Of a DNA stretch of 64,000 bases, positions 1 to 64,000 are shown one piece after another. Below the pieces are notes generated by a model. It saw nothing but the letters and a program-made list of their open reading frames with translations. It was not told the origin of the DNA and searched no databases. Source of the stretch: Sugiyamaella lignohabitans (taxonomy: Eukaryota > Ascomycota > Dipodascomycetes > Dipodascales > Trichomonascaceae); the NCBI RefSeq assembly GCF_001640025.1, contig NC_031671.1, forward strand, positions 2,232,001 to 2,296,000. Direction: 5' to 3'. How positions within the stretch are numbered: the first letter of the stretch is position 1; each line of letters starts with the position of its first letter. Both the position numbers and the translations under genes were made by a program.

Positions 1-41
1 AGCTCAATCCAGTATTTATATCATTTTACACGTGCCATACG

Positions 42-101
42 GCCTCCGGCGGCTGGGGCTCCGCCCCAGACCCCACTGCTCCTCTCGCTTCGCTCGAGTC
101 G
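42..101 (+). repeat. Double-hairpin GC element, solo, forward
   Basis: Forward unit: core starting CCTCCGGCGGCTGGGGC, 3-base loop TCC, then the CTCTCGCTTCGCTCGAG-type second hairpin. It is a solo copy, although two reverse copies lie within 400 bp. Confidence 0.9.
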
Positions 102-366
102 GGTGTCGGGATCCCAGTGTCGCGTCTAGTGAGTGGAGGTTCGCGAAGCGACAACTGCTGGAGAGTGAAAGTGAATATTCTCTATTTCTATTGGCTCCGG
201 CACTGCTGCTCCTGTCGCGTCGAGGGCGCCGGAAGCTCGCGAACAACCACCAGTGGTCGTTCTCCAGCTGTATCCACTGTTATTGGTCATTTGAAGAATG
301 GCAAGCTCTTGAAGCACGAGCCCAACAGCCAGGGACTGGGAAAAGACAGACTGGGGTGAACAGAGA

Positions 367-420
367 GCTCGCGAAGCGAGCACCATGGGGTCTGGGGCAG
401 AGCCCCAGCCGCCGGAAGCA
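367..420 (-). repeat. Double-hairpin GC element, solo, reverse
   Basis: Reverse unit. On the minus strand the first hairpin has loop TCT, and the second is GCTCGC-TTC-GCGAGC. The distal end reads GGAAGCA instead of GGAGGCA, a single-base divergence. Confidence 0.9.
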
Positions 421-440
421 GACCCGCAAAAGAACAGAAA

Positions 441-494
441 ACTCGCGGAGCGAGTACCACGGGGTCTGGGGCGGAGCCCCAGCCGCCGGAGGCA
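441..494 (-). repeat. Double-hairpin GC element, solo, reverse
   Basis: Reverse unit in tandem with the preceding one. The second hairpin on the minus strand is ACTCGC-TCC-GCGAGT. Compared with the GCTCGC/GCGAGC form, the outer pair has changed from G-C to A-T on both sides, so pairing is kept. Confidence 0.9.
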
Positions 495-529
495 GAGAGG
501 GGACAGTAGTAGACAGGTTCGTTAATTTA

Positions 530-2503
<1,974 letters not shown>

Positions 2504-4435
2504 ATGACAAGCCCGTTTGATGTTCTGACAGAAGATCAGGGTAGCAAACAGTCTGACATTCAGAGTGGCCAATTACAGAACTCGGATTTAGGGCCTTTCG
2601 TACAGGATGTTGCTCCTGGATCCGGTGTCATCGCTGTAGAGCATCAACATCAACATACAACGGACAGACAGGAGGTCATTAACGGACTACCAGGGACTCA
2701 TGGTAATGAAATAGATAACGGAACAGGATTCTTGCCGAAAAATGATGGAGATGAAATTGCGTTTAAACAGGAAAACGACATTGACAGAATAGACAGCGCT
2801 GTGAGAGAAAGTGGACGCTCGATATCACAGTCGATCGAGCAAGAACACAACAGCCAGACAGAAAGCGAACTGATATTAACAGCGACCAAACAAGAACATT
2901 TCCAACCAGCTAATGCTGTATCTAAGACAAACATCAAGCAAGAACCAACTGCAGAACCAGCTGTGAAACCAGAAGTGGTACCAGTTGTAGAGCCAGTAAC
3001 AGAGACAGTAAAGACAGTTAGCGAACAAAAAGCTTTCAACTTCGTTGCAGAGTCTGCTCTAAAGATGAATATTAAATCAGATTCTGAGCCAGTTTTCGAG
3101 CCCGTTGCAGAACCCGCTTCAAGATCCTCATCTACGGCATCAACACCTCCCAAGACTAGGAAAAAGCCCAAGCCAAAGGTACCAAAACGACTAAAACAGC
3201 CAGAAGAGCTTTTGGACATGACTCAGTATACTCCTGGGGCATACAAAACATGGATCAACCAGGAACTCCGTCAGGATGTTGCTATGTTACATCATGTATT
3301 CCAGGAATCGAGACGATTAATAGTGGTAACCGGAGCAGGCATATCGGTAGCAGCAGGAATCCCCGATTTTCGATCACAGCAAGGCTTGTTTGTATCACTC
3401 AAGCAAGAACTGAGTTTAAAAAGTAGCGGAAAAGCTATGTTTGATGCATCTGTTTATCAAGATAGCACTTCATTAGCCAATTTCCATACAACAGTTCGAG
3501 ATTTACACAAGCTATGTACATCTTGTGCCCCGACGCCATTTCATAAATATCTCGACGATGTAGCTGGGCAGGGGCGATTGGGTAGGTTATACACGCAAAA
3601 CATCGACTGTTTAGACTCGTCATTGAGTAATCTCAGTTCACAAGTACCACTAAAATATCCGTGGCCTAAAACTATTCAACTACATGGGACTATAGGAACC
3701 ATGGTATGTGTTCGATGTCACTGGCTAGGACCACTAGATCCGGAAATATTCACTGATAGCGGAGCTCCTGATTGTCCAGAATGTCTTGAACTGGACTCAG
3801 TTCGAGCTGTGGCTGGAAAAAGATCTCAAGGTATTGGCAAGCTGAGGCCCCGAATCGTGCTATACAACGAAGCCAACCCTGATGCTGAAGCTATCGGGTC
3901 TGTTACAGAAGAAGACCTAAGCTGTAAACCAGACGGGCTTGTGGTAGTAGGAACCTCGTTGAAGATACCTGGAGTGAGGAGGATTGTAAAAGAAATGGCC
4001 CAAGCCGTTCACCATGCCAAAGGAGCAGTAGTGTGGCTAAATGTCGACGAGCATCCACAACTTAACAATCAGTTCGAAGGCTGTTTTGATTTATTTGTAA
4101 AAGGAGACTGTCAGCTGGTGCCACAATTAATACAGGACTACGAGCAAGAAAGGGTCGAACTGGAACTGGAAAAAGAGCGCGAGAAACAGCAACGCAAAGC
4201 TAAAAGCGAAGAGCGAGCCATCCAACGCGAACTCAAAGCTCAACAAAAGCTCAAACAACAATCAACCCTCAATTTCCAGGCAGTCAAACGGCCCAACGAC
4301 AACGACGCTGCCACCAACAAAAAGCAGAAAACCATCTCCACCCTTCCCACAACGAACATACCCTCGGGTCCGCTACCACCACCGACTTCTACATCACCAC
4401 CCCTGGCATTCGCCAACGCCCCTACTACTATTTAA
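2504..4435 (+). CDS. HST3: Sir2-family NAD-dependent deacetylase, Hst3/Hst4 type
   Basis: A 643-residue sirtuin. Hst3 and Hst4 remove acetyl from histone H3 lysine 56 after S phase, protecting genome stability. An acidic, Pro/Glu/Val-rich N-terminal 250 residues precedes the catalytic domain at about residues 260-545. That domain has the NAD motif VVTGAGIS (about 272), GIPDFRSQQGLF, TQNID, the catalytic His in QLHGTIG, and zinc cysteines CVRC (about 402) and CPEC (about 425). SGKAMFDAS after the NAD motif and KLRPRIVLYNEANPDAE are typical of the Hst3/Hst4 branch rather than Sir2/Hst2. The C-terminus is a charged coiled coil and a Pro/Thr-rich tail. The first ATG in frame, at 2504, is taken as start. 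I cannot say whether HST3 or HST4 is the better name. Confidence 0.92.
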   Translation: MTSPFDVLTEDQGSKQSDIQSGQLQNSDLGPFVQDVAPGSGVIAVEHQHQHTTDRQEVINGLPGTHGNEIDNGTGFLPKNDGDEIAFKQENDIDRIDSAVRESGRSISQSIEQEHNSQTESELILTATKQEHFQPANAVSKTNIKQEPTAEPAVKPEVVPVVEPVTETVKTVSEQKAFNFVAESALKMNIKSDSEPVFEPVAEPASRSSSTASTPPKTRKKPKPKVPKRLKQPEELLDMTQYTPGAYKTWINQELRQDVAMLHHVFQESRRLIVVTGAGISVAAGIPDFRSQQGLFVSLKQELSLKSSGKAMFDASVYQDSTSLANFHTTVRDLHKLCTSCAPTPFHKYLDDVAGQGRLGRLYTQNIDCLDSSLSNLSSQVPLKYPWPKTIQLHGTIGTMVCVRCHWLGPLDPEIFTDSGAPDCPECLELDSVRAVAGKRSQGIGKLRPRIVLYNEANPDAEAIGSVTEEDLSCKPDGLVVVGTSLKIPGVRRIVKEMAQAVHHAKGAVVWLNVDEHPQLNNQFEGCFDLFVKGDCQLVPQLIQDYEQERVELELEKEREKQQRKAKSEERAIQRELKAQQKLKQQSTLNFQAVKRPNDNDAATNKKQKTISTLPTTNIPSGPLPPPTSTSPPLAFANAPTTI

Positions 4436-4477
4436 TGCTCCTAATGTCACGACGTAACGACTTTTCCCTTGGTGTAC

Positions 4478-4614
4478 TGCCGCCGGCGGCTGGGGCTCTG
4501 CCCCAGACCCCGCTGCTCCTCTCGCTGCGCTCGAGTCGTTCCGTCGACAATCCCAGCAACTCCTGCGAAGCAGGAGCAACGGGGTCTGGGGCAGCGCCCC
4601 AGCCGCCGGAGGCA
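4478..4614. repeat. Composite 137-bp inverted-pair GC element
   Basis: A forward unit (4478-4540) and a reverse unit (4561-4614) are joined by a linker containing GTCGAC. The left unit has the CTCTCGCTGCGCTCGAG-type second hairpin and the right unit has CTCCTGC-TTC-GCAGGAG. It lies between the convergent sirtuin and GPN3 genes, 43 bp from both stop codons. Confidence 0.92.
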
Positions 4615-4657
4615 CATCCCCCCAGTAAGTGTTTGTACATAAATAAATTACAGAAGC

Positions 4658-5482
4658 CTAGAAATCGGCGGCATCCAGCTCTTCGAGCTCGTCTTTGGGC
4701 TCTTTGGGCTCTTGAGCCTCGGCCCATTGGGTCACGTCGTCGATGTAGCTGAGGATCGTGGCTACACTGTCAGGGTTCTTGGCCTCGAGCGGCAGGAATT
4801 GGACCATGCCGAAGTCGTCAGTCAGCATGGCGATGCTCTTATTTAGTTCGTGGAATTTGGGGTTGGTTCGTTCGTTGGCTTCGTGTGCCATGAGTAATGG
4901 GTCGGGATTCAAGTACCTTTTTAGTTCTCGTTTAGGTACTTCGTCGGTGATGGTATCCATTTTACTAAGAATATTGATATGCGGAGTTTCAAGAAGGATC
5001 ATGGCGGACATGGCTGAAAGCACGCCTGAAAAGAATTTCGGTCGGTCAATGACAAAAGGCGCTTCTAAAAGATATGTGGCACATAGTGAGAAGTTGAGTG
5101 TGTTTCTCAAATGCTTGACTAATGCTGGTAACACTGGAATATGAGTATAGAGCTCGATCTGACCGGGGCAGTCGAATATCAGATACTCTTCTTCATAATC
5201 CCCGATCTCCTCGTCTAACCAGTCCAAATTGTTCAAAAGAAACTCGAAACAGTATACAAGACCACCATTAGGTCCATATTCCATCTCTTCCATGACATCT
5301 TTCAGGGAAATCAGGTCTCGAATATCGACGGAAAACTCGTACTCCGACGGCTCAGCGGCGGGATCCAGGTTCACGATATGAGCTCGTCGACCAATCGACT
5401 GGATATGAGAAATAAGCGCCGAGCAGAACGTCGACTTGCCCACACCAGCCGGACCAAGAACTAAAACACCAACTCTGGACAT
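4658..5482 (-). CDS. GPN3: GPN-loop GTPase 3
   Basis: This 274-residue GTPase acts with Gpn1/Npa3 and Gpn2 in cytoplasmic assembly and nuclear import of RNA polymerase II. The P-loop GPAGVGKST spans residues 10-18. The family-defining Gly-Pro-Asn insertion is at about residues 70-72. The G3 motif is [12 protein letters not shown], and the G4-like motif is SKMD. The C-terminal [16 protein letters not shown] followed by an acidic tail is typical of Gpn3. The ATG at 5480-5482 gives [10 protein letters not shown], the conserved family N-terminus; a longer reading would need a TTG start. It is convergent with the sirtuin gene and lies head-to-tail with MSC2. Confidence 0.97.
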
Positions 5483-5939
5483 TTCAAAACACAAAATACT
5501 TCTTCAATAACTGTCTGTCCTGTATTATAAATAAACTGATGAACATAAATAATTTAGAGCATCATGCAGTCTCTCTGAAATTTCTCAGCCGCATGATCTC
5601 AGGGTCCACCCCCTGGTCGGGGGTTCTTGGGACACGTTTTTCCCAAAAGACTGCCTCCGGCGGCTGGGGCTCCGCCCCAGACCCTGGTTGTTGTGCTCGC
5701 TTTGCGAGCGACGGGGAACCCCTGAGAAATCTCTTTTCCCCCAAATCAGCCTCCCGAGGCCGGAAAACCCCGTCACCAGGGGACTCCCCAGCTACGACTC
5801 GAGCGAAGCGAGAGGAGCAGCGGGGTCTGGGGCGGAGCCCCAGCCGCCGGAGGCACAGCCCCAGACCGTGGGTAGAATAAATATTAAGTGTATGCAAGGG
5901 CCTATATGCAGGGGCTTATCTACAGGAGAGTTAAGGGAC
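5483..5939. other. Intergenic region with a long inverted-pair GC element
   Basis: This lies between the GPN3 start and the MSC2 stop. It is mostly occupied by an inverted repeat pair, and no further gene is recognised. Confidence 0.6.
5652..5855. repeat. Long-linker inverted-pair GC element (about 204 bp)
   Basis: The forward unit (5652-5712) has second hairpin GCTCGC-TTT-GCGAGC. The reverse unit (5795-5855) has the CTCGAGCGAAGCGAGAG-type hairpin. The linker of about 80 bp is itself GC-rich. It is similar in plan and length to the pair at 19885-20090. Confidence 0.9.
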
Positions 5940-8624
5940 TTAATTTTTAGCTCGGCACCAGCAGGGCGAGTCTTCTTCCTCGACTTGGATGAAAACGTCC
6001 TCGATGCCGTTTTCTTTGAGTTTGGCAGCCACTTTATCGCGGACGACGGTGCTGTTGGCGCCTTTTTGGTATTGCACGTGGAGGACGCCGCGGACTTTGC
6101 TTCCATCTTGCCAGAATTTGGGGACCGAGTAGCTCGAAACGCCGCTAGTGATTGAAATGTCGTTGAGAACGTCGCGCAGTTGGTACTCGCGAGAGTCTCC
6201 GAGAGAGAGCATTAGTGTCCTGGCAGATGCAGTGACTAAGGGGATGGATGACAGGAAAATGAGAACAGCGATGAAAATAGACGCCAGTGGGTCGAAACCA
6301 GACCAGCCAGTGATGTTGGTGAGAATGGTAGACACGATTACACCAACAGAGCCAAGAGTGTCGGCGAGAACGTGGAGAAAGATGCCTCGCATATTCTCGT
6401 TGTCGTGAGAATGTCCGTGACTGTGACCGTGTCCGTGACTGTGACTGTGGTCATGAGTATGAGCGTGGCTATGATCATGGTGGCTAGGGTGGTCATGGTC
6501 GTGATCATGTTCGTGAGTATGATCGTGATCATGTTTGTGGTCATCGTGACTGTGATTGTGAGTGTGGTCATCATGGCTGTGATCGTGGCCGTGGCTGTGG
6601 CCATGACTGTGTCCGTGGTCGTGACCATGAGCATGGCCATGGTTGAACGCTACGATCCCGACCAGATTCACTAGCAAACCCAGAATACTGACTACCAAGA
6701 GTTCACTTGTCTTTTCCAGTTCGATAGGGTGAGAGATTCGCTCTAAAGCTTCGGTAATAACACCTCCCGAAATGGCAATGAGAAGACAGCCGTTGGTGAA
6801 TCCAGACACAGTCTCTACTTTACCAAGACCATATGGAAATCTCGAAGAGGGGGGAAATTTGGAAAGAATACTGGCAACCAGACCAACGAGTAGCGCCAAA
6901 CAATCGAAAAACATGTGAATACTGTCAGAAAGCAATCCCAGTGAATGTGACAGCACCGAGTATAAAAGTTGAATTAGCATGAAAGAGAAATTAAGCAAAA
7001 GAAAATAAAAGATATTACGAGTGTCTTCGTGAGCTAGAATGGAGTCCAGAATACCCCATGTTTTAAATCGAGACTGGTTACCACCAGTACTAATGGCATC
7101 GCCATCAGCTTCATTAATGTCAACTGGAACACTGCTAACAGGAACAAACAAAGTAGCAGCAGCGAGCACAATATCCCACTTTGAATGTGGGAGCTCGCTA
7201 ATAAACGTGGAAATACCGACAATGATTAAGGCACCCACTAGTCCATTGAGTCTAGTGGGCATGATATTACGTTTGGCTAGTAGAAACACACCAATTGCTC
7301 CACTGGTTATAAATGCCAAAACAAAAATGTCGAGAGTCACTCCAATAAGAAATAACGTGGGGACTAACAGTAGAAACGAACCACCTAACGAAACAGACCG
7401 TGAAATGTCCAAATCACTTCTTGTAATGCTATAACTAGCACCAATCAAAGTGATGTAGCCTGCTAACAGCGTTAAAAAGGGATGGTTCTCATCTCCAGAG
7501 TAATAACCCAAATCGTACATAAACAGCACGAATATAACAAGAATAAAAGGACGAATGACCTTGAAATTCCACAATCTTATTGAAGCAGCACTCACGGCAC
7601 CGGGAACATTCAGTGCTGCCATAAGAGCCACCGTGACTCTGGCAGCTCCTAACCACGTACAAGCCAGGACAAGACATAGAATGCCCATAGTCAGCGAAAG
7701 AGTGCTTTTACGCTGTTTATTGAGAGAAGTCACAGAACTAACAGCTGTTCTCTTCTCGAGTAAACTCACTAGACCAGCTAGCAGCATGACAAGTCCTGTC
7801 ACCAACGACGCAACTGTATAAGTAGATGTCGACGCGGTGCTGCCATTCTTCTGGAGTCTTGTAACGATATAACTTATAGTCAACAGAGCAGTTGGCAGTG
7901 ATATGAATGCTGGAATACTTCCAGACAGAGAAGCAAGTGTCAGTTCTGGAACAATTCGTTCATGACTAGCACCGATAGATGGACTTTTCATTTCAAATCC
8001 GTGGGTATCATGACTATGAAATCCGTGATGATGGTCACCGTCATGTGAGTGAGAGTGGGTGAAATATGTATTAGCAAACCCGCCAAACCCATTAAGTTCA
8101 GTATTTTCTTTGCCAAGCCTGCTACCAGTAGTTATATCAAATGCACCAGGCCCACTAGAGACACCAGTCCCACTGAGATCACCGGACCCACTGTGCCCAC
8201 TGGACGCACTGACGCCAGCAGCTGATCCATTACCAGTTGTATTTCCACCAGAAACATCAGTTATAAGCCCTGAGCTTTTATCACCAGAAGATCCATTTAC
8301 AGTTGTGGTGACTCCCAGAAGATTAAGACCCACACCACTTGCAACTCTAGACCCAGCAACACTTGAAGAACCACTTTTAAGACCACCACCAGGACTACCT
8401 AAACCACCCCCTGGACTAGCACCAGGCATGCCAGGAGCCAGATGAATATTCCCATGAGACGTGTGTCTCTTGAAATCTGATAGCATTGTTGGTACAGAAT
8501 GGATACCCCATGATGTAGCGTCTATTGGTGAAAATGGAGAAGAGCTAGTTTTACGTCTTTGACCCGGGATCCGTAGTGGAGGCAGATCTCGATCTGGCGT
8601 ATTATTTCCAGGAGAATGTGACAT
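5940..8624 (-). CDS. MSC2: CDF-family zinc transporter, Msc2-like, with His-rich loop
   Basis: An 894-residue cation diffusion facilitator resembling Msc2, which with Zrg17 moves zinc into the ER lumen. A long Ser/Gly-rich cytosolic N-terminus (about 240 residues, with a short HSHSHDGDHHHGFHSH cluster) is followed by many hydrophobic segments. The C-terminal third is the CDF core: the segment LLSDSIHMFFDCLALLVG carries the zinc-binding Asp/His pair. It is followed by a roughly 80-residue histidine loop at about residues 655-740 and then LHVLADTLGSVGVI, the second metal-binding helix. The C-terminal cytosolic domain follows. Msc2 orthologues share this long multi-spanning layout, unlike the short Zrc1/Cot1 proteins. 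The ATG at 8622-8624 is the first in frame. Confidence 0.9.
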   Translation of the reverse strand: MSHSPGNNTPDRDLPPLRIPGQRRKTSSSPFSPIDATSWGIHSVPTMLSDFKRHTSHGNIHLAPGMPGASPGGGLGSPGGGLKSGSSSVAGSRVASGVGLNLLGVTTTVNGSSGDKSSGLITDVSGGNTTGNGSAAGVSASSGHSGSGDLSGTGVSSGPGAFDITTGSRLGKENTELNGFGGFANTYFTHSHSHDGDHHHGFHSHDTHGFEMKSPSIGASHERIVPELTLASLSGSIPAFISLPTALLTISYIVTRLQKNGSTASTSTYTVASLVTGLVMLLAGLVSLLEKRTAVSSVTSLNKQRKSTLSLTMGILCLVLACTWLGAARVTVALMAALNVPGAVSAASIRLWNFKVIRPFILVIFVLFMYDLGYYSGDENHPFLTLLAGYITLIGASYSITRSDLDISRSVSLGGSFLLLVPTLFLIGVTLDIFVLAFITSGAIGVFLLAKRNIMPTRLNGLVGALIIVGISTFISELPHSKWDIVLAAATLFVPVSSVPVDINEADGDAISTGGNQSRFKTWGILDSILAHEDTRNIFYFLLLNFSFMLIQLLYSVLSHSLGLLSDSIHMFFDCLALLVGLVASILSKFPPSSRFPYGLGKVETVSGFTNGCLLIAISGGVITEALERISHPIELEKTSELLVVSILGLLVNLVGIVAFNHGHAHGHDHGHSHGHSHGHDHSHDDHTHNHSHDDHKHDHDHTHEHDHDHDHPSHHDHSHAHTHDHSHSHGHGHSHGHSHDNENMRGIFLHVLADTLGSVGVIVSTILTNITGWSGFDPLASIFIAVLIFLSSIPLVTASARTLMLSLGDSREYQLRDVLNDISITSGVSSYSVPKFWQDGSKVRGVLHVQYQKGANSTVVRDKVAAKLKENGIEDVFIQVEEEDSPCWCRAKN

Positions 8625-9081
8625 TTTCGGCGACTATTCCTTTATAAAGAGAATAAATCCAATCTTATGGCGTTTATATTTACCAGAAACCAGTAAAAAA
8701 AGTCCAAGCCAACAGAAAATGCCAAGAGTGCTCCACAAAGCACGATCGTGAAGTGGTCAATTACCGTTCGGGTAGCTCGAGAGTCTGTTTCAGATATGGC
8801 ACGACGTCAACAATAAGCAGTGTATATGCAGTCAATTAGTTTAGGGTTTCAGCCGTGCGCAGAGCGAACTGAGTAGCTAGTGGCCGACCGGTTAGGATCG
8901 CCAGGGTCCTGACTAAATATTACCCAATCTATCACATTAGCTCACTTTTAACTTGCAGGATACATGAGCATATGAACTGATAACGGAAAAGGCACGCTAG
9001 TGTAAACAGGTAGTACCCATACAAAAGGAGTCAGGGGGGTTATTTTGTGTATTTGGAGGACAGCAGCTGACGACGAATGCG
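8625..9081. other. Divergent promoter region, MSC2 / SWT21-like gene
   Basis: No gene or GC-rich element is seen. A three-codon upstream frame, ATG CGA TGA at 9077-9085, overlaps the start codon of the downstream gene. Confidence 0.5.
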
Positions 9082-10396
9082 ATGAAACTAATCGCTACTA
9101 CTAACAGATCCAGTAAACATTCAACAAAACATTCAACAAGTGAGGAATTAAATAACGCTTCAACAGATGGCCAAACTGAAGATGAATATTCGCCATGGAA
9201 TGTGTTTAAATCAGCCAATTGGACCCCAGACGGGTCGAGTGTGCTGACAGTCAACGAAGACAACAGTGTCCGGTTGTTTGTCATACCTCCGGATGTTCTC
9301 AACACCGACGATGGCATGGTCAAACACCTCAAACCGTACGCGACAAAAAGAATGCCAACCTCAATTCTGTCATTATCAATCTATCCTGGTTCTAGTATTC
9401 AGCCAGGTGGATCAGTATATTCAGCCATTGCTGTCCGAGACGTGCCAGTGCGATTGTACGACATGCTTGACCCCGAATCCAAGGGTCGAGCCTCGTTTGG
9501 ACTGCTGGCCAATGAAGAGTACTTACCAGCCTATGCCACCCAATTCAGTAGCGACGGCTATTCCCTAGCCATGGGAACGAAGAAAGCGTATGCCGTATTT
9601 GATATCAATCGACCCGGAACCACACCAGTCTATCATCTACCGATCAAAGGTGGCATCGTCTCAACCTTATCACACAATCCCCGTGACAACCAAATCACAG
9701 CACTCGGCGAGTTCGACGGTCGAATACGACTCATCGATCAGCGAGTCGAGAAGACCGAACAACTGCCCGAAACCCACCCGACCACACAAGCCAACATGCA
9801 ATTACTCTGGACCGATTCCAGCGAATACATTCTCCAAGTGTGTCGCGACAGCTGCGAAATCAACGTCCTCGACGTCCGCTCCAACCTCCAAACCGTAGGA
9901 CAACTAGCAGAATTCCCCGGCCAAACCAATCAACGACTCCACATCTCACTCTCACCAAACGGCCGAGTTCACGCTGGCGGCCATGACGGCTCCATATCCA
10001 CCTGGACCTCCATCCATACCCCGCACCGAATCACAACCGTCCCAGCCCACAACTGTAAGTATCACACCCACCCGACGCCCGACTCGAGCGAAGCGAGAGG
10101 AGCAACCAGGGTCTGGGGCGGAGCCCCAGCCGCCGGAGGCATGTTCCCCGGGCCGTGTATGCCTCCGGCGGCTGGGGCTCCGCCCCAGACCCTGGTTGCT
10201 CCTCTCGCTTCGCTCGAGTCGGGCGTCGGTAGGAAGGGAGATGACTAACGGGGGTGTAGCGTGTGTGACGAGTGTGGATGTGAACCCGATTAAGGGCGCG
10301 GAGGTGCTTGTTTCGTGCTCGGGGACGAGGGGGAGGGGGAATGCCGAGTGTAGTTTGAAGGTGTGGGATCTGTTGGCACCGGGTGAGGAGAAATAA
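9082..10396 (+). CDS. SWT21: WD40 protein of the WRAP53/Swt21 family (one intron)
   Basis: The spliced product is 369 residues from exons 9082-10054 and 10260-10396. The donor is GTAAGT at 10055. The branch site GACTAAC lies near 10243 and the acceptor is TAG at 10257-10259. Joining restores frame with the tail SCVTSVDVNPIKG and ends in VLVSCSGTRG and LKVWDLLAPGEEK. Repeated WD40-like blades begin with WNVFKSANWTPDGSSVLTVNEDNSVRLF, the signature of the WRAP53/TCAB1 family. The budding-yeast member Swt21 is linked to spliceosome function. The 205-bp intron is almost entirely a perfect inverted pair of GC-rich elements. Without splicing the frame would run into the repeat. The gene ends 41 bp from the convergent CSN5 stop. 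Confidence 0.85.
10072..10229. repeat. Perfect 70-nt inverted repeat of GC elements inside an intron
   Basis: Arms 10072-10141 (reverse unit) and 10160-10229 (forward unit) are exact reverse complements over 70 nt, separated by 18 nt. The order is reverse-then-forward, opposite to most pairs here. The whole structure lies within the SWT21-like intron. Confidence 0.95.
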
Positions 10397-10437
10397 ATAA
10401 ATAAATATATTGTGTATAGAGGAGGACGAAGAGGGTG

Positions 10438-11550
10438 CTATTTGGACGTCTGTAGAATAGAGTGTTTTATTTCAAGCGAGATGAGCCCGGTGAGCTCTTC
10501 TGAGCCAATTTTAACGGCATTGGCGGTGACACCATCAATGGCAGAAGGCTCGTCGTTGGTGGTTGGTACCTTGGAAGCAACAGGTATTGCGGGCCATGCT
10601 GATTGCTGGCCGGCTTTTAATTGCTTGTGGAGTCTTTGAAGCTGGTCGGCGAATATCGACGAATGGTGAGCTTCATTGTTCTCTGATGAGGCAGAGTGAC
10701 GAACGAGTTTGTCGGTCTTCACAGCCAGGTCATCAATCTGGTCGTTGGTATAATCGTAATTAATCCGTAAGGACGACTGCGCCAATGTGGACGTCCAGTA
10801 CTTACTCCAGAGCATCTCTAGGACCTGAGAATCCATACTGCTCTTGAAATATGAGATTGAAAGAGGATAGTATTTAGCAGCATGGACACCAAAGTCCTCG
10901 AGTTTGGCAAGAGGAATTTCCTGGCTGCCACCACCTTTTCCGCGCTTCTTTCCTTTGGCACCTGACGCATTATGTGTAGGAGGATAAGTTCGAAATGCTC
11001 CGATATCAACTTTACCAGCCGAGATCGTTCTATTAGGGTCAACCACTATAGCAAGAAACGGGTCTTGAAACTGCTGATTCTGCGATTGAGTGCCAACATC
11101 GATTCCCGATAACCAACAACCGTAACCAGGATGACTATGATACCATCCAACGATATTCTCGGGCCGGCCAACATCCTGTAAACTGCTCAGATATTCCACC
11201 ATATACTCATAGGCTTCTCCAAGAGCGTTGACTCGAGTCTCTGTACCCTCAACTGGCAAGGGGTACGCATCCATGACTATAAACTCTCGTCCAATTACTT
11301 TTCCAGTCATTACACCCATGACTTCCAAGTGCTTTCCCGACCGAGCATGCATTGCCATCTTTAACAGCGCAATTGCCGATATTCGCACTCCTGTGAAATA
11401 GTCTGGATCCGCGGTCCAAGGTCGTTGCTGGAGAATTGCTCGCTGCGCATTCGCATCATACGAGTAAATACTATCATCACTGACAATCTCGTTCTCTATC
11501 TCAAAAGTTTTCCTCGCCACTTCACTCGTGGGCTGTGATAACGACGACAT
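10438..11550 (-). CDS. RRI1: COP9 signalosome subunit 5, JAMM deneddylase
   Basis: The 370-residue protein is CSN5/Rri1, the catalytic subunit that removes Nedd8/Rub1 from cullins. The MPN+ domain spans about residues 50-200. The JAMM zinc site is complete: the Glu in [11 protein letters not shown] near residue 75, and [14 protein letters not shown] near residue 137, supplying both histidines and the aspartate. The N-terminal segment [25 protein letters not shown] is typical of CSN5. The C-terminal half contains the helical extension. A Lys/Gly-rich insertion ([13 protein letters not shown]) lies in the insertion-2 region. The ATG at 11548-11550 is the start. The gene is convergent with the SWT21-like gene. 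Confidence 0.96.
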
Positions 11551-11662
11551 TATTCTCCAGTCCTGAACTTTGTAGCTTTCAACATGCCAACCTTCACTTC
11601 ACCATGATCTCATCAACCCTGCCGCTTGCGCGCTTACTCTACTCAGGGTTCTGGGTCCGGTC

Positions 11663-11722
11663 AGCCTCCGGCGGCTGGGGCTCCGCCCCAGACCCCGCTG
11701 CTCCTCTCGCTTCGCTCGAGTC
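11663..11722 (+). repeat. Double-hairpin GC element, solo, forward
   Basis: Forward unit with loop TCC and the CTCTCGCTTCGCTCGAG-type second hairpin. The outer end reads AGCCTCC instead of TGCCTCC. Confidence 0.9.
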
Positions 11723-12482
11723 GGGCGAGTGGAGGGTCCCTAGAATTGCGAAGTTTAGACATGGTTTTGGATTCTGGATTGGTTACGGTCCGTCGGGGAT
11801 TTGAAGGAGTCGAATTTGCGTGGAAAAAAAGTGCAAAAGAAAGCCTTTCTGTTACAAGACCCGATGTGGCATAATACAGAATGGAAAGGGAAAAAAACAA
11901 CATCGGTTTTATAGGCTGATAAGTTTCCCATTTCAGAACTACTGACTCGAGATAAGAAGGATCGACAGGGGGATTCAAGATTGTCGATCCTTACCACTAT
12001 AAGCCCTGTCAGAGTCATTTCGAGATGCTTGCAAATCGCCGGAAAAATGTCAATTGTGAGCAATTGGTGCCAAATTTTGGGTAAAATAATTGGACTATTG
12101 ATGATACGGTAGAATTTATTCTTATTCAATGATCAGTTTTCTCAGTTAATCTGATAAAAAGTACTCTTGACGATGGTTCTTATTCGAGTTGATAGCAGTC
12201 GACTTCCAAAGTGAGCTCATTCAGAATAGAGAAGACTATATTCAGAGACTTGACTGAAGCATTTTTACTCCTATTAAAACGGAGTAACACCCCCATCTCT
12301 TGATATTTCAATGTTCAGAATCAGTTGTAGAGAGCAAATTCCCAGACAGCAGACAAGAACCACCAACCAAAAAGCTCGCCAGTTGAAACCAAAAGTTTTT
12401 AAAATTTTGTGTTGGCGAGAGCTTTTCCTGCTCGGAGTGCCGCTGCGACTGCTTACCAGAAAAGCATGGCGACCCCCACTCC

Positions 12483-12543
12483 CGACTCGAGCAAAGCGAG
12501 AGGAGCAGCGGGGTCTGGGGCGGAGCCCCAGCCGCCGGAGGCA
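12483..12543 (-). repeat. Double-hairpin GC element, solo, reverse
   Basis: Reverse unit of the same type as the copy at 11663. One base differs in the second hairpin (GAGCAAAGC for GAGCGAAGC). Confidence 0.9.
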
Positions 12544-12771
12544 CACCCCCACCTCCTGTCAAAACCGGAATTAATGTTGTAACTGAAAATTCTAGGTTTT
12601 TGGCGTTGTGGTTGGCAGATGAGCTTATCGCACGGATCACATGTGTGTGGTGCATGAGGTGCCGTGGAGACGAGAGATCTTTTGTTGATCGGTAGATGTA
12701 GTTAGAAACAAACTTTAAACACAGATCTGGCAGATAGCGAACATTGCTTCATTGATAGCGGAAATTCAACA

Positions 12772-15237
12772 ATGAGTTTGGTAGCACAATGGGACAGGGC
12801 AGTGAGCGAGCGGTATCCAGATTTGACAATGCTTCGTAAGAGCATCTGGAGAGGGACTCTTAGAGAAGAGAGCTCTAATAGCAGCAGTGGGGGTGGTGAT
12901 GGTAACAATGGGTTTCCACCTCGAAGTATTTTGTGGAAAGTTCTGTTACTTTATGGAACTTTTGATAGCAAAAGCTGGAATGCCTCACAAGAACGTGATT
13001 TGAGAAGATACAACTCGTTGATAGACCGATATGGCGATGATATTGATCCAGATGGACTTGGCTCTGGTAGCAACAGTAGCGATGGTGCCCAACATGAGCA
13101 TCAGCAGCATGCTAATGATGACAATGCTGGAAGTGGTAGTGGTAATGATAGTAGCAATGACAGTAACTTCAAAATCAGTGAAAATGCTTCACATTTTGGA
13201 AGATATGATGAAGTATCTGGATCAACTGGCGTTGCTGGTGCTGGTGCTGGTGCTAGTGGTGCTGATAAGACGAACACCACGATATACAGCCCGAGTCCGT
13301 CTAAATCTGCGATTCCAACAGTAACTACCCGGGTGGTGGATGACCCATTGAGCCAAGGCTTGTCTTCAGTGAAAGGAAAGAAAAGCTCACTGCTGGGTCA
13401 GCTCAAAGAAACAACAGGTAGTGACGAGTTCGAAGACGTAGATCTGACTATGGACTCGTTCTATGAGGATGATGAGGATCTTAGCGACATTATTATGAGA
13501 GATGTGGAAAGAGCATTCCCAGAAGTAGATTTCTTTCGGGACAATGATGTACAATACAGGTTGCACCGAATACTGTACATTTACGCAAGACAGAATAGAG
13601 ACATTGGTTATAGACAAGGCATGCACGAATTGGCTGGTCCAATGCTATGGGTGATGGCCAACGATAGCGACCAGGGAATTGTTGATACATACGTCGAATC
13701 AGATGCTTATACTGTGTTTCAAGCAGTAATGAAGAATGCCAAGGCATGGTATCTACCACCAAAACCAGCTGATGATAGAGGTAGCACTACAACAGCCAAC
13801 TCCCTAGATTCAACAGGAACAGGTTCAGAAAATGGTTCAACAGGTTCTAATAGTAAAAGTGGTTCACTTTCTGGATCTCCGCGAATGACAAAATCATCAA
13901 CAACAGGATCTGGTGAGAATATATTAACTAGACGAAACGATCCAGTTCCCGAGATAGTTGTGAAATCTCAGAAGATCCAAGAATCGATTTTAAAAATTGT
14001 AGACCCCGAATTGTACAATGTTTTGGTGTCGAATGAAATAGAACCCCAGATATGGGGAATCCGATGGATTAGACTGATATTTGGCCGGGAGTTTGGATTT
14101 AACCAGATGCTCAGGCTATGGGATGCATTATTTGCAGCAGACGGGTCGACTCTTGAGTTAATAGACCATATCTGTGTCATAATGCTAATTCGAATCCGAA
14201 AAATTCTTTTAGAAGAACCACATTACGCGGAAATACTAACGACATTACTAAACTACCCCACAGACCAAGCTCAACCGCCGTATTTATATATCATCAACGC
14301 ACTTTATCTAAAAAGTCACTTGAATCCCGAAAGTGGAAAGTATGTTTTTGATCAGTTTGAAAAGTACAACCGAGTCGAAGCTGGTACGAGCTCAGTTCCT
14401 GAAAAAGAAGATAGTCAAAATTATGCATCCACAACAAGCCCAGGTCTTTCTCCTTTTGTACTGCCATCATTGACATCCACAGCATTCAACCTAGAGTCGA
14501 TACGAGACGCTGCCATAACAGTTTCCAAAAGATTTGACATTGACCGTAGGGTGCGAGATGCCTTCGAGAAACAGCGACCACGAGCATTAGCAGCTGCTGG
14601 CCAGCTGGTTCGAAACGAAGCTCTTGCCGAGCTGCTTGATAGTTCATTAACAATTTTGGAGAAGGTTGCAAGAGGAACAGAGGCAGCACCGGCTTTAGAT
14701 GCCATAAACCACGTCAGAGAGTGTCTTCTGGATGAAAAGTATCCTCTTGACAAGATCGAGTCCCGATATGGGGCCCATCTAAACAGTGAGCTCGAAACCA
14801 GCAATACGAAAAATGAACATCACAAACATAATTCTCTAGATGACGAAGATATGAAAGCACTGGTGGAGAACGAGTCATCAGAAGCTGTAGAGCCAGACGG
14901 TGAATCGATTCTGTTAGTGGATGGACCAGTGGCCTCAGCACATCGAAAAGGGACCTTCAAAAGTCCTTCACGTATTCTTAAAACGCCCACAACCACAAAG
15001 AAAACACCGAATCCATTTACCGAACCAGGTACTCTATCACCATCACCAGCTCGGCGCGAGAAAAATACGCCCATCCGGACCTCAATCCTCGCCAACAGCG
15101 ATTTTTCATGGATGCTAGACTCCCCAGGCCCCTCACCCCCTGATATTCGCTCCTCATTCAAATCCAGCAGCAGCGTCTTCCCCAAAACAGAGGGACCAAC
15201 ACGAGCCAAAGCTGCCGACATCTTCGAGCTGTCTTAA
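12772..15237 (+). CDS. TBC-domain Rab GTPase-activating protein (TBC1D5/Gyp6-like)
   Basis: An 821-residue RabGAP. The Rab-GAP domain is split by low-complexity inserts. An N-terminal piece (LRKSIWRGTL, RSILWKVLLLYG) is separated by a Ser/Asn/Gly-rich stretch from the catalytic segment beginning near residue 235. The arginine finger lies in IMRDVERAFPEVDFF near residue 240, and the glutamine finger in GYRQGMHELAGP near residue 280. A second Ser/Thr-rich insert follows. Then come QIWGIRWIRLIFGREF and LWDALFAADGSTLELIDHIC, the last TBC motifs. The FPEVDFF and YRQGMHEL wording points to the TBC1D5 group, which includes yeast Gyp6. The C-terminal 250 residues are disordered. The start is the first ATG, at 12772. 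It is convergent with PBN1. Confidence 0.88.
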   Translation: MSLVAQWDRAVSERYPDLTMLRKSIWRGTLREESSNSSSGGGDGNNGFPPRSILWKVLLLYGTFDSKSWNASQERDLRRYNSLIDRYGDDIDPDGLGSGSNSSDGAQHEHQQHANDDNAGSGSGNDSSNDSNFKISENASHFGRYDEVSGSTGVAGAGAGASGADKTNTTIYSPSPSKSAIPTVTTRVVDDPLSQGLSSVKGKKSSLLGQLKETTGSDEFEDVDLTMDSFYEDDEDLSDIIMRDVERAFPEVDFFRDNDVQYRLHRILYIYARQNRDIGYRQGMHELAGPMLWVMANDSDQGIVDTYVESDAYTVFQAVMKNAKAWYLPPKPADDRGSTTTANSLDSTGTGSENGSTGSNSKSGSLSGSPRMTKSSTTGSGENILTRRNDPVPEIVVKSQKIQESILKIVDPELYNVLVSNEIEPQIWGIRWIRLIFGREFGFNQMLRLWDALFAADGSTLELIDHICVIMLIRIRKILLEEPHYAEILTTLLNYPTDQAQPPYLYIINALYLKSHLNPESGKYVFDQFEKYNRVEAGTSSVPEKEDSQNYASTTSPGLSPFVLPSLTSTAFNLESIRDAAITVSKRFDIDRRVRDAFEKQRPRALAAAGQLVRNEALAELLDSSLTILEKVARGTEAAPALDAINHVRECLLDEKYPLDKIESRYGAHLNSELETSNTKNEHHKHNSLDDEDMKALVENESSEAVEPDGESILLVDGPVASAHRKGTFKSPSRILKTPTTTKKTPNPFTEPGTLSPSPARREKNTPIRTSILANSDFSWMLDSPGPSPPDIRSSFKSSSSVFPKTEGPTRAKAADIFELS

Positions 15238-15247
15238 TTCCCCCCCG

Positions 15248-15305
15248 TCGCTCCGCGGAGCGGAGCACAACGGGGTCTGGGGCGGAGCCCCAGCCGCCGG
15301 AGGCA
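15248..15305 (-). repeat. Double-hairpin GC element, solo, reverse
   Basis: Reverse unit between the convergent TBC and PBN1 genes, 10 bp after the TBC stop codon. The second hairpin on the minus strand is GCTCCGC-TCC-GCGGAGC. Confidence 0.9.
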
Positions 15306-15389
15306 TGACCACCCGGACCACGAGTGTGTAGCGTGTCATTTGTATTATCTGTAGTATTATATGATGAAAGTTGCACGTGTAGCACGTAT

Positions 15390-17086
15390 CTAATCGGCTT
15401 TGGTCTTTCGGCCGATATTCGACACGATCTTGTACAGGATGTATATCGTAGCGGTGAGCAGAACCGTGACAGACAGCCACTGAATGCGGTCGTACTGGTT
15501 GAAAGGAGCCACGGGGATGTTGAAACTCGTGCTGAGAACATCCCCATCTTCAGGAGATGGTGTCAGATGGTAGTAAAGAGTGTTATCAGGGAAAAGAGAT
15601 TCATAACCTAGACCCTTGATCTCGCCGATATGACGCTGTTCCTGTTGGAAATCAGGACATACCCAGAAAACAATAGGCCAGGGCAGGTTCTGAGTGACAG
15701 ATGTACTGTTCATCTGAGGAAACTCATAGCGAGAATGAAGCGGCAGTTCGAAAGTGAAATCACTGCTTTGAATATCGCTATTGTGGTATATTTCCACCAG
15801 CAGCTCGCTTCCCCAACCGTCAACAGACCATACAGGAGCCTCGAGATCGGTCTCTCCCCAAACAGCTATCAGTTTGCCCTTGGCTGTAGACATGGCAGTC
15901 GACCGATCCAGGTCGGCCAATTGGTACTTATCCACAAACAGGGCCTTGGGAATGGTATATTTGGAATATAACCTGCAGTGCTGGTCGGGCGACTCGATAT
16001 TAGAGAGATGCAGATTGTGTTTAGGATGAAGGCCTACTGGTTTCGAAAAGTCTGCTCTATACGAACTGGACACTGGCAATTGACGGTGCTGTTTCGGATA
16101 TCTCACCATGATTTTATCATACACCGGAGTAGCAGGTTTATCAAGATCTCGTACTAACCCCTCCAGTACCCATTCCTCCTCATCAGTAGCCGAGGAGGAG
16201 TACAGCAGTCCAATCTCAATCCGTTCCTCACCACCAGCATTCTCCTTAGCGATATTCAGCGGTTTCACAGGCCGTGCCGAATATGATTCGACGACCAAAT
16301 CTGTATGCAATTGATGAGCAAGAGGGCTCTGTGGTAACAGTCCATACGTAATAGACAGCGAATCTGCCTCGTCGACATGAAACAGCGAAAACAGACTCTC
16401 TCTCGCCCTATCAAACCCGTCCACAGGACTGAACTCCTGGATATACAATGACCTCCAGTTCTCGGTCTCTATCGTATGCTCAACCGACGTACCCTCAGTC
16501 AGTCCCAATTCCGCCAGTATCAACTGGACTTTGTTCCTACACCTGTTAGAACCGGCTGCCAGGCTGCCTCCGGCGGCTGGGGCTGCGCCCCAGACCCCGT
16601 GGCTCCTCTCGCTGCGCTCGAGTCGTTTCGTCGACGGTCCCAGCAACTCCTGCGAAGCAGGAGCAACGGGGTCTGGGGCGGAGCCCCAGCCGCCGGAGGC
16701 ACAGACCCCGGAAAAACGGCAAATACTCACCAGTCAGTGTCCAGATCCGTCTCGATATGCAGACCAGGCTCGCGGGGGAGTTTGAACGGGACGTCTCTGT
16801 TATAGGCTTGGGAGGTGGTCCAGCTGATCTGGATCTTGGTCTCTTTCAGGAGGTCTCGTAGCTGGGTGATTGTTAGTAACAGAGATCAAAAAAGATGAGG
16901 AATTGAGGTACGTACCTCTGATGGTTGTTTGGACTCGGGTAGCGAGATGCGGAAGTGTCGAGGCGATTTTGTGTCAGAGACGGCCATTGACCGGCCGTCT
17001 TCGGCCACTTGGAATGAATTGACCGTCTCGGGGTCGTTGACATCGACCAGGAATGTCACCCTTTTACGAATGGTACTCGTACTCAT
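15390..17086 (-). CDS. PBN1: GPI mannosyltransferase I subunit Pbn1/PIG-X (two introns)
   Basis: The spliced product is 482 residues from exons 17086-16916, 16861-16731 and 16536-15390. Pbn1 partners Gpi14 in adding the first mannose of the GPI anchor in the ER and is also needed for protease B processing. Intron 1 (16862-16915, 54 bp) has donor GTACGT, branch TTACTAAC and acceptor CAG. Intron 2 (16537-16730, 194 bp) has donor GTGAGT and branch TTCTAAC, and contains a composite GC-rich element. The joins give LPESKQPSE-LRDLLKETK and DLDTDW-NKVQLILAELG, without a frame break. The PIG-X signature YTIPKALFVDKYQL is present. One C-terminal membrane helix, IQWLSVTVLLTATIYILYKI, is followed by a short basic tail. 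The ATG at 17084-17086 is the start. Confidence 0.9.
16565..16701. repeat. Composite 137-bp inverted-pair GC element inside PBN1 intron 2
   Basis: The forward unit (16565-16625, loop TGC) and reverse unit (16648-16701, loop TCC) share the GTCGAC linker and the A/B hairpin pair with the copies at 4478, 57573 and 58446. It fills 70% of PBN1 intron 2. Confidence 0.93.
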
Positions 17087-18778
17087 ATTTTCAGGTCCCC
17101 CTTTGATGCCAGCTATCAATGTCGATGCTGATAATCAGCTTCAACATCAGATGCACCAGCTTTACACGGCTGACAGAGTTCACAGGACCCTGCGTCACGA
17201 AGGTAGTATTTTCACCTGACTGAGTTATAAAATTCAGCTAATTTTTGGGTGTTGTGATTATTTCTTCGAGAGTTTTTTTTGTAGCCGGCTTATATCGTAA
17301 ATCATTTGATTCCAAAAGATTCGAGTGGATAGCTTAGAACGGATCACAGAACTCAGACTCGCGCCTTTTCGTTAATAACAGCAGATTAGAATTTTAAATA
17401 GCAATTCTGTTACTGCAACAAAATAAAAATGGTAAGCTAACGAGCTAATGAGATTATGAGCTGATGTTTGATGTTCGACTGGTTGAGGTGATGATAGTTC
17501 TGTGGAGAGCATGACATACCCTCTGATGCATTTAAGCCGTAGTCTCATGGAAACTTGCATGTTTATTGTTTATTGATAAGACATGACTGGAGGCTTGACT
17601 TAAAAGTAGAAACGTGTATCACCTAGCAAATATGGGCATGACTGAGTTCCAGTTGCACGTGGAATGGAAAAGCTGGTCTCACGTAATTCATTCAGTAGTA
17701 ACTGGTCCATGTTTCAAATATATGTTATTATTTGGATATCCGTGTGAATTTCTAGAACACTTGAATCTAAAATTAGATCCAATCGCTGAAATTACAATAG
17801 TCAATCCAGTGTAATCTGCTAAATCCAGATCCAGTAAGAGATGCCATCCATCAATCACAAGAAGAACAGAACTAATTAAACTGTACAGGAGATGCAGGAA
17901 TCGCGACGCGTATCAAGCGAGACGCGTGTTTATTGCCAATACCGGCATTATACCCGTACATCATGACTACCAGCCAGCCACACCAGATAAAACCGCAGAA
18001 AAGTGCAATTCATGTGCATTCACCTCACATCGGTAGCCCATCGTCAGGTTTATTTACCTGTATTCACCACTTGCCTCTGGTTGTGTTTCGATCCATGAAC
18101 CTGCAAGAATCCTGATAATTCTCTCGAACATTGAATTCAGAACAAAAATACAACTGAACAACTGCCTTACGAGCTCTTCAATAGCGAGACTTTTCGTTAT
18201 TGACTGTTGAAATAGTCGGAATCAGGGGTCAATCCTAGCATTTAATTTAAAGCGACGAAGAAGAAGAATAAGTTTGAGCTGGTTGTTGATTATACGAATC
18301 TCATTTATCTCTCATCAGAGACTGCATTTGGCTATCAAGTTTTGGATACTCACTTACTAGTTCAATAGACTAGACTAGTTCCATAGACTGGTTCAATAGT
18401 TTGCTGGTGAACTTACTTTATCTCCTATCTTCTATCTTCCATCTTCTATCACGGCTTTTGTTCATACAACGTCTTCTGCCGTAGCAGCTGTTCATACGAC
18501 AAAGTAACCATCGCAGCGGGACTGCTGGTACTTCTACTTCAAATCACAAATTAATTGCAATTGTTACTGCTTCTTTCTTCTGTGGCTCTGTGTCTTCTGT
18601 ATACCTTGCGTGCCGCATCTGAGGTCCTCATTCTAAAAGCACCTGGTATTTCTCGATCTGGAAGCTGGTTTATATTTCTTCCATCTGCCTTTTTTTCTTC
18701 ATCTCATTTTTTTTTCGAAGTGATTATTTCATTTCGTATCAGAACTAGACTCACTACAACTACTACAACTTCTACAAC
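17087..18778. other. Divergent intergenic region upstream of the CDK inhibitor gene
   Basis: About 1.7 kb lies between PBN1 and the CDK inhibitor gene, with no GC-rich element. The 350 bp before the downstream ATG are pyrimidine-rich with TTCTATCTTCCATCTTCTAT-like runs, suggesting a long leader. No gene is recognised. A 66-codon frame at 17614-17814 has no family resemblance. Confidence 0.5.
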
Positions 18779-19789
18779 ATGGTGATACCAGCAACCCCTC
18801 GAACTCCACCTCGGACTTCGGACTCGTCGTTTTCACTGTTCACACCACCCACTCCACGGTTTGCGCCTATTGACCAGCCAGATGACTTCTATCGACAAAA
18901 GAAACCCGTTACGAAAAAACATGATCCATCTACTCAATTCACCACTCCACATACCAAACGTACCACGAAACTAGCACCTACAATCGTGCCTTTAACACCT
19001 AATGAGACTCCAGTGCATAGAAAACGCAACCAGGATCTCGTAGATTCGCTATTACGAACCCCAAATACGTCTACCTCTAGAATCTTATTTCCCAGCAATT
19101 CTCCAGTAATCGGTAGTGGAAGGGTTCGAGGTGGGCATCACCGATCACACAGCAGGGACATGGTCAAACGGCCACAAGTGATCCCAGTCACCCCTCAAAG
19201 TCAGAAACCAAAGCGAATTATAAATTCCATTCCACGTCCCGTCACCAGTATAGCTCGTCCTCAACCGCCATTCCAGGTTTTCAACGACCACGAAGCATTC
19301 AAAAAAGAGGCCGACAATGTCATCGGGCCCACTTCCACCACCACCACCGCCTCCTCGTCCTTATCAACTAAGAACACAATTGGAGGCCGGCACTATTTGC
19401 GACCCAGTACCACTTCGCACCCTCACAAATCCTTACCACCAGACGTACCTGGTATGTGGTACATTTTTAGAGGCAAAAAAGTGTTCCGCCCGTTCCCAGA
19501 AGGTGATACGGAACTCTCTGATATAAAACCACGCAAACTCTTCGCCAACGTCCAGCCAACGAAACGCGGTTCAGGACCCACATCAGTATTTGACCACAAA
19601 CGGGCCTCTCGCAGCGACTCAGCTCCTCGTTCCGAGCGTTCATCAAAAGCTGCTCCCTTTCTCTCCTCGTCTTTAGACGCTGACGACCCTTTCAACTCGG
19701 AAGAAGAAGACACAGATCTCGACGACGACTACAAATCCGAGCTCCTCGACGTGTCCAACCACGGCTCTGTGCTGTCGGAGCACCCCTAA
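18779..19789 (+). CDS. Rum1/Sic1-type cyclin-dependent kinase inhibitor
   Basis: The 336-residue protein matches the layout of fission-yeast Rum1 and budding-yeast Sic1, which hold B-type cyclin-Cdk1 inactive in G1. The N-terminal half is disordered and rich in minimal Cdk sites (ATPRTPP, PPTPRF, TTPHT, PLTPNETP, RTPNT, VTPQS), the multisite phosphodegron pattern. Near residues 220-262 is a conserved block with PGMWYIFRGKKVFRPF, then a TELSDIKPRKLFA segment. It is clearly similar to the Rum1 block DGLYYVFRGKR followed by STFKPKLLFA, which contacts Cdk-cyclin. The C-terminus is acidic (DSEEEDTDLDDD-like). I assign the family from this motif; the orthologue name is uncertain. The ATG at 18779 is the first in frame. 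Confidence 0.75.
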   Translation: MVIPATPRTPPRTSDSSFSLFTPPTPRFAPIDQPDDFYRQKKPVTKKHDPSTQFTTPHTKRTTKLAPTIVPLTPNETPVHRKRNQDLVDSLLRTPNTSTSRILFPSNSPVIGSGRVRGGHHRSHSRDMVKRPQVIPVTPQSQKPKRIINSIPRPVTSIARPQPPFQVFNDHEAFKKEADNVIGPTSTTTTASSSLSTKNTIGGRHYLRPSTTSHPHKSLPPDVPGMWYIFRGKKVFRPFPEGDTELSDIKPRKLFANVQPTKRGSGPTSVFDHKRASRSDSAPRSERSSKAAPFLSSSLDADDPFNSEEEDTDLDDDYKSELLDVSNHGSVLSEHP

Positions 19790-20125
19790 CTACCGTTGCT
19801 CCCTGTTTTGGTTTATTTATTTATTAACAACGTGTACACCCACTTTAATTTTATTAACTTCCTTTGACTTTTTCCTGGCCACACTGCCTCCGGCGGCTGG
19901 GGCTCCGCCCCAGACCCTGGTTGTGCTCGCTTCGCGAGCGGTAGGGGGTCTTGGAACCGTCAGGAATTTGCTTATTTCTCTGGAAACGGGCTGAGGGTCC
20001 GATCCCGACCTGCTAGGCCCGTAGACGCCCGACTCGAGCGAAGCGAGAGGAGCCACGGGGTCTGGGGCAGAGCCCCAGCCGCCGGAGGCAGCATCCCAGT
20101 AAAATGACGTTAAATGGCAGTATAT
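19790..20125. other. Convergent intergenic region, CDK inhibitor / RGD2
   Basis: This is filled mainly by one long-linker inverted pair of GC elements. A TTTATTTATTTATTAAC tract at 19810-19826, just after the stop codon, is a likely 3'-end signal. Confidence 0.6.
19885..20090. repeat. Long-linker inverted-pair GC element (about 206 bp)
   Basis: The forward unit (19885-19941) has hairpin GCTCGC-TTC-GCGAGC. The reverse unit (20030-20090) has the CTCGAGCGAAGCGAGAG-type hairpin and first-hairpin loop TCT on its own strand. The linker is about 88 bp. It has the same hairpin combination and length class as the pair at 5652-5855. Confidence 0.9.
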
Positions 20126-22819
20126 TTAGTCTATAACAATGGGACGAGTGGCAGCACCCTCAGTGCCTTCCGTAGGGGCAGTGGAGCGTGAGGTCAGACT
20201 CTCGTCCTGTCTGCCAGCAGCATTGGCTGGTTGGCGTGGTGGGGATTCTTCGGTGTCGTAGAAAGTGGCCTCTTCGTCGTTAGAGGACGTTTCCACGGTC
20301 CTGACAGGTACAGGGACTCTGGGTCGTTGGTGAGCTGAGTCGTCGGGACTGCCGCTGCCTGGCTCGGTTTTCACAGGTGTTTCGGAGGTCTCTAAACTGT
20401 CGTTATTGTGTCCTGGTAGTTCGTCACTTTGTTGGATCTCCATTGAAGGTGAGGCTCGGTGCTCGTTTTTGCGGATTTTGAGTGTCAGTGCGTCCATGCG
20501 ATTTTGTAATGTGGGTCTTCGACTAACTTCGGCCGATCCATAGCCACTCCTGAGTGATGCTGAGGGTGATAGAGACACCTTGCGACTTGAATTGTTCCGT
20601 TTGAGATCCTTGAATATCCTCTCTTTATATGTCAAAAGATCCTTTACTAAGAGGTATGCATGTCTGTCTCCAAGAGTCAGGGCTGACTGGGTCTTTGGTC
20701 TCAACAAACAGTGCGAGAATTCTTGTGCCAGTTGCCCAATATATTCTGGTGATGCCTTTGCAATGGTCGTTAGTCGTGTCAGATGGGTCATGATGGCGTC
20801 CAGAGTAGCAATATTCGAAACTCTCAGTTGCATGAGCGTGTTCTGGATAGCAGTGATTCGTGCCTGAGGGTCTTCGTCATTACCATGCTGATGATATATC
20901 GACTTGATAATATCGTACAGTGACGAAGGAATAATAGAGTCGGGAAGCTCCACCAGGTAAAGCTTAAGAACACTGGCAACTACAGACACCTCGTATTTGG
21001 GCAGGACTTGTCGGATCTCTTTAGGCGTACCACCACCAAAATTCAGCTCTCTACGGATTTCGTGTGTCTTTTTCAATGGAACTTTCACTACCCACTCTGA
21101 TAGACGAACTTGATCATTCTCCATCTCAGGATACTTAGAGTCCATATACCCGAGAATGTGTGATACTATATATGGCACTTTTTTCTTGTCTCCACGGGAT
21201 CTGTACTCCAGTTCAACGCCAAATATCTGGTCTTCGGCGGTGTTGTAGTAGTTGTCGTAGATAGTGACCCGGGGAAGAAAGTATCCAGTTCTATAGCTCT
21301 CCAAGATATATCTAAGATCATTTGAGGGCTGAACTGTCTCTTGATAGAGGAGCAACTTGTCCACAGATACTTGGATAGTGGGGATGACATTAGACAAAGC
21401 TGCCAGGAAATCTAAAAATACCGCCTTGACTGCTTTCAATCTATCAAATTCACATCGTTCCATAAATGTCAAGTGGTCGACTGCGGTTTCTTCCAGGTTA
21501 CAGCGAATATCATCGAGCTTCTGTACAGATTGCTTGTACTTCACATCGAGCTCACTGACCTCTCGAGCAAGTCTTTCCTCGGCAGTTTCATCTGCATGAG
21601 GATTGTTAATGTAATTGTTAATCGTCTCTCCCAGGTATTCTCCTACAATGGGAGCAATCAGGTTACCTCCTGATTGTTGATTAGTGCTAAGTTTGTCTAG
21701 CTGACCGGCTACTTGGAAAGCTTTACGCTTCCATTGATAGTTCATAACTGAACTATTGACAAACTTGCTGCCTACTTGACCCACTAAGCGCAGGAAGCCT
21801 TCGTTTATAAGACTCTGGCCAAACTTTTCAGCATTGGCCAAAGATGTGGCATGGTCTTTCGACATATTGATCTGGACCCAGGCCACAATTGCATCTCCTG
21901 AGCTCACATGCTCATAAGTGCCGAGAATTGGCACTTTGACTGATTTCTGAGGAACTTCTGCCAGTAATCGAGTAAACAGGACCTTGGCTTCTTCTGGTGT
22001 GTAGATATCATCAGCAAGCTCAACAGGGTCTTCATCATCTAGATCTTCATGAGTCGAAGGTTCTGATACATTATCAGAACCAGCTACAGCAGCTCCACCA
22101 ACAATTGGTGTCGAACCAGCACCTGATCCAGAAGCCGAGCCAGTTCCAGCATCACCAGACCCTGAACCAGCAACCTCAGCAGACGAAGAACCAACTCCAG
22201 GAGCTGAGGTGCCATTTTCTGAGTTTATATGGCTTGCACTGCTGACAGCTCTACTACCTTGTACACTCGACAATCCAGCAGTATCACTAAGTCCATTGGC
22301 ATGGCCGATACCAGAACCAACGCCGTCAGCAACAACATCCTCATCATTTCGCGACTCCTCTAAAAGTCTGCACTTATTAAAGTACTTTCTCTGGCTCTTC
22401 TGTACCTCACTCAATTCTCTCTCATAACTCTTGAGTTTGTCTCGCAAGATATGTGACGAGTAGTCTACTCGCTTACGATGGTCATCGGCCCACTTTCCAA
22501 ATGGCAGAATCACCATTCGACGGATATTCTCTGCCACTTGAATATGATGATTACCTTCAGTACCCATTTCAACAATGATTCCCTCGTATGCTTTTCGTAA
22601 AGAGGCACCATCATCGCGACCAAAACCATTTTTCTTGACCTGGAAGTGAGATGGAATATCCATTAACCGATTACCATAAGCCTCTTCAGCATCGGCTCGA
22701 GCTGCTGCAAGCGCCAGTACCTCGTCGTTTTCAACACATCCCTGGCGTAACTTGTCGAAAATCACATTCAATCCAGTCGAGTACCCAGACGTCCAAAAAC
22801 TGTCTGAAAAGGACGGCAT
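20126..22819 (-). CDS. RGD2: F-BAR/DEP/RhoGAP protein, Rgd2-like
   Basis: The 897-residue protein has the interrupted domain order of Rgd2, a Cdc42/Rho5-directed GAP. An N-terminal FCH/F-BAR helical region begins SFSDSFWTSGYSTGLNVIFDKL (about 1-170). A Ser/Gly-rich disordered insert follows, then a DEP domain (about 270-345). The F-BAR coiled coil resumes (about 345-510), and a RhoGAP domain spans about 543-725, with VVASVLKLYLVELPDSIIP. The C-terminus is a phosphorylation-prone tail. In the GAP domain the usual arginine-finger segment is replaced by WVVKVPLKKTHEIR, with Lys at the expected Arg position. The start is the ATG at 22817-22819; three codons upstream is only a TTG. Confidence 0.9.
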   Translation of the reverse strand: MPSFSDSFWTSGYSTGLNVIFDKLRQGCVENDEVLALAAARADAEEAYGNRLMDIPSHFQVKKNGFGRDDGASLRKAYEGIIVEMGTEGNHHIQVAENIRRMVILPFGKWADDHRKRVDYSSHILRDKLKSYERELSEVQKSQRKYFNKCRLLEESRNDEDVVADGVGSGIGHANGLSDTAGLSSVQGSRAVSSASHINSENGTSAPGVGSSSAEVAGSGSGDAGTGSASGSGAGSTPIVGGAAVAGSDNVSEPSTHEDLDDEDPVELADDIYTPEEAKVLFTRLLAEVPQKSVKVPILGTYEHVSSGDAIVAWVQINMSKDHATSLANAEKFGQSLINEGFLRLVGQVGSKFVNSSVMNYQWKRKAFQVAGQLDKLSTNQQSGGNLIAPIVGEYLGETINNYINNPHADETAEERLAREVSELDVKYKQSVQKLDDIRCNLEETAVDHLTFMERCEFDRLKAVKAVFLDFLAALSNVIPTIQVSVDKLLLYQETVQPSNDLRYILESYRTGYFLPRVTIYDNYYNTAEDQIFGVELEYRSRGDKKKVPYIVSHILGYMDSKYPEMENDQVRLSEWVVKVPLKKTHEIRRELNFGGGTPKEIRQVLPKYEVSVVASVLKLYLVELPDSIIPSSLYDIIKSIYHQHGNDEDPQARITAIQNTLMQLRVSNIATLDAIMTHLTRLTTIAKASPEYIGQLAQEFSHCLLRPKTQSALTLGDRHAYLLVKDLLTYKERIFKDLKRNNSSRKVSLSPSASLRSGYGSAEVSRRPTLQNRMDALTLKIRKNEHRASPSMEIQQSDELPGHNNDSLETSETPVKTEPGSGSPDDSAHQRPRVPVPVRTVETSSNDEEATFYDTEESPPRQPANAAGRQDESLTSRSTAPTEGTEGAATRPIVID

Positions 22820-23966
22820 CTCGAACAAATAGCCAAGTATATCGTTTTCGTTAGAATTTGTGTTTCTATGGTTTGTGTCCTACTATCCTATACTATCTTG
22901 CTGCTTCACGATAAATAAACTGTTGATTTCAGTTCGATTCTGCTCGATCGTGTCGGACCCTGTTGGACGTATCAGATCGTGTCGTATAATAATAGTATCT
23001 TATGACGACTCCGCTGGTACAATCCTGTTTTCGGTGTATCTTCCTATCTCTGTATCAAATGTATCAAATACACACAACCCGATTGAATCCGATCCAAACA
23101 ATTGCTCAATCGATCAATTGACCTCTCAATACGCTCAGTCAGTCGTTGTTAATCTATCTCAAGTCAGTCTTTATCCATTTCTTATCAAGCCCACCAATCC
23201 TGATTCAATCCAACTCCGTTCACAACTCACAAACTCAGTTCTAAACCGTCGTCGATTCAGTCGAATTGAGTCAAAAATCTACTAACTCACTAACAACCTA
23301 CCTTCTATATTCCTTACACGCGTACTCTCCAAGTTTTATCACAAGTCAAGCTTTAATGACCGTGCTTTCGCTGCGAATGTTAAGCTGGTAACTAATTATA
23401 ACCACCACAGATTGTTTCCTCCGGTTTAGGACTGAGCCTTGCAACTCCACAATCTATTAACAGCACATCTGCGCGTATACCGCCCGCCAGGGTCCAGCCC
23501 TAGCCCAGAGATAATCTCGGTATAGGGAATTCAGGGTGTGAGATGAATCTGCGGTTTTAAGAACTCTACTACGAGCCCTTTACTCACTTGTTCCATTATC
23601 AACAGTACTCGTATGAAAATCAAAATTCTAAAAACCAGCTTTAGCAGCCAGAAAAGCTCGGTAGTCTCTGGTTCAAGACCCGCCAAATCCGACTGCACTC
23701 TCGTTTCAGAAGTGCAGGTCGGTGTTCCTGCCGCGTTCCCGCGATGCAGCGAACCTGGTGTCATGTGACGATAGTAACTTACATGCAGAAGTGGTTCTGC
23801 AGAGCATCACTCACCCTCATATTTTACCACTATCGATCTTGGATGTCCATGACTTTTGATCTATAGATCCTCTATTATTTATTTGCACTGCATTTGAAGG
23901 GTATTCTTTAAAAGGGCTCTCTCTTTCTTCTGTCTTTTTATCTGGATTGGACTTTGGACTGCATCA
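22820..23966. other. Divergent intergenic region, RGD2 / Rdx gene
   Basis: About 1.1 kb without a GC-rich element or a recognisable gene. A B-box-like GGTTCAAGACC at about 23670 lacks a foldable T-stem and is not called a tRNA. Confidence 0.5.
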
Positions 23967-24365
23967 ATGGGAGAACAACCTCTGGCGAAACCACGCATTG
24001 CAATTGAGTTCTGTACGAAGTGCCGCTGGAACTTCCGAGCTGTCTGGTACCTCCAAGAACTCCTCTCAACCTTCGGAGAAGATCTGGGGGAAGTAGCACT
24101 CATACCGAAATCTGGCGGAATATTCACAGTCACACTCACACTCGGCGACCAGCAGCCTGTCCTCTTATGGGATCGCAAAACACACGGCGGGTTCCCCGAC
24201 TCCAAAGACCTCAAACGACTGGTCCGCGACGTCATTGATCCCCACCGCGACCTTGGCCACGTCGACAAACACCACAAACCGACCACCGCACCGGACCCTG
24301 GGCCGGCCCAACCGGCGTTACCGGACTCTACCCCGGACTCGGGGTCCTGTCCGGACTGTATATAA
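23967..24365 (+). CDS. Rdx-family (SelW/SelT/SelH-like) thioredoxin-fold protein
   Basis: A 132-residue protein of the Rdx family, the cysteine-containing fungal relatives of selenoproteins W, T and H. The redox motif CTKC is at residues 16-19 in IEFCTKCRWNFRAVWYLQELLSTFGE, the family signature. The second half of the fold follows with GIFTVTL and WDRKTHGGFPDSKDLKRLVRDVIDP. Cysteine stands where animal relatives have selenocysteine, so no recoding is needed. The C-terminal 35 residues are Pro/Asp-rich and end in a second CPDC motif, which the basic fold does not need. The reaction is unknown even for the family. The start is the ATG at 23967. Confidence 0.88.
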   Translation: MGEQPLAKPRIAIEFCTKCRWNFRAVWYLQELLSTFGEDLGEVALIPKSGGIFTVTLTLGDQQPVLLWDRKTHGGFPDSKDLKRLVRDVIDPHRDLGHVDKHHKPTTAPDPGPAQPALPDSTPDSGSCPDCI

Positions 24366-25297
24366 ACGGAACTGGAGCATTTATCAGGGAGGAGGGTGTG
24401 CCTCCGGCGGCTGGGGCGCTGCCCCAGACCCCGTAGCTCCTGCTTCGCAGGAGAATCCCGCGAACGTCGACGCAACGACTCGAGCGAAGCGAGAGGAGCC
24501 GCGGGGTCTGGGGCGCAGCCCCAGCCGCCGGAGGCACACCGACCCCCCGCCATGGTCCGTCCTGGTTTAGAAGAGCTCCCACAACCGGACCGGAGTGTAA
24601 GTGTGCGTTATCTCCGGGGCTCTGCCTGATGTAGAGGGGTATGTATGCATGGTCATGCAGGTGAGAACGGTTTTGGTGCCGGAGTTTTTCCGAGATGCAA
24701 GTCCGTGGAGAACTATGGAGAGATAGTGGTCAGCAGGTGGCGATTGGTGGGTTGGCTGTGGACAGGTTTTGTAAGAGATGCGTCGGGGAAGTAAGTCAAT
24801 GTTAGCTTTTTGTGAAGTTTAGAAGGTTGAGAGGTGAGAGTGGGCAGTGGGAGAAAAGCCATGGGCAGAGTCGTTTGCATGGTGATGCAGGTGGTTGAAC
24901 TCACAGATTTTACAGAAGTCCGAACGCTAGAAGTTGAATCACAATGCAACATAGAAAAAGTCATGGACTGAACAAGAGCCAGTCAGGTTTGTGAATAAAG
25001 TGTCGAATTAGTTAGTTCGGTCGCTAGCGGATACTATCTTGTATATGCAGTCTGCCGGTTAAAAGTTCAATAGGGTACGGGCACATCTGTAATGACATGA
25101 GATGATTACCAATCTGAAGGACGATCGCTTTTCGATATAGTGTGGTTTGTCAGGTCAGTAGTTCGAAGCAAAGTTGTGAGCGGTCGATGGGTGTTTTGTC
25201 AAGCTACTGTTCTGATAAAAGTGAATCTTGATTCCAACAAGTGGTCACTCACGACATATTTTTTATAATTTTTTTTATTTGATTCTACTGAGGAACA
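24366..25297. other. Intergenic region between the Rdx and Zn2Cys6 genes
   Basis: This holds one composite GC element at 24399-24536, then about 760 bp without a recognisable gene. A T-rich tract lies at about 25258-25281, just before the zinc-cluster start codon. Confidence 0.55.
24399..24536. repeat. Composite 138-bp inverted-pair GC element
   Basis: The B-type hairpin CTCCTGC-TTC-GCAGGAG is in the left unit and the A-type hairpin in the right unit, so this copy is inverted relative to those at 4478, 16565, 57573 and 58446. The flanks GGTG and CACC extend the terminal palindrome. It begins 34 bp after the Rdx stop codon. Confidence 0.92.
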
Positions 25298-28183
25298 ATG
25301 TCATCCGTTTCGAGCGAGTCGGTGCCTGGAGTCCGTCGGGGCTCCAATAATAGTAATAGTAATAGCAGTGGTAGTGACAGTCGGCGGTCTAGTACCGGTA
25401 ATAATAGCAATGGCAGTGCTAGTAGTGTTGGTTCTAATTCCACGAAGTCTGGTGATGCCGGGAAAACTACCACTGCTGAACCACAGAAACGAAAACGAAA
25501 TCGAGCTCATAAATCTTGTTTGCCTTGTGCAAAGGCTAAGCGGAAATGCTGTAAACAAACTCCTTGTACGAATTGTAGGATCCGTGGTCTTGAATGCACT
25601 TATGATGTGCCTACTGCCAAATCCCAAAGGAATAGTGCTTCGAGAGCACCTGCCAGAATCGCCGAAAGTGTTTCGGGAACTGTATCCGATGCAGATGTTA
25701 AAACTGAGGATCTCGAGAATAGTCCTGGTCCGAACTCAGTAAGTTCTGTTACGTCCAGTTCGGCCATGACTCCTGTTCCTACATCAGCTTCTCAATCGGT
25801 TGGATTGGTTTCTGGTGGTGGTCCATCAACTGTCTCCATTACCGGTGCAGGTCCAGTTCACATCCCAAATGCAAATGACAGATCCCCTGTTCCACAACTA
25901 TCAAGAACCTCTGCCATTACTAACATCCGATATCCTCTTGTTGTTGGTACAGGCAATCGTTTTTCGGGGTCTAGTATTAATTTTGAAGCCAATGTGAACT
26001 TGCTACCTGGTAGTCAGATCCCTCGTACTGATTCTAGTTCTACTGTGAATGTTGGCTCGGGTTTAACAGGTTCGGGTCTAACAAGCTCGAGTTTAGCAGG
26101 CTCAGGTCTAACAAGCTCGAGCTTAGCAGGTTCAGGTCTAACAGGCTCGAGTTTAGCAGGTTCGGGTCTGGTAAGCTCGGGTCCAGCAGGCTCTAATATG
26201 GTGTCCGGTGCTGGCGCCAGTTCGGGTACTAGTATCAATTCAGTGTCGAGCTCAGGGTTGAACTCTCAATACAATACAGGTGCTGGCATGACATTCACAT
26301 CCAGTGCTCCTGGTTCAGGGCCCAACTCGGTACCTAATACTGGCAACACAACTGCTACTCCAGATTCTATATGCAGTTCCTGTACAGACGACCCTGGTTC
26401 GGTCACTTCAGCGTCTTCAATGACATCGTCTGGCGGCAATTGTACCACCGGACCAGATGGTGTTGGTAACATGTGTGCCAGTGCTTTCGTGTCATCCGCT
26501 ACTAATGGTAGTTCCCCTAATGCTAATGCTACTGCTGCTTCTATTGCCAATAAACATGGTATTTCTACCCATGGCAGCATGCTCGGCTCAAGTTCTAGCG
26601 ATATTCACGGTAAAATCGACTTTGTACTACGATTGGGCGAATCCAATCAAAGAACTGTGTCAAGATACTACGGTCCTTCTTCGGGTCCCTCGCTCCTTCT
26701 ATGTCGTGGTCCATATAGCTTTATGGACGGTGATCTAAGTTATTTCCCTGTTGACTCGATTCCTGACATGGAATTGATCCTACAGGCTTACTATGACCGA
26801 CTTCACTGGTATATCGGCTGTTTTGAATGGCAGGAACTGCGCAACTCACTGAAAACCGAGAATGTATCTTGTATCAACTCTGCTATTTACATGGTACTTT
26901 CATTGGGATGTAGTTTATTGTGCCGGGATGAAGAGGCTCGTCGTTACGAGGAAATGAGTTTTAATCTTTCTTCGGATGTTCTTGCTGGAAACAGACTCGA
27001 GTATTCGGACGGGTTGCTGGTATTGCATTTATTGCGGGTTCATGCGTGTGATATTGGTGGCAAGTTTGAAGAAGCGTGGGCCAAGCTGGGTATGGCCATC
27101 ACGGTCGCTATTGGCATGGGATATCATCGGAAATGGCCCTTCCCCTTGAGAGGCGAGCCTATTGATACCAAAAAACAACGAATGCGTTCACGTACTTGGT
27201 ACTCTTTATTGTTGACGGAACGAAAACTGGCACTGTTACTGGGTCGTCCGTATACGATTCGACCAGAGTTTTATGACTGTGATCTTCCTGATAACAACCA
27301 TGAATTCAACTACGAGACGAGTTTCCGTGATGCTCTGAACAAGATGGTTCCTCTGTACACCACACTGATTGACGAAGTGCACAAAAGCGAGCCATCCAAT
27401 GCAAAACTCACGGAGCTTGATCAGCAAGTCAGTGAATGGACTTTCTCCCAGGGATGTGAGTTATCGTACTCGTTCAACATCGAAGAGTACGACAGTCCGT
27501 TCAAGAACGTCATTATCATGCAAAGGTTGTACATTCTAGTGATCAAGAACTTTTTCCGGTCACGAATGCACCGGCTCTTCCTGAGCTCTGAGAACCGAAC
27601 CCATCGTATGTACAGCACTGAGCAGTACTTTCTGTCCAATTTTGAGTTCTGTACCCATGTTACGGAGCTCATGAAGTACGAACGGTCGTTTGGTCTTACT
27701 GAGCTCGTCACCTTTTTGGTCGACAACGCACTCTTCTACTCGATCAAGCTAGCCACTACCGACCAGTTCATACTCTGTGGAGACTGTGCCAAGACAACAG
27801 CCGCCAAACTCCATTACCTGCTAGAATTGACGGTTTCGGAACAGTGTCGACCCAACCGGTCTACCTCATCCATCCGAATTGCGAAATCCGGACTCAAAAT
27901 CATCGAGACCCTGGAATCGCTCTACAACCAACCCGCAGGTACCAAACCCAGTCCCGACGAGGGCGTCGAAATGCTCAAAAAGGCATCCAAACTGCCACAC
28001 CCCTACGAAGACCAGTCTTCAACCCCTGGCAGTTCCGGTTTCTCAAACTACAGCCAGCAACAGCAACAACCCGAACAGCGTCCCAACGACATCTTCAGTC
28101 GGCCACCACTGTCCTTCGACCTCAGCGACTGGGACAACTGGCTGCAAGAGTTCCCTCTCGACCAGTACTGGTCCCAGATCTAA
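25298..28183 (+). CDS. Zn2Cys6 fungal transcription factor
   Basis: A 961-residue zinc-cluster regulator. The binuclear cluster at about residues 73-100 follows a basic stretch (KRKRNRAHKS) with spacing C-x2-C-x6-C-x5-C-x2-C-x6-C. A long Ser/Gly/Asn/Thr-rich linker contains about five tandem copies of a 10-residue unit (SGLTSSSLAG-like) at about residues 248-295. The C-terminal half has the fungal-specific regulatory domain: YYDRLHWYIGCFEWQEL, GLLVLHLLRVHACDIGG, AITVAIGMGYHRKWPF and SRTWYSLLLTERKLALLLGRP. It ends in a Gln-rich tail. I recognise the family but not the target pathway. CTG codons encode conserved leucines in the LLLGRP motif. It is convergent with RIB1. Confidence 0.9.
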   Translation: MSSVSSESVPGVRRGSNNSNSNSSGSDSRRSSTGNNSNGSASSVGSNSTKSGDAGKTTTAEPQKRKRNRAHKSCLPCAKAKRKCCKQTPCTNCRIRGLECTYDVPTAKSQRNSASRAPARIAESVSGTVSDADVKTEDLENSPGPNSVSSVTSSSAMTPVPTSASQSVGLVSGGGPSTVSITGAGPVHIPNANDRSPVPQLSRTSAITNIRYPLVVGTGNRFSGSSINFEANVNLLPGSQIPRTDSSSTVNVGSGLTGSGLTSSSLAGSGLTSSSLAGSGLTGSSLAGSGLVSSGPAGSNMVSGAGASSGTSINSVSSSGLNSQYNTGAGMTFTSSAPGSGPNSVPNTGNTTATPDSICSSCTDDPGSVTSASSMTSSGGNCTTGPDGVGNMCASAFVSSATNGSSPNANATAASIANKHGISTHGSMLGSSSSDIHGKIDFVLRLGESNQRTVSRYYGPSSGPSLLLCRGPYSFMDGDLSYFPVDSIPDMELILQAYYDRLHWYIGCFEWQELRNSLKTENVSCINSAIYMVLSLGCSLLCRDEEARRYEEMSFNLSSDVLAGNRLEYSDGLLVLHLLRVHACDIGGKFEEAWAKLGMAITVAIGMGYHRKWPFPLRGEPIDTKKQRMRSRTWYSLLLTERKLALLLGRPYTIRPEFYDCDLPDNNHEFNYETSFRDALNKMVPLYTTLIDEVHKSEPSNAKLTELDQQVSEWTFSQGCELSYSFNIEEYDSPFKNVIIMQRLYILVIKNFFRSRMHRLFLSSENRTHRMYSTEQYFLSNFEFCTHVTELMKYERSFGLTELVTFLVDNALFYSIKLATTDQFILCGDCAKTTAAKLHYLLELTVSEQCRPNRSTSSIRIAKSGLKIIETLESLYNQPAGTKPSPDEGVEMLKKASKLPHPYEDQSSTPGSSGFSNYSQQQQQPEQRPNDIFSRPPLSFDLSDWDNWLQEFPLDQYWSQI
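26045..26195 (+). repeat. 30-bp coding minisatellite
   Basis: Within the zinc-cluster gene, a 30-bp unit (GGTCTAACAAGCTCGAG-like core) repeats about five times with few substitutions. It encodes the decapeptide SGLTSSSLAG and variants. Confidence 0.85.
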
Positions 28184-28225
28184 TGTGTATTTATTCAATT
28201 TTTTTGTATTTTCTCTCTGGGGGTC

Positions 28226-28362
28226 TGCCTCCGGCGGCTGGGGCTCCGCCCCAGACCCCGTAGCTCCTGCTTCGCAGGAGATTGCTGGGACCGTGGACGA
28301 CCGACTCGAGCGAAGCGAGAGGAGCAGCGGGGTCTGGGGCGGAGCCCCAGCCGCCGGAGGCA
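28226..28362. repeat. Composite 137-bp inverted-pair GC element
   Basis: B-type unit left (28226-28281), A-type unit right (28302-28362). It lies between the convergent zinc-cluster gene and RIB1, 33-43 bp from each stop codon. Confidence 0.93.
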
Positions 28363-28395
28363 GCAGGGCACAAGTAACTAACACAGATGTTATAT

Positions 28396-30627
28396 TTAAA
28401 TGGTAGATAGGTTCAGGAGATGGCCCATGCGTTGTACTTTGGTTTGGAGGTATTTGTCGACCTCGGGGCTCTTGAACCCGCCCTTGTTCTGCCACGACAG
28501 CGGGATCATGGGCACACGTTCGGTGACGGTGATCTGTTTCTGTTTGCCCTCGACGGCCACGATTTTGTCGGGGTTGTTCGTCAGCAGGCGGATGTGGTCC
28601 AGTCCGAGATCGAGCAGAATGGCCGTGGCCAGTGAGAACGATCGGGCGTCAGCTGGGTGTCTCAGCATCAGATTAGCAGTCACTGTGTCGGCTCCAAGAT
28701 CTTGGAGATTGTATGCCTTGAGTTTCTCACCGAGTCCGATACCACGGCCCTCTTGTCGTAGGTATACAATGACTCCGTATCCTTCTTTGGCCATGAGACG
28801 AGCAGCTTCGTCCAGCTGTTCACCACAGTCGCATCGTGCTGACCAGGCAGTCTCTCCCGTGTAGCATTCAGAGTGGATCCGTACGAGTGTGTCTTTATGA
28901 GACCGCTCGGATTTCGGAGTAGCCAGTTCGCCTTCGTCACTACGCTGTCTGCCGGGGAAAAGCCGGCCAACATAAGCACCTCGAGTCATACGATCTTGCT
29001 CGGTCTCGCCAGGTCTTGCGGCAAATAACGTCTTAGAATGGATATCTTGACCAAATACAATGGCCAGATGCTCTTTATTGTCGATGTTGTTGCGGTATAA
29101 ATGAAGGAAGATCTCTGTTCCTGACGTAGTCGGGATTCGTGCTCTCGACTCACAGATAACCTCGGGTAGCACGTCATCAAGACTGCGTTCAACGAGTCCG
29201 GCAGCTGATGCTTTTCTAACATGTGGTGGAACGCTGGTATTGTCGGTTGTCAGGCCAGGTGCCAGCGTTGTTGAAGTTTGTGCTGTTGATAATGCTGATT
29301 CGTTGGCCAGTATCTCTTTAAGACTGGCCTTTTGTTTGATGGTTTGATCTGGAGCACGCTCAGCTTTGATAGCGGCATTGGGATCAATCTGTGAACTGGA
29401 TGCTGTGCCAGTAGCAATAGCAGCTTTCTCAACAGCTTCTGCTAGGTCCAATTGTGAGGCATACAAAGACGATGCAGGAGAGAAGTCGGCAGGAACTGGA
29501 GTGAATGCAGGAGAAATCATCGACATGGACTCAAAGACTGAGTTGTCAGCCAGAGCATTACTGGATCTTGACAATGGAGGAGTTCTTTGAGCTGAAGATA
29601 GCTCAGACTGGTCTTCTGTTGTGGATTTTGGTGACGACATTGTTGTGTTCTGATTTTGACTTAGTGGTGGGTTGTGAGTTTGTTGGTGATTTCTTTGTTG
29701 GTTTTGACTTTCCAAGACAGTTATGGAGTTGTTCAAACCAGTTGCAGTTGCTTGGATACTGCGTTCTAACAGCTGTTGATGTTGTTCAGAATGTTGGTAT
29801 GACCAAGAGCTGGCTGCAGGGAACTGTAGTAATTGCTGCAGCTGGAGATGCTGGTGTCGACTGAGCTGTTGCTGATACAAACTCTTTATATTTTGGTCCG
29901 ATTGACTGGATATCCAAGCTACCTGTTGTGATAAGTCTGAGGTGTGATGCGGGGGTAGATTCAAAAAGTGCGGAGAAGGAGTCGACTCAGTGTGGACTTG
30001 CAAGTTTTCGTTCTTGTGACCTTGTAACAACGATTTATTCTCTTCAATGAAACCTTGGTCGACCAAATGATCAAGATTTGAATCCAGAATTTGATCAGAA
30101 TTTGATTCAGAAATTGAGTCCTTACGGCACTGTTGATTTGGAATGTTCTCGACAAAAGGCGACGGTTGAGACAGCTGAGAGGGCGGATTGGACCTGGAAT
30201 CCGATTTTTGTCGATATTCTTCTAAACTGTGCTTGGGTACACTATAACCACTGTCCTCGTCCAAAAAAAGTTGCTCGTTTTGACTCGAATAACCTTGATC
30301 TAAACAATGATCAGGTTCACTTCTCAATTTGTCAGTGCTTGGTTGAGATTCAAGGTGCAACAGATCATGCGGCTGGCGGGATGTGTCGACAAAGTCGGGG
30401 TCGGTAGAGTCGGCCAAATGCGCAAAATGATCTAAGCTTAATTTAAAACAACTTGGACCTGCAACAACAACCGATGAAGGACGACTTGTAGAACCAGGAC
30501 TGCAACTTTGTGAGCTACAAGAAGTGGATACGGTCGATACAGAACTTTCTGTTTCAGAAGCCAAATTCGATGATAACTGAGAATTGTCGGATAGTAAAGA
30601 CGAACGGTTATTGTGGTCCTCGAGCAT
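28396..30627 (-). CDS. RIB1: GTP cyclohydrolase II (riboflavin synthesis) with a long N-terminal extension
   Basis: The C-terminal 250 residues of this 743-residue protein are GTP cyclohydrolase II, which opens GTP in the first step of riboflavin biosynthesis. The domain starts with [22 protein letters not shown]. It has [20 protein letters not shown], giving the zinc triad C-x10-C-x-C, and [28 protein letters not shown] with the catalytic Tyr/Arg region. LTNNPDKI, a family signature, closes it. The preceding roughly 480 residues are Ser/Gln/Asn-rich, low-complexity, and unlike the roughly 345-residue S. cerevisiae Rib1. Part of the extension could be untranslated if initiation is internal. 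The first ATG is at 30625-30627. The gene is convergent with the zinc-cluster gene. Confidence 0.93.
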
Positions 30628-32398
30628 TATATAAATGTAGGCGCGTCAGCGGTTCAGGGTTCAGGGGGGGGATCACAAGTTTAGTAATATGACGGAATCT
30701 CTATCCACTCTTTGCAGGCTGCAAAATATAATATGCAGGTAACCTTTCTGTTTAGTAATTGAGGCGTAATTTAATGTCAACGTCGCTTCGCCGGTGGGGA
30801 CGTTAATCGTAATAGAGTAGGGAAATAATCGGCGGTACAATGCAGACCAAAGGTTAATTTGTTATTTCTGGATACAATGTACAGTTGATTGTACGACGAA
30901 TATGGGATACAATGATGATTTTGATGGCGTTCCACTGACTGTGGTTGGTAATAAAATTTTGAACGGTTGTACAGGTAGCACAAGCACGAAATATGTTGTA
31001 CACAGTTAGTAGAGAAGCGGTATAGAAGTGGTACACAACTGAGGAAATGTGAGTATGAGGTTGTTACAAATGTGTAGGAACGATACGATATGGATATTCA
31101 GATGTTGTACAGGATAGGTACTGATATTCAGATATTGCACAACGAAAGTATAGACAGAAGCGGTACTGATATTCGGATTTTCGATGTCAATGGTCAATGT
31201 TCGATACTCAAAGTCCAAATCAATGCCCAAATCCAATACCCAAATCTAATCAGATGCTGAAATATCTACCTATACCGCAAGGATCAACAGCAATTATATT
31301 AATTAGTTTCTGAGTCGCCTGTTTTACTGGCTTATTGCTTGTCTTCTGTCCAATAGATGACCTCTGTAAACTCAAGAGATCAAAAAGTGTCTGAAATAAT
31401 AAATCTAGGTTACCTTGACCAGCCGCGAGCGAGTCCCATTATATATATCGGAGCGATCCACCGAAAAGCCAATTTCATTGATTTATGGTTGGGCCAGTCC
31501 TTAAAATTGACTGAAACTCAACTAATGGAAAACTGTCGAGGCAAAAGAAACCTGGTTGGCAAAAAAATAAACTTTTTAAGTACGGCCATAATTGCATAGG
31601 CAGTGGGCCTGCGGATATGCGGTGGTTACGATCTGACAATACTTATCAGATCGATTATCTTGATCAAAAAATTGATGGTGCTTAAACTGACACTTAATTA
31701 GACTCTGTGCACTCTATTCACACAACCAACTTCTGCTACTCGTAATCAAACGCTAACTTACTACTAATACTGCCACCGTACTTTAAATTGCAAATAATAC
31801 TACAAATGGCCAATTCTTGGCTACTCGGGAAGATTATCCTGATAAAGACATGCGTGTTCTTTTTTCTTTCTACGGGCCTGACGATCGCCGTATGCTGCTA
31901 ACTCACTTGACTCGTGCCCCTGAATATCGTGCAAAGCCAAGCATACACTCTACCTCGAGCACCAGCCGCTCTCCTCCCGATTTATAATAGATTTTCCTTG
32001 CCAAAACGACCAGTTTACACCCCTACTACCCAACAAACAAACTTTCGTGTTCAAAAAACAGCCGATACTAATAAAGTTAAGCCCAAATGACCAGGCTTGG
32101 CAGAGACCCTGCATAGAACACACCCATTCACCCTGCCCTAGTGCATGGCATCGAGCATCGCTGATCTCGATCTCCCATTTTAATTCAACCCCCACGGCAA
32201 TAAACATAATCTTCAGCTCCCAATTAACTACAATTCAAAGTCCAGGCTTACCGCAGCACCCAATAATCATCTAGCTCAAACTCTATCAAACTCTATCCGA
32301 TCTCCAGTCAACCACTGCTCACTTCTCGGTACCCCCATCCACGCAGCCCCCAAATGTCACCGTTACATCCTCCCCACTGGTCCACACACCCCCAATCC

Positions 32399-32490
32399 GC
32401 TCGCAAAGCGAGCACCACGGGGTCTGGGGCGGAGCCCCAGCCGCCGGAGGCAGGTGGCCGGGCCCGGAGTGCCTCCGGCGGCTGGGGGTC
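32399..32490. repeat. GC element pair, reverse unit plus truncated forward unit
   Basis: The reverse unit at 32399-32452 has hairpin GCTCGC-TTT-GCGAGC. A forward fragment at 32470-32490 keeps only TGCCTCCGGCGGCTGGGGG, then breaks off. Confidence 0.88.
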
Positions 32491-32570
32491 CGGGTGACAT
32501 CTGTGGGGAGTAAGAGAGGTTTGAGTTCCGGTTATGGAGGGAGGAGGAGGTAGAGGGCCGAAAAAACCAG

Positions 32571-32580
32571 TCACGTGACC
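32571..32580. promoter_or_regulatory. Candidate E-box (CACGTG) upstream of thioredoxin-like gene
   Basis: TCACGTGACC lies 65 bp before the start codon at 32645. Cbf1-type bHLH factors bind RTCACRTG in yeasts. Motif and position are seen; use is inferred. Confidence 0.4.
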
Positions 32581-32644
32581 GGAGATGCTGGGTATTTTCG
32601 GGCGGTTGGCGAACTAAGTTTCATTGTCTATCAGTGTTCATTAA

Positions 32645-33148
32645 ATGTCTAAAGTTATAATGCCCCTTAGCGGTAAAGTCTTGGCGGTGGGAACTGTTGC
32701 GGCCGGTGTGGTTGGCATTGGTGCATCGAAACAGTTCCAGCAACAACGGCAATTCTGGTTCTGGAACAAACAGGCGCCGCAGAAGAACAGACGGTACGAG
32801 GTTCCTCTCCGGTATGAATCGGAACTTGAAACGTTGTTGGTGTTGCCCACTCCACTTTTGGCTAATTTCACGGGTCACCATGATCCTCTTTCGAAAAGTT
32901 TGACTGAACAGTTGGAAAAGATCGTTTTAAACGAAACATCCAAGACTGTCTCGTTAGTGGACTTAGAGGCCGACCAGCCAGAGATCAAGGGTCTGCTCAA
33001 TCGGTACATGGTTAAAAGTATTCCCAGTGTTGTTGCTATACGAGGAGGCATCCCGATCTCGCAATTCACACCCAGCAGATCTAATAATGAACCTCAGGAA
33101 GTAGACTACGAACAGCTCAAACAGTGGGTAGAGAGCATCGACGAGTAG
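32645..33148 (+). CDS. Thioredoxin-fold protein without CxxC, probably mitochondrial
   Basis: A 167-residue protein. The N-terminus (MSKVIMPLSGKVLAVGTVAAGVVGIGASKQ in part) resembles a signal anchor or mitochondrial targeting region. The remainder looks like a thioredoxin fold: LLVLPTPLLANFTG stands where thioredoxins have their first strand and active site, then VSLVDLEADQPEIKGLLNRYMVKSIPSVVAIRGG has the typical cis-proline (SIPSV) and following strand. There is no CxxC, so it is unlikely to be a dithiol oxidoreductase. A few fungal mitochondrial proteins share this plan. I cannot name it. The start is the ATG at 32645. Confidence 0.65.
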   Translation: MSKVIMPLSGKVLAVGTVAAGVVGIGASKQFQQQRQFWFWNKQAPQKNRRYEVPLRYESELETLLVLPTPLLANFTGHHDPLSKSLTEQLEKIVLNETSKTVSLVDLEADQPEIKGLLNRYMVKSIPSVVAIRGGIPISQFTPSRSNNEPQEVDYEQLKQWVESIDE

Positions 33149-33453
33149 AATTGTAGAGCCGTATCAATTCACTTAATAATTGGACTATTTAAACAGTATT
33201 TCTCGTCATTCTTAACTGTTATCACCTCACTGCAGATACCAGTTGGCTCTTTTTTATTGCAAAACTATTTAATTTTTGTAACTGACAATATAAATATATA
33301 ACTCTTCTCCGACATGAGCCTCTGCGATGAGATGAGCTTGATAGTATGTGCGGCTTTAACTTCATGCCATGAAGCTAATAATTGCGACTGACATTGACAA
33401 TATCCGAGACATTAATTAACCAACAGAACCAACCAGTACCAGAAAAACAGGAA
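33149..33453. other. Short intergenic region
   Basis: AT-rich spacer between the thioredoxin-like gene and COA6. Nothing recognisable is seen. Confidence 0.5.
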
Positions 33454-33830
33454 ATGGCATGGTTTGGAGGCGAAACGAGTCACCCGGCTCCTGAGGAGAT
33501 GACTAAAAAGTCGTCTCGCAAGGAATGCTGGGATCACCGAGACAAGTTCTTTGCCTGTCTCGACAAGAACAACATCATCGATGCAGACAAAGATGCCAAG
33601 CTGACAAAAGAGAAATGCGGTCCCGAAAACGCTGACTTTGAAAAGCACTGTATCGAGAGCTGGGTAAGTCTTCCACCAACAAACTCTCCTCACAAAACCA
33701 AAACCTAACACTGCCCCAGATCAAATACTTCAAACAAAAACGGGTCAACACCGAGAACAGAGACCGCCGGATCCGCGAGCTCGAGGCCCAGGGTGCCATC
33801 CGCATGGACGTCACCACCTCCTTCAAGTAA
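33454..33830 (+). CDS. COA6: Cytochrome c oxidase assembly factor 6 (one intron)
   Basis: The spliced product is 106 residues from exons 33454-33663 and 33720-33830. Coa6 is a CHCH-fold protein of the mitochondrial intermembrane space needed for copper delivery to Cox2. The cysteine pattern is present: KECWDHRDKFFACLDKNNI supplies the first C-x9-C, and EKCGPENADFEKHCIESW the second C-x10-C. The intron has donor GTAAGT, branch CCTAACA and acceptor CCCAG. Joining after SW gives IKYFKQKRVNTENRDRRI, matching the conserved tail WIKYFK-K-RV of the family. The ATG at 33454 is the start. It is convergent with DPH7 across a large inverted GC-element pair. Confidence 0.93.
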
Positions 33831-33879
33831 CCCCCTGTAAATAACCCCTGTAAATAGCACTCTTTCTACGTTTCCGGAC

Positions 33880-34072
33880 CTGCCTCCGGCGGCTGGGGCT
33901 CCGCCCCAGACCCCGCTGCTCCTCTCGCTGCGCTCGAGTCGGGCGTGGGGGTGAGGCCGTTTGGAATATTGGAATATTGAACCACCGAGTCAGCTGGGGA
34001 TCCCCACGCCCGACTCGAGCGCAGCGAGAGGAGCAGCGGGGTCTGGGGCGGAGCCCCAGCCGCCGGAGGCAG
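33880..34072. repeat. 71-nt perfect inverted repeat of GC elements
   Basis: Arms 33880-33950 and 34002-34072 are exact reverse complements, with a 51-bp AT-richer spacer. Both arms carry the CTCTCGCTGCGCTCGAG-type hairpin. It is located between the convergent COA6 and DPH7 genes. Confidence 0.95.
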
Positions 34073-34160
34073 TCACGGAGAGGGAGAGGAGAGATCGTGT
34101 CATTAGCTATTCATTACAAGAGAAAAGAGGGGGCTTTTGGTCGTTAGGTCGTATGCTAGG

Positions 34161-35450
34161 TTACATGCTGATTTCGGGCGTGGAGAGGAGGCTTTGGGTG
34201 CGGAGCGACTCGTTGTTGAGCTGGGCATAAGCCGACTCTTGTTCGAAGCGAGGGTAGTCTTCTTCTTTGTCTTGGCTGGACCACAGTTGCAGTTGTTTGT
34301 CGTAGAAACTGCAGGTGATCATTTGGCTGCCGTCGGCGGTCCAGTCGCCGCCGTAGACCATGGATTCGTGGCCCTTGCGAATGACTCGTTGGACAGTGGC
34401 TGGTCGGTCAGGGCTCACGATTCGGGCTCCTTCGTACATACAACAGGCAAGAACCCTGTCGTCGCCTTCTTTAGGACTGGGAGTCAGCCTCCAGACTCCT
34501 CCTCGAAGGTTGATACTGGAAGAAACGGTGGGTGGCAGGTATGATTCTAAAGAGTTGTTTGGACCGGTTCGCAGATCAATAGCTCGCAGGTGGTCGTCGT
34601 ATCCACCGGTCCAAAGATAGTTGGGGTTCGACGACATCCAATTCTTACTGGATGGAAGAATCGATGTCACACCGGCATCGTGCAATTTGACTGACGTCCA
34701 GATCACGCCGGATTCGGTCTCGCTCATCAGTCTCATGTCGTGGGCTGCAAGCAGACTGTCGTCTCCACCGGAAAATAAAACGTTGCTAAGAGATCGTGAT
34801 CCGATGGCCGATGTCCATGATTCTAATAGATGTGTATGGCTGAGTCCAGTAATGACTGGTGCACCGTTATTGGCGAATTTAAGCATGGCCACTTCTCCTG
34901 AAGAAAGGGTAGCAGACATGATAGTAGGGTCTTCAGGGGAAAAGCAAATAGCCAAAACAAGAGTAGTTTCAGGAAATAGTTGGAACTGGTCGATTTTTTT
35001 CAGAGAAACCGGTGGCAACGAAGCTCTGGCAGAAACAGATGATCTGGATGATCTGGATGAGATCGATGAAATAGATGAAATAGATGCCGGCGAACGACCC
35101 AGAACAGATTCTTCTTCAGATGATGGTGAAGATGGGTTTGAAGATGGCGAGTGGGCTGGAACTGATATTTTCCAAGCAATAATACTGCCAGTAGACTGGG
35201 CAGTGAATACTAGAGATGGATCATGAGGGCATATTTTAACATCCAAAATGGAAGAATCAGTTTCACTTGACGACTCGAAATCCAGTCGGTTATTATAATT
35301 TCTGTACACATCTAAACTTCCTCTTCTCATACCCTCTTCTTCTAACTGATAGGTGCCTACTAAACACACAGAGCTATCATTAGGGTGGATTTGAACCACA
35401 CACGGTGGTAGATTGGTGGTGGTTCTAGCTAGCCGTCGTGCGTTGGACAT
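34161..35450 (-). CDS. DPH7: Diphthine methyltransferase, WD40 type
   Basis: The 429-residue protein corresponds to Dph7 (Rrt2 in S. cerevisiae), the WD40 methylesterase-like enzyme required before the final amidation of diphthamide on elongation factor 2. Blades are recognisable as ILDVKICPHDPSLVFTAQSTGSIIAWKI, VLFSGGDDSLLAAHDMR, LWTGGYDDHLRAIDLRT, GGVWRLTPSP and ESMVYGGDWTADGSQMITCSFYDKQLQLW. The order GGYD then GGGVWRL then CMYEG is typical of Dph7. A Ser-rich insert of about 40 residues lies in the first third. CTG encodes the conserved Leu in DDHLRA. The ATG at 35448-35450 is the start. Confidence 0.92.
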   Translation of the reverse strand: MSNARRLARTTTNLPPCVVQIHPNDSSVCLVGTYQLEEEGMRRGSLDVYRNYNNRLDFESSSETDSSILDVKICPHDPSLVFTAQSTGSIIAWKISVPAHSPSSNPSSPSSEEESVLGRSPASISSISSISSRSSRSSVSARASLPPVSLKKIDQFQLFPETTLVLAICFSPEDPTIMSATLSSGEVAMLKFANNGAPVITGLSHTHLLESWTSAIGSRSLSNVLFSGGDDSLLAAHDMRLMSETESGVIWTSVKLHDAGVTSILPSSKNWMSSNPNYLWTGGYDDHLRAIDLRTGPNNSLESYLPPTVSSSINLRGGVWRLTPSPKEGDDRVLACCMYEGARIVSPDRPATVQRVIRKGHESMVYGGDWTADGSQMITCSFYDKQLQLWSSQDKEEDYPRFEQESAYAQLNNESLRTQSLLSTPEISM

Positions 35451-38400
35451 TTCGCTGGATGGCTGTATATGCTGTTACCAAGTAATTGTAAGAAAAAATC
35501 TTTTACTGTGAAAAATGACTATGAGATCAAATCTAGTATCCCTAGAATATATACTCAAGTCTTAACACCGGAGCTGTCGGTGTTTAATAAAAAAAAGTTC
35601 CGACTCGGCTGGAACTGGTATGGATCGACGTAATATCCCCGGCTCGGATGTAAGCTGCAGTGGAATCGAACTGCCTGTCAAGTCTAACGAAAGGAGCTGT
35701 TTTTTCACGGCAAGAGATAGAAAGTCACTTGATTAACTGCCGATATCGTGGTCAGCGGTTGGTGGAAAACGGGGAAACGGAAATGACTTACCACCCCGAA
35801 AAAAAAATCAGAAATGGATAGAACGGCAAGAAAAAAAAAGTCGGACCGATGACGAGTCAGTCGGATGTGTGTGATATTTATGTCGGCCGAACCTAATGCA
35901 CCGGCGATAAAAGGGGCAATAAAAAAAGATGGGGGGGAGAGTTGTCTGGGAATATGCACACTGTGTGATTAAGCGTCGGTCTTAAATGAGTTGATTGGAT
36001 TACTCCTGATGTAGCTGCTGACTCCTGACTCCTGACTGCGGATGCTGAATTCGAGATACTCACTGCAATACTAACGCTGACTTCTGGATTCTGACTACGA
36101 ATTCTAACCGCGGATGCTAACTCCTGACCACGAAATTTAACTGCGAGACACTGACTGCCCGACTGTGAGTTCTAACTACTACAAAAAACACTGACTGCTG
36201 ACTGTTGAAGGTTGACCGACTAGGTATTGCTAATTTATACTTTCCCAAGAAGCCGGTTTAGATCTTGCCGAGTCTGAGCCAAATGTATTTTACTTTTTTT
36301 AATTAATTTGATATCGGTCAAAAACTGTATTTGAAAAAGCAGTTAGGTACCAAAAATTTAAAGTCAAAATTAAAGAAATAAAAAAAAAAAAAAGAGTATC
36401 TCGTTTGTTCAGCACCAACTAGGCAATATATACATTATTCGACACATACAACCCCTTAGGTGACGCATCGATGCTATCTCCTATCTGGCAGTATACCTCC
36501 CCTATCACCGATATTGTTATACGACACAATTGTATCTAATTAAAGTCTGAGAGGGGTTCTCACCCGGAGATCTCTGATCGACCGCATGAGCCAGGAAAAA
36601 CTTCCTGCACCCTGAAGTATGCATGCATGCTTAACACATTAACAGGAGATAGTATCCGAGCAGTGGCCACACGGTGATTTCCCAACAATTTCGTTTGATT
36701 AGTAGATTTGTGCGAGTGACCTGTCTTGCGATTTATTATTACTATTACACAAATACGAGATCAAGTTCTTATATTTACTATCTGTAAAATCTACTTTTTA
36801 AGAATGAAGGCGCAAATTCAACCACACAAAAAAGGGTCCGGAGTTATACATCTGTAACGCCACACTGACGGGGATAGGGGGAGACATGGATGCAGACACC
36901 TGCCGCCACATGAATCCACGGATTTAACGAGTATGTAGTCAGCACACTCTTGCATCTGGCTTTAACCCCTTACTATCTTACTATATACATGAATAAAAAT
37001 AATAATACTTTAGTCCCAAAAGGTGTTTACGAGGTAAATAGCACGTTCATTCTATGTCGCCGTCTGTGTCATTTCCGGATTGTTCGGCTAGTTTTGTTGC
37101 TGGCACATTTTGCTCTATCTAACTACTAAACTGCGGGTAGCAACTAGCAAGCTCGTCCTCTTACCCGACAGGTCACATAGGTCAGGGCTACAGGCCAGAC
37201 CACATACCATAGGCCGTGCCACACAGACCACAGGCCACAGATCACACAGGTCAGATGCCATCTGAAATCATCTTTGGCTTGTGGTTTACGTGTGCTAATG
37301 TCTGTTATTGTTGGGATCTCACGCACACTCACTTGTTGCTATTGTTGGTATCGAAGACCATGTCTCTGGCAATGTCTCAAAAAAGACCCCCACAACCCCG
37401 CCATGCTATAATTTAATATATTCAACAGAACTGCGAAACAGGGTTCAAACTAACTTTGTTGCGGGGTACTTGTGATGCGGGGGTGGGGCCTGATTTGCAT
37501 GCATCTCGCAACCCCTTGCGCCTTCTATCGGCAGTTGAATTAAAAAATCCCGACGTGGGGTACGTTTGCGTCTACTTCAGATCCCGTGGCTCATTTCTAT
37601 GCCATTGCAGTCGATTTGAGTATAATTCAAAATCAGGAGGTCTTTGACGGTAACAGCGGTAACAACGGCTCAGTCGGGCTTTGTAAAGTCACGGACGCAC
37701 AAAGGAGAAGGGGGGTTGTTCGTTTTTTCTGTGGACCTCAGTTTAGATCGATCGTAGTACGAGTGTCTATCGAGTCATTTCGTTCTTCTCTTCTGAGCCT
37801 GAATGACCTGCCATGTCATACCTTGTCATGCTAGTCTTACCATTCTCGGTAAATCGTTGACGTCAAGCTAAACTCCTTTCTACTTTCCACATTCCGTATA
37901 TCACGCTTAAACGGATCGACAGTATCGACTAAATAGATATTTATCCGTGCCAAGATCATCTGATGATCACGTGATGGACTGTCTTGTGGGTTTGATTTGT
38001 GGAGGGACGAGCTTTTTATTCAAGTCAGGAGTTGATAATTGGACTGTGATTTAAGCGACAAACAAGCATTCCGTCTGAGATTCCGTTTGCTCTTCACTGA
38101 CCACATTTGATGCAAGTGATACCGGCAGATCTGTGCTTATCTGCGATGCTAGTGTTTGGCTGGGAGGAATGACGTCGACATCTGAAATTTTCAGGGGTAA
38201 GAAGTCAGGTTAGAGTATTGTTCCTAGTCTTCAGGGGAAATATTGCATCTGGAAAGAGAGTGCTGGAAATACAGCCACTGTCATATGTGAATTATGGAAT
38301 CATGAGAGGAAGATCATTTAGTACAGGTTCCATCTCGTTTAGCTAGTAGGGTATGCCGTCAACAGCAGTATATTCTGCGTGTGTTCTCGGAGTCAACCGA

Positions 38401-38765
38401 ATAGTTTACATGGTCAAGCTGGTCGCTGTTAGAAAATACCTAGACAGTAGATAAGTGAGTAACTAAGCATCCATAAAGACAGTTGTAAAACCGGCTTGAG
38501 CATGATGGGGATAACACCCTCTGTTACTATTCTGCCAATTGACTCTTCGCAATTCAAAAATCTACGTTTCAGTTTGTCTTAAAATTTAACGATATACCTT
38601 TTTCGTTTCTCTCGACTATGATGTTATCAACAACCTTATCACGGGCTACTACTATCACTGATATGCGGATATGCAAGTGCACTTTGAGACCCCACAACGT
38701 CTTGCTAATAACCGCATGGAGTTGGCATCTGCCGCTGTTGCTTACAATCAAAACTCCATCATAGG
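35451..38765. other. 3.3-kb gene-free region with degenerate CTGACT repeats
   Basis: This is the longest gene-free interval in the window, between divergent DPH7 and MOCS1. At 36010-36210 an imperfect motif around CTGACTNCTGACT recurs many times. A run of A lies near 36380. A second degenerate repeat, with many CAGGCCACA-like words, is at 37170-37250. The palindrome ATCACGTGAT is at 37966-37975. No GC-rich element, tRNA or conserved protein is recognised. It could hold a replication origin, non-coding RNA or simply long promoters. Confidence 0.5.
36010..36210. repeat. Degenerate CTGACT-type repeat array
   Basis: Words such as CTGACTCCTGACT, TAACTCCTGAC and CTGACTGCTGACT recur with irregular spacing over about 200 bp. 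It looks like a decayed minisatellite. Confidence 0.65.
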
Positions 38766-40652
38766 ATGACAAGACTGGTATCATGGTCTCCATTGGCTTA
38801 CACCATAAAACGTGCTACGGGAGTGCGCACTGGACTAATAAAATCTAGTCTGCTTAGGACTAGCGGAACAAGATGGATCATGACTGAGACCGATGTGTCG
38901 CCTGTATCGCGGAAACTACAGTGGGAGGCCATTAGGTCTGCGAAACCGTTTTCAGAGTTTCTAACTGATACATTCGGCAGAGAGCATGACTATTTAAGAA
39001 TATCAATCTCAGAAAGATGCAATCTAAGATGTATATACTGCATGCCAGAAGAAGGAGTCGAGCTCTCCCCGTCGGCTGATTTGCTCACTAAAGACGAAAT
39101 ATTGAAAATTGCCAAATTATTTGTCAGTCAAGGAGTCCGTAAGATTCGACTTACAGGCGGAGAGCCCTCAGTTCGAAAGGATTTTATTGATATTGTAAAA
39201 GGACTAGGTGAGATCCCTGGTTTAGAAGAGATTGCTATCACCAGTAATGGAATTGCTCTGGGTCGTAAGATTCCACTTCTGAAACAGTATGGAGTCACAT
39301 CTTTAAATCTGAGTCTTGATACGCTTGTGGAAGGAAAATTCATGATCATGACTCGAAGAGCGGGTCTTTCCAAGGTGTTGAATACTCTAGATCAAGCTCT
39401 TCGTCAAGGTATACCAAAAGTAAAGCTCAATGTTGTCGTCATGAAAGGAGTAAATGATGATGAAATTCTTGACTTTGTGCGTATTGCCAAAGAAAAGCCA
39501 GTCGAGGTTCGCTTTATTGAGTACATGCCATTTTCGGGTAACAAGTGGTCAACGGAAAAAATGGTCAGCTATCATGATATGCTAAGTCTGATTCACAGTC
39601 AGTATCCATCATTAACCCAAGTTGCTGCGTCTAGAGGAGACACGGCCAAGATATTCACGGATCCAAGAGGACATTTCGCTGGAAAAGTAGGATTTATAAC
39701 ATCCATGACATCACACTTCTGTGGCTCTTGTAATAGGCTCCGTATAACCTCTGACGGGAATCTCAAGGTTTGCTTATTTGGAAACACAGAGGTATCTTTG
39801 CGAGATATGGTTCGTAAAGGTGCGTCAGACCACGAGCTTTTAGAGATTATTGGAAGTGCCGTAAAAAACAAAAAGGCGAAACATGCTGGAATTGGCGAAC
39901 TGGAAAAAATGGAAAATCGTCCTATGATCTTAATTGGTGGGTTAGTTTAACTGTCTGTAGCGGTTGCTCACTTGTGCGCATCCACCAGGCTAGACTTTTG
40001 TATCTTTTGCATCCATTTACTAACAAGAAAAACTATAGATAAAATAGCTGGATACAACACTCCAATATTCAAGCACATGCCATTTAATAATCCAGCAAGA
40101 CAACTAGGAAGCCTGAGATTATTTTCAACAACCCGAACCACCTCTGATCTCACTCATGTTGACTCGTCTGGTTCAGCTCATATGGTCGATATTAGCGAGA
40201 AAAAAGAAACTCGAAGAAGTGCAACTGCGAAAGGTGTGATACGATTCTCAAACGACCAAGTCGCAACACTAATCCGCAATAACCAGCTCAAAAAAGGCGA
40301 TGTCCTTAGCGTGGCCAGAATAGCCGGTATAATGGCTGTTAAACTGACCCCTAATATTATTCCATTATGCCATCCCATTATGGTGACTAAAATCAAAAAC
40401 AACCTCGTCGTCTGCCACAGTGACAACTCAGTCGAAGTCACATGTACTGTGGAATGTTTTGGTAAAACCGGTGTGGAAATGGAAGCCATGACCGGTGCAA
40501 TGGCTTCGCTTACAACTGTCTATGACATGTGCAAGGCAGTGGACAAGCACATGGTCATTTCTCAGGTCTACATCTCGGAAAAACGTGGTGGAAAAGCTGA
40601 CTTCACATTCGACCCCGCCAACGACTCTACTGCAGACTCCTCTCGTCAGTAG
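38766..40652 (+). CDS. MOCS1: Molybdopterin precursor synthase, MoaA-MoaC two-part gene (MOCS1/cnxABC type)
   Basis: The first half (38766-39950, 394 residues) is the radical-SAM enzyme MOCS1A/MoaA. It has a mitochondrial presequence, CNLRCIYC for the SAM cluster, RLTGGEPSVRKD, and C-terminal HFCGSCNRLR for the second 4Fe-4S cluster, ending ILIGGLV. The second half (39972-40652) is MOCS1B/MoaC, with IPLCHPIMVTKI, GVEMEAMTGA and MCKAVDKHM. Together they make cyclic pyranopterin monophosphate from GTP. Both halves are in the same frame, and one TAA at 39948-39950 is the only stop between them. A candidate intron covers it: donor GTGGGT (39937) or GTTAGT (39941), branch TTACTAAC, acceptor TAG (40038) or AAG (40027). 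Either matched combination makes one fused protein (594 or 599 residues). Confidence 0.9.
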
Positions 40653-40736
40653 TCTCTCGAGAGCAGTCTATCTTTATTTATTTTGATCAAACATAAGTTT
40701 TGTTTCTAATCTCTGAATTCACACAGGAGCGACATT

Positions 40737-40870
40737 TGCCTCCGGCGGCTGGGGCTCCGCCCCAGACCCCGTTATGCCAGCTTCGCTGGCCTCAATCCTA
40801 TAACTTTACTGGCGTTGCCTCCGGCGGCTGGGGCGCTGCCCCAGACCCCGTTGTGCCAGCTTCGCTGGCT
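40737..40870 (+). repeat. Tandem direct pair of double-hairpin GC elements
   Basis: Two forward units (40737-40795 and 40816-40870) share a second hairpin not seen elsewhere in the window, GCCAGC-TTC-GCTGGC. They differ in the first loop (TCC versus GCT). They lie 84 bp after the MOCS1 stop codon. Confidence 0.92.
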
Positions 40871-41114
40871 TCAATGGCGATGGCCAGAGTTATCTTCTGA
40901 ATCCAGCCTACTCCTGGGTAACGCAGGTTCCAGTGTTTGGCACCTGAAATACCTCCTCATTCCGTCATACACATCCGAAACTCGCTCTCATGTCGCTAAC
41001 TGATGCATTTTATGCTTATTTCACTATCACCTGCGATCAGATTGACTTGACAACGGTCATCTCGCAGATCCACGCATAAATGCGGAAAATACTTTTTCAG
41101 GCACAATAGAAAAA

Positions 41115-41134
41115 AATTTAGCAGGAATTAAACC
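41115..41134 (-). terminator. Pol III terminator with T-arm-like hairpin in tRNA trailer
   Basis: On the minus strand, about 10 bases after the tRNA, GCAGG-TTTAATT-CCTGC forms a 5-bp stem with a 7-base loop, copying the tRNA T arm. TAAATTTTTTT follows and should stop RNA polymerase III. Confidence 0.6.
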
Positions 41135-41142
41135 TGCATCTT

Positions 41143-41215
41143 CTTCCACGACAGGGCTTGAACCTGCAATCTCCTGATTCGTAGTCAGACGCCTTGCCAA
41201 TTAGGCCACGTGGAA
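41143..41215 (-). tRNA. tRNA-Arg (anticodon ACG)
   Basis: The minus strand folds into a standard cloverleaf. The acceptor stem TTCCACG pairs perfectly with CGTGGAA, with discriminator G. The D arm is GCCTAATTGGCAAGGC. The anticodon arm is TCTGA-CTACGAA-TCAGG with anticodon ACG, and the T arm is GCAGG-TTCAAGC-CCTGT. There is no intron. The internal promoter boxes are intact (TGGCCTAATTGG; GGTTCAAGCC). ACG, with A34 read as inosine, decodes CGU/CGC/CGA arginine codons. A T-arm-like hairpin and a run of seven T follow on the minus strand. Confidence 0.93.
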
Positions 41216-41390
41216 CTTTTCTTGATGTGTTTGAACCACCCATATCCTTGAATTCCAAAGTGTCTTACTCTCCCTCTATACCTCGACCCGGATTATTAGC
41301 ATTTTTTTGTAATTCTGGCCGCATTATTCCTACCCAAACAGACTCGATGCACTCCCGACTTCTCCCTACGAACGCACTACCACTAGAGCT

Positions 41391-41451
41391 CGACTCGAGC
41401 GCAGCGAGAGGAGCAACGGGGTCTGGGGCGGAGCCCCAGCCGCCGGAGGCA
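41391..41451 (-). repeat. Double-hairpin GC element, solo, reverse
   Basis: Reverse unit with the CTCGAGCGCAGCGAGAG-type hairpin. It lies between tRNA-Arg and the dioxygenase-like gene, about 190 bp before its ATG. Confidence 0.9.
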
Positions 41452-41639
41452 GATGCAGGGAGACAATTATGCTTATAAATCTGCAGAGTGCCCGTTAGTA
41501 ATGAATCCCCGCGCTTCACGTGAGATCTGGTAATCTGATTAACGTGCTTACATGTTACCCTAATACACAACATCATTGGCGCCGTAGTGTATAGATAAGG
41601 TCGATACCGCCGGTCCAGTTGAAGAAGTGACGAGAAATC

Positions 41640-42283
41640 ATGGCTACTCAGGAGAGGACACCGTATAACGAGCACATCAAGAGCTTTGATGTTCACACGT
41701 ATTTTGCTCAGAGCTATGAGCCTGCTAAGAAGGAGGCTTTTGAGTTGAGAGAACGGTTCCAGCGGGACTTTGCACCTGAGCTTGAGAAGGGCCTCGTTCG
41801 TGTGTTCAAATTCCACGACTACCCTCTGGGACCACATCCATATGGCATGTTTGAGGTGGATTTCCATACTCCTGAAATGTTTGCAAAGGTAGTTCCATGG
41901 TAAGTAGGGAAATCTGTGAATCAGAATAGTGGCTAGGAAGACGTATGTTAACATTGGGCAGGTTTCAATTGAATCATGGCAGTCTCAGTGTCTTAGTCCA
42001 TCCACACACTGGATTTGATGTTGCGGACCACACTGATCACGCCATCTGGATCGGTGAGAAAGTGCCATTAATAGTCGGAGTTTTGGAAGCAGCAGAGAAA
42101 AGACAGTCAGCCGCTGCTGCTACTACTGCACCTATTGCACCTATTGCTGTTGCCAGTGCTGCTACTACTGCACCTATTGCTGTTGCCGCTATTACTGCAC
42201 CTATTTCTGTTGCCGCTATGCTTCTGCTTTCGTTGCCACTACTGCTTCTGCTTCTTTGTTATCTCATGCAGTATGATATATAA
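41640..42283 (+). CDS. DOPA 4,5-dioxygenase-like protein (one intron)
   Basis: The spliced product is 193 residues from exons 41640-41899 and 41962-42283. The intron has donor GTAAGT, branch TGTTAAC and acceptor CAG. Joining gives VVPW-FQLNHGSLSVLVHPHTG. The family (aromatic ring-opening, DOPA 4,5-dioxygenase) is shown by IKSFDVHTYF at residues 14-23, FKFHDYPLGPHPYGMFEVDF, and HGSLSVLVHPHTGFDVADHTDHAIWIG. These hold the expected metal-binding histidines. In this small family the protein usually ends soon after the last motif. Here about 60 extra residues are encoded by a GCTACTACTGCACCTATT-type low-complexity tract, then LLLLLLCYLM. The C-terminus is therefore uncertain. The substrate is unknown. 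Confidence 0.8.
42110..42250 (+). repeat. Imperfect GCTACTACTGCACCTATT repeat tract
   Basis: The words GCTACTACTGCACCTATT and GCTGTTGCC recur three to four times at the 3' end of the dioxygenase-like gene, encoding Ala/Thr/Pro/Ile/Val-rich sequence. They then grade into a CTGCTT-rich run. Confidence 0.7.
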
Positions 42284-42542
42284 TGAATTGTATTTTGTAG
42301 ACGTCTGTTCATCAGAGCTCGGTCGGCTATCGGGATTAGATAACTCAGGGGAAGCAGCGGCAAGTAGCCGAGTCGATCTCACACGGCTATCGGAGGTACC
42401 TAGCGAGACACGTGACTGGTTTTTTCACTATCAGCAAACGCACAAACATGATGAGCAGAGATTGACTGACTACACGTTCAAGCTTATTCGCTGATAAATA
42501 ATATTAAGTCAGGGAAGTTAGACAGGGTCTAGATATTTAATA

Positions 42543-43703
42543 ATGAAGCTAATAAGGAAATCGCTAGAAAAGGACCAGTCCGGAGATATCACTCTTTGTC
42601 CAGAAGACTCTGAGGACCTGTGGTACACCTATAACTTGATCCAAGAAGGAGATGAGATAGAGGCCAAGTCCATGCGAAAAATTACCAAAGTTAATAAAGA
42701 CGGTGTTGCCAAGGGTCAAAGTACCCGAAAATTATTGAAGCTAAGGCTTAGAATTACCAAGATAGAATTTGATCCTGCTGGAGGATCATTACGAATCAAC
42801 GGACCTGTGACTGAAGATACTGAAGATGTTTCGGCCGGTACATATCACACATTGGCAGTTGAATTAAACAGAAACTTTAGACTTTTCAAACAAGAATGGG
42901 ATCTCATATCTCTTGAAGTGGTTGATAAGGCTGTAGACCCTGAAAACAAGGCCGAAGTAGGGGCTGTGGTTATGCAAGAGGGTCTAGCAAATATCTGTCT
43001 GTTGACCGAGAACATGACTGTCTTGAGACAGCGAGTTGAACAATCGTTACCAAGGAAGAAACGTGGTGATAACTCAGGCTACGAAAAAGCCTTGCAAAAA
43101 TTTTACGAAACAGTGTACACAACCATGAGAAGAAATCTGACAATCGACAAACTGAAAGCTATTTTAATCGCCTCTCCAGGATTCACTGCCAAAAGCTATT
43201 ATGACTATATGTTTCAAAGAGCAGTAACTGATGGGGATAAGCCATTTATCAAGTCGAAAGAGAAGTTTTTGGTCACACATAGCTCGTCGGGTGCTATACA
43301 CGCTTTGGAAGAGATTTTGAAGAATGCCGATGTTCAGAGACAATTGGCAGATACAAAATACGGACGAGAAACGATAATTCTAGATAAATTCTTTAAAACC
43401 ATGAATGATGACGAAGCCAGAGCATGGTATGGTCCACGGCATGTTGAAGAGGCCGTGAACAGGGGTGCCGTATCTACTCTACTCATTACCGACACATTAT
43501 TTAGAAGCAACAACATCCAGACCAGGAAAAAATACATTTCCATGGTCGAAACAGTAAGAGGCTCCGGAGGAGAATCCCTGATATTCAGCAGTTTGCATTC
43601 GTCGGGTGAGCAGCTCGATCAGATCAGTGGTATTGCATGTATATTATCATACCCTCTAGCTGAGCTAGAAGATATTGACGATGAAGAAGAAGAGGATGAA
43701 TAG
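42543..43703 (+). CDS. DOM34: Pelota/Dom34 ribosome rescue factor
   Basis: A 386-residue eRF1-like protein that, with Hbs1, binds empty A sites of stalled ribosomes and promotes no-go decay and subunit splitting. The N-terminal Sm-like domain (MKLIRKSLEKDQSGDITLCPEDSEDLWYTYNLI in part, with GDEIEAKSMRKI) is characteristic. The central domain begins near residue 135 (AEVGAVVMQEGLANICLLTENMTVLRQRVEQSLPRK in part) and lacks the GGQ motif of eRF1, as expected. The C-terminal domain includes HSSSGAIHALEEIL, AWYGPRHVEEAVNRGAVSTLLITDTLFR and FSSLHSSGEQLDQISGIACILSYPL. It ends in an acidic tail. Length fits the family (386 in S. cerevisiae). The start is the ATG at 42543. Confidence 0.97.
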   Translation: MKLIRKSLEKDQSGDITLCPEDSEDLWYTYNLIQEGDEIEAKSMRKITKVNKDGVAKGQSTRKLLKLRLRITKIEFDPAGGSLRINGPVTEDTEDVSAGTYHTLAVELNRNFRLFKQEWDLISLEVVDKAVDPENKAEVGAVVMQEGLANICLLTENMTVLRQRVEQSLPRKKRGDNSGYEKALQKFYETVYTTMRRNLTIDKLKAILIASPGFTAKSYYDYMFQRAVTDGDKPFIKSKEKFLVTHSSSGAIHALEEILKNADVQRQLADTKYGRETIILDKFFKTMNDDEARAWYGPRHVEEAVNRGAVSTLLITDTLFRSNNIQTRKKYISMVETVRGSGGESLIFSSLHSSGEQLDQISGIACILSYPLAELEDIDDEEEEDE

Positions 43704-44506
43704 AAAAAATAGATACAATCGCATAACTAACTACAATTTGATGAAGATCAAGAGAATGGCATCTGGGGCCCGGTCCCAGAATACGGTACTCTCTTCATTT
43801 GGGTCACGTCAGGGTTAACGTTGCCAGCAGGATCGCTGGTTTGAACACGATGGGATCTGGGGTAGTACCGCGGCCGTTGGTAATATACGTAGCGTTACAT
43901 ACGGAAAAAAGAAGGCGGTGAGCTGGGGTACATAACAGGGGGTTAAACTTGCATGAACATGGTGCCGTGCTTAGTGGAGATCGGGTTCTGATCTGGTTTG
44001 CGGATATTTGGAAATAGATCCCCGCACGGTCGGAGTGGAATAATCGGCAATTCATTCTGCCATTGATGGTCATGGTTGTAGGAGTTTGTATCACGCCATT
44101 TCTATACTGAAAGCATTTCAGTTTTGTTGTAGTCTCTACTAATATTATTCACACCGGTATACAATGTCTTGTGGTCAACGAGGAACGTTTCATATTCTGT
44201 CCTGTGACGAAGTTTACTCCACAAACTGTACTCCCACAAACAATCCCCCATCTGGCGCAGGAACAGATCATCGGCATTGTTAGCTGTTTCTATTTTTCCG
44301 ATAAAACCGTGCATTGCAGTCGAGATCTCAGCAAGTATACCGAATAGGGAATTTCAGGAGTTATCCCCCCACACATCGCAGAGGTGATATGCTCTACGTT
44401 ATCGAAGTTCCATGGCGGTTTTCAATTTAGTATATAAACAACGGTAGGTCATAACCAAAATAAATTTGAAAAACAGATAATAATTGAGTTAGAAACTTTT
44501 TCAGTT
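43704..44506. other. Intergenic region upstream of the sugar transporter
   Basis: It contains two decayed GC-element remnants (43760-43790 and 43845-43882). No gene is recognised. Confidence 0.5.
43760..43882. repeat. Decayed GC-element remnants
   Basis: TCTGGGGC-CCG-GTCCCAGA at 43761-43779 keeps the first-hairpin stem with one mismatch. GGGATCTGGGGTAGTACCGC at 43851 resembles a reverse unit with several substitutions. Confidence 0.5.
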
Positions 44507-46162
44507 ATGATTCTTCCAAAGATCTATAACCAGTATTTCGTGGCTATCATCGCCACTATTGGTGGAGCCCTATTTGGGTTCGACATCAGTTCTATGAGTG
44601 CAACTATTGGTACTCCTCAATATCTGGACTATTTTAATAGTCCAAGTCCATCAACCCAAGGTGGAATTAATGCTTCGATGCCTGGTGGATCTTTGGTAGG
44701 CTCACTTGTAGCTGGTATTGTTTGTGACATGATTGGTAGAAAGTATACCATTCAATTTAGTTGTTTCCTGTGGATTGTAGGTTCTACTATTTCTTGTGCG
44801 TCTCAAAATGTGGCCATGTTAATTGTCGGTAGATTTATTAATGGACTATGTGTTGGAGTTACCTCGTCTCAAATCCCAGTATATCTATCCGAGATTTCAA
44901 GACACGAACGTCGTGGTCGCATTGTTGTGATCCAACAGCTAGCAATCGAGTGGGGTATTCTAATCCTGTTTTTTATTGGTTATGGTTGTTCATATATTCC
45001 AGGAACTGCTTCCTTCAGAATTACCTGGGGATTACAAATGGTTCCTGGCTTTGTCTTGATTTTCCTGATGCCAATGCTGCCAGAATCGCCTCGTTATCTT
45101 GCCTCGAAAGATAGATGGGACGAATGTCATGAAATTCTTGCTCAGGTACATGCCAAAGGAAACAAGGATGATACAGTCGTTCTCGCTGAAATGATGGATA
45201 TCCGTACTATTGTTGAGCTTGAACGAGATGCCTCGTCCACTTATTTGGCCCTTTTCAGTAAAAAGAATTGGAGAAGAAGTATGGTCGGAATTATGTCCCA
45301 AGTATGGCAGCAATTGGCAGGTGGTAATGTGATGCTTTACTTTGTTGTTTACGTTTTCCAAATGGCTGGTCTGACTGGACAAATTAATTTGATTGCCAGC
45401 TCGGTGCAATATGTCATCATGGTTATTTTCACCACCCCAGTTATGTTCTATGTTGACAAAGTGGGTCGTAGACCGTTGTTAATTATTGGCGCAATTGGAA
45501 TGGGTACTTTTGTTTTTGCTGTCGGTGGTATTTTGGCTACATATGGAAAATATGCTGATGAAGTTGGCGGTAATGCTAACATCCATATTACATTAGAAGG
45601 ACAATTCGGTCCTTCAAGAGGAGTTCTAGTTTGTTCATACTTGTTTGTACTGGGTAAGTGATCAGACTGGTCCAGTTTAAGGTCGCAGTTCTAACATTTT
45701 TTAGTTTACTCTTTGACATTGGCTCCTGTGTGTTGGGTAGTGTCTCCAGAAGTGTTTCCTCTGAATTTGAGAAGTAAAGGAATGGTAAGTAATAAAGCTT
45801 TTTTTTCCCAGTGCTTGGTTACAATAAACTGACAAATTTAGGCCGCCTCTGCTGCAGGCAACTGGGCATTCAACTTGGCTTTATCTTATTTCGTGCCGCC
45901 AGCCCTGGCTAATATCGGTTACAAAACATTCATAATTTTCGGTGTGTTTTGTGTTGTAATGACTATTCATTTCTTCCTGATGTGGCCCGAAACAGCTGGT
46001 AAGACCCTGGAGGAGATCGACGACTTGTTCGCTCCTGGAGCACTTCCCGCTTGGAAAACTCGTGTTGGTCATAGTCGTCTTGACGACGAAATCAATGAAC
46101 TTGAATTAGGAGCCGAAAAGCACGAGATTCACCATTATGAGAAAAATGATGCTGATGTCTGA
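44507..46162 (+). CDS. MFS sugar transporter (two introns)
   Basis: The spliced product is 515 residues from exons 44507-45653, 45705-45784 and 45842-46162. Both donors are GTAAGT. Intron 1 has branch TTCTAAC and acceptor TTAG. Intron 2 ends in TTTAG. The joins restore LFVL-VYSLTLAPVCWVVSPEVFPLNLRSKGM-AASAAGNWAFN, the sugar-porter signature around helices 10-11. Other family marks are GGALFGFDISSMSATIG in helix 1, CDMIGRK, GRFINGLCVG, PVYLSEISRHERRGR, PESPRYL and VDKVGRRPLL. About 12 membrane segments are visible. It most resembles fungal high-affinity glucose/hexose carriers, but the substrate cannot be read from sequence. The cytosolic C-terminus is acidic and His-containing. A solo GC element lies 219 bp downstream. 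Confidence 0.92.
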
Positions 46163-46380
46163 TGCTTTAATTCCTACCTTATGCAACTTATTTAGTGAAT
46201 ATATTATGTTTGAGCTTTGAATTGCACAAAACAAAAAAAAGGCAATGAGCAAGCAAAATTCGCAACCGAGGGCTAGTCCAGATCATAGAAAGGCCGCTAG
46301 ATTAAACATATAAGTTTTACAGCAAGTTTTGCTACTTTCCTGGTCACATCTCTCGCAGCTCAGGGGGTAATCGGTGGACC

Positions 46381-46441
46381 CTACTCGAGCGCAGCGAGAG
46401 TAGCAATGGGGTCTGGGGCAGCGCCCCAGCCGCCGGAGGCA
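46381..46441 (-). repeat. Double-hairpin GC element, solo, reverse
   Basis: Reverse unit with loop GCT on its own strand and a CTACTCGAGCGCAGCGAGAG end. It lies between the tandem transporter and RAV2 genes. Confidence 0.9.
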
Positions 46442-46534
46442 AATCGACTGGAGAAAACGCTATATATAAATAAATAAAGCATGATGTTTATTTAAATATT
46501 ATATTTATATTGATGGTAGTGTGGTATCCGTGCT

Positions 46535-46548
46535 CACGTGATTACCCG
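46535..46548. promoter_or_regulatory. E-box plus Reb1-like site before RAV2
   Basis: CACGTG (46535-46540) is followed immediately by TTACCCG (46542-46548), the Reb1 core. The sites end 9 bp before the first ATG at 46558. This suggests that transcription starts further down and that translation begins at the ATG at 46597. Confidence 0.45.
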
Positions 46549-46557
46549 TGCATTTAA

Positions 46558-47526
46558 ATGTTAAGCAGCAGAGCACACGAGAGCGATGAAGAGACAATGA
46601 CGACCACAATCGAGCAGAAGGAACAGGAGGCTCAAAAGAATGAATTGAGATGGCTCTTGGAGGAAATCCACTTGGATGTAAAGTCGTCTGTGATAGTAGG
46701 GATAGAAGAGTGCTTGTCACGACTGTGCGACCGAGAAAATGCGGTGAAGCTGGTCATGTCATCAAGCAGGCGAGAAACTGTGAAGGGTACTGTCGATAGA
46801 GTAGGAACCTATATTAGTGAGTGCGATATGTTAATCAAGCTACCGAGTGCCAATAAAGGGCATCCGTTTCCAATTCGACTCGGCAAAGACCCCATAGCAA
46901 CTAAATCGGGGACCAGTAGTCCAACTGTCCATCCAACTGGTCAGGTAACGGAGTCAAAAGCTAACACATCATATCCTCTTATTCAACTGGTCGATACAGT
47001 TAATTTTCTAGATGAAGCACTTAGTTTATCACAGCAATTGACAATTGATTGTCAGGCATTAAGCAAGGAGGGTCATTCACACAGTCATATTAACACACAG
47101 ATGGGGCTTGGACAATTACTTGGTCTCGTCAAAAATGCATTATCAACTCTACACGAGCCTAAACCTAGTTCTATATATCCTCAAAGGCGAACAGATCGTA
47201 CGAAATTCTCGGGTTTACCAGCAGGCGTAGCAGTTGACTTTTATTTGATCGATTCCAATGTAATTACCGATATTCGAGCATATGAAGATATCGACGACCC
47301 ATCTACTAGTCCAGTTGATGCGTTTGGAGCTATTACCAGCATGCTTTCAATTGGTAAGAAAAAGCATCCCCCTCAGATTATAAAGCACGGCGATCTGTCT
47401 ATAATTGAGCATGAGCGAGTGCGTATAGAGTCGCAAGATCCGAACCTCATTTCTGTGACTACAAAGTTGACTGCTCTGGAAGCTCTTCTTGAATCCATTG
47501 TGCGGAAGCTACAGCTCTGTACCTGA
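46558..47526 (+). CDS. RAV2: RAVE complex subunit Rav2 (Rogdi family)
   Basis: The 322-residue protein matches the Rogdi/Rav2 family. Rav2 acts with Rav1 and Skp1 to assemble V-ATPase V1 with Vo at the vacuole and endosomes. The family marks are NELRWLLEEIHLDVKSSV near the N-terminus (compare EFRWLLHDEVHAVLKQL in Rogdi), then ETVKGTVDRVGTYISECDMLIKLP. Later come a short helix VDTVNFLDEALSLSQQL and a conserved FSGLPAGVAVDFYLIDSNVITDIRAY block, in which the beta-domain of the family lies. The C-terminal helix LTALEALLESIVRKLQL pairs with the N-terminal helices. A second ATG at 46597 (MTTTIEQKE) may be the true start, given promoter-like sites just before 46558. It is convergent with SPC19, without an intervening GC element. 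Confidence 0.8.
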   Translation: MLSSRAHESDEETMTTTIEQKEQEAQKNELRWLLEEIHLDVKSSVIVGIEECLSRLCDRENAVKLVMSSSRRETVKGTVDRVGTYISECDMLIKLPSANKGHPFPIRLGKDPIATKSGTSSPTVHPTGQVTESKANTSYPLIQLVDTVNFLDEALSLSQQLTIDCQALSKEGHSHSHINTQMGLGQLLGLVKNALSTLHEPKPSSIYPQRRTDRTKFSGLPAGVAVDFYLIDSNVITDIRAYEDIDDPSTSPVDAFGAITSMLSIGKKKHPPQIIKHGDLSIIEHERVRIESQDPNLISVTTKLTALEALLESIVRKLQLCT

Positions 47527-47686
47527 AATGGTTATCGATAAGTTGTAGAATCATAGTAGTGAGTGAAACCGGACTGCAAGATGCTCCTTTTCACATCTGC
47601 AATTAGGACTCATTGAAATATGTGGTTTGAGGTAGGCGGGTCCCGATCCATATATTGATATAAGAAGAGATACCAATAGATATTTA

Positions 47687-48252
47687 TTATTGATGAGTCC
47701 ATGCTAAGCTCATTCGTGCCTTCTGTTTCTGTAGGTTAAGTCTCTTGATGGAATATGCTAGTCGGTCTCTCTTCTGTTGGAGTTCTTGCAGTGTGTTTAA
47801 TTGCTCATCGGTGGGTTTATCGGACGAGGTTGAGTAGGTTGTATTTGATCCTCCTGCACTGCTGCTATTGAATTGTGAAAGTCGTACTTGCTGAAGTTCA
47901 GCTTTTGAGGTCAGTGAGCGCTCTTTACGTTCCAACCTGGCGAGCTCGCGTTCTGCACGATCTAGTAAAGATAGAATCTGTGGGTGGATTTCTGTAGCAA
48001 CCTCATTTTTAGCCTGTTCAACATCCCTGGCAGATACTACTCCAAAAACTCTATTGGTTTCTAATACAACTTGTAGCCTTTCGAAATCTTTTGTGGCTGA
48101 ATCTAGTGTCTTGTTGGTTTCCCGCAGCTAGACATAGCGTTGTTAGAGAGTTGTCTTTACCATATTTTATAAAAAATTTTATCACTTACCAAACCAATGG
48201 TTGAATTTAATACACCCACCGAGCTCTGAAGACTAATATCATGTGAATTCAT
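47687..48252 (-). CDS. SPC19: DASH/Dam1 complex subunit Spc19 (one intron)
   Basis: The spliced product is 167 residues from exons 48252-48190 and 48127-47687. The intron (48128-48189, 62 bp) has donor GTAAGT, branch CTCTAAC and acceptor CTAG. The protein begins MNSHDISLQSSVGVLNSTIGL and joins to LRETNKTLDSATKDFERLQVVLETNRVFGVV, the Spc19 N-terminal signature. AEREL and LERKERSLTSKAELQQVRL follow, then a Ser/Thr-rich linker and LQELQQKRDRLAYSIKRLNLQ, a conserved coiled coil. Spc19 is part of the ring complex coupling kinetochores to spindle microtubules. Neither exon has a standard long frame from an ATG on its own except through this join. It ends 160 bp from the convergent RAV2. Confidence 0.9.
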
Positions 48253-48530
48253 ATTAGTTTTTCAGCGATGGAGATAGAAAGATGGATAGAATTAGATCAT
48301 GCATCAATTAAAGATATAAACAAATCAAGCGTGTAACGCGATTGGCAGCCGCGTGAACAGATGCTACAGATAAGATAAGCTTATTTCATGCGATCTTAAT
48401 CTTAGAGATGAGCTGACCGGTTATAAATATGCTCATTAGCTTTATTAAACAAAGAAAAGGTAACAGTCTTAGATATATATGTACAGAATTAGGATGCTCG
48501 ATAATAGGACAATAGCCGAAAACCAATTAG

Positions 48531-49357
48531 TTACCTGGTCAAGGAGCGAATAAGATTATAAGCTCCGATAGTGTTAAATTTCAACCACTCGCTAGTGCTG
48601 TCGGAAACATATTTTGCAGATTCGAGTTCATTCAATCTCCTGTCAACAAATTCCATTGTACTGCGAAAGTTGCTTGATGAATCTTGGGTCATGAATAGTT
48701 CTAGATATTGTTAGATATGGCCCTGGCCACAGACTGGCTCAGTCTGTGTCCTGTCAAGTTTTTCAAGTCTAATAGCTATAAGCTAGCAATATAATAATAT
48801 GAACGCCTCTCAATAGAGCAATTGTTCCTTGAAAAGACTGAATCACTAGATCGAAACTTACCTGACGAGGCATAGATGGCAGACAATGATCCTCGGTTGG
48901 TGTACCAATCAAATCCAGTTGATCGATCATGGGCCAGGTACATTATTTCATCTGATAGAGAGTGCAGCTCTTCTAAAGAGCCTGGAAGGTTGCTAGGTAA
49001 AGTCATTATTGAAATAGCTTCGGAAAGACGGGTAGGTGAGCCTAGTACCTCAATGTTGGCTCGAAGTCGTGATTTTACTAGAGAAGAGAGAATATTATGG
49101 GATGGAGTTGAAGTAGGCAGTTCAGCAGCTGATTTGGAAAGTGCTAATCGTTGTTGTTTAAGATGATGTTGAACAAGATTGAAAGTTCCTTGTGGAAACA
49201 CAGAATGAGCAGCATCCGAATATCCTAGCTCACGAATACCTTTGACAAGAGCGTTCTCAAAACCGAGTTCAGGAACATATTTCAGTGACACATCGAGGAT
49301 CTGTGTTGTGGATTTTGACGCAGATGATGCTGTCGAATACAATCGTCGAGCAAACAT
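48531..49357 (-). CDS. COQ9: Ubiquinone biosynthesis protein Coq9 (one intron)
   Basis: The spliced product is 221 residues from exons 49357-48862 and 48700-48531. Coq9 is a lipid-binding partner of Coq7 in the mitochondrial CoQ synthome. The N-terminus (MFARRLYSTASSASKST) is a mitochondrial presequence. The TetR-like fold follows: ILDVSLKYVPELGFENALVKGIRELGY matches the conserved L-x-FVPE-GFS-x-x-SI region. LEELHSLSDEIMYLAHDRSTGFDWYTNRGSLSAIYASSG contains the conserved lipid-binding segment. The intron has donor GTAAGT, branch ATCTAAC and acceptor CTAG. Joining gives ELFMTQDSSSNFRSTMEFVDRRL, the family C-terminal helix. An unspliced reading would end in an unrelated 21-residue tail. Confidence 0.95.
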
Positions 49358-50229
49358 TTCGTTTATAGTCTAGAGAAGAGTTGAATGAACTGAAATGAAC
49401 TGTCAAACCTCAGTTCACTGGGATGATTATGGCCTTACTATAATATGCTTCAGGGTTAGGTTCAACTCTGAGAGATGAAGCCAAAAGCAAGCAGGGATAC
49501 TTTTAAACACCTCTTTGAGAGGATATTTAAAGTATCCTTATCAATTAACTCTTAAAATAAAAACAAACGGCAGTAGAACCCACTGAACGTTACAAAAGTT
49601 ACAGAGAAACGATAACTGACAGCCAACGATTATACTTGACTTTACAACTCTGTTAGACTATATCGCCGCATGAGGCGTGTACTAACATTATTACTACGAG
49701 GATATCACACACCACCAGATTATAACAATAGTAGAATACAAGCAACAGCCGGACAGCGGCCAGACTAGCAGCAGCAGTTGATAGTTATTGCAGCAGTGCA
49801 GCTTGATGTGAATTGGAAATATTTGGCTCACAGGGTAAATAAAGACTAGTAGAGTTGCAAGCAAATATAGAAAGGACAGACACCGCTATATTTACACAAA
49901 CTTCCAGGAAGTGTGGTGAAGCTTTGTGGCTGGAAGATAGTTCGATAAAGAAAACAAACTCTAATTGTGTTCGCGATCACTTGTCTTTAGATACACAGTA
50001 CATTGTTATTAAGGCAGCCAACCGGATATATTTGCCAGGGAGACCCTCGGCCCCATTAGGAACGGTACGGAACAACTAAATTACTGATCGGACCAGGAGA
50101 ACGAGATATTCTGTGAGCACAAGACTGTGTACGAGCTCACAATTTAAGAATCTCAAAAAAACAGCAAGATACGCGATTTCATCGATTAAGTTCTAATTCT
50201 ACACAAACTCTCGTTTGATTTCAGTTCAG
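49358..50229. other. Divergent intergenic region, COQ9 / VPS64
   Basis: About 870 bp of AT-rich sequence. No gene, tRNA or GC element is recognised. Confidence 0.5.
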
Positions 50230-52548
50230 ATGGCGACTCTGACGATGCTGAGAAATGCCCATCCGTCAAATGCAACTTCAGATAGCGAAAATGATGAAGG
50301 GGTCCATGTAAACGGAGTTCGAGAATCATTGCAACATCCGCTACCGAAGAAAGAGCAAGGACAGCAACAACAATATCAACAACCACAGAAGCAACAACAA
50401 CAACAGCAACAACAGCAGTATCAAAAGCAGCAGCAACAGTTGTCACAATCACAGGCTTCTTCAGAATCACAAGGATCGCAACATAAGAAAAACAAGTCCA
50501 ACGGATCTATCAAGCACCGATTGGAGGACGAAAATGATGCCGAGGCTAGAAATTCGACTCGTCGCGATTCCACCTATAACACAGATTCAACAGGAAAAGT
50601 TCCTACAGATAAGGAGGTCAATTCTCAACCAAGTGCTGGATTCAACAATAGCAGCACTGCATCGTTAAATTCTCAGTCGACTACAAACGGTACAAGTGAT
50701 GTTCCAAGTCAACCAAATAGAAGAAAGCTCAAAGCTAACTCACTGTCAGCATCATCATCTAGTAGTTCATTAAGATCTTTATCGTCCAATTCGTCAACAT
50801 CCAGCAACTCATCCCGAAGAGGATTACCTAGCAGAGCTCAATATGCGGTTATCTTAGTGCTGTCTCCTCTAAATGGCACATTCGAAAAAAAGTCACTGGT
50901 AGTCCCATTTGCACCAGATGTTCTCAAACTGGGTCGCCAAACCAATGCTAAAACAGCACCTGGTATCGACAATGGGTATTTTGATTCGAGGGTGCTCAGT
51001 CGTCAACATGCAGAGATTTGGGCTGACAGGTTGAGTGGTAAGGTTTGGATCAAAGACGCCAAGTCGTCGAACGGTACATATATCAATAAGCAAAGACTAA
51101 GCTCGGACAACACCGAAAGCGAACCATACGAGCTAAAGAAGAACGACATTTTAGAACTGGGTATTGATATCTGCGGTGATGATGGAATTACTCTTGTGCA
51201 TAGGAAAATATCTGCCAAGGTAGAACGAGTTTCGGTCTTATCACTTCAGGCTTCAGGAACAACAGGTGATAGTAATGGTGATTTACCACTGTCAACTTCT
51301 GGATATTTAGCCACCTCGAAAAGCGTCAATGGTAATTTTACTTCCGACTTGAATATTCAGAACAACACGGGAGCCAAGCACATAAACGGTAAGATACTTG
51401 GTATCAATGGAGGAACAGCTGTGAACAACCTTAAAAGTATCAACGGGACAATTCGTAGATCTGAATTGAATGGATCCAAGATAAGACGAATGGGTATTGG
51501 TGGTTCTCAAGCAGGAGGGTTGGGCAATAAAAATACAGATCCTTTGGATGTAACGTTGTTTGGTGATATGGACGACTCGCTCGAGGATCTTGTTCTGGGA
51601 CATACACGAAACAGCGTGGGTGGGTTGTTTATGCACAATGGACTTAATAGTTCTCTGGCGTTTGAGTCTACTATCAAGAGACTTATAGGAGAAATCCACT
51701 CGGTCAAAGTAGAAGGTGCCAAAATCAGGACAGTGACGAAATTATTGAAGGATATTAAAACGAAGCAAGAGCAATCTTCACAGCTAGCCTCGTCGGTTCC
51801 CGAAGAACTGGTTGCTAAGAACTCATATATTGCGGAGCTCGAGTCACGATTACAGGAACAAACGACACTTGATAAACTTCTAGCTGAAGAACAAAGTAAA
51901 AGAAAGGTGCTTGAGCAGGAAAACAGTTCACTACAAGAAAAGCTCAGAAAGGTATCCGAACCTCTACCATCGCCTGTATCGACATCGCCGTCTACAGCCC
52001 GTTCTGCTGCCGTATCACCTAAAGCAGCTTCAACTATAGAAGTATTGACAGCGGAATTAGCTTCTACCAAGGAACAGCTGGCACTATTTAGACTCCGAGC
52101 TGAAAAAGCAGAAGATCAGGTGACAAAACAGTCGAGTACTATCGAAGAATTAAAGAGATCTTTAGAACAATTACACCGTGAAAAGGCGATTCAAGACCAA
52201 GAGTTATTACAAGCACGGTTAAGCAACCAGTCTGATCCATCGCTTCCCGGTACAGACTCAACCCATTTACGGCGGTCATCATTCAATGATCTACCCCCCT
52301 CATTAAGAATTGCTGTTAATAATGCGATTTCTCCTACCACGTCTGCAACAGCCAACAATGGTGATGACTCTGACCCTAGCACCACACCCCCCAGTTCGTC
52401 AGCGAGCCGTGTCCAAACTAGCTCGAGAGCCAAACCGCACACATCATCATCCATGACTAAGACAATCCCAATGACTACCGCACTGGGTGTTGTGGTCCTA
52501 GGTATCAGTCTCATGTCTTTCATTAACCGGTTGTCGCGAGACCACTAA
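50230..52548 (+). CDS. VPS64: Tail-anchored FHA-domain protein, Vps64/Far10 (SLMAP) type
   Basis: This 772-residue protein has the plan of Vps64/Far9 and Far10, the STRIPAK/FAR-complex FHA proteins related to animal SLMAP. Yeast members act in pheromone arrest and vacuolar sorting. The N-terminus is disordered with a CAA/CAG-encoded polyglutamine tract (about residues 45-75). The FHA domain at about 225-318 has VLKLGRQTNAKTAPGIDNGYFDSRVLSRQHAEIW, KVWIKDAKSSNGTYINKQRL and ELKKNDILELG, so the phosphothreonine-binding Arg, Ser and Asn are intact. Coiled coils follow (about 520-690). One hydrophobic helix near the end (TALGVVVLGISLMSFI) anchors it in the ER or outer mitochondrial membrane. The ATG at 50230 is the start. 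Confidence 0.88.
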   Translation: MATLTMLRNAHPSNATSDSENDEGVHVNGVRESLQHPLPKKEQGQQQQYQQPQKQQQQQQQQQYQKQQQQLSQSQASSESQGSQHKKNKSNGSIKHRLEDENDAEARNSTRRDSTYNTDSTGKVPTDKEVNSQPSAGFNNSSTASLNSQSTTNGTSDVPSQPNRRKLKANSLSASSSSSSLRSLSSNSSTSSNSSRRGLPSRAQYAVILVLSPLNGTFEKKSLVVPFAPDVLKLGRQTNAKTAPGIDNGYFDSRVLSRQHAEIWADRLSGKVWIKDAKSSNGTYINKQRLSSDNTESEPYELKKNDILELGIDICGDDGITLVHRKISAKVERVSVLSLQASGTTGDSNGDLPLSTSGYLATSKSVNGNFTSDLNIQNNTGAKHINGKILGINGGTAVNNLKSINGTIRRSELNGSKIRRMGIGGSQAGGLGNKNTDPLDVTLFGDMDDSLEDLVLGHTRNSVGGLFMHNGLNSSLAFESTIKRLIGEIHSVKVEGAKIRTVTKLLKDIKTKQEQSSQLASSVPEELVAKNSYIAELESRLQEQTTLDKLLAEEQSKRKVLEQENSSLQEKLRKVSEPLPSPVSTSPSTARSAAVSPKAASTIEVLTAELASTKEQLALFRLRAEKAEDQVTKQSSTIEELKRSLEQLHREKAIQDQELLQARLSNQSDPSLPGTDSTHLRRSSFNDLPPSLRIAVNNAISPTTSATANNGDDSDPSTTPPSSSASRVQTSSRAKPHTSSSMTKTIPMTTALGVVVLGISLMSFINRLSRDH
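50345..50455 (+). repeat. Polyglutamine-coding CAA/CAG microsatellite
   Basis: An interrupted CAA/CAG run inside VPS64 encodes Gln tracts broken by Tyr, Lys and Pro. Confidence 0.85.
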
Positions 52549-52857
52549 CTGACATCCTTTCCGACTCTTGTATCACGAATTTAACGACTTTTTTTATTAT
52601 TATCTATATTAGTGTTATAAACGGCGGCTGGGCTCTGCTCCAGATCCGTACACTGCTTGTACCCGCAACTTGTACACACAACTCTTCACACTGGACTTTG
52701 AGCCAAAGTTATAAATCTTTTCTCAGGGGGGTTTTATTCACTAATTAGTACTCAGGGGGAGTTATCGATGACAAGTTCAGCCGTACATGATATGCGCATT
52801 TATATATATGTATATGTTCATCTTGAAGCTCAGATCAGTACTATATCAAACCAGAAT
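52549..52857. other. Intergenic region with a decayed GC-element fragment
   Basis: AT-rich spacer between VPS64 and MGR3. CGGCGGCTGGGCTCTGCTCC at 52623 is a degenerate forward GC unit lacking its second hairpin. Confidence 0.55.
52623..52650 (+). repeat. Decayed GC-element fragment
   Basis: It keeps CGGCGGCTGGG and CTCCAGATCC from the core. The stem is shortened by substitutions to CTGG/CCAG, and the second hairpin is gone. Confidence 0.6.
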
Positions 52858-54602
52858 ATGTTTCGAATCAGGCCATTTTCACTGGCAAGCCGAATTGGCT
52901 ATCGAACAGGGGTGAAAAATTTTCCAAGGAAATCGATTCCTAGTCTTATCGCAAAACGTTCTATAACGAATGCATTCCAACATGGAGTTCCACCTCCACA
53001 TCCAATGCCGCCAGTGAAGAAAGTTCGTGCCTACCGGTGGCCAATTATCCTTGCTCTGGCAATGCTGGTTTCAGGTGTAGCATTTAGATACTATACAGCT
53101 CACAATTATCCACCAGAAGTGGCCTCGAAACTTCGCAAGGGTCTCAGAGCTGAGTTAGATGGCGGAGGCAAAGGCAAACCAGACTACAAATTAGCATTAC
53201 AATATTACTTAGAAGCACTGGAGGAAGCAGACAATTCGAATCTGCACTATTTGAGTGATGAATATACAGGACTTCAAATCAAAATTGCCGAAATGTATGA
53301 AAAATTGGGTATGGAAGAAGAAGCAAGACTCATCTACCGTGAGCTAGGAACATCTTATATTCAAGCATTGACAGACGGAACCGCAGTATCTGCAGAAGTT
53401 CGTCCTCATATGATCCAGAGAGACCTCCGAGTTGCATTGAAGACTGCCATATCTGAAGCTACCACTAATCCTGAGGTAGCCAAGATGGGCCTATTAGTTC
53501 ATTTCACCATTGCACAGATGGAAGTCGCCAATAGAGATCCAGCAGTTGCGGAACTTATCAACAGCGAGAAGACCCGGGCCAATTTCAATATATCTATTCC
53601 TGTCGAGGGAGCTCCATCAAAATTCGATACAAAAGCTTGGGAGCCATTTCGGGACGAGCTGTTTAGTGCTCGAGACAGTACGTATTCACAACTAGCGGCA
53701 TGTTCAGTGCCCAGACATTCTTGTTTCTGTCACCACTTTCGAGTCGTGTTTTGGATCAAGCCACTGTGTAGTGGTATCCCCAGAACTTGATCAAGATCAA
53801 ATATCTGGGATTCATCCAACCGAACGGATTTGAAAGACGAATCAAATTGTCGGGTAAACTTCAACAGCCTCGGAAACAGCTAAGCAATATCAGAACTAAC
53901 AAATCTACTAGTGTTTGTAGCATTGTGTCTTGCTACTGGAGATATTGGACATGCGCTACAGGCTAAGCTTGCCACAACCGAATGGATGGCTGCTGCGGGT
54001 TGCGATATTGGCGAGATTCTCATGTCATGTAAGTATTCCTTGAACACCCACTATCAATAACCAAGAGTCAAGACAATAAACTAACAGCCCCAGTCTATAA
54101 CGTGGGATCCATTTTCTATCTGCAGTCAGAACAATTAGAATTGAAAGAGACTCAGTTCACAGAAGCAAAAAAGGACGATAAAGAAGTAGCTCCCGTGCGG
54201 AAGATGGCTAAAGACTCGATAGACTACTCCACAACATGTTTCAGCATAATTTTGAACGCAGTAGAACAACTTCCCAGCAAGGCCCGACGGGAAGCCAATG
54301 TCGCCGAAGTGCATGCTCTATCCACATATGGGCTCGGGGTCATAGCCCTTCACCGCGGCGAATACGAGAAGTCAAGAGACCTTTTGCGAGAATCACGGCT
54401 TCGAGCCAAAGGCTGTGAGTTCGATGATCTCGTCACAAGCTCGGAACTCGAGCTTCAAAAGCTTGACAACATTCTTGCCGAAATCGCCAAAGGTGAGAAG
54501 AACCCCAAATACGAGCCTCCATCCATGGACGTCCTGTTCCTCAAACCCGACAACAAAGACGATCCCGTCAATATCAAACCTCCACTCGACGAATCTGCCT
54601 GA
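52858..54602 (+). CDS. MGR3: Mitochondrial i-AAA protease adaptor Mgr3-like, TPR protein (two introns)
   Basis: The spliced product is 481 residues from exons 52858-53677, 53912-54028 and 54094-54602. Donors are GTACGT and GTAAGT, branches GAACTAAC and AACTAAC, acceptors TAG and CAG. The joins give FSARD-MFVALCLATGDIGHA and GEILMS-FYNVGSIFYLQ. Mgr3 works with Mgr1 as a substrate adaptor of the Yme1 protease at the inner membrane. An Arg-rich presequence (MFRIRPFSLASRIGYRTG) is followed by one membrane helix (WPIILALAMLVSGVAFRYY). Next come TPR-like helices: KLRKGLRAELDGGGKGKPDYKLALQYYLEALEEA, IKIAEMYEKLGMEEEARLIY and GLGVIALHRGEYEKSRDLLRES. An ATG 30 codons upstream is in frame but gives a less typical presequence. 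Convergent with PAR32. Confidence 0.85.
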
Positions 54603-54639
54603 ATATTTTCTATAAATCACACTCCCAGACTCCCCACTC

Positions 54640-54791
54640 TGCCTCCGGCGGCTGGGGCTCCGCCCCAGACCCCGTGGTTCCTGCTTCGCAGGAAACTGCT
54701 GGGACCGTCGACGGAACCGGTGACCCCAGCAACGACTTGAGCGAAGCGAAAGGAGCAGCGGGGTCTGGCAGAGCCCCAACTGCTGGAGCCA
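54640..54791. repeat. Composite inverted-pair GC element with a decaying right unit
   Basis: The left unit (54640-54696) carries hairpin TTCCTGC-TTC-GCAGGAA, a pair-preserving variant of CTCCTGC/GCAGGAG. The right unit (54732-54791) has lost two bases in the first stem (TCTGGCAGAGCCCCAA) and ends GGAGCCA. It lies between the convergent MGR3 and PAR32 genes. Confidence 0.9.
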
Positions 54792-54887
54792 GCAGCACCT
54801 TAAAGGGAAAGGTCAGCAATAAATAAGTGTTATTAAATATAAACAGTAAGAGAATAAATAAGCGATGCAAAAGGGGAGATATATGGC

Positions 54888-55433
54888 TCAGTTCGAGAGC
54901 GTCGTCTTTAGCTTGGACCATAAACTGGACGAGAATGTGGGTTGTAAGTCATTGTTGAATTTGGTAGCAGGTGGCATGGATGATACCGGTGACAGCAGCA
55001 CCGGACTGTGCGGGGGTGATGGTGGCACACGAGGGCTTGTTTGTCTGAACGGGCTGAATCGTCTTCGTCGGGTATTCTCGGCATTTTCAGATTCAGTAGA
55101 TGAACCAGAGAACATGGGTTGCAGTTGGTTCTTTCTGTTGCGGTCCATGATATTACCGGCACCGCCACGACCGACTGAGTAGGACTCCGGCTCGACATCC
55201 AAGGCCTTGTGTGCTTCTTCCAGGTATTCCGTTGGTGACAGTGTTCTCATTCTTTCAATAGGGATATTGTTACCCCAGCCTCCTCGACCTGCTCGAAACG
55301 TCTGTGTTGGCGACGAGAAGGTTTGAATAGGAGCAGGTGTGCTTGGTACCGACTCGAGTTCATGCTCCGATGAACCGGGTTTCTTTGACTTGGCAACATA
55401 GTTGCCGTAACCACCGCGTCCTGTTAATGGCAT
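54888..55433 (-). CDS. PAR32: GRGGAGN-repeat protein, Par32/DUF3602 family
   Basis: A 181-residue, largely disordered protein with three copies of the family motif: GRGGYGN near the N-terminus, GRGGWGNN near residue 49 and GRGGAGNIMDR near residue 88. In S. cerevisiae, Par32/Amu1 is hyperphosphorylated on TORC1 inhibition and blocks the Mep1/Mep3 ammonium transporters. Proline-directed Ser/Thr sites are frequent (VPSTPAP, TLSPTEY, PSPPHSPVLLSP), consistent with phosphoregulation. The motif GRGGxGN is seen directly; the nitrogen-signalling role is carried over from the yeast family. The ATG at 55431-55433 is the start and the motif follows at once (MPLTGRGGYGN). It is convergent with MGR3. Confidence 0.85.
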   Translation of the reverse strand: MPLTGRGGYGNYVAKSKKPGSSEHELESVPSTPAPIQTFSSPTQTFRAGRGGWGNNIPIERMRTLSPTEYLEEAHKALDVEPESYSVGRGGAGNIMDRNRKNQLQPMFSGSSTESENAENTRRRRFSPFRQTSPRVPPSPPHSPVLLSPVSSMPPATKFNNDLQPTFSSSLWSKLKTTLSN

Positions 55434-57841
55434 CTCGATTAGTCTTTTAAGTATCTCAAGTTCTTTTTTAACTAGTCAAGTGAAGTGAATCAAATGAATC
55501 TTTTGAGTGTTCTTCTTCGTTATTCACAACCACTGGTCAGAAGATGACGATGCTTTAAAATAGTATAAGTAGTAGTCGTTATGTTAAGTGGACTGATGTC
55601 AATAGGACCGACAACAAATCTCACAGTTAACAATAAAATTAATGAATAGGGAAGAAGTAAACAGAAACAGAAGCAGAATCGCTACTTTTTATGAATCTTC
55701 CAGATATTTCTTGCTTGTTGGCTTATTGTACAACAATAAACTTTTGTTCGTGATACAAATTCTCTTTTATTAAATGCTGTCTGGCAAATGTTGAGTGCAT
55801 GTCATGTGCTGACTCCTCATTTCACCAACTGTATAAATTTTTTAGCCGCGACTTCCTTACAGTGTAAGACTTGGCAGGGTATGGGGATTATACCTAATAG
55901 GGTAATAAATCAAGTAAAACGGCTCGCATATGGCGGGGAGTGGAGGTCGGATGGACCACTTAAAGCAGCATGATCTGTACCGTGAGGAGTATGCTCGGCA
56001 GGCTGAACTGTGCAGAATAGGGGGATGCTGCCAGGTGGTACCGTGTTATTTCTTGTCTTGGGCGTTGTATTCGGCGTCTCACCCCCAGAGAATGTGGGGT
56101 ATTGTTGCGGGGAAAAAATATCACAATAAAAAATAATAATACAATAGCCGACATCACATTCAACTCATAACGACACAAAAATAAACCCATATCATACAGC
56201 AGACAAGCGGTAATTCCACTAGTTCACATGCACCCCTGAATATTCTCATTTACTCTCACCTCTCATCTCGACGCATTGGTATCCGGCTATTCTGGGCCGA
56301 TGAGGTTCCGTCATTCGTTTCTGTCATTCGACATGCTCGTGGTAACACTAATTTTTCACTGCAAATTTTTCGATGTTACCGACTAAGCCGGCCTGCCGAC
56401 GCCTTCCACCTATGTATGTAACGCCTGTATGTAAAAAAATATGCTGAATTTTCACTGTGGGTGATTATTGTATGAACTGCCGCAATAACACGTGAATTCA
56501 TGTAGCATGACCTCTCTAAATGCATTCTCACTGTCTCAACTTTTAGAGCGTTAAGGTATTATTCGCAGGCCGCAGTGTAACATATTAGGCAATCATCCCG
56601 TTTCAGTCATTTCAGAAATGACTGTTACATTAGCACTTGTACTTGAAAATGTTACCAGCATTTTTTGCCAGTAGAATTTTGTCAGGGTAAGGTTTTCAGT
56701 TGGGAGGTAAAAAAATGAGCCAAAAAAATAGCGAGTTCAAAGTAGAAACAAAGCGCGTTAGAGAAGCCGCGCTAGCCACAACCGACTGATAGTAGCGAAC
56801 GAATGTCATACAGGGAAAGTGAGATTTGTAAGGTTGCAAAATGCTGGTGGTGCTAGCAGCCAGCAGCAGACGCAGAGATAGGGAGGAAAAAAAAGTCGCG
56901 CGTCGAACATCCTGAAGCCATTCATTGGGAGGTTCCTGAAACTTTCGAAAGCATTCTCGCAACGCAGTCATCAGGACTCACCAATAGAACAAGACCAACG
57001 TTTGAAACACACCTACCACTACCAACCAACTACCATCATCACTCATTCACTGTAGATTACTGATTACCAGTACTACTACTATCTACTGTCGAGTAGAGTC
57101 GGTGAACTGGGTATCATCTTAAACCGTAAACTCCCGAGCAGGTAGGACTAGTGAACCCCTCCAATTCAACGTTCACTACCCAGCTTCAATCCCAATAATC
57201 CCTCCATCAGTCAGACACATCAATCAACACCACAAAAGTCCACAAAACCGATTTTCACTAAACCTGGGGACCGCCGGTCCTTATATATCTAGCACTCTGT
57301 CAGAATTTTACAGTTTGGGCAATGGCGCCCGTGATTATCCGTCAGGCTGCATATTTTTCACTGATAACACAGATAAGATTGATCTCGCGCTCTCATTGGT
57401 CTGATATGATCCAATCGATTGCAGCATTGCATCCCCTAACCCGGCCTTACACAGCACCCTCAGCCAGGGTCCATTCTCCCCTGGTGACCACTACGGGCCA
57501 GAATTGGACTTGGGGCTTCTCTGCTGGAACGGGCTCTCTTCTGGGCCTGGGAACTGGGGGTGGTGGGGGTTCTGCCTCCGGCGGCTGGGGCTCCGCCCCA
57601 GACCCCGCTGCTCCTCTCGCTTCGCTCGAGTCGTTCCGTCGACGGTCCCAGCCATCTCCTGCGAAGCAGGAGCCATGGGGTCTGGGGCGGAGCCCCAGCC
57701 GCCGGAGGCAGAACCCCTTTCCCCTGGGATGGTGGGATGGGGTGGACCGTTGCGGGGTGCGAGGTGCGGTGGTAGCGCCGTGCGTGTGAGATGTAGAGAG
57801 ATTAGGTTCACGGGTGATGAGCAGGGTTTGATGGTGCCAGG
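55434..57841. other. 2.4-kb divergent intergenic region, PAR32 / MED11
   Basis: No gene is recognised. One composite GC element (57573-57710) lies about 130 bp before MED11. The rest is AT-rich with no tRNA. A frame beginning at 57322 runs into the GC element and is not called. Confidence 0.5.
57573..57710. repeat. Composite 138-bp inverted-pair GC element
   Basis: A-type hairpin left, B-type right, joined by TTCCGTCGACGGTCCCAG. The flanks GGGGTTC and GAACCCC extend the terminal palindrome by 7 bp. It lies upstream of MED11. Confidence 0.93.
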
Positions 57842-58380
57842 ATGCCGCCGACTGGAGTGTTCGAGGAGATAGATTTGTCTGAGGCGCCTATGGCGCCTGA
57901 GGATGTGCAGGAGCGACTAGATGTGCTTCATGCTGTGGACAATGTGAGTTTGGATGGGGTGATTTGCGTGATTTGAGTGGGTAATGGCAGTAGCTAACTG
58001 GTGATTTGTAGAAAATTATTACTCTGATAGAGACGGCGTCTCGGGCTATCAATGCTCTGGAAGTCGGGAAGTCTGCTGCCAATGATCTGAAGGTCGTAGA
58101 AGCGAAAAAAGAGTTCCAACAATCGGCCAAGTCGTATTTCGACCTCGTCGAAGAGATCACCGTCAAACTGCGACGAGAGGTCCGGCTCCTTCATTACATG
58201 TCCAAAGAGAAGGTTCTGCCGCTGTCGCTTCCTACCAAAGCTGTCTGGCTTGGAAAAGAAAACGAAAAAGAGATCTGGTCGAACATTGACCAGCTCCTAA
58301 ACAAAGAAAACGCCAAAACCGAGCCTGACAGCAAATCGGAGCCCTATGCCGAGACCACTGATCCAATGAAAACCGAGTAG
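57842..58380 (+). CDS. MED11: Mediator head-module subunit Med11 (one intron)
   Basis: The spliced product is 156 residues from exons 57842-57943 and 58012-58380. The intron has donor GTGAGT, branch TAGCTAAC and acceptor GTAG. Joining gives VQERLDVLHAVDN-KIITLIETASRAINAL, matching the Med11 N-terminal helix (QERLKSLNDIETQLCSML in S. cerevisiae). EVKKEFQ-like and SAKSYFDLVEEITVKLRREVRLL then match the second and third helices of the Med11-Med22 bundle. Med11 is part of the Mediator head that contacts TFIIH and RNA polymerase II. An acidic C-terminal tail (TEPDSKSEPYAETTDPMKTE) is an extra feature. The gene sits between two nearly identical composite GC elements and is convergent with FOL3. Confidence 0.88.
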
Positions 58381-58445
58381 CTTTTGGAGCATTCTTATTT
58401 ATTTATTACGACTGAGACTATATTCTATATTCTGGAAGCGGGTGA

Positions 58446-58583
58446 CGCCTCCGGCGGCTGGGGCTCCGCCCCAGACCCCGCTGCTCCTCTCGCTTCGCTC
58501 GAGTCGTTCCGTCGACGGTCCCAGAAATCTCCTGCGAAGCAGGAGCCACGGGGTCTGGGGCGGAGCCCCAGCCGCCGGAGGCA
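58446..58583. repeat. Composite 138-bp inverted-pair GC element
   Basis: A-type hairpin left, B-type right, with the same TTCCGTCGACGGTCCCAG linker as the copy at 57573. It separates the convergent MED11 and FOL3 genes. Confidence 0.93.
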
Positions 58584-58604
58584 CAGTGCCTCCGCGAGAG
58601 TGGT

Positions 58605-59834
58605 TTAGCGGGTCGCTCGCACGAAGTCTGCGACGAGGTAGAGACTGCCGCAGATGACGGTGCTTGAGGTGGTGGGGGTTTGTTGGGCTCGAGAGAGGCC
58701 TTTCTGTATGCTCTGCTCGATGTGCACGTTGGCAGGGTCGGTGAAAGAATATGCGACGGCAGCTATTTCTTGGGGATCACAGGGGGCGACCCAGGGCATG
58801 CCGTCGACAGCGCCGAATTGGGTGGCTATGACTGTGTCGCCAGGTTTTACCAGTCGCTGTAGAATGCCTTTGAAGTCTTTACCTTGTGAGAATGCAACTA
58901 TGAATGTGATGGCCGAAGTGGCAGACGGCCGAACTGAATTGTTGATGTATTCGGCCAGGAGGTCTGCTGCTTGGTTGTTGTGAGCTCCGTCCAGCAGGAC
59001 TTCGAAACCGTTGGATAATTGGACTTTTTGTAACCGTCCTGGCCACTGGGTTTCTTTAATTCCCTGTTGGACAATTCTGTCTGATAGAGGATAGTGTTTT
59101 TGAATTTCAAGAAGTGCCTGTAAACTGCAGGATAGATTTGACATCTGATAAGATCCCAGGAGTGGGCTTGTGGAAGGATCAACCTGGAAAGGGCCCGTGG
59201 TTTTATTTGTTAATGGATGTGCAAGTATTAGCTTTGAGTTGTTCTGGGATACAATTTTCTCAACTTCTCGAATGACTTCTGGCTCATTAGTAGCATCCAA
59301 GATACACGGTACTGCTTGTTTAATGATCCCAGCTTTCTCTCGTGCTATTTCCGATAAAGTGTTTCCAAGGAAATTCTGGTGATCCAATCCGATTTTGGTT
59401 ATAATTGAGCAAAGCGTTTGAGATGGTGGTAGTACATTAGTAGCGTCCAGTCTTCCTCCTAATCCCACCTCAATCACGGCCAGATCTACTTTTTGACGAT
59501 GAAATATTTCAAATGCGATAGCGGTAAGCAGTTCAAAATCAGTTGCTTGAATATTGTTCTCTAAATTGACTTCTGACACTTTTTTCTCCACTTCTAAAAA
59601 AAGATTTTCTACCACTGGTTTGCCATTGATGCTAATACAGTCGAATCTGTCGACTAAATGTGGACTGGTGAATCTTCCATTGGAGATCTTGGCCTGTGTA
59701 ATACAGCTTGAAATATAGGCGCAAACCGAGCCCTTGCCATTGGTACCGGCAACATGGACCGCTTTCCAGGTGAGCTGGGGATTTCCAAGAGCAGTCAAGA
59801 GCCGAATCACCCTTGATAGCCCGAGATCAATCAT
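58605..59834 (-). CDS. FOL3: Dihydrofolate synthetase (Mur-ligase family)
   Basis: The 409-residue enzyme joins glutamate to dihydropteroate, making dihydrofolate. It belongs to the FolC/Mur-ligase family. The P-loop is AGTNGKGSVCAYI at about residues 29-41. The SPHLVDRFDCISINGKPV segment follows, then TDFELLTAIAFEIFHRQKVDLAVIEVGLGGRLDATNV, which holds the family signature, and KIGLDHQNFLGNTLSEIAREKAGIIK. The C-terminal domain has LDGAHNNQAADLL. Its length and the short N-terminus before the P-loop fit Fol3 (427 in S. cerevisiae) better than the mitochondrial or cytosolic polyglutamyl synthase Met7. The ATG at 59832-59834 is the start. The gene is divergent from RPO41. Confidence 0.9.
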   Translation of the reverse strand: MIDLGLSRVIRLLTALGNPQLTWKAVHVAGTNGKGSVCAYISSCITQAKISNGRFTSPHLVDRFDCISINGKPVVENLFLEVEKKVSEVNLENNIQATDFELLTAIAFEIFHRQKVDLAVIEVGLGGRLDATNVLPPSQTLCSIITKIGLDHQNFLGNTLSEIAREKAGIIKQAVPCILDATNEPEVIREVEKIVSQNNSKLILAHPLTNKTTGPFQVDPSTSPLLGSYQMSNLSCSLQALLEIQKHYPLSDRIVQQGIKETQWPGRLQKVQLSNGFEVLLDGAHNNQAADLLAEYINNSVRPSATSAITFIVAFSQGKDFKGILQRLVKPGDTVIATQFGAVDGMPWVAPCDPQEIAAVAYSFTDPANVHIEQSIQKGLSRAQQTPTTSSTVICGSLYLVADFVRATR

Positions 59835-60185
59835 TTATATGAGTATATGCTGTGACGTTTATAGACTGGAAAAAAACCGTATCCAATAAACTGGTGAGGT
59901 TCGAGAGGGAATTATTAAGTTCTGTTTCAAAGGAGAATTTAGTAAAAAGTTGTTGAAAACAAAAGACCCTATAGCGTGAAAGTAGGTAATTCGAATGGCA
60001 TTTAGATAAGAATATAGTATTTAATCAATGTGGTCAGACCGCATGTTAATTGTCTTAGATAGTGGCAAGGGTATTATGATAAGCCTGCACTATATATTTC
60101 GAATCATTCACATGAATTGAGAACCAAACTATTTGTTTAGATAGCTGGCTGTCAACCTCAGAAATATGATCAGAATGATATCAAA
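59835..60185. other. Divergent promoter region, FOL3 / RPO41
   Basis: AT-rich, 351 bp. No GC element or gene is seen. Confidence 0.5.
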
Positions 60186-63100
60186 ATGACACAAGCACGC
60201 TTATACCGGAGTGCGGTATCTCTAAATAGTTTGAGAAAGCGAAAGTGGCAAGACTGCGGATTTCAGCGAATGTACAGTAAATCAAGCCATGAAAATGCCC
60301 AATTGCACTCAAATCTGACTTCACCGGACCGCAATAGGCTGTTGGTACTTAACTGGGATCCCCATTTAAGGAGATTTCAAGAGTCAGATAGTACATCAGT
60401 ACTAAACCTTGAAAATGACCATGATATTAAAAAGCCATATGACCTGAAAAGGCTCTATAGGACTCCGCAGGAGCAAGAGGTAGACAAAATGGTTCAGCTC
60501 TTTGAAGCGAGTCTGAAAATTGGACAAAAAGACCGGGCCTTTGAATTAATTAACAATATTTTTCAAACAGAGGGCACTGATAAGTCAATTGTCGTCGAAT
60601 GTGGTGGAGCTTGGATTAGCAGTCTGGACAATCTCAACGACCAAATTCAAGTACTGGACAAATTTGTTTTACTTCTTGGTCGTGAATCTCGAGGAATTTA
60701 TAGACTATTTGCATATGTTCTCAATACTGCGTGTGCAATTGAAAATGGGGAAATCAGAAATAATTCAATTAAAGAATTGAAAAGGATGTGGGAACAGAAG
60801 TACTGCAGAGAAGGAGACAGCATTCGAATAGTGTTCCGCCACAGCGATATTATATCTATCGAAAATATACAAATGATAGAAGAAGTAAGTAGAAATCTTA
60901 CATGTTTTGATATTGACAACATTTCTAACATTATAGGTTATTAAGAAACAAGATCAGACTGGAGAATACCGCCAGCCAGAAGATTCTCATCATTACTCAT
61001 CAATCTCTGATATATTTGATGATACTATGAACCACATCGAAGAAATTTTTGACAAAGACAAGATCGCCAGATCCACTAATATATATGGGAATCTGGACTA
61101 TATGAAACTCTACGATTCTCTTGACAGTACTGACAGAGCTACATTTGAGAGAATGTACGAGAGATTTAATCAAAATAGGGAAAAGTACTTGGAGACGATA
61201 TCCGTAAACTATGAGGAAACGCTTCCTACGAAAGAATTTAAAAACCCAGTGCATAAAGCAAAAAGCTCAGAGCTGGTTTGGAAATGGAGGTTTGTGAGCG
61301 AAGAGTACTTTACAGAGTTATTGCAAAAGACCAACAGACAGAAGAAGTTGTCTGGCCTGGAAGATACATTGACCAAGTACAAAAGTGTATTTCAGAAGAT
61401 CAAGCCAAAAGCACTTGCAAAAATTTTGTCTCAAGAAATGTTTTATTTCGTTTTGAAAATGCATAACAAAATTGATGACCATAGCTACTATGTATCCCAG
61501 CTGTCGCTAAGACTGGGTCAAAAAGTGGAGGAGGCGTTCAGTCAAGTTATCATGACTGAATACTATAGAAGTACCAAAGACTGGCAGAACACACGTAAGC
61601 TAACGCTTACTAATAGATATCGGTCCAAGTATTGGTTACATTCTAGTGAACCAAAGTGGTCAGCCTTTGACATTGCAACTGTAGGATCGAGTTTGCTTGC
61701 TGTGGCATTGAAATTATTCACAGTACCTACTCCCAACCGGTTTAAGCCAGGCTTTGAACCAAAGCCTGCGTTTTGGCACTCGATGAAACTTGAAAAGACT
61801 CGTAATATTGGCATCATCAGAGTGAGCGAAGCTTTGTTAAAGATAATCTCCAGAGAGGGAGTTGCCGAGGCTCTGAAGGACACAGGTGTAAACCAATCAT
61901 TCCCATTGCTGGTGAAACCACGGCCCTGGACAGCATATAATGAAGGTGGTTACTTGTATTCGTCTAATACTTTGTTGACAAGTGAATCCATGGCAAACGA
62001 ACAAACGGCATATGTTAAGGAGGCCATTGCTAAAGGGAAAATGGACAAGTTTCTCGACAGTTTAGACGATGTTTCATCATGTGCTTGGGGTATTAATCAG
62101 AAGATGCTCCAGGTTATAGATGAGATATGGTCGACAGGAAAGATGTTTTTAGACATCCCCGCCCAGCCTGAAGAAATGGAGTCTGTGCCAGATGTCTCTG
62201 GAAAGCTGACTTACGAACAGAAACAGAAACTCATTCAGCAACGGGTCAGACTGTCAAACAAGCGGGCGGAAAGAAATAATCTTGGTAACGCACTAGAAAC
62301 AGCCAAACTATTCGCAAAACGCGGAGATCGATTTTACTATACATATCAAGTTGATTTTCGAGGACGAGTGTACCCAGTAAGTTCTAGCATGTTTGTCCAC
62401 CTAGGGCAGGATTCCATAAGGAGCTTGTTACAGTTTTGGTATTCTAAACCGCTAGGAAAAGAGGGTTTACGATGGTTGAAAATACACCTTGCAAATATGT
62501 ATGGAGTAGACAAATTGTCCAATCAAGATCGCGAAGACTTTGTAAATACCCATATGGAAGACGTAATAGATTCGGCAGAAAGGCCACTTACCGGAAATCG
62601 ATGGTGGACTCAAGGAGAAAACCCGTTTCAAGCCCTCGCGACTTGTATGGAAATTAATGAGGCTATAAAAAGCGGGAATCCTGAGTTGTTTCTGTCGAGA
62701 ATTGCAGTAAACCAAGACGGATCTTGTAACGGTTTACAGCACTATGCAGCATTAGGAGGTGATGTTGGTGGAGCAGTTCAGGTCAATATGATTGCCAATG
62801 CTACTAAACCAGGTGATGTCTATTCCGAAGTAGCCAAAATTGTTAGTGCCAAGATAGAGCAAGAGGCAGTTGAGTCGAAACCAGTAGCTGAAGAATTGAA
62901 AGGAAAGATAAGCCGCAAGCTGGTTAAGCAGCCAGTAATGACGAGTGTTTATGGAGTGACAAAATATGGAATGGTTAGACAACTTGATGAGAGGTTCAAA
63001 GATATGGGGGTTGATGCTATCAGAAGATCAAGATACAGTCCATATGTAGCACAACTTATCTTAGAGGCAATTGGTGAATTGTTTTCAGGAGCCAACAAAA

Positions 63101-63939
63101 TTAAAGAATGGCTGAGCGAATGTACACAGCGAATCAGTGAATCAGTAAGGGCAGACGTTTACAGACGTGATATTGTGAGTGACAAGGAGTTTATGACAAA
63201 GCATGTTACAGCTATGATATGGACGACACCTCTTGGATTGCCAGTTGTACAACCTTACCGACAAACTCAGCAGATGGTAGTAAGATCAACACAACTACAA
63301 TCGATGAACCTATACAATCCATTTGCATTGAGTTTTGTAGATAAATCACGACAAAGACAAGGCATTGCTCCGAACTACATTCACAGTCTGGATTCAACTC
63401 ATATGTTGATGACAGTTCGAGAATGTGTTAAAAAGGGTCTTTCATTTGCAGCAGTTCACGACAGTTTCTGGACCCATGCGGCCTCAGTGCCGAGTATGAA
63501 TGCGATACTTCGGGAGCAGTTTGTTGCTCTGCATCAACACGACCTAATCGAGCATCTTCGCAACGAGTTCATGGCTCGCTACAGCGGATACATGCAACTA
63601 GTCCATGTGCCGATATCATACAAGTCGTACAAGGAGATCCAGAAGCTTCGAGGAACGAATAAAGAGATTACCAGTCTTCGGCACGAGTTAAATCTCGAAT
63701 TGAAGAGATTTAAAGGCGACAAGTCAATAATTAGCCCTTCCACTATCCTAGAAAACAACGGTGAACTCAGGAATTACACCCGTGTAGGTGGTCAAGCAGG
63801 AGCATTTGCCCTTGACAACACCTCAACGAGCAAGAAGACATCTCTCCGAGTGTTTGTACCACTCCAGATTCCACATGTTCCATCCCAAGGAGACTACGAC
63901 GTTGCACAAGTAAGACAGAACGAGTACTTCTTCAGCTGA
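60186..63939 (+). CDS. RPO41: Mitochondrial RNA polymerase (one intron)
   Basis: The spliced product is 1233 residues from exons 60186-60884 and 60937-63939. The intron (52 bp) has donor GTAAGT, branch TTCTAAC and acceptor TATAG. Joining gives IQMIEE-VIKKQDQTGEYRQ in frame. It is the single-subunit, T7-like polymerase that transcribes mitochondrial DNA. The catalytic motifs are DGSCNGLQHYAALGGD with the first metal-binding Asp (about 827), the O-helix region RKLVKQPVMTSVYGVTKYG with Lys and Tyr (about 891), and HDSFWTHA with the second Asp (about 1073). KRGDRFYYTYQVDFRGRVYP is the conserved N-terminal edge of the polymerase domain. The first 230 residues include a presequence (MTQARLYRSAVSLNSLRKRK) and the N-terminal extension. 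Length is close to the 1351 of S. cerevisiae. Confidence 0.97.
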
Positions 63940-63949
63940 CACACTGGCA

Positions 63950-63977
63950 TTATTTATTTATTTATTTATTTGATTAT
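63950..63977 (+). terminator. TATTTATT-rich 3'-end signal after RPO41
   Basis: Tandem TATT units begin about 11 bp after the stop codon. Similar TTTATTTATT or ATAAATAAATA tracts follow other genes here, for example at 10394-10410, 19810-19826 and 46462-46480. They resemble yeast UA-rich efficiency elements. The function is inferred. Confidence 0.4.
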
Positions 63978-64000
63978 TATTTTTCATCCTATGTCTGACC

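Follow-up and report, generated by a model that had tools for sequence, protein, structure and literature searches.

REPINs, as described by Bertels and Rainey (2011; PMC3116915), are extragenic inverted pairs with highly conserved ends and compensatory changes, in which the spacer keeps its length and folding but not its sequence. Singles occur beside pairs, clusters and tandems, and singlets are more diverse than doublets. The REP tag is of the 5′ GTAG/GTGG type (PMC2817692). Allomyces mitochondrial double-hairpin elements, the GC clusters of yeast mitochondrial DNA and sponge RHEs carry tiny-loop GC hairpins in intergenic DNA (PMC4478555, PMC2800124, excerpts), and are organellar. Introners are high-copy elements tied to introns (PMC9860276, excerpt), in which the element supplies the splice sites and makes the intron. 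No nuclear family of the kind described here appeared among the papers listed by our literature searches. Strings of 17 bases gave no match in the literature; shorter or other strings gave irrelevant matches, mostly judged by title.

The window (the whole 64-kb stretch of DNA analysed) was searched for hairpin 1, CTGGGGC-NNN-GCCCCAG, yielding 33 occurrences with 0 mismatches. Allowing up to 3 mismatches gave 36 matches (shuffle mean 1.4), and the 10-mer CCTCCGGCGG with at most one mismatch gave 35 (1.9 expected). The 33 perfect units form nine inverted pairs and 15 singles (Table 1); three have one change in the 10-mer. The host DNA is nuclear DNA of Sugiyamaella lignohabitans, on megabase contigs with nuclear-type genes. 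Exact 17-base cores number 5,782 in the whole genome (reversed control, 0), or 0.36 per kb, nearly two per 5 kb of the 16-Mb nucleus. The initial annotation had described a family packed densely in the nuclear DNA of a budding yeast, with copies in both orientations, solo and paired, in intergenic DNA; the window and genome counts bear this out, no open frame common to the copies was seen, as it had said, and the genome-wide count excludes a sequence confined to one locus. It was largely correct and understated the family's extent, having missed the genome-wide spread, the inverted pair as a defined element with two unlike ends, and the occurrence of the frame in bacteria. For the first 20 kb of the window, all of the matches listed (39 of 2,914 candidates scored) were elements. 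Rfam returned nothing at gathering level in the window except a tRNA; for ten loci from bacteria and IMG/VR its one result was a riboswitch. Its weak matches to a full pair were rejected, lying far below gathering scores and reflecting the long GC hairpin. A protein-level trace elsewhere was also rejected: the translated element had words in common with 20 candidates, none of which reached E 0.001, among the searchable ORFs of about 85-271 aa.

Table 1. Elements and associated features in the window, with positions numbered from its first base.
Position	Strand	Feature	
41..100	+	single unit, A type	
361..494	-	two tandem units (361-420, 435-494); hairpin-2 stems GCTCGC/GCGAGC, ACTCGC/GCGAGT	
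2040..2099	+	single unit, 10-mer with one change	
4478..4614	.	full inverted pair of an A and a B unit, flanked by converging ORFs 2504-4435 (+) and 4658-5482 (-)	
5652..5855	.	inverted pair, long centre	
10055..10259	+	predicted intron of WD40-repeat gene; ORF 9082-10248 reads through; GTAAGT ... CTAACGGGGGTGTAG	
10082..10219	.	two outward-facing (back-to-back) A units within the WD40-repeat gene intron	
11663..11722	+	single unit, A type	
12484..12543	-	single unit, A type	
15246..15305	-	single unit, hairpin-2 stem GCTCCGC/GCGGAGC	
16565..16701	.	full inverted pair (A, B); one long hairpin when folded, z -13.6 (+) / -10.8 (-)	
19885..20090	.	inverted pair, long centre; ORFs converge on both sides	
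24399..24536	.	full inverted pair (B, A)	
28226..28362	.	full inverted pair (B, A), converging ORFs around	
32393..32452	-	single unit; a broken 10-mer-plus-stem copy follows at 32471	
33881..34071	.	inverted pair, two A units, longer centre	
40737..40875	+	two tandem units; rare hairpin-2 stem GCCAGC/GCTGGC common to both	
41392..41451	-	single unit, A type	
46382..46441	-	single unit, A-like	
54640..54699	+	single unit; possibly left from a broken pair, given a degenerate opposite unit at 54757-54790 (E 0.009)	
57573..57710	.	full inverted pair (A, B); outer flanks GGGGTTCTG...CAGAACCCC complementary too	
58446..58583	.	full inverted pair (A, B), downstream of ORF 58605-59834 (-)	

Unit statistics were taken from a 222-kb sample with 172 units. 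It was partly picked from copy-rich regions, eight loci being centred on copies; its density of 0.77 units per kb exceeds the exact-core density of the genome, and its rates are not genome averages. The count of 172 omits 13 matches with 5-6 mismatches, apparently mostly the core's own opposite strand. All counted units have hairpin 1. The 5′ sequence is TGCCTCC, unlike the REP tag. Two hairpins with 3-base loops had been proposed for each unit; hairpin 1 stands, as does TTC as the usual second loop (63 of 74 clean loops), but a clean hairpin 2 (at least 5 bp, 3-base loop) is present in only 74 of the 172 units. A further 79 are A type, and 19, excluded from the loop count, have no clean match. 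A-type units retain T-N-C between GC and GC, and were predicted to fold as RNA with a 4-bp stem and a 7-base, not a 3-base, loop; when each DNA strand of one single unit was folded, the + strand was without the A-type hairpin 2. Since A-type units fold with a bigger loop or no such hairpin, the 3-base loop is, for about half of the units, a reading of the letters. A single unit folded as DNA no better than shuffles (z -1.0, -0.7). Hairpin-2 stems vary with both arms changed (GCTCGC/GCGAGC, GCTCCGC/GCGGAGC, GCCAGC/GCTGGC, GCACGC/GCGTGC).

The match to Allomyces-type mitochondrial double-hairpins drawn in the initial annotation was not upheld: the likeness is of plan, clean in about half of the units, no sequence likeness to the organellar elements was established, and the nearest sequences found outside this genome are bacterial. 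That the family descends from mitochondrial double-hairpin or GC-cluster elements that immigrated into the nucleus is accordingly very improbable, even with a small-loop plan in common and with loops more variable than stems in yeast GC42 as well (PMC4478555, excerpt); no sequence link was found, and GC42 has putative AG target duplications (same excerpt), which the nuclear family lacks.

The commonest element is an inward-facing inverted pair of about 134-137 bp with two different ends, laid out as TG-CCTCCGGCGG-hairpin1-ACCCCG-hairpin2-centre-hairpin2′-CGGGGT-hairpin1′-CCGCCGGAGG-CA. The sample contains 51 inward pairs. Thirty-six of these span 127-142 bp and align over their full length, and 35 of the 36 combine one A-type end with one other end. 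Two full pairs folded as DNA with z of -13.6 and -13.1. The back-to-back arrangement of A units was found again at three other loci read. Inverted doublets with conserved ends, compensatory changes and a fixed range of spacer length, a centre constant in length and fold but not in sequence, and extragenic singles, clusters and tandems beside the pairs are all common to this family and REPINs. It differs from them in its eukaryotic nucleus, thousands of copies and use of introns as sites. REPIN singlets are the more diverse, whereas perfect cores are found here in 59 of 70 singles and 86 of 102 paired units. Because no Y1 transposase was found in the yeast genome (Y1_Tnp, PF01797, 0 matches; controls positive in 5 of 14) and singles are not more decayed, the family falls outside REPINs proper. 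Singles as intact as pairs run contrary to a simple model in which the pair moves and the single is dead.

No target-site duplication was detected at the 51 pairs, the mean longest direct match between flanks being 3.14, against 3.16 when shuffled. This, the abundance of intact singles and the lack of any genomic match to MULE (PF10551), the sole DDE family searched, make a classical MITE, mobilised by a DDE transposase, unlikely, although terminal inverted repeats (the 31-bp core), a defined length, high copy number and no visible coding capacity would suit one. A Helitron search gave no match anywhere, including the controls.

The best evidence for insertion is a step in intron length. On both strands of contig C1 up to position 1,048,180 (1.05 Mb), with some alternative-AG duplicates omitted, 21 cores lie just after GTAAGT, and a branch point and AG follow behind 18 of the 21. 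Element-bearing introns measure 181-218 nt in 16 of the 18 matched cases. Element-free introns measure 48-56 nt in the six shortest of ten candidates kept, some element-free candidates being also long, which makes intron length an imperfect ruler. Candidate intron rows numbered 24, of which eight (seven introns) contained units and 16 were element-free; from the latter, six were dropped as doubtful (42, 239, 358, 366, 448 and 477 nt). Three candidate rows (two kept) are weaker, with no in-frame stop across the intron, and three further element-bearing introns were added beyond the 24. Subtracting the element from five pair-bearing introns leaves about 47-70 nt, and the GPI10 intron minus its element is 55 nt; four other element-bearing introns hold one unit only and roughly 120-190 nt of other sequence. 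GTAAGT begins 11-36 nt before the element in the 21 cases. Because the element lies between the splice sites and does not contain them, and what is left without it resembles a normal short intron (in the five measured), the introns are hosts and not products, unlike those made by introners. Genome-wide, GTAAGT 4-34 nt upstream of a core has 212 matches. In the sample it occurs in 7 of 172 flanks, against a mean of 0.7 when its letters are reordered, and CTAAC in 12 of 172, against 3.1. Copies in two introns had been noted; one intron in the window, that of the WD40-repeat gene, is supported, and the claim that copies are mobile gains insertion evidence from the intron lengths.

The GPI10 exon 3′ of the element-bearing intron encodes a C-terminus conserved in relatives, and the deposited Gpi10p translates through an element-bearing intron. 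The annotation consequence is that the end of the deposited Gpi10p is wrong because of one element copy in an intron.

Frequent intron hosts and absent target-site duplications would also fit RNA-mediated spread, in which hairpin-bearing transcripts or intron lariats reach new places by reverse transcription or reverse splicing, and RNA-based movement has been suggested for the Allomyces elements (PMC2800124, excerpt). We consider this improbable, since the host introns read have only the element in common and not the whole intron, no A-tail was seen, and the sample loci are mostly intergenic. The reading we favour, and hold to be probable, is a family of non-autonomous, REPIN-like mobile palindromic elements in the yeast nucleus, whose copies entered intergenic DNA and short introns that were already there. 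Dispersal, anatomy, a core conserved over loops and centres, and insertion-sized lengthening of introns are computed results. The main insertion unit would be the inverted pair of about 137 bp, with single, tandem and back-to-back units as derived or alternative forms. Movement would rely on an enzyme acting in trans, which, as in REPINs, would recognise the hairpin ends, probably while the DNA is single-stranded or extruded. Cores may stay near-perfect since only intact-ended copies get copied, or since each folded copy is tolerated; folded within an intron, an element would keep the effective spacing unchanged. The core density of this 16-Mb yeast nucleus amounts to a REPIN-like load in a eukaryote, and the copies provide a direct test of how gene-less elements spread, short introns serving as a ruler against which an insertion shows. 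With thousands of copies between genes and in tiny introns, and an element of the same core in some distant bacteria, the family is unusually good for studying the spread of very small mobile DNA in a nucleus. Empty paralogous sites were not recognised in a masked self-comparison of the 222 kb (30 rows, partly examined), in which the rows recognised were variant units and local repeats.

Per-base difference is 0.8% at core positions and 18% in hairpin-1 loops. Copies anchored by hairpin 2 alone have at most 2 changes in the core in 83 of 89 (A) and 56 of 62 (B) cases, and the tandem units at 40737-40875 have perfect stems with spacers barely alike. A locus is present in 17 of 23 convergent gaps; loci per kb of gap between ORFs amount to 1.46 (convergent), 0.69 (tandem) and 0.57 (divergent). 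Among singles, the CCTCC end points toward the nearer ORF in 35 of 45, and in 20 of 22 at 5′ ends (ORFs of at least 150 aa, p 2.5e-4); cut-offs of 100, 200 and 250 aa gave 29 of 40, 32 of 45 and 32 of 45 (p about 0.006). All of these observations agree with functional cis-elements kept by selection, whatever their origin, acting at gene borders as outward-pointing hairpins that would signal transcription end, RNA processing or insulation. We rate this as a possible but lesser explanation: the gene-context counts rest on crude ORFs and a non-random sample, 28 of 74 gaps are without any locus, intron copies are removed with the spliced intron, and loop variants could have passed down active lineages instead of building up in place, loops and feet being more alike within pairs than in shuffles. 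Pair-mates share the loop in 32 of 51 pairs (null 26, p 0.008) and the foot in 27 of 51 (null 18, p 0.002), and there may be some exchange or shared history between them. Gene conversion as the source of the uniform cores is disfavoured, as the 3-base loops within the stems vary.

The closest sequences found outside the S. lignohabitans genome have the same frame, CCTCCGGCGG, a variable stem and ACCCC, partly in inverted pairs and at counts far above reversed controls. They are patchily distributed among bacteria: Solidesulfovibrio aerotolerans, two other Desulfovibrionaceae, an Acetobacteraceae MAG and eight IMG/VR contigs. Four bacterial genomes have 11 to 330 matches each, against thousands in the yeast; plasmid and phage collections gave only partial matches of 22-24 bases. 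PF01797 is present in three of the four element-bearing bacterial genomes, and no unit was found at the six PF01797 loci read (two overlap) in a search for a RAYT beside bacterial units. Bacterial units appear inside long ORFs at 14 of 28 and 7 of 9 loci, in GC-rich DNA where these ORFs are probably spurious. As in the yeast, the 10-mer is preceded by G, the foot is ACCCC and a hairpin lies between, sometimes with a second hairpin, and some units form inverted pairs, of about 80-126 bp. Outside the unit, many bacterial copies have an A-rich run, in contrast to the G-rich run and TG of the yeast. It is conceivable, and we propose it tentatively, that one mobile hairpin family spans bacteria and a eukaryotic nucleus, having passed from bacteria to a Sugiyamaella ancestor, been moved there by an unrecognised enzyme reading folded single-stranded ends, and filled a large share of introns and gene borders as a eukaryotic counterpart of REPINs. 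If the kinship reflects descent, a tiny non-autonomous element crossed domains. A model built from yeast units only scores bacterial units to E 9e-11, at loci preselected by pattern, and one Desulfovibrionaceae unit shares 34 of 34 bases with the majority core of the yeast. Bacterial stems are far more variable than those of the yeast, in which variant stems within the frame are present too.

Unit counts, anatomy, the contrast in conservation, intron lengths and the bacterial frame were established by computation. The window corresponds to positions 2,232,001-2,296,000 of contig C3 (G000:C3). The Sugiyamaella lignohabitans genome comprises 15.93 Mb in four contigs; its entry in the genome table of PMC5499181 gives 16.0 Mb, 5% split genes and the figure 4, which was taken for chromosomes. 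Domains recognised in ORFs of the window are of eukaryotic and fungal kinds (Zn-cluster regulator, RabGAP, RhoGAP/FCH/DEP and WD40). Thirty-three units with a perfect hairpin 1 were located in the window, and shuffled sequences averaged 1.4 matches even when 3 mismatches were allowed. The initial annotation had proposed a nuclear family, and this extends beyond the locus: across the genome, forward copies of the 17-mer CCTCCGGCGGCTGGGGC number 2,889 and reverse copies 2,893, with 0 occurrences of the backwards-read control. A family sample of 222,011 bases combined the window with fourteen 10-kb stretches and with merged 3-kb loci; its densities are not genome averages, because part of it was chosen in element-rich places. 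At up to 4 core mismatches the sample yielded 172 units, and the reversed sequence yielded 0. No core mismatch was found in 145 units, one in 19, two in 6, three in 1 and four in 1.

Units are laid out as TG-CCTCCGGCGG-CTGGGGC-NNN-GCCCCAG-ACCC(C/T)G-NN-hairpin 2. In paired units the T and G ahead of the 10-mer are conserved at 92% and 99%, and positions -14 to -5 are occupied by a G-rich run. When three consensus-like units were folded as RNA, GGCGG/CCCC pairing lengthened hairpin 1, with bulges. Hairpin 2 had been described with a 3-base loop; this stands for the 74 of 172 units in which it is clean. The A type (79 units) has an imperfect hairpin 2, for which folding gives a loop of 7 bases. 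The sample contains 51 inward pairs, 36 of which span 127-142 bp (peak 134), and 35 of these 36 join one A-type end to one end of another kind. DNA folding gave one long hairpin rather than four small ones for each of two whole pairs (z -13.6 and -13.1); for a single unit the two strands scored -1.0 and -0.7. The outer flanks of pairs are mutually complementary above shuffles (longest match 4.63 vs 4.01, 0/300 shuffles), and no direct repeat was detected at them (3.14 vs 3.16 in shuffles). Atypical arrangements are collected in the table.

Over the 28 core positions 38 changes were counted in 4,816 (0.8%), in contrast to an 18% per-base departure from TCC in the hairpin-1 loop of the 172 units and to the centres of full pairs, where as many as roughly half the sequences differ in a given column. 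Eleven pair changes in the 7-bp stem of hairpin 1 are one-sided or uncompensated and 1 is compensated; there is therefore almost no covariation from point changes there. Shortened stems with a matching foot exist (CTGGGC/GCCCAG with ACCCG, CCGGGC/GCCCGG with ACCCG), and hairpin-2 stems occur in many paired versions among copies. Hairpin-2 loops, counted GC to GC, read T-N-C in 144/153, which is G-N-A on the opposite strand; the DNA minihairpin d(GCGNAGC) has exceptional stability, which would fit folding at the DNA level. A long tail of decay is absent, since copies located via hairpin 2 alone mostly keep intact cores (at most 2 changes in 83/89 A and 56/62 B). The strongest rival to insertion is selection acting on copies in place, which may also operate alongside it.

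The GPI10 intron on contig C1 reads GTAAGT, 21 nt, a full element, CTGAC and TCTAACAG, and its 192 nt comprise 137 of element and 55 of remainder. The predicted spliced frame ends ...TRFFNSHFHDDARRRGDVIVYRKV, and relatives end alike (RFFNSHFHDDWRRVGDVVVY and similar). The deposited Gpi10p translates through this intron, so that its conserved C-terminus is missing. Similar misannotation may affect other genes, and the 5% split-gene share in the PMC5499181 table may be an underestimate if annotation overlooked further introns with elements, as it did in GPI10. Ten element-free candidate introns were kept (48, 51, 52, 56, 56, 56, 76, 93, 111 and 161 nt); doubtful candidates of 42 and 239-477 nt, six rows in all, were excluded. 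Genome-wide, GTAAGT 4-34 nt ahead of an exact core gave 212 matches, CTAAC...AG after an inverted core gave 564 (alternative AGs counted separately), and short GTAAGT...CTAAC...YAG intervals numbered 624 vs 119 in the reversed control. Along C1 as far as position 1,048,180, 18 of 21 GTAAGT-before-core matches were paired with a CTAAC...AG-after-core match; 16 of these introns measure 181-218 nt, the other two 156 and 401 nt. A natural interpretation is insertion of a ~137-bp element into introns of ~50 nt. Elements would then occupy, at a very rough estimate from uncurated patterns, between a quarter and a third of the canonical short introns. Four single-unit introns are at odds with this length ruler. 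The best explanation is probably a family of non-autonomous mobile palindromic elements in a yeast nucleus, a grading set a shade lower because of these four introns and because hairpin 2 is clean in part of the units only.

From this evidence we infer mobility as a process and single-strand folding of the element; in the favoured view, a folded non-autonomous element would be inserted by a putative trans-acting enzyme. Three features argue for a process like that of REPINs, bacterial palindromic repeats moved by a Y1 transposase (PF01797, RAYT): the inverted ends are defined, target duplications are lacking, and pairs keep their length and folding despite a variable spacer. The element was not filed as a REPIN, because a six-frame search that detected its positive controls found no PF01797 in the S. 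lignohabitans genome and singles in the sample were no more decayed than pairs.

Placement was scored against crude ORFs (ATG to stop, at least 150 aa). Loci were present in 17/23 convergent, 17/27 tandem and 12/24 divergent gaps, at 1.46, 0.69 and 0.57 per kb, respectively. Of the 96 merged loci, 11 were placed within ORFs and the others at edges; at least three first scored inside ORFs are in introns (the WD40 gene of the window, GPI10 and C2_2000). Single units point their CCTCC end toward the nearer ORF in 35/45 placed cases (p 2.5e-4), a count that excludes 19 singles lying at the edges of the sample and 6 lying within ORFs. This orientation was seen in 20/22 at ORF 5' ends and 15/23 at 3' ends, and cut-offs of 100, 200 and 250 aa gave 29/40, 32/45 and 32/45 (p ~0.006).

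An exact 28-base pattern matched 4 contigs across ~85,000 prokaryote genomes, belonging to Solidesulfovibrio aerotolerans, two other Desulfovibrionaceae and one Acetobacteraceae MAG. The frame CCTCCGGCGGC-N8..36-GACCCC was counted 198 times in S. aerotolerans (control 0), 11 and 94 times in the other Desulfovibrionaceae (controls 0 and 0), 330 times in the MAG (control 2) and 3,750 times in S. lignohabitans (control 0). All bacterial units among those listed have G ahead of the 10-mer, many with an A-rich run outside it. Some units form inverted pairs, seen in the MAG and among IMG/VR contigs. A yeast-only model built from the 33 window units scored bacterial units down to E 9e-11 and gave 28 matches below 1e-4 in 12 loci, which measures likeness and not independent discovery because these loci were pattern-picked; in 5 loci chosen otherwise it gave 0 below 1e-4. 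Real hairpins, judged by eye, were present in 2/60 Acetobacteraceae genomes (17 with any match, 15 of them showing just 1-3 that look like chance), and in 2/118 and 1/299 genomes sampled around the phyla of two element-bearing bacteria, G001 and G003 (3 and 8 with any match). Bacterial occurrence of the family is patchy. Chance seems excluded as the source of the bacterial-yeast likeness; it may equally reflect descent through horizontal transfer or convergence on one common machinery.

Coordinates of element-bearing genes, atypical copies and other features (L, fetched loci; L009 and L043-L048 bacterial, the others S. lignohabitans)
Feature	Location	Description
Predicted intron of WD40 gene	window 10055-10259	element-bearing
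Deposited Gpi10p	L053:2581-4245 (G000:C1:542581-544245)	
Fused copy	L050 ~1420-1480 (G000:C1:221420-221480)	hairpin 2 (B) - hairpin 1 - hairpin 2 (A); both CCTCCGGCGG ends missing; palindromic around hairpin 1
Small cluster of variant units	L049:4330-5395	CCGGGC/GCCCGG stems, ACCCG feet; both orientations, partly tandem
Back-to-back A units, four places	window 10055-10242; L073; L075; L078	GC-rich spacer of ~21-24 bases; outer flanks unlike among the four
Local tandem repeats	L058:9375-9681; L057:5749-6083	unrelated to the element
Y1 transposase matches	L043-L048	three element-bearing bacterial genomes; some with internal stops; no element unit inside these loci
c-di-GMP-I riboswitch	L009:5536-5620	S. 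aerotolerans; Rfam RF01051
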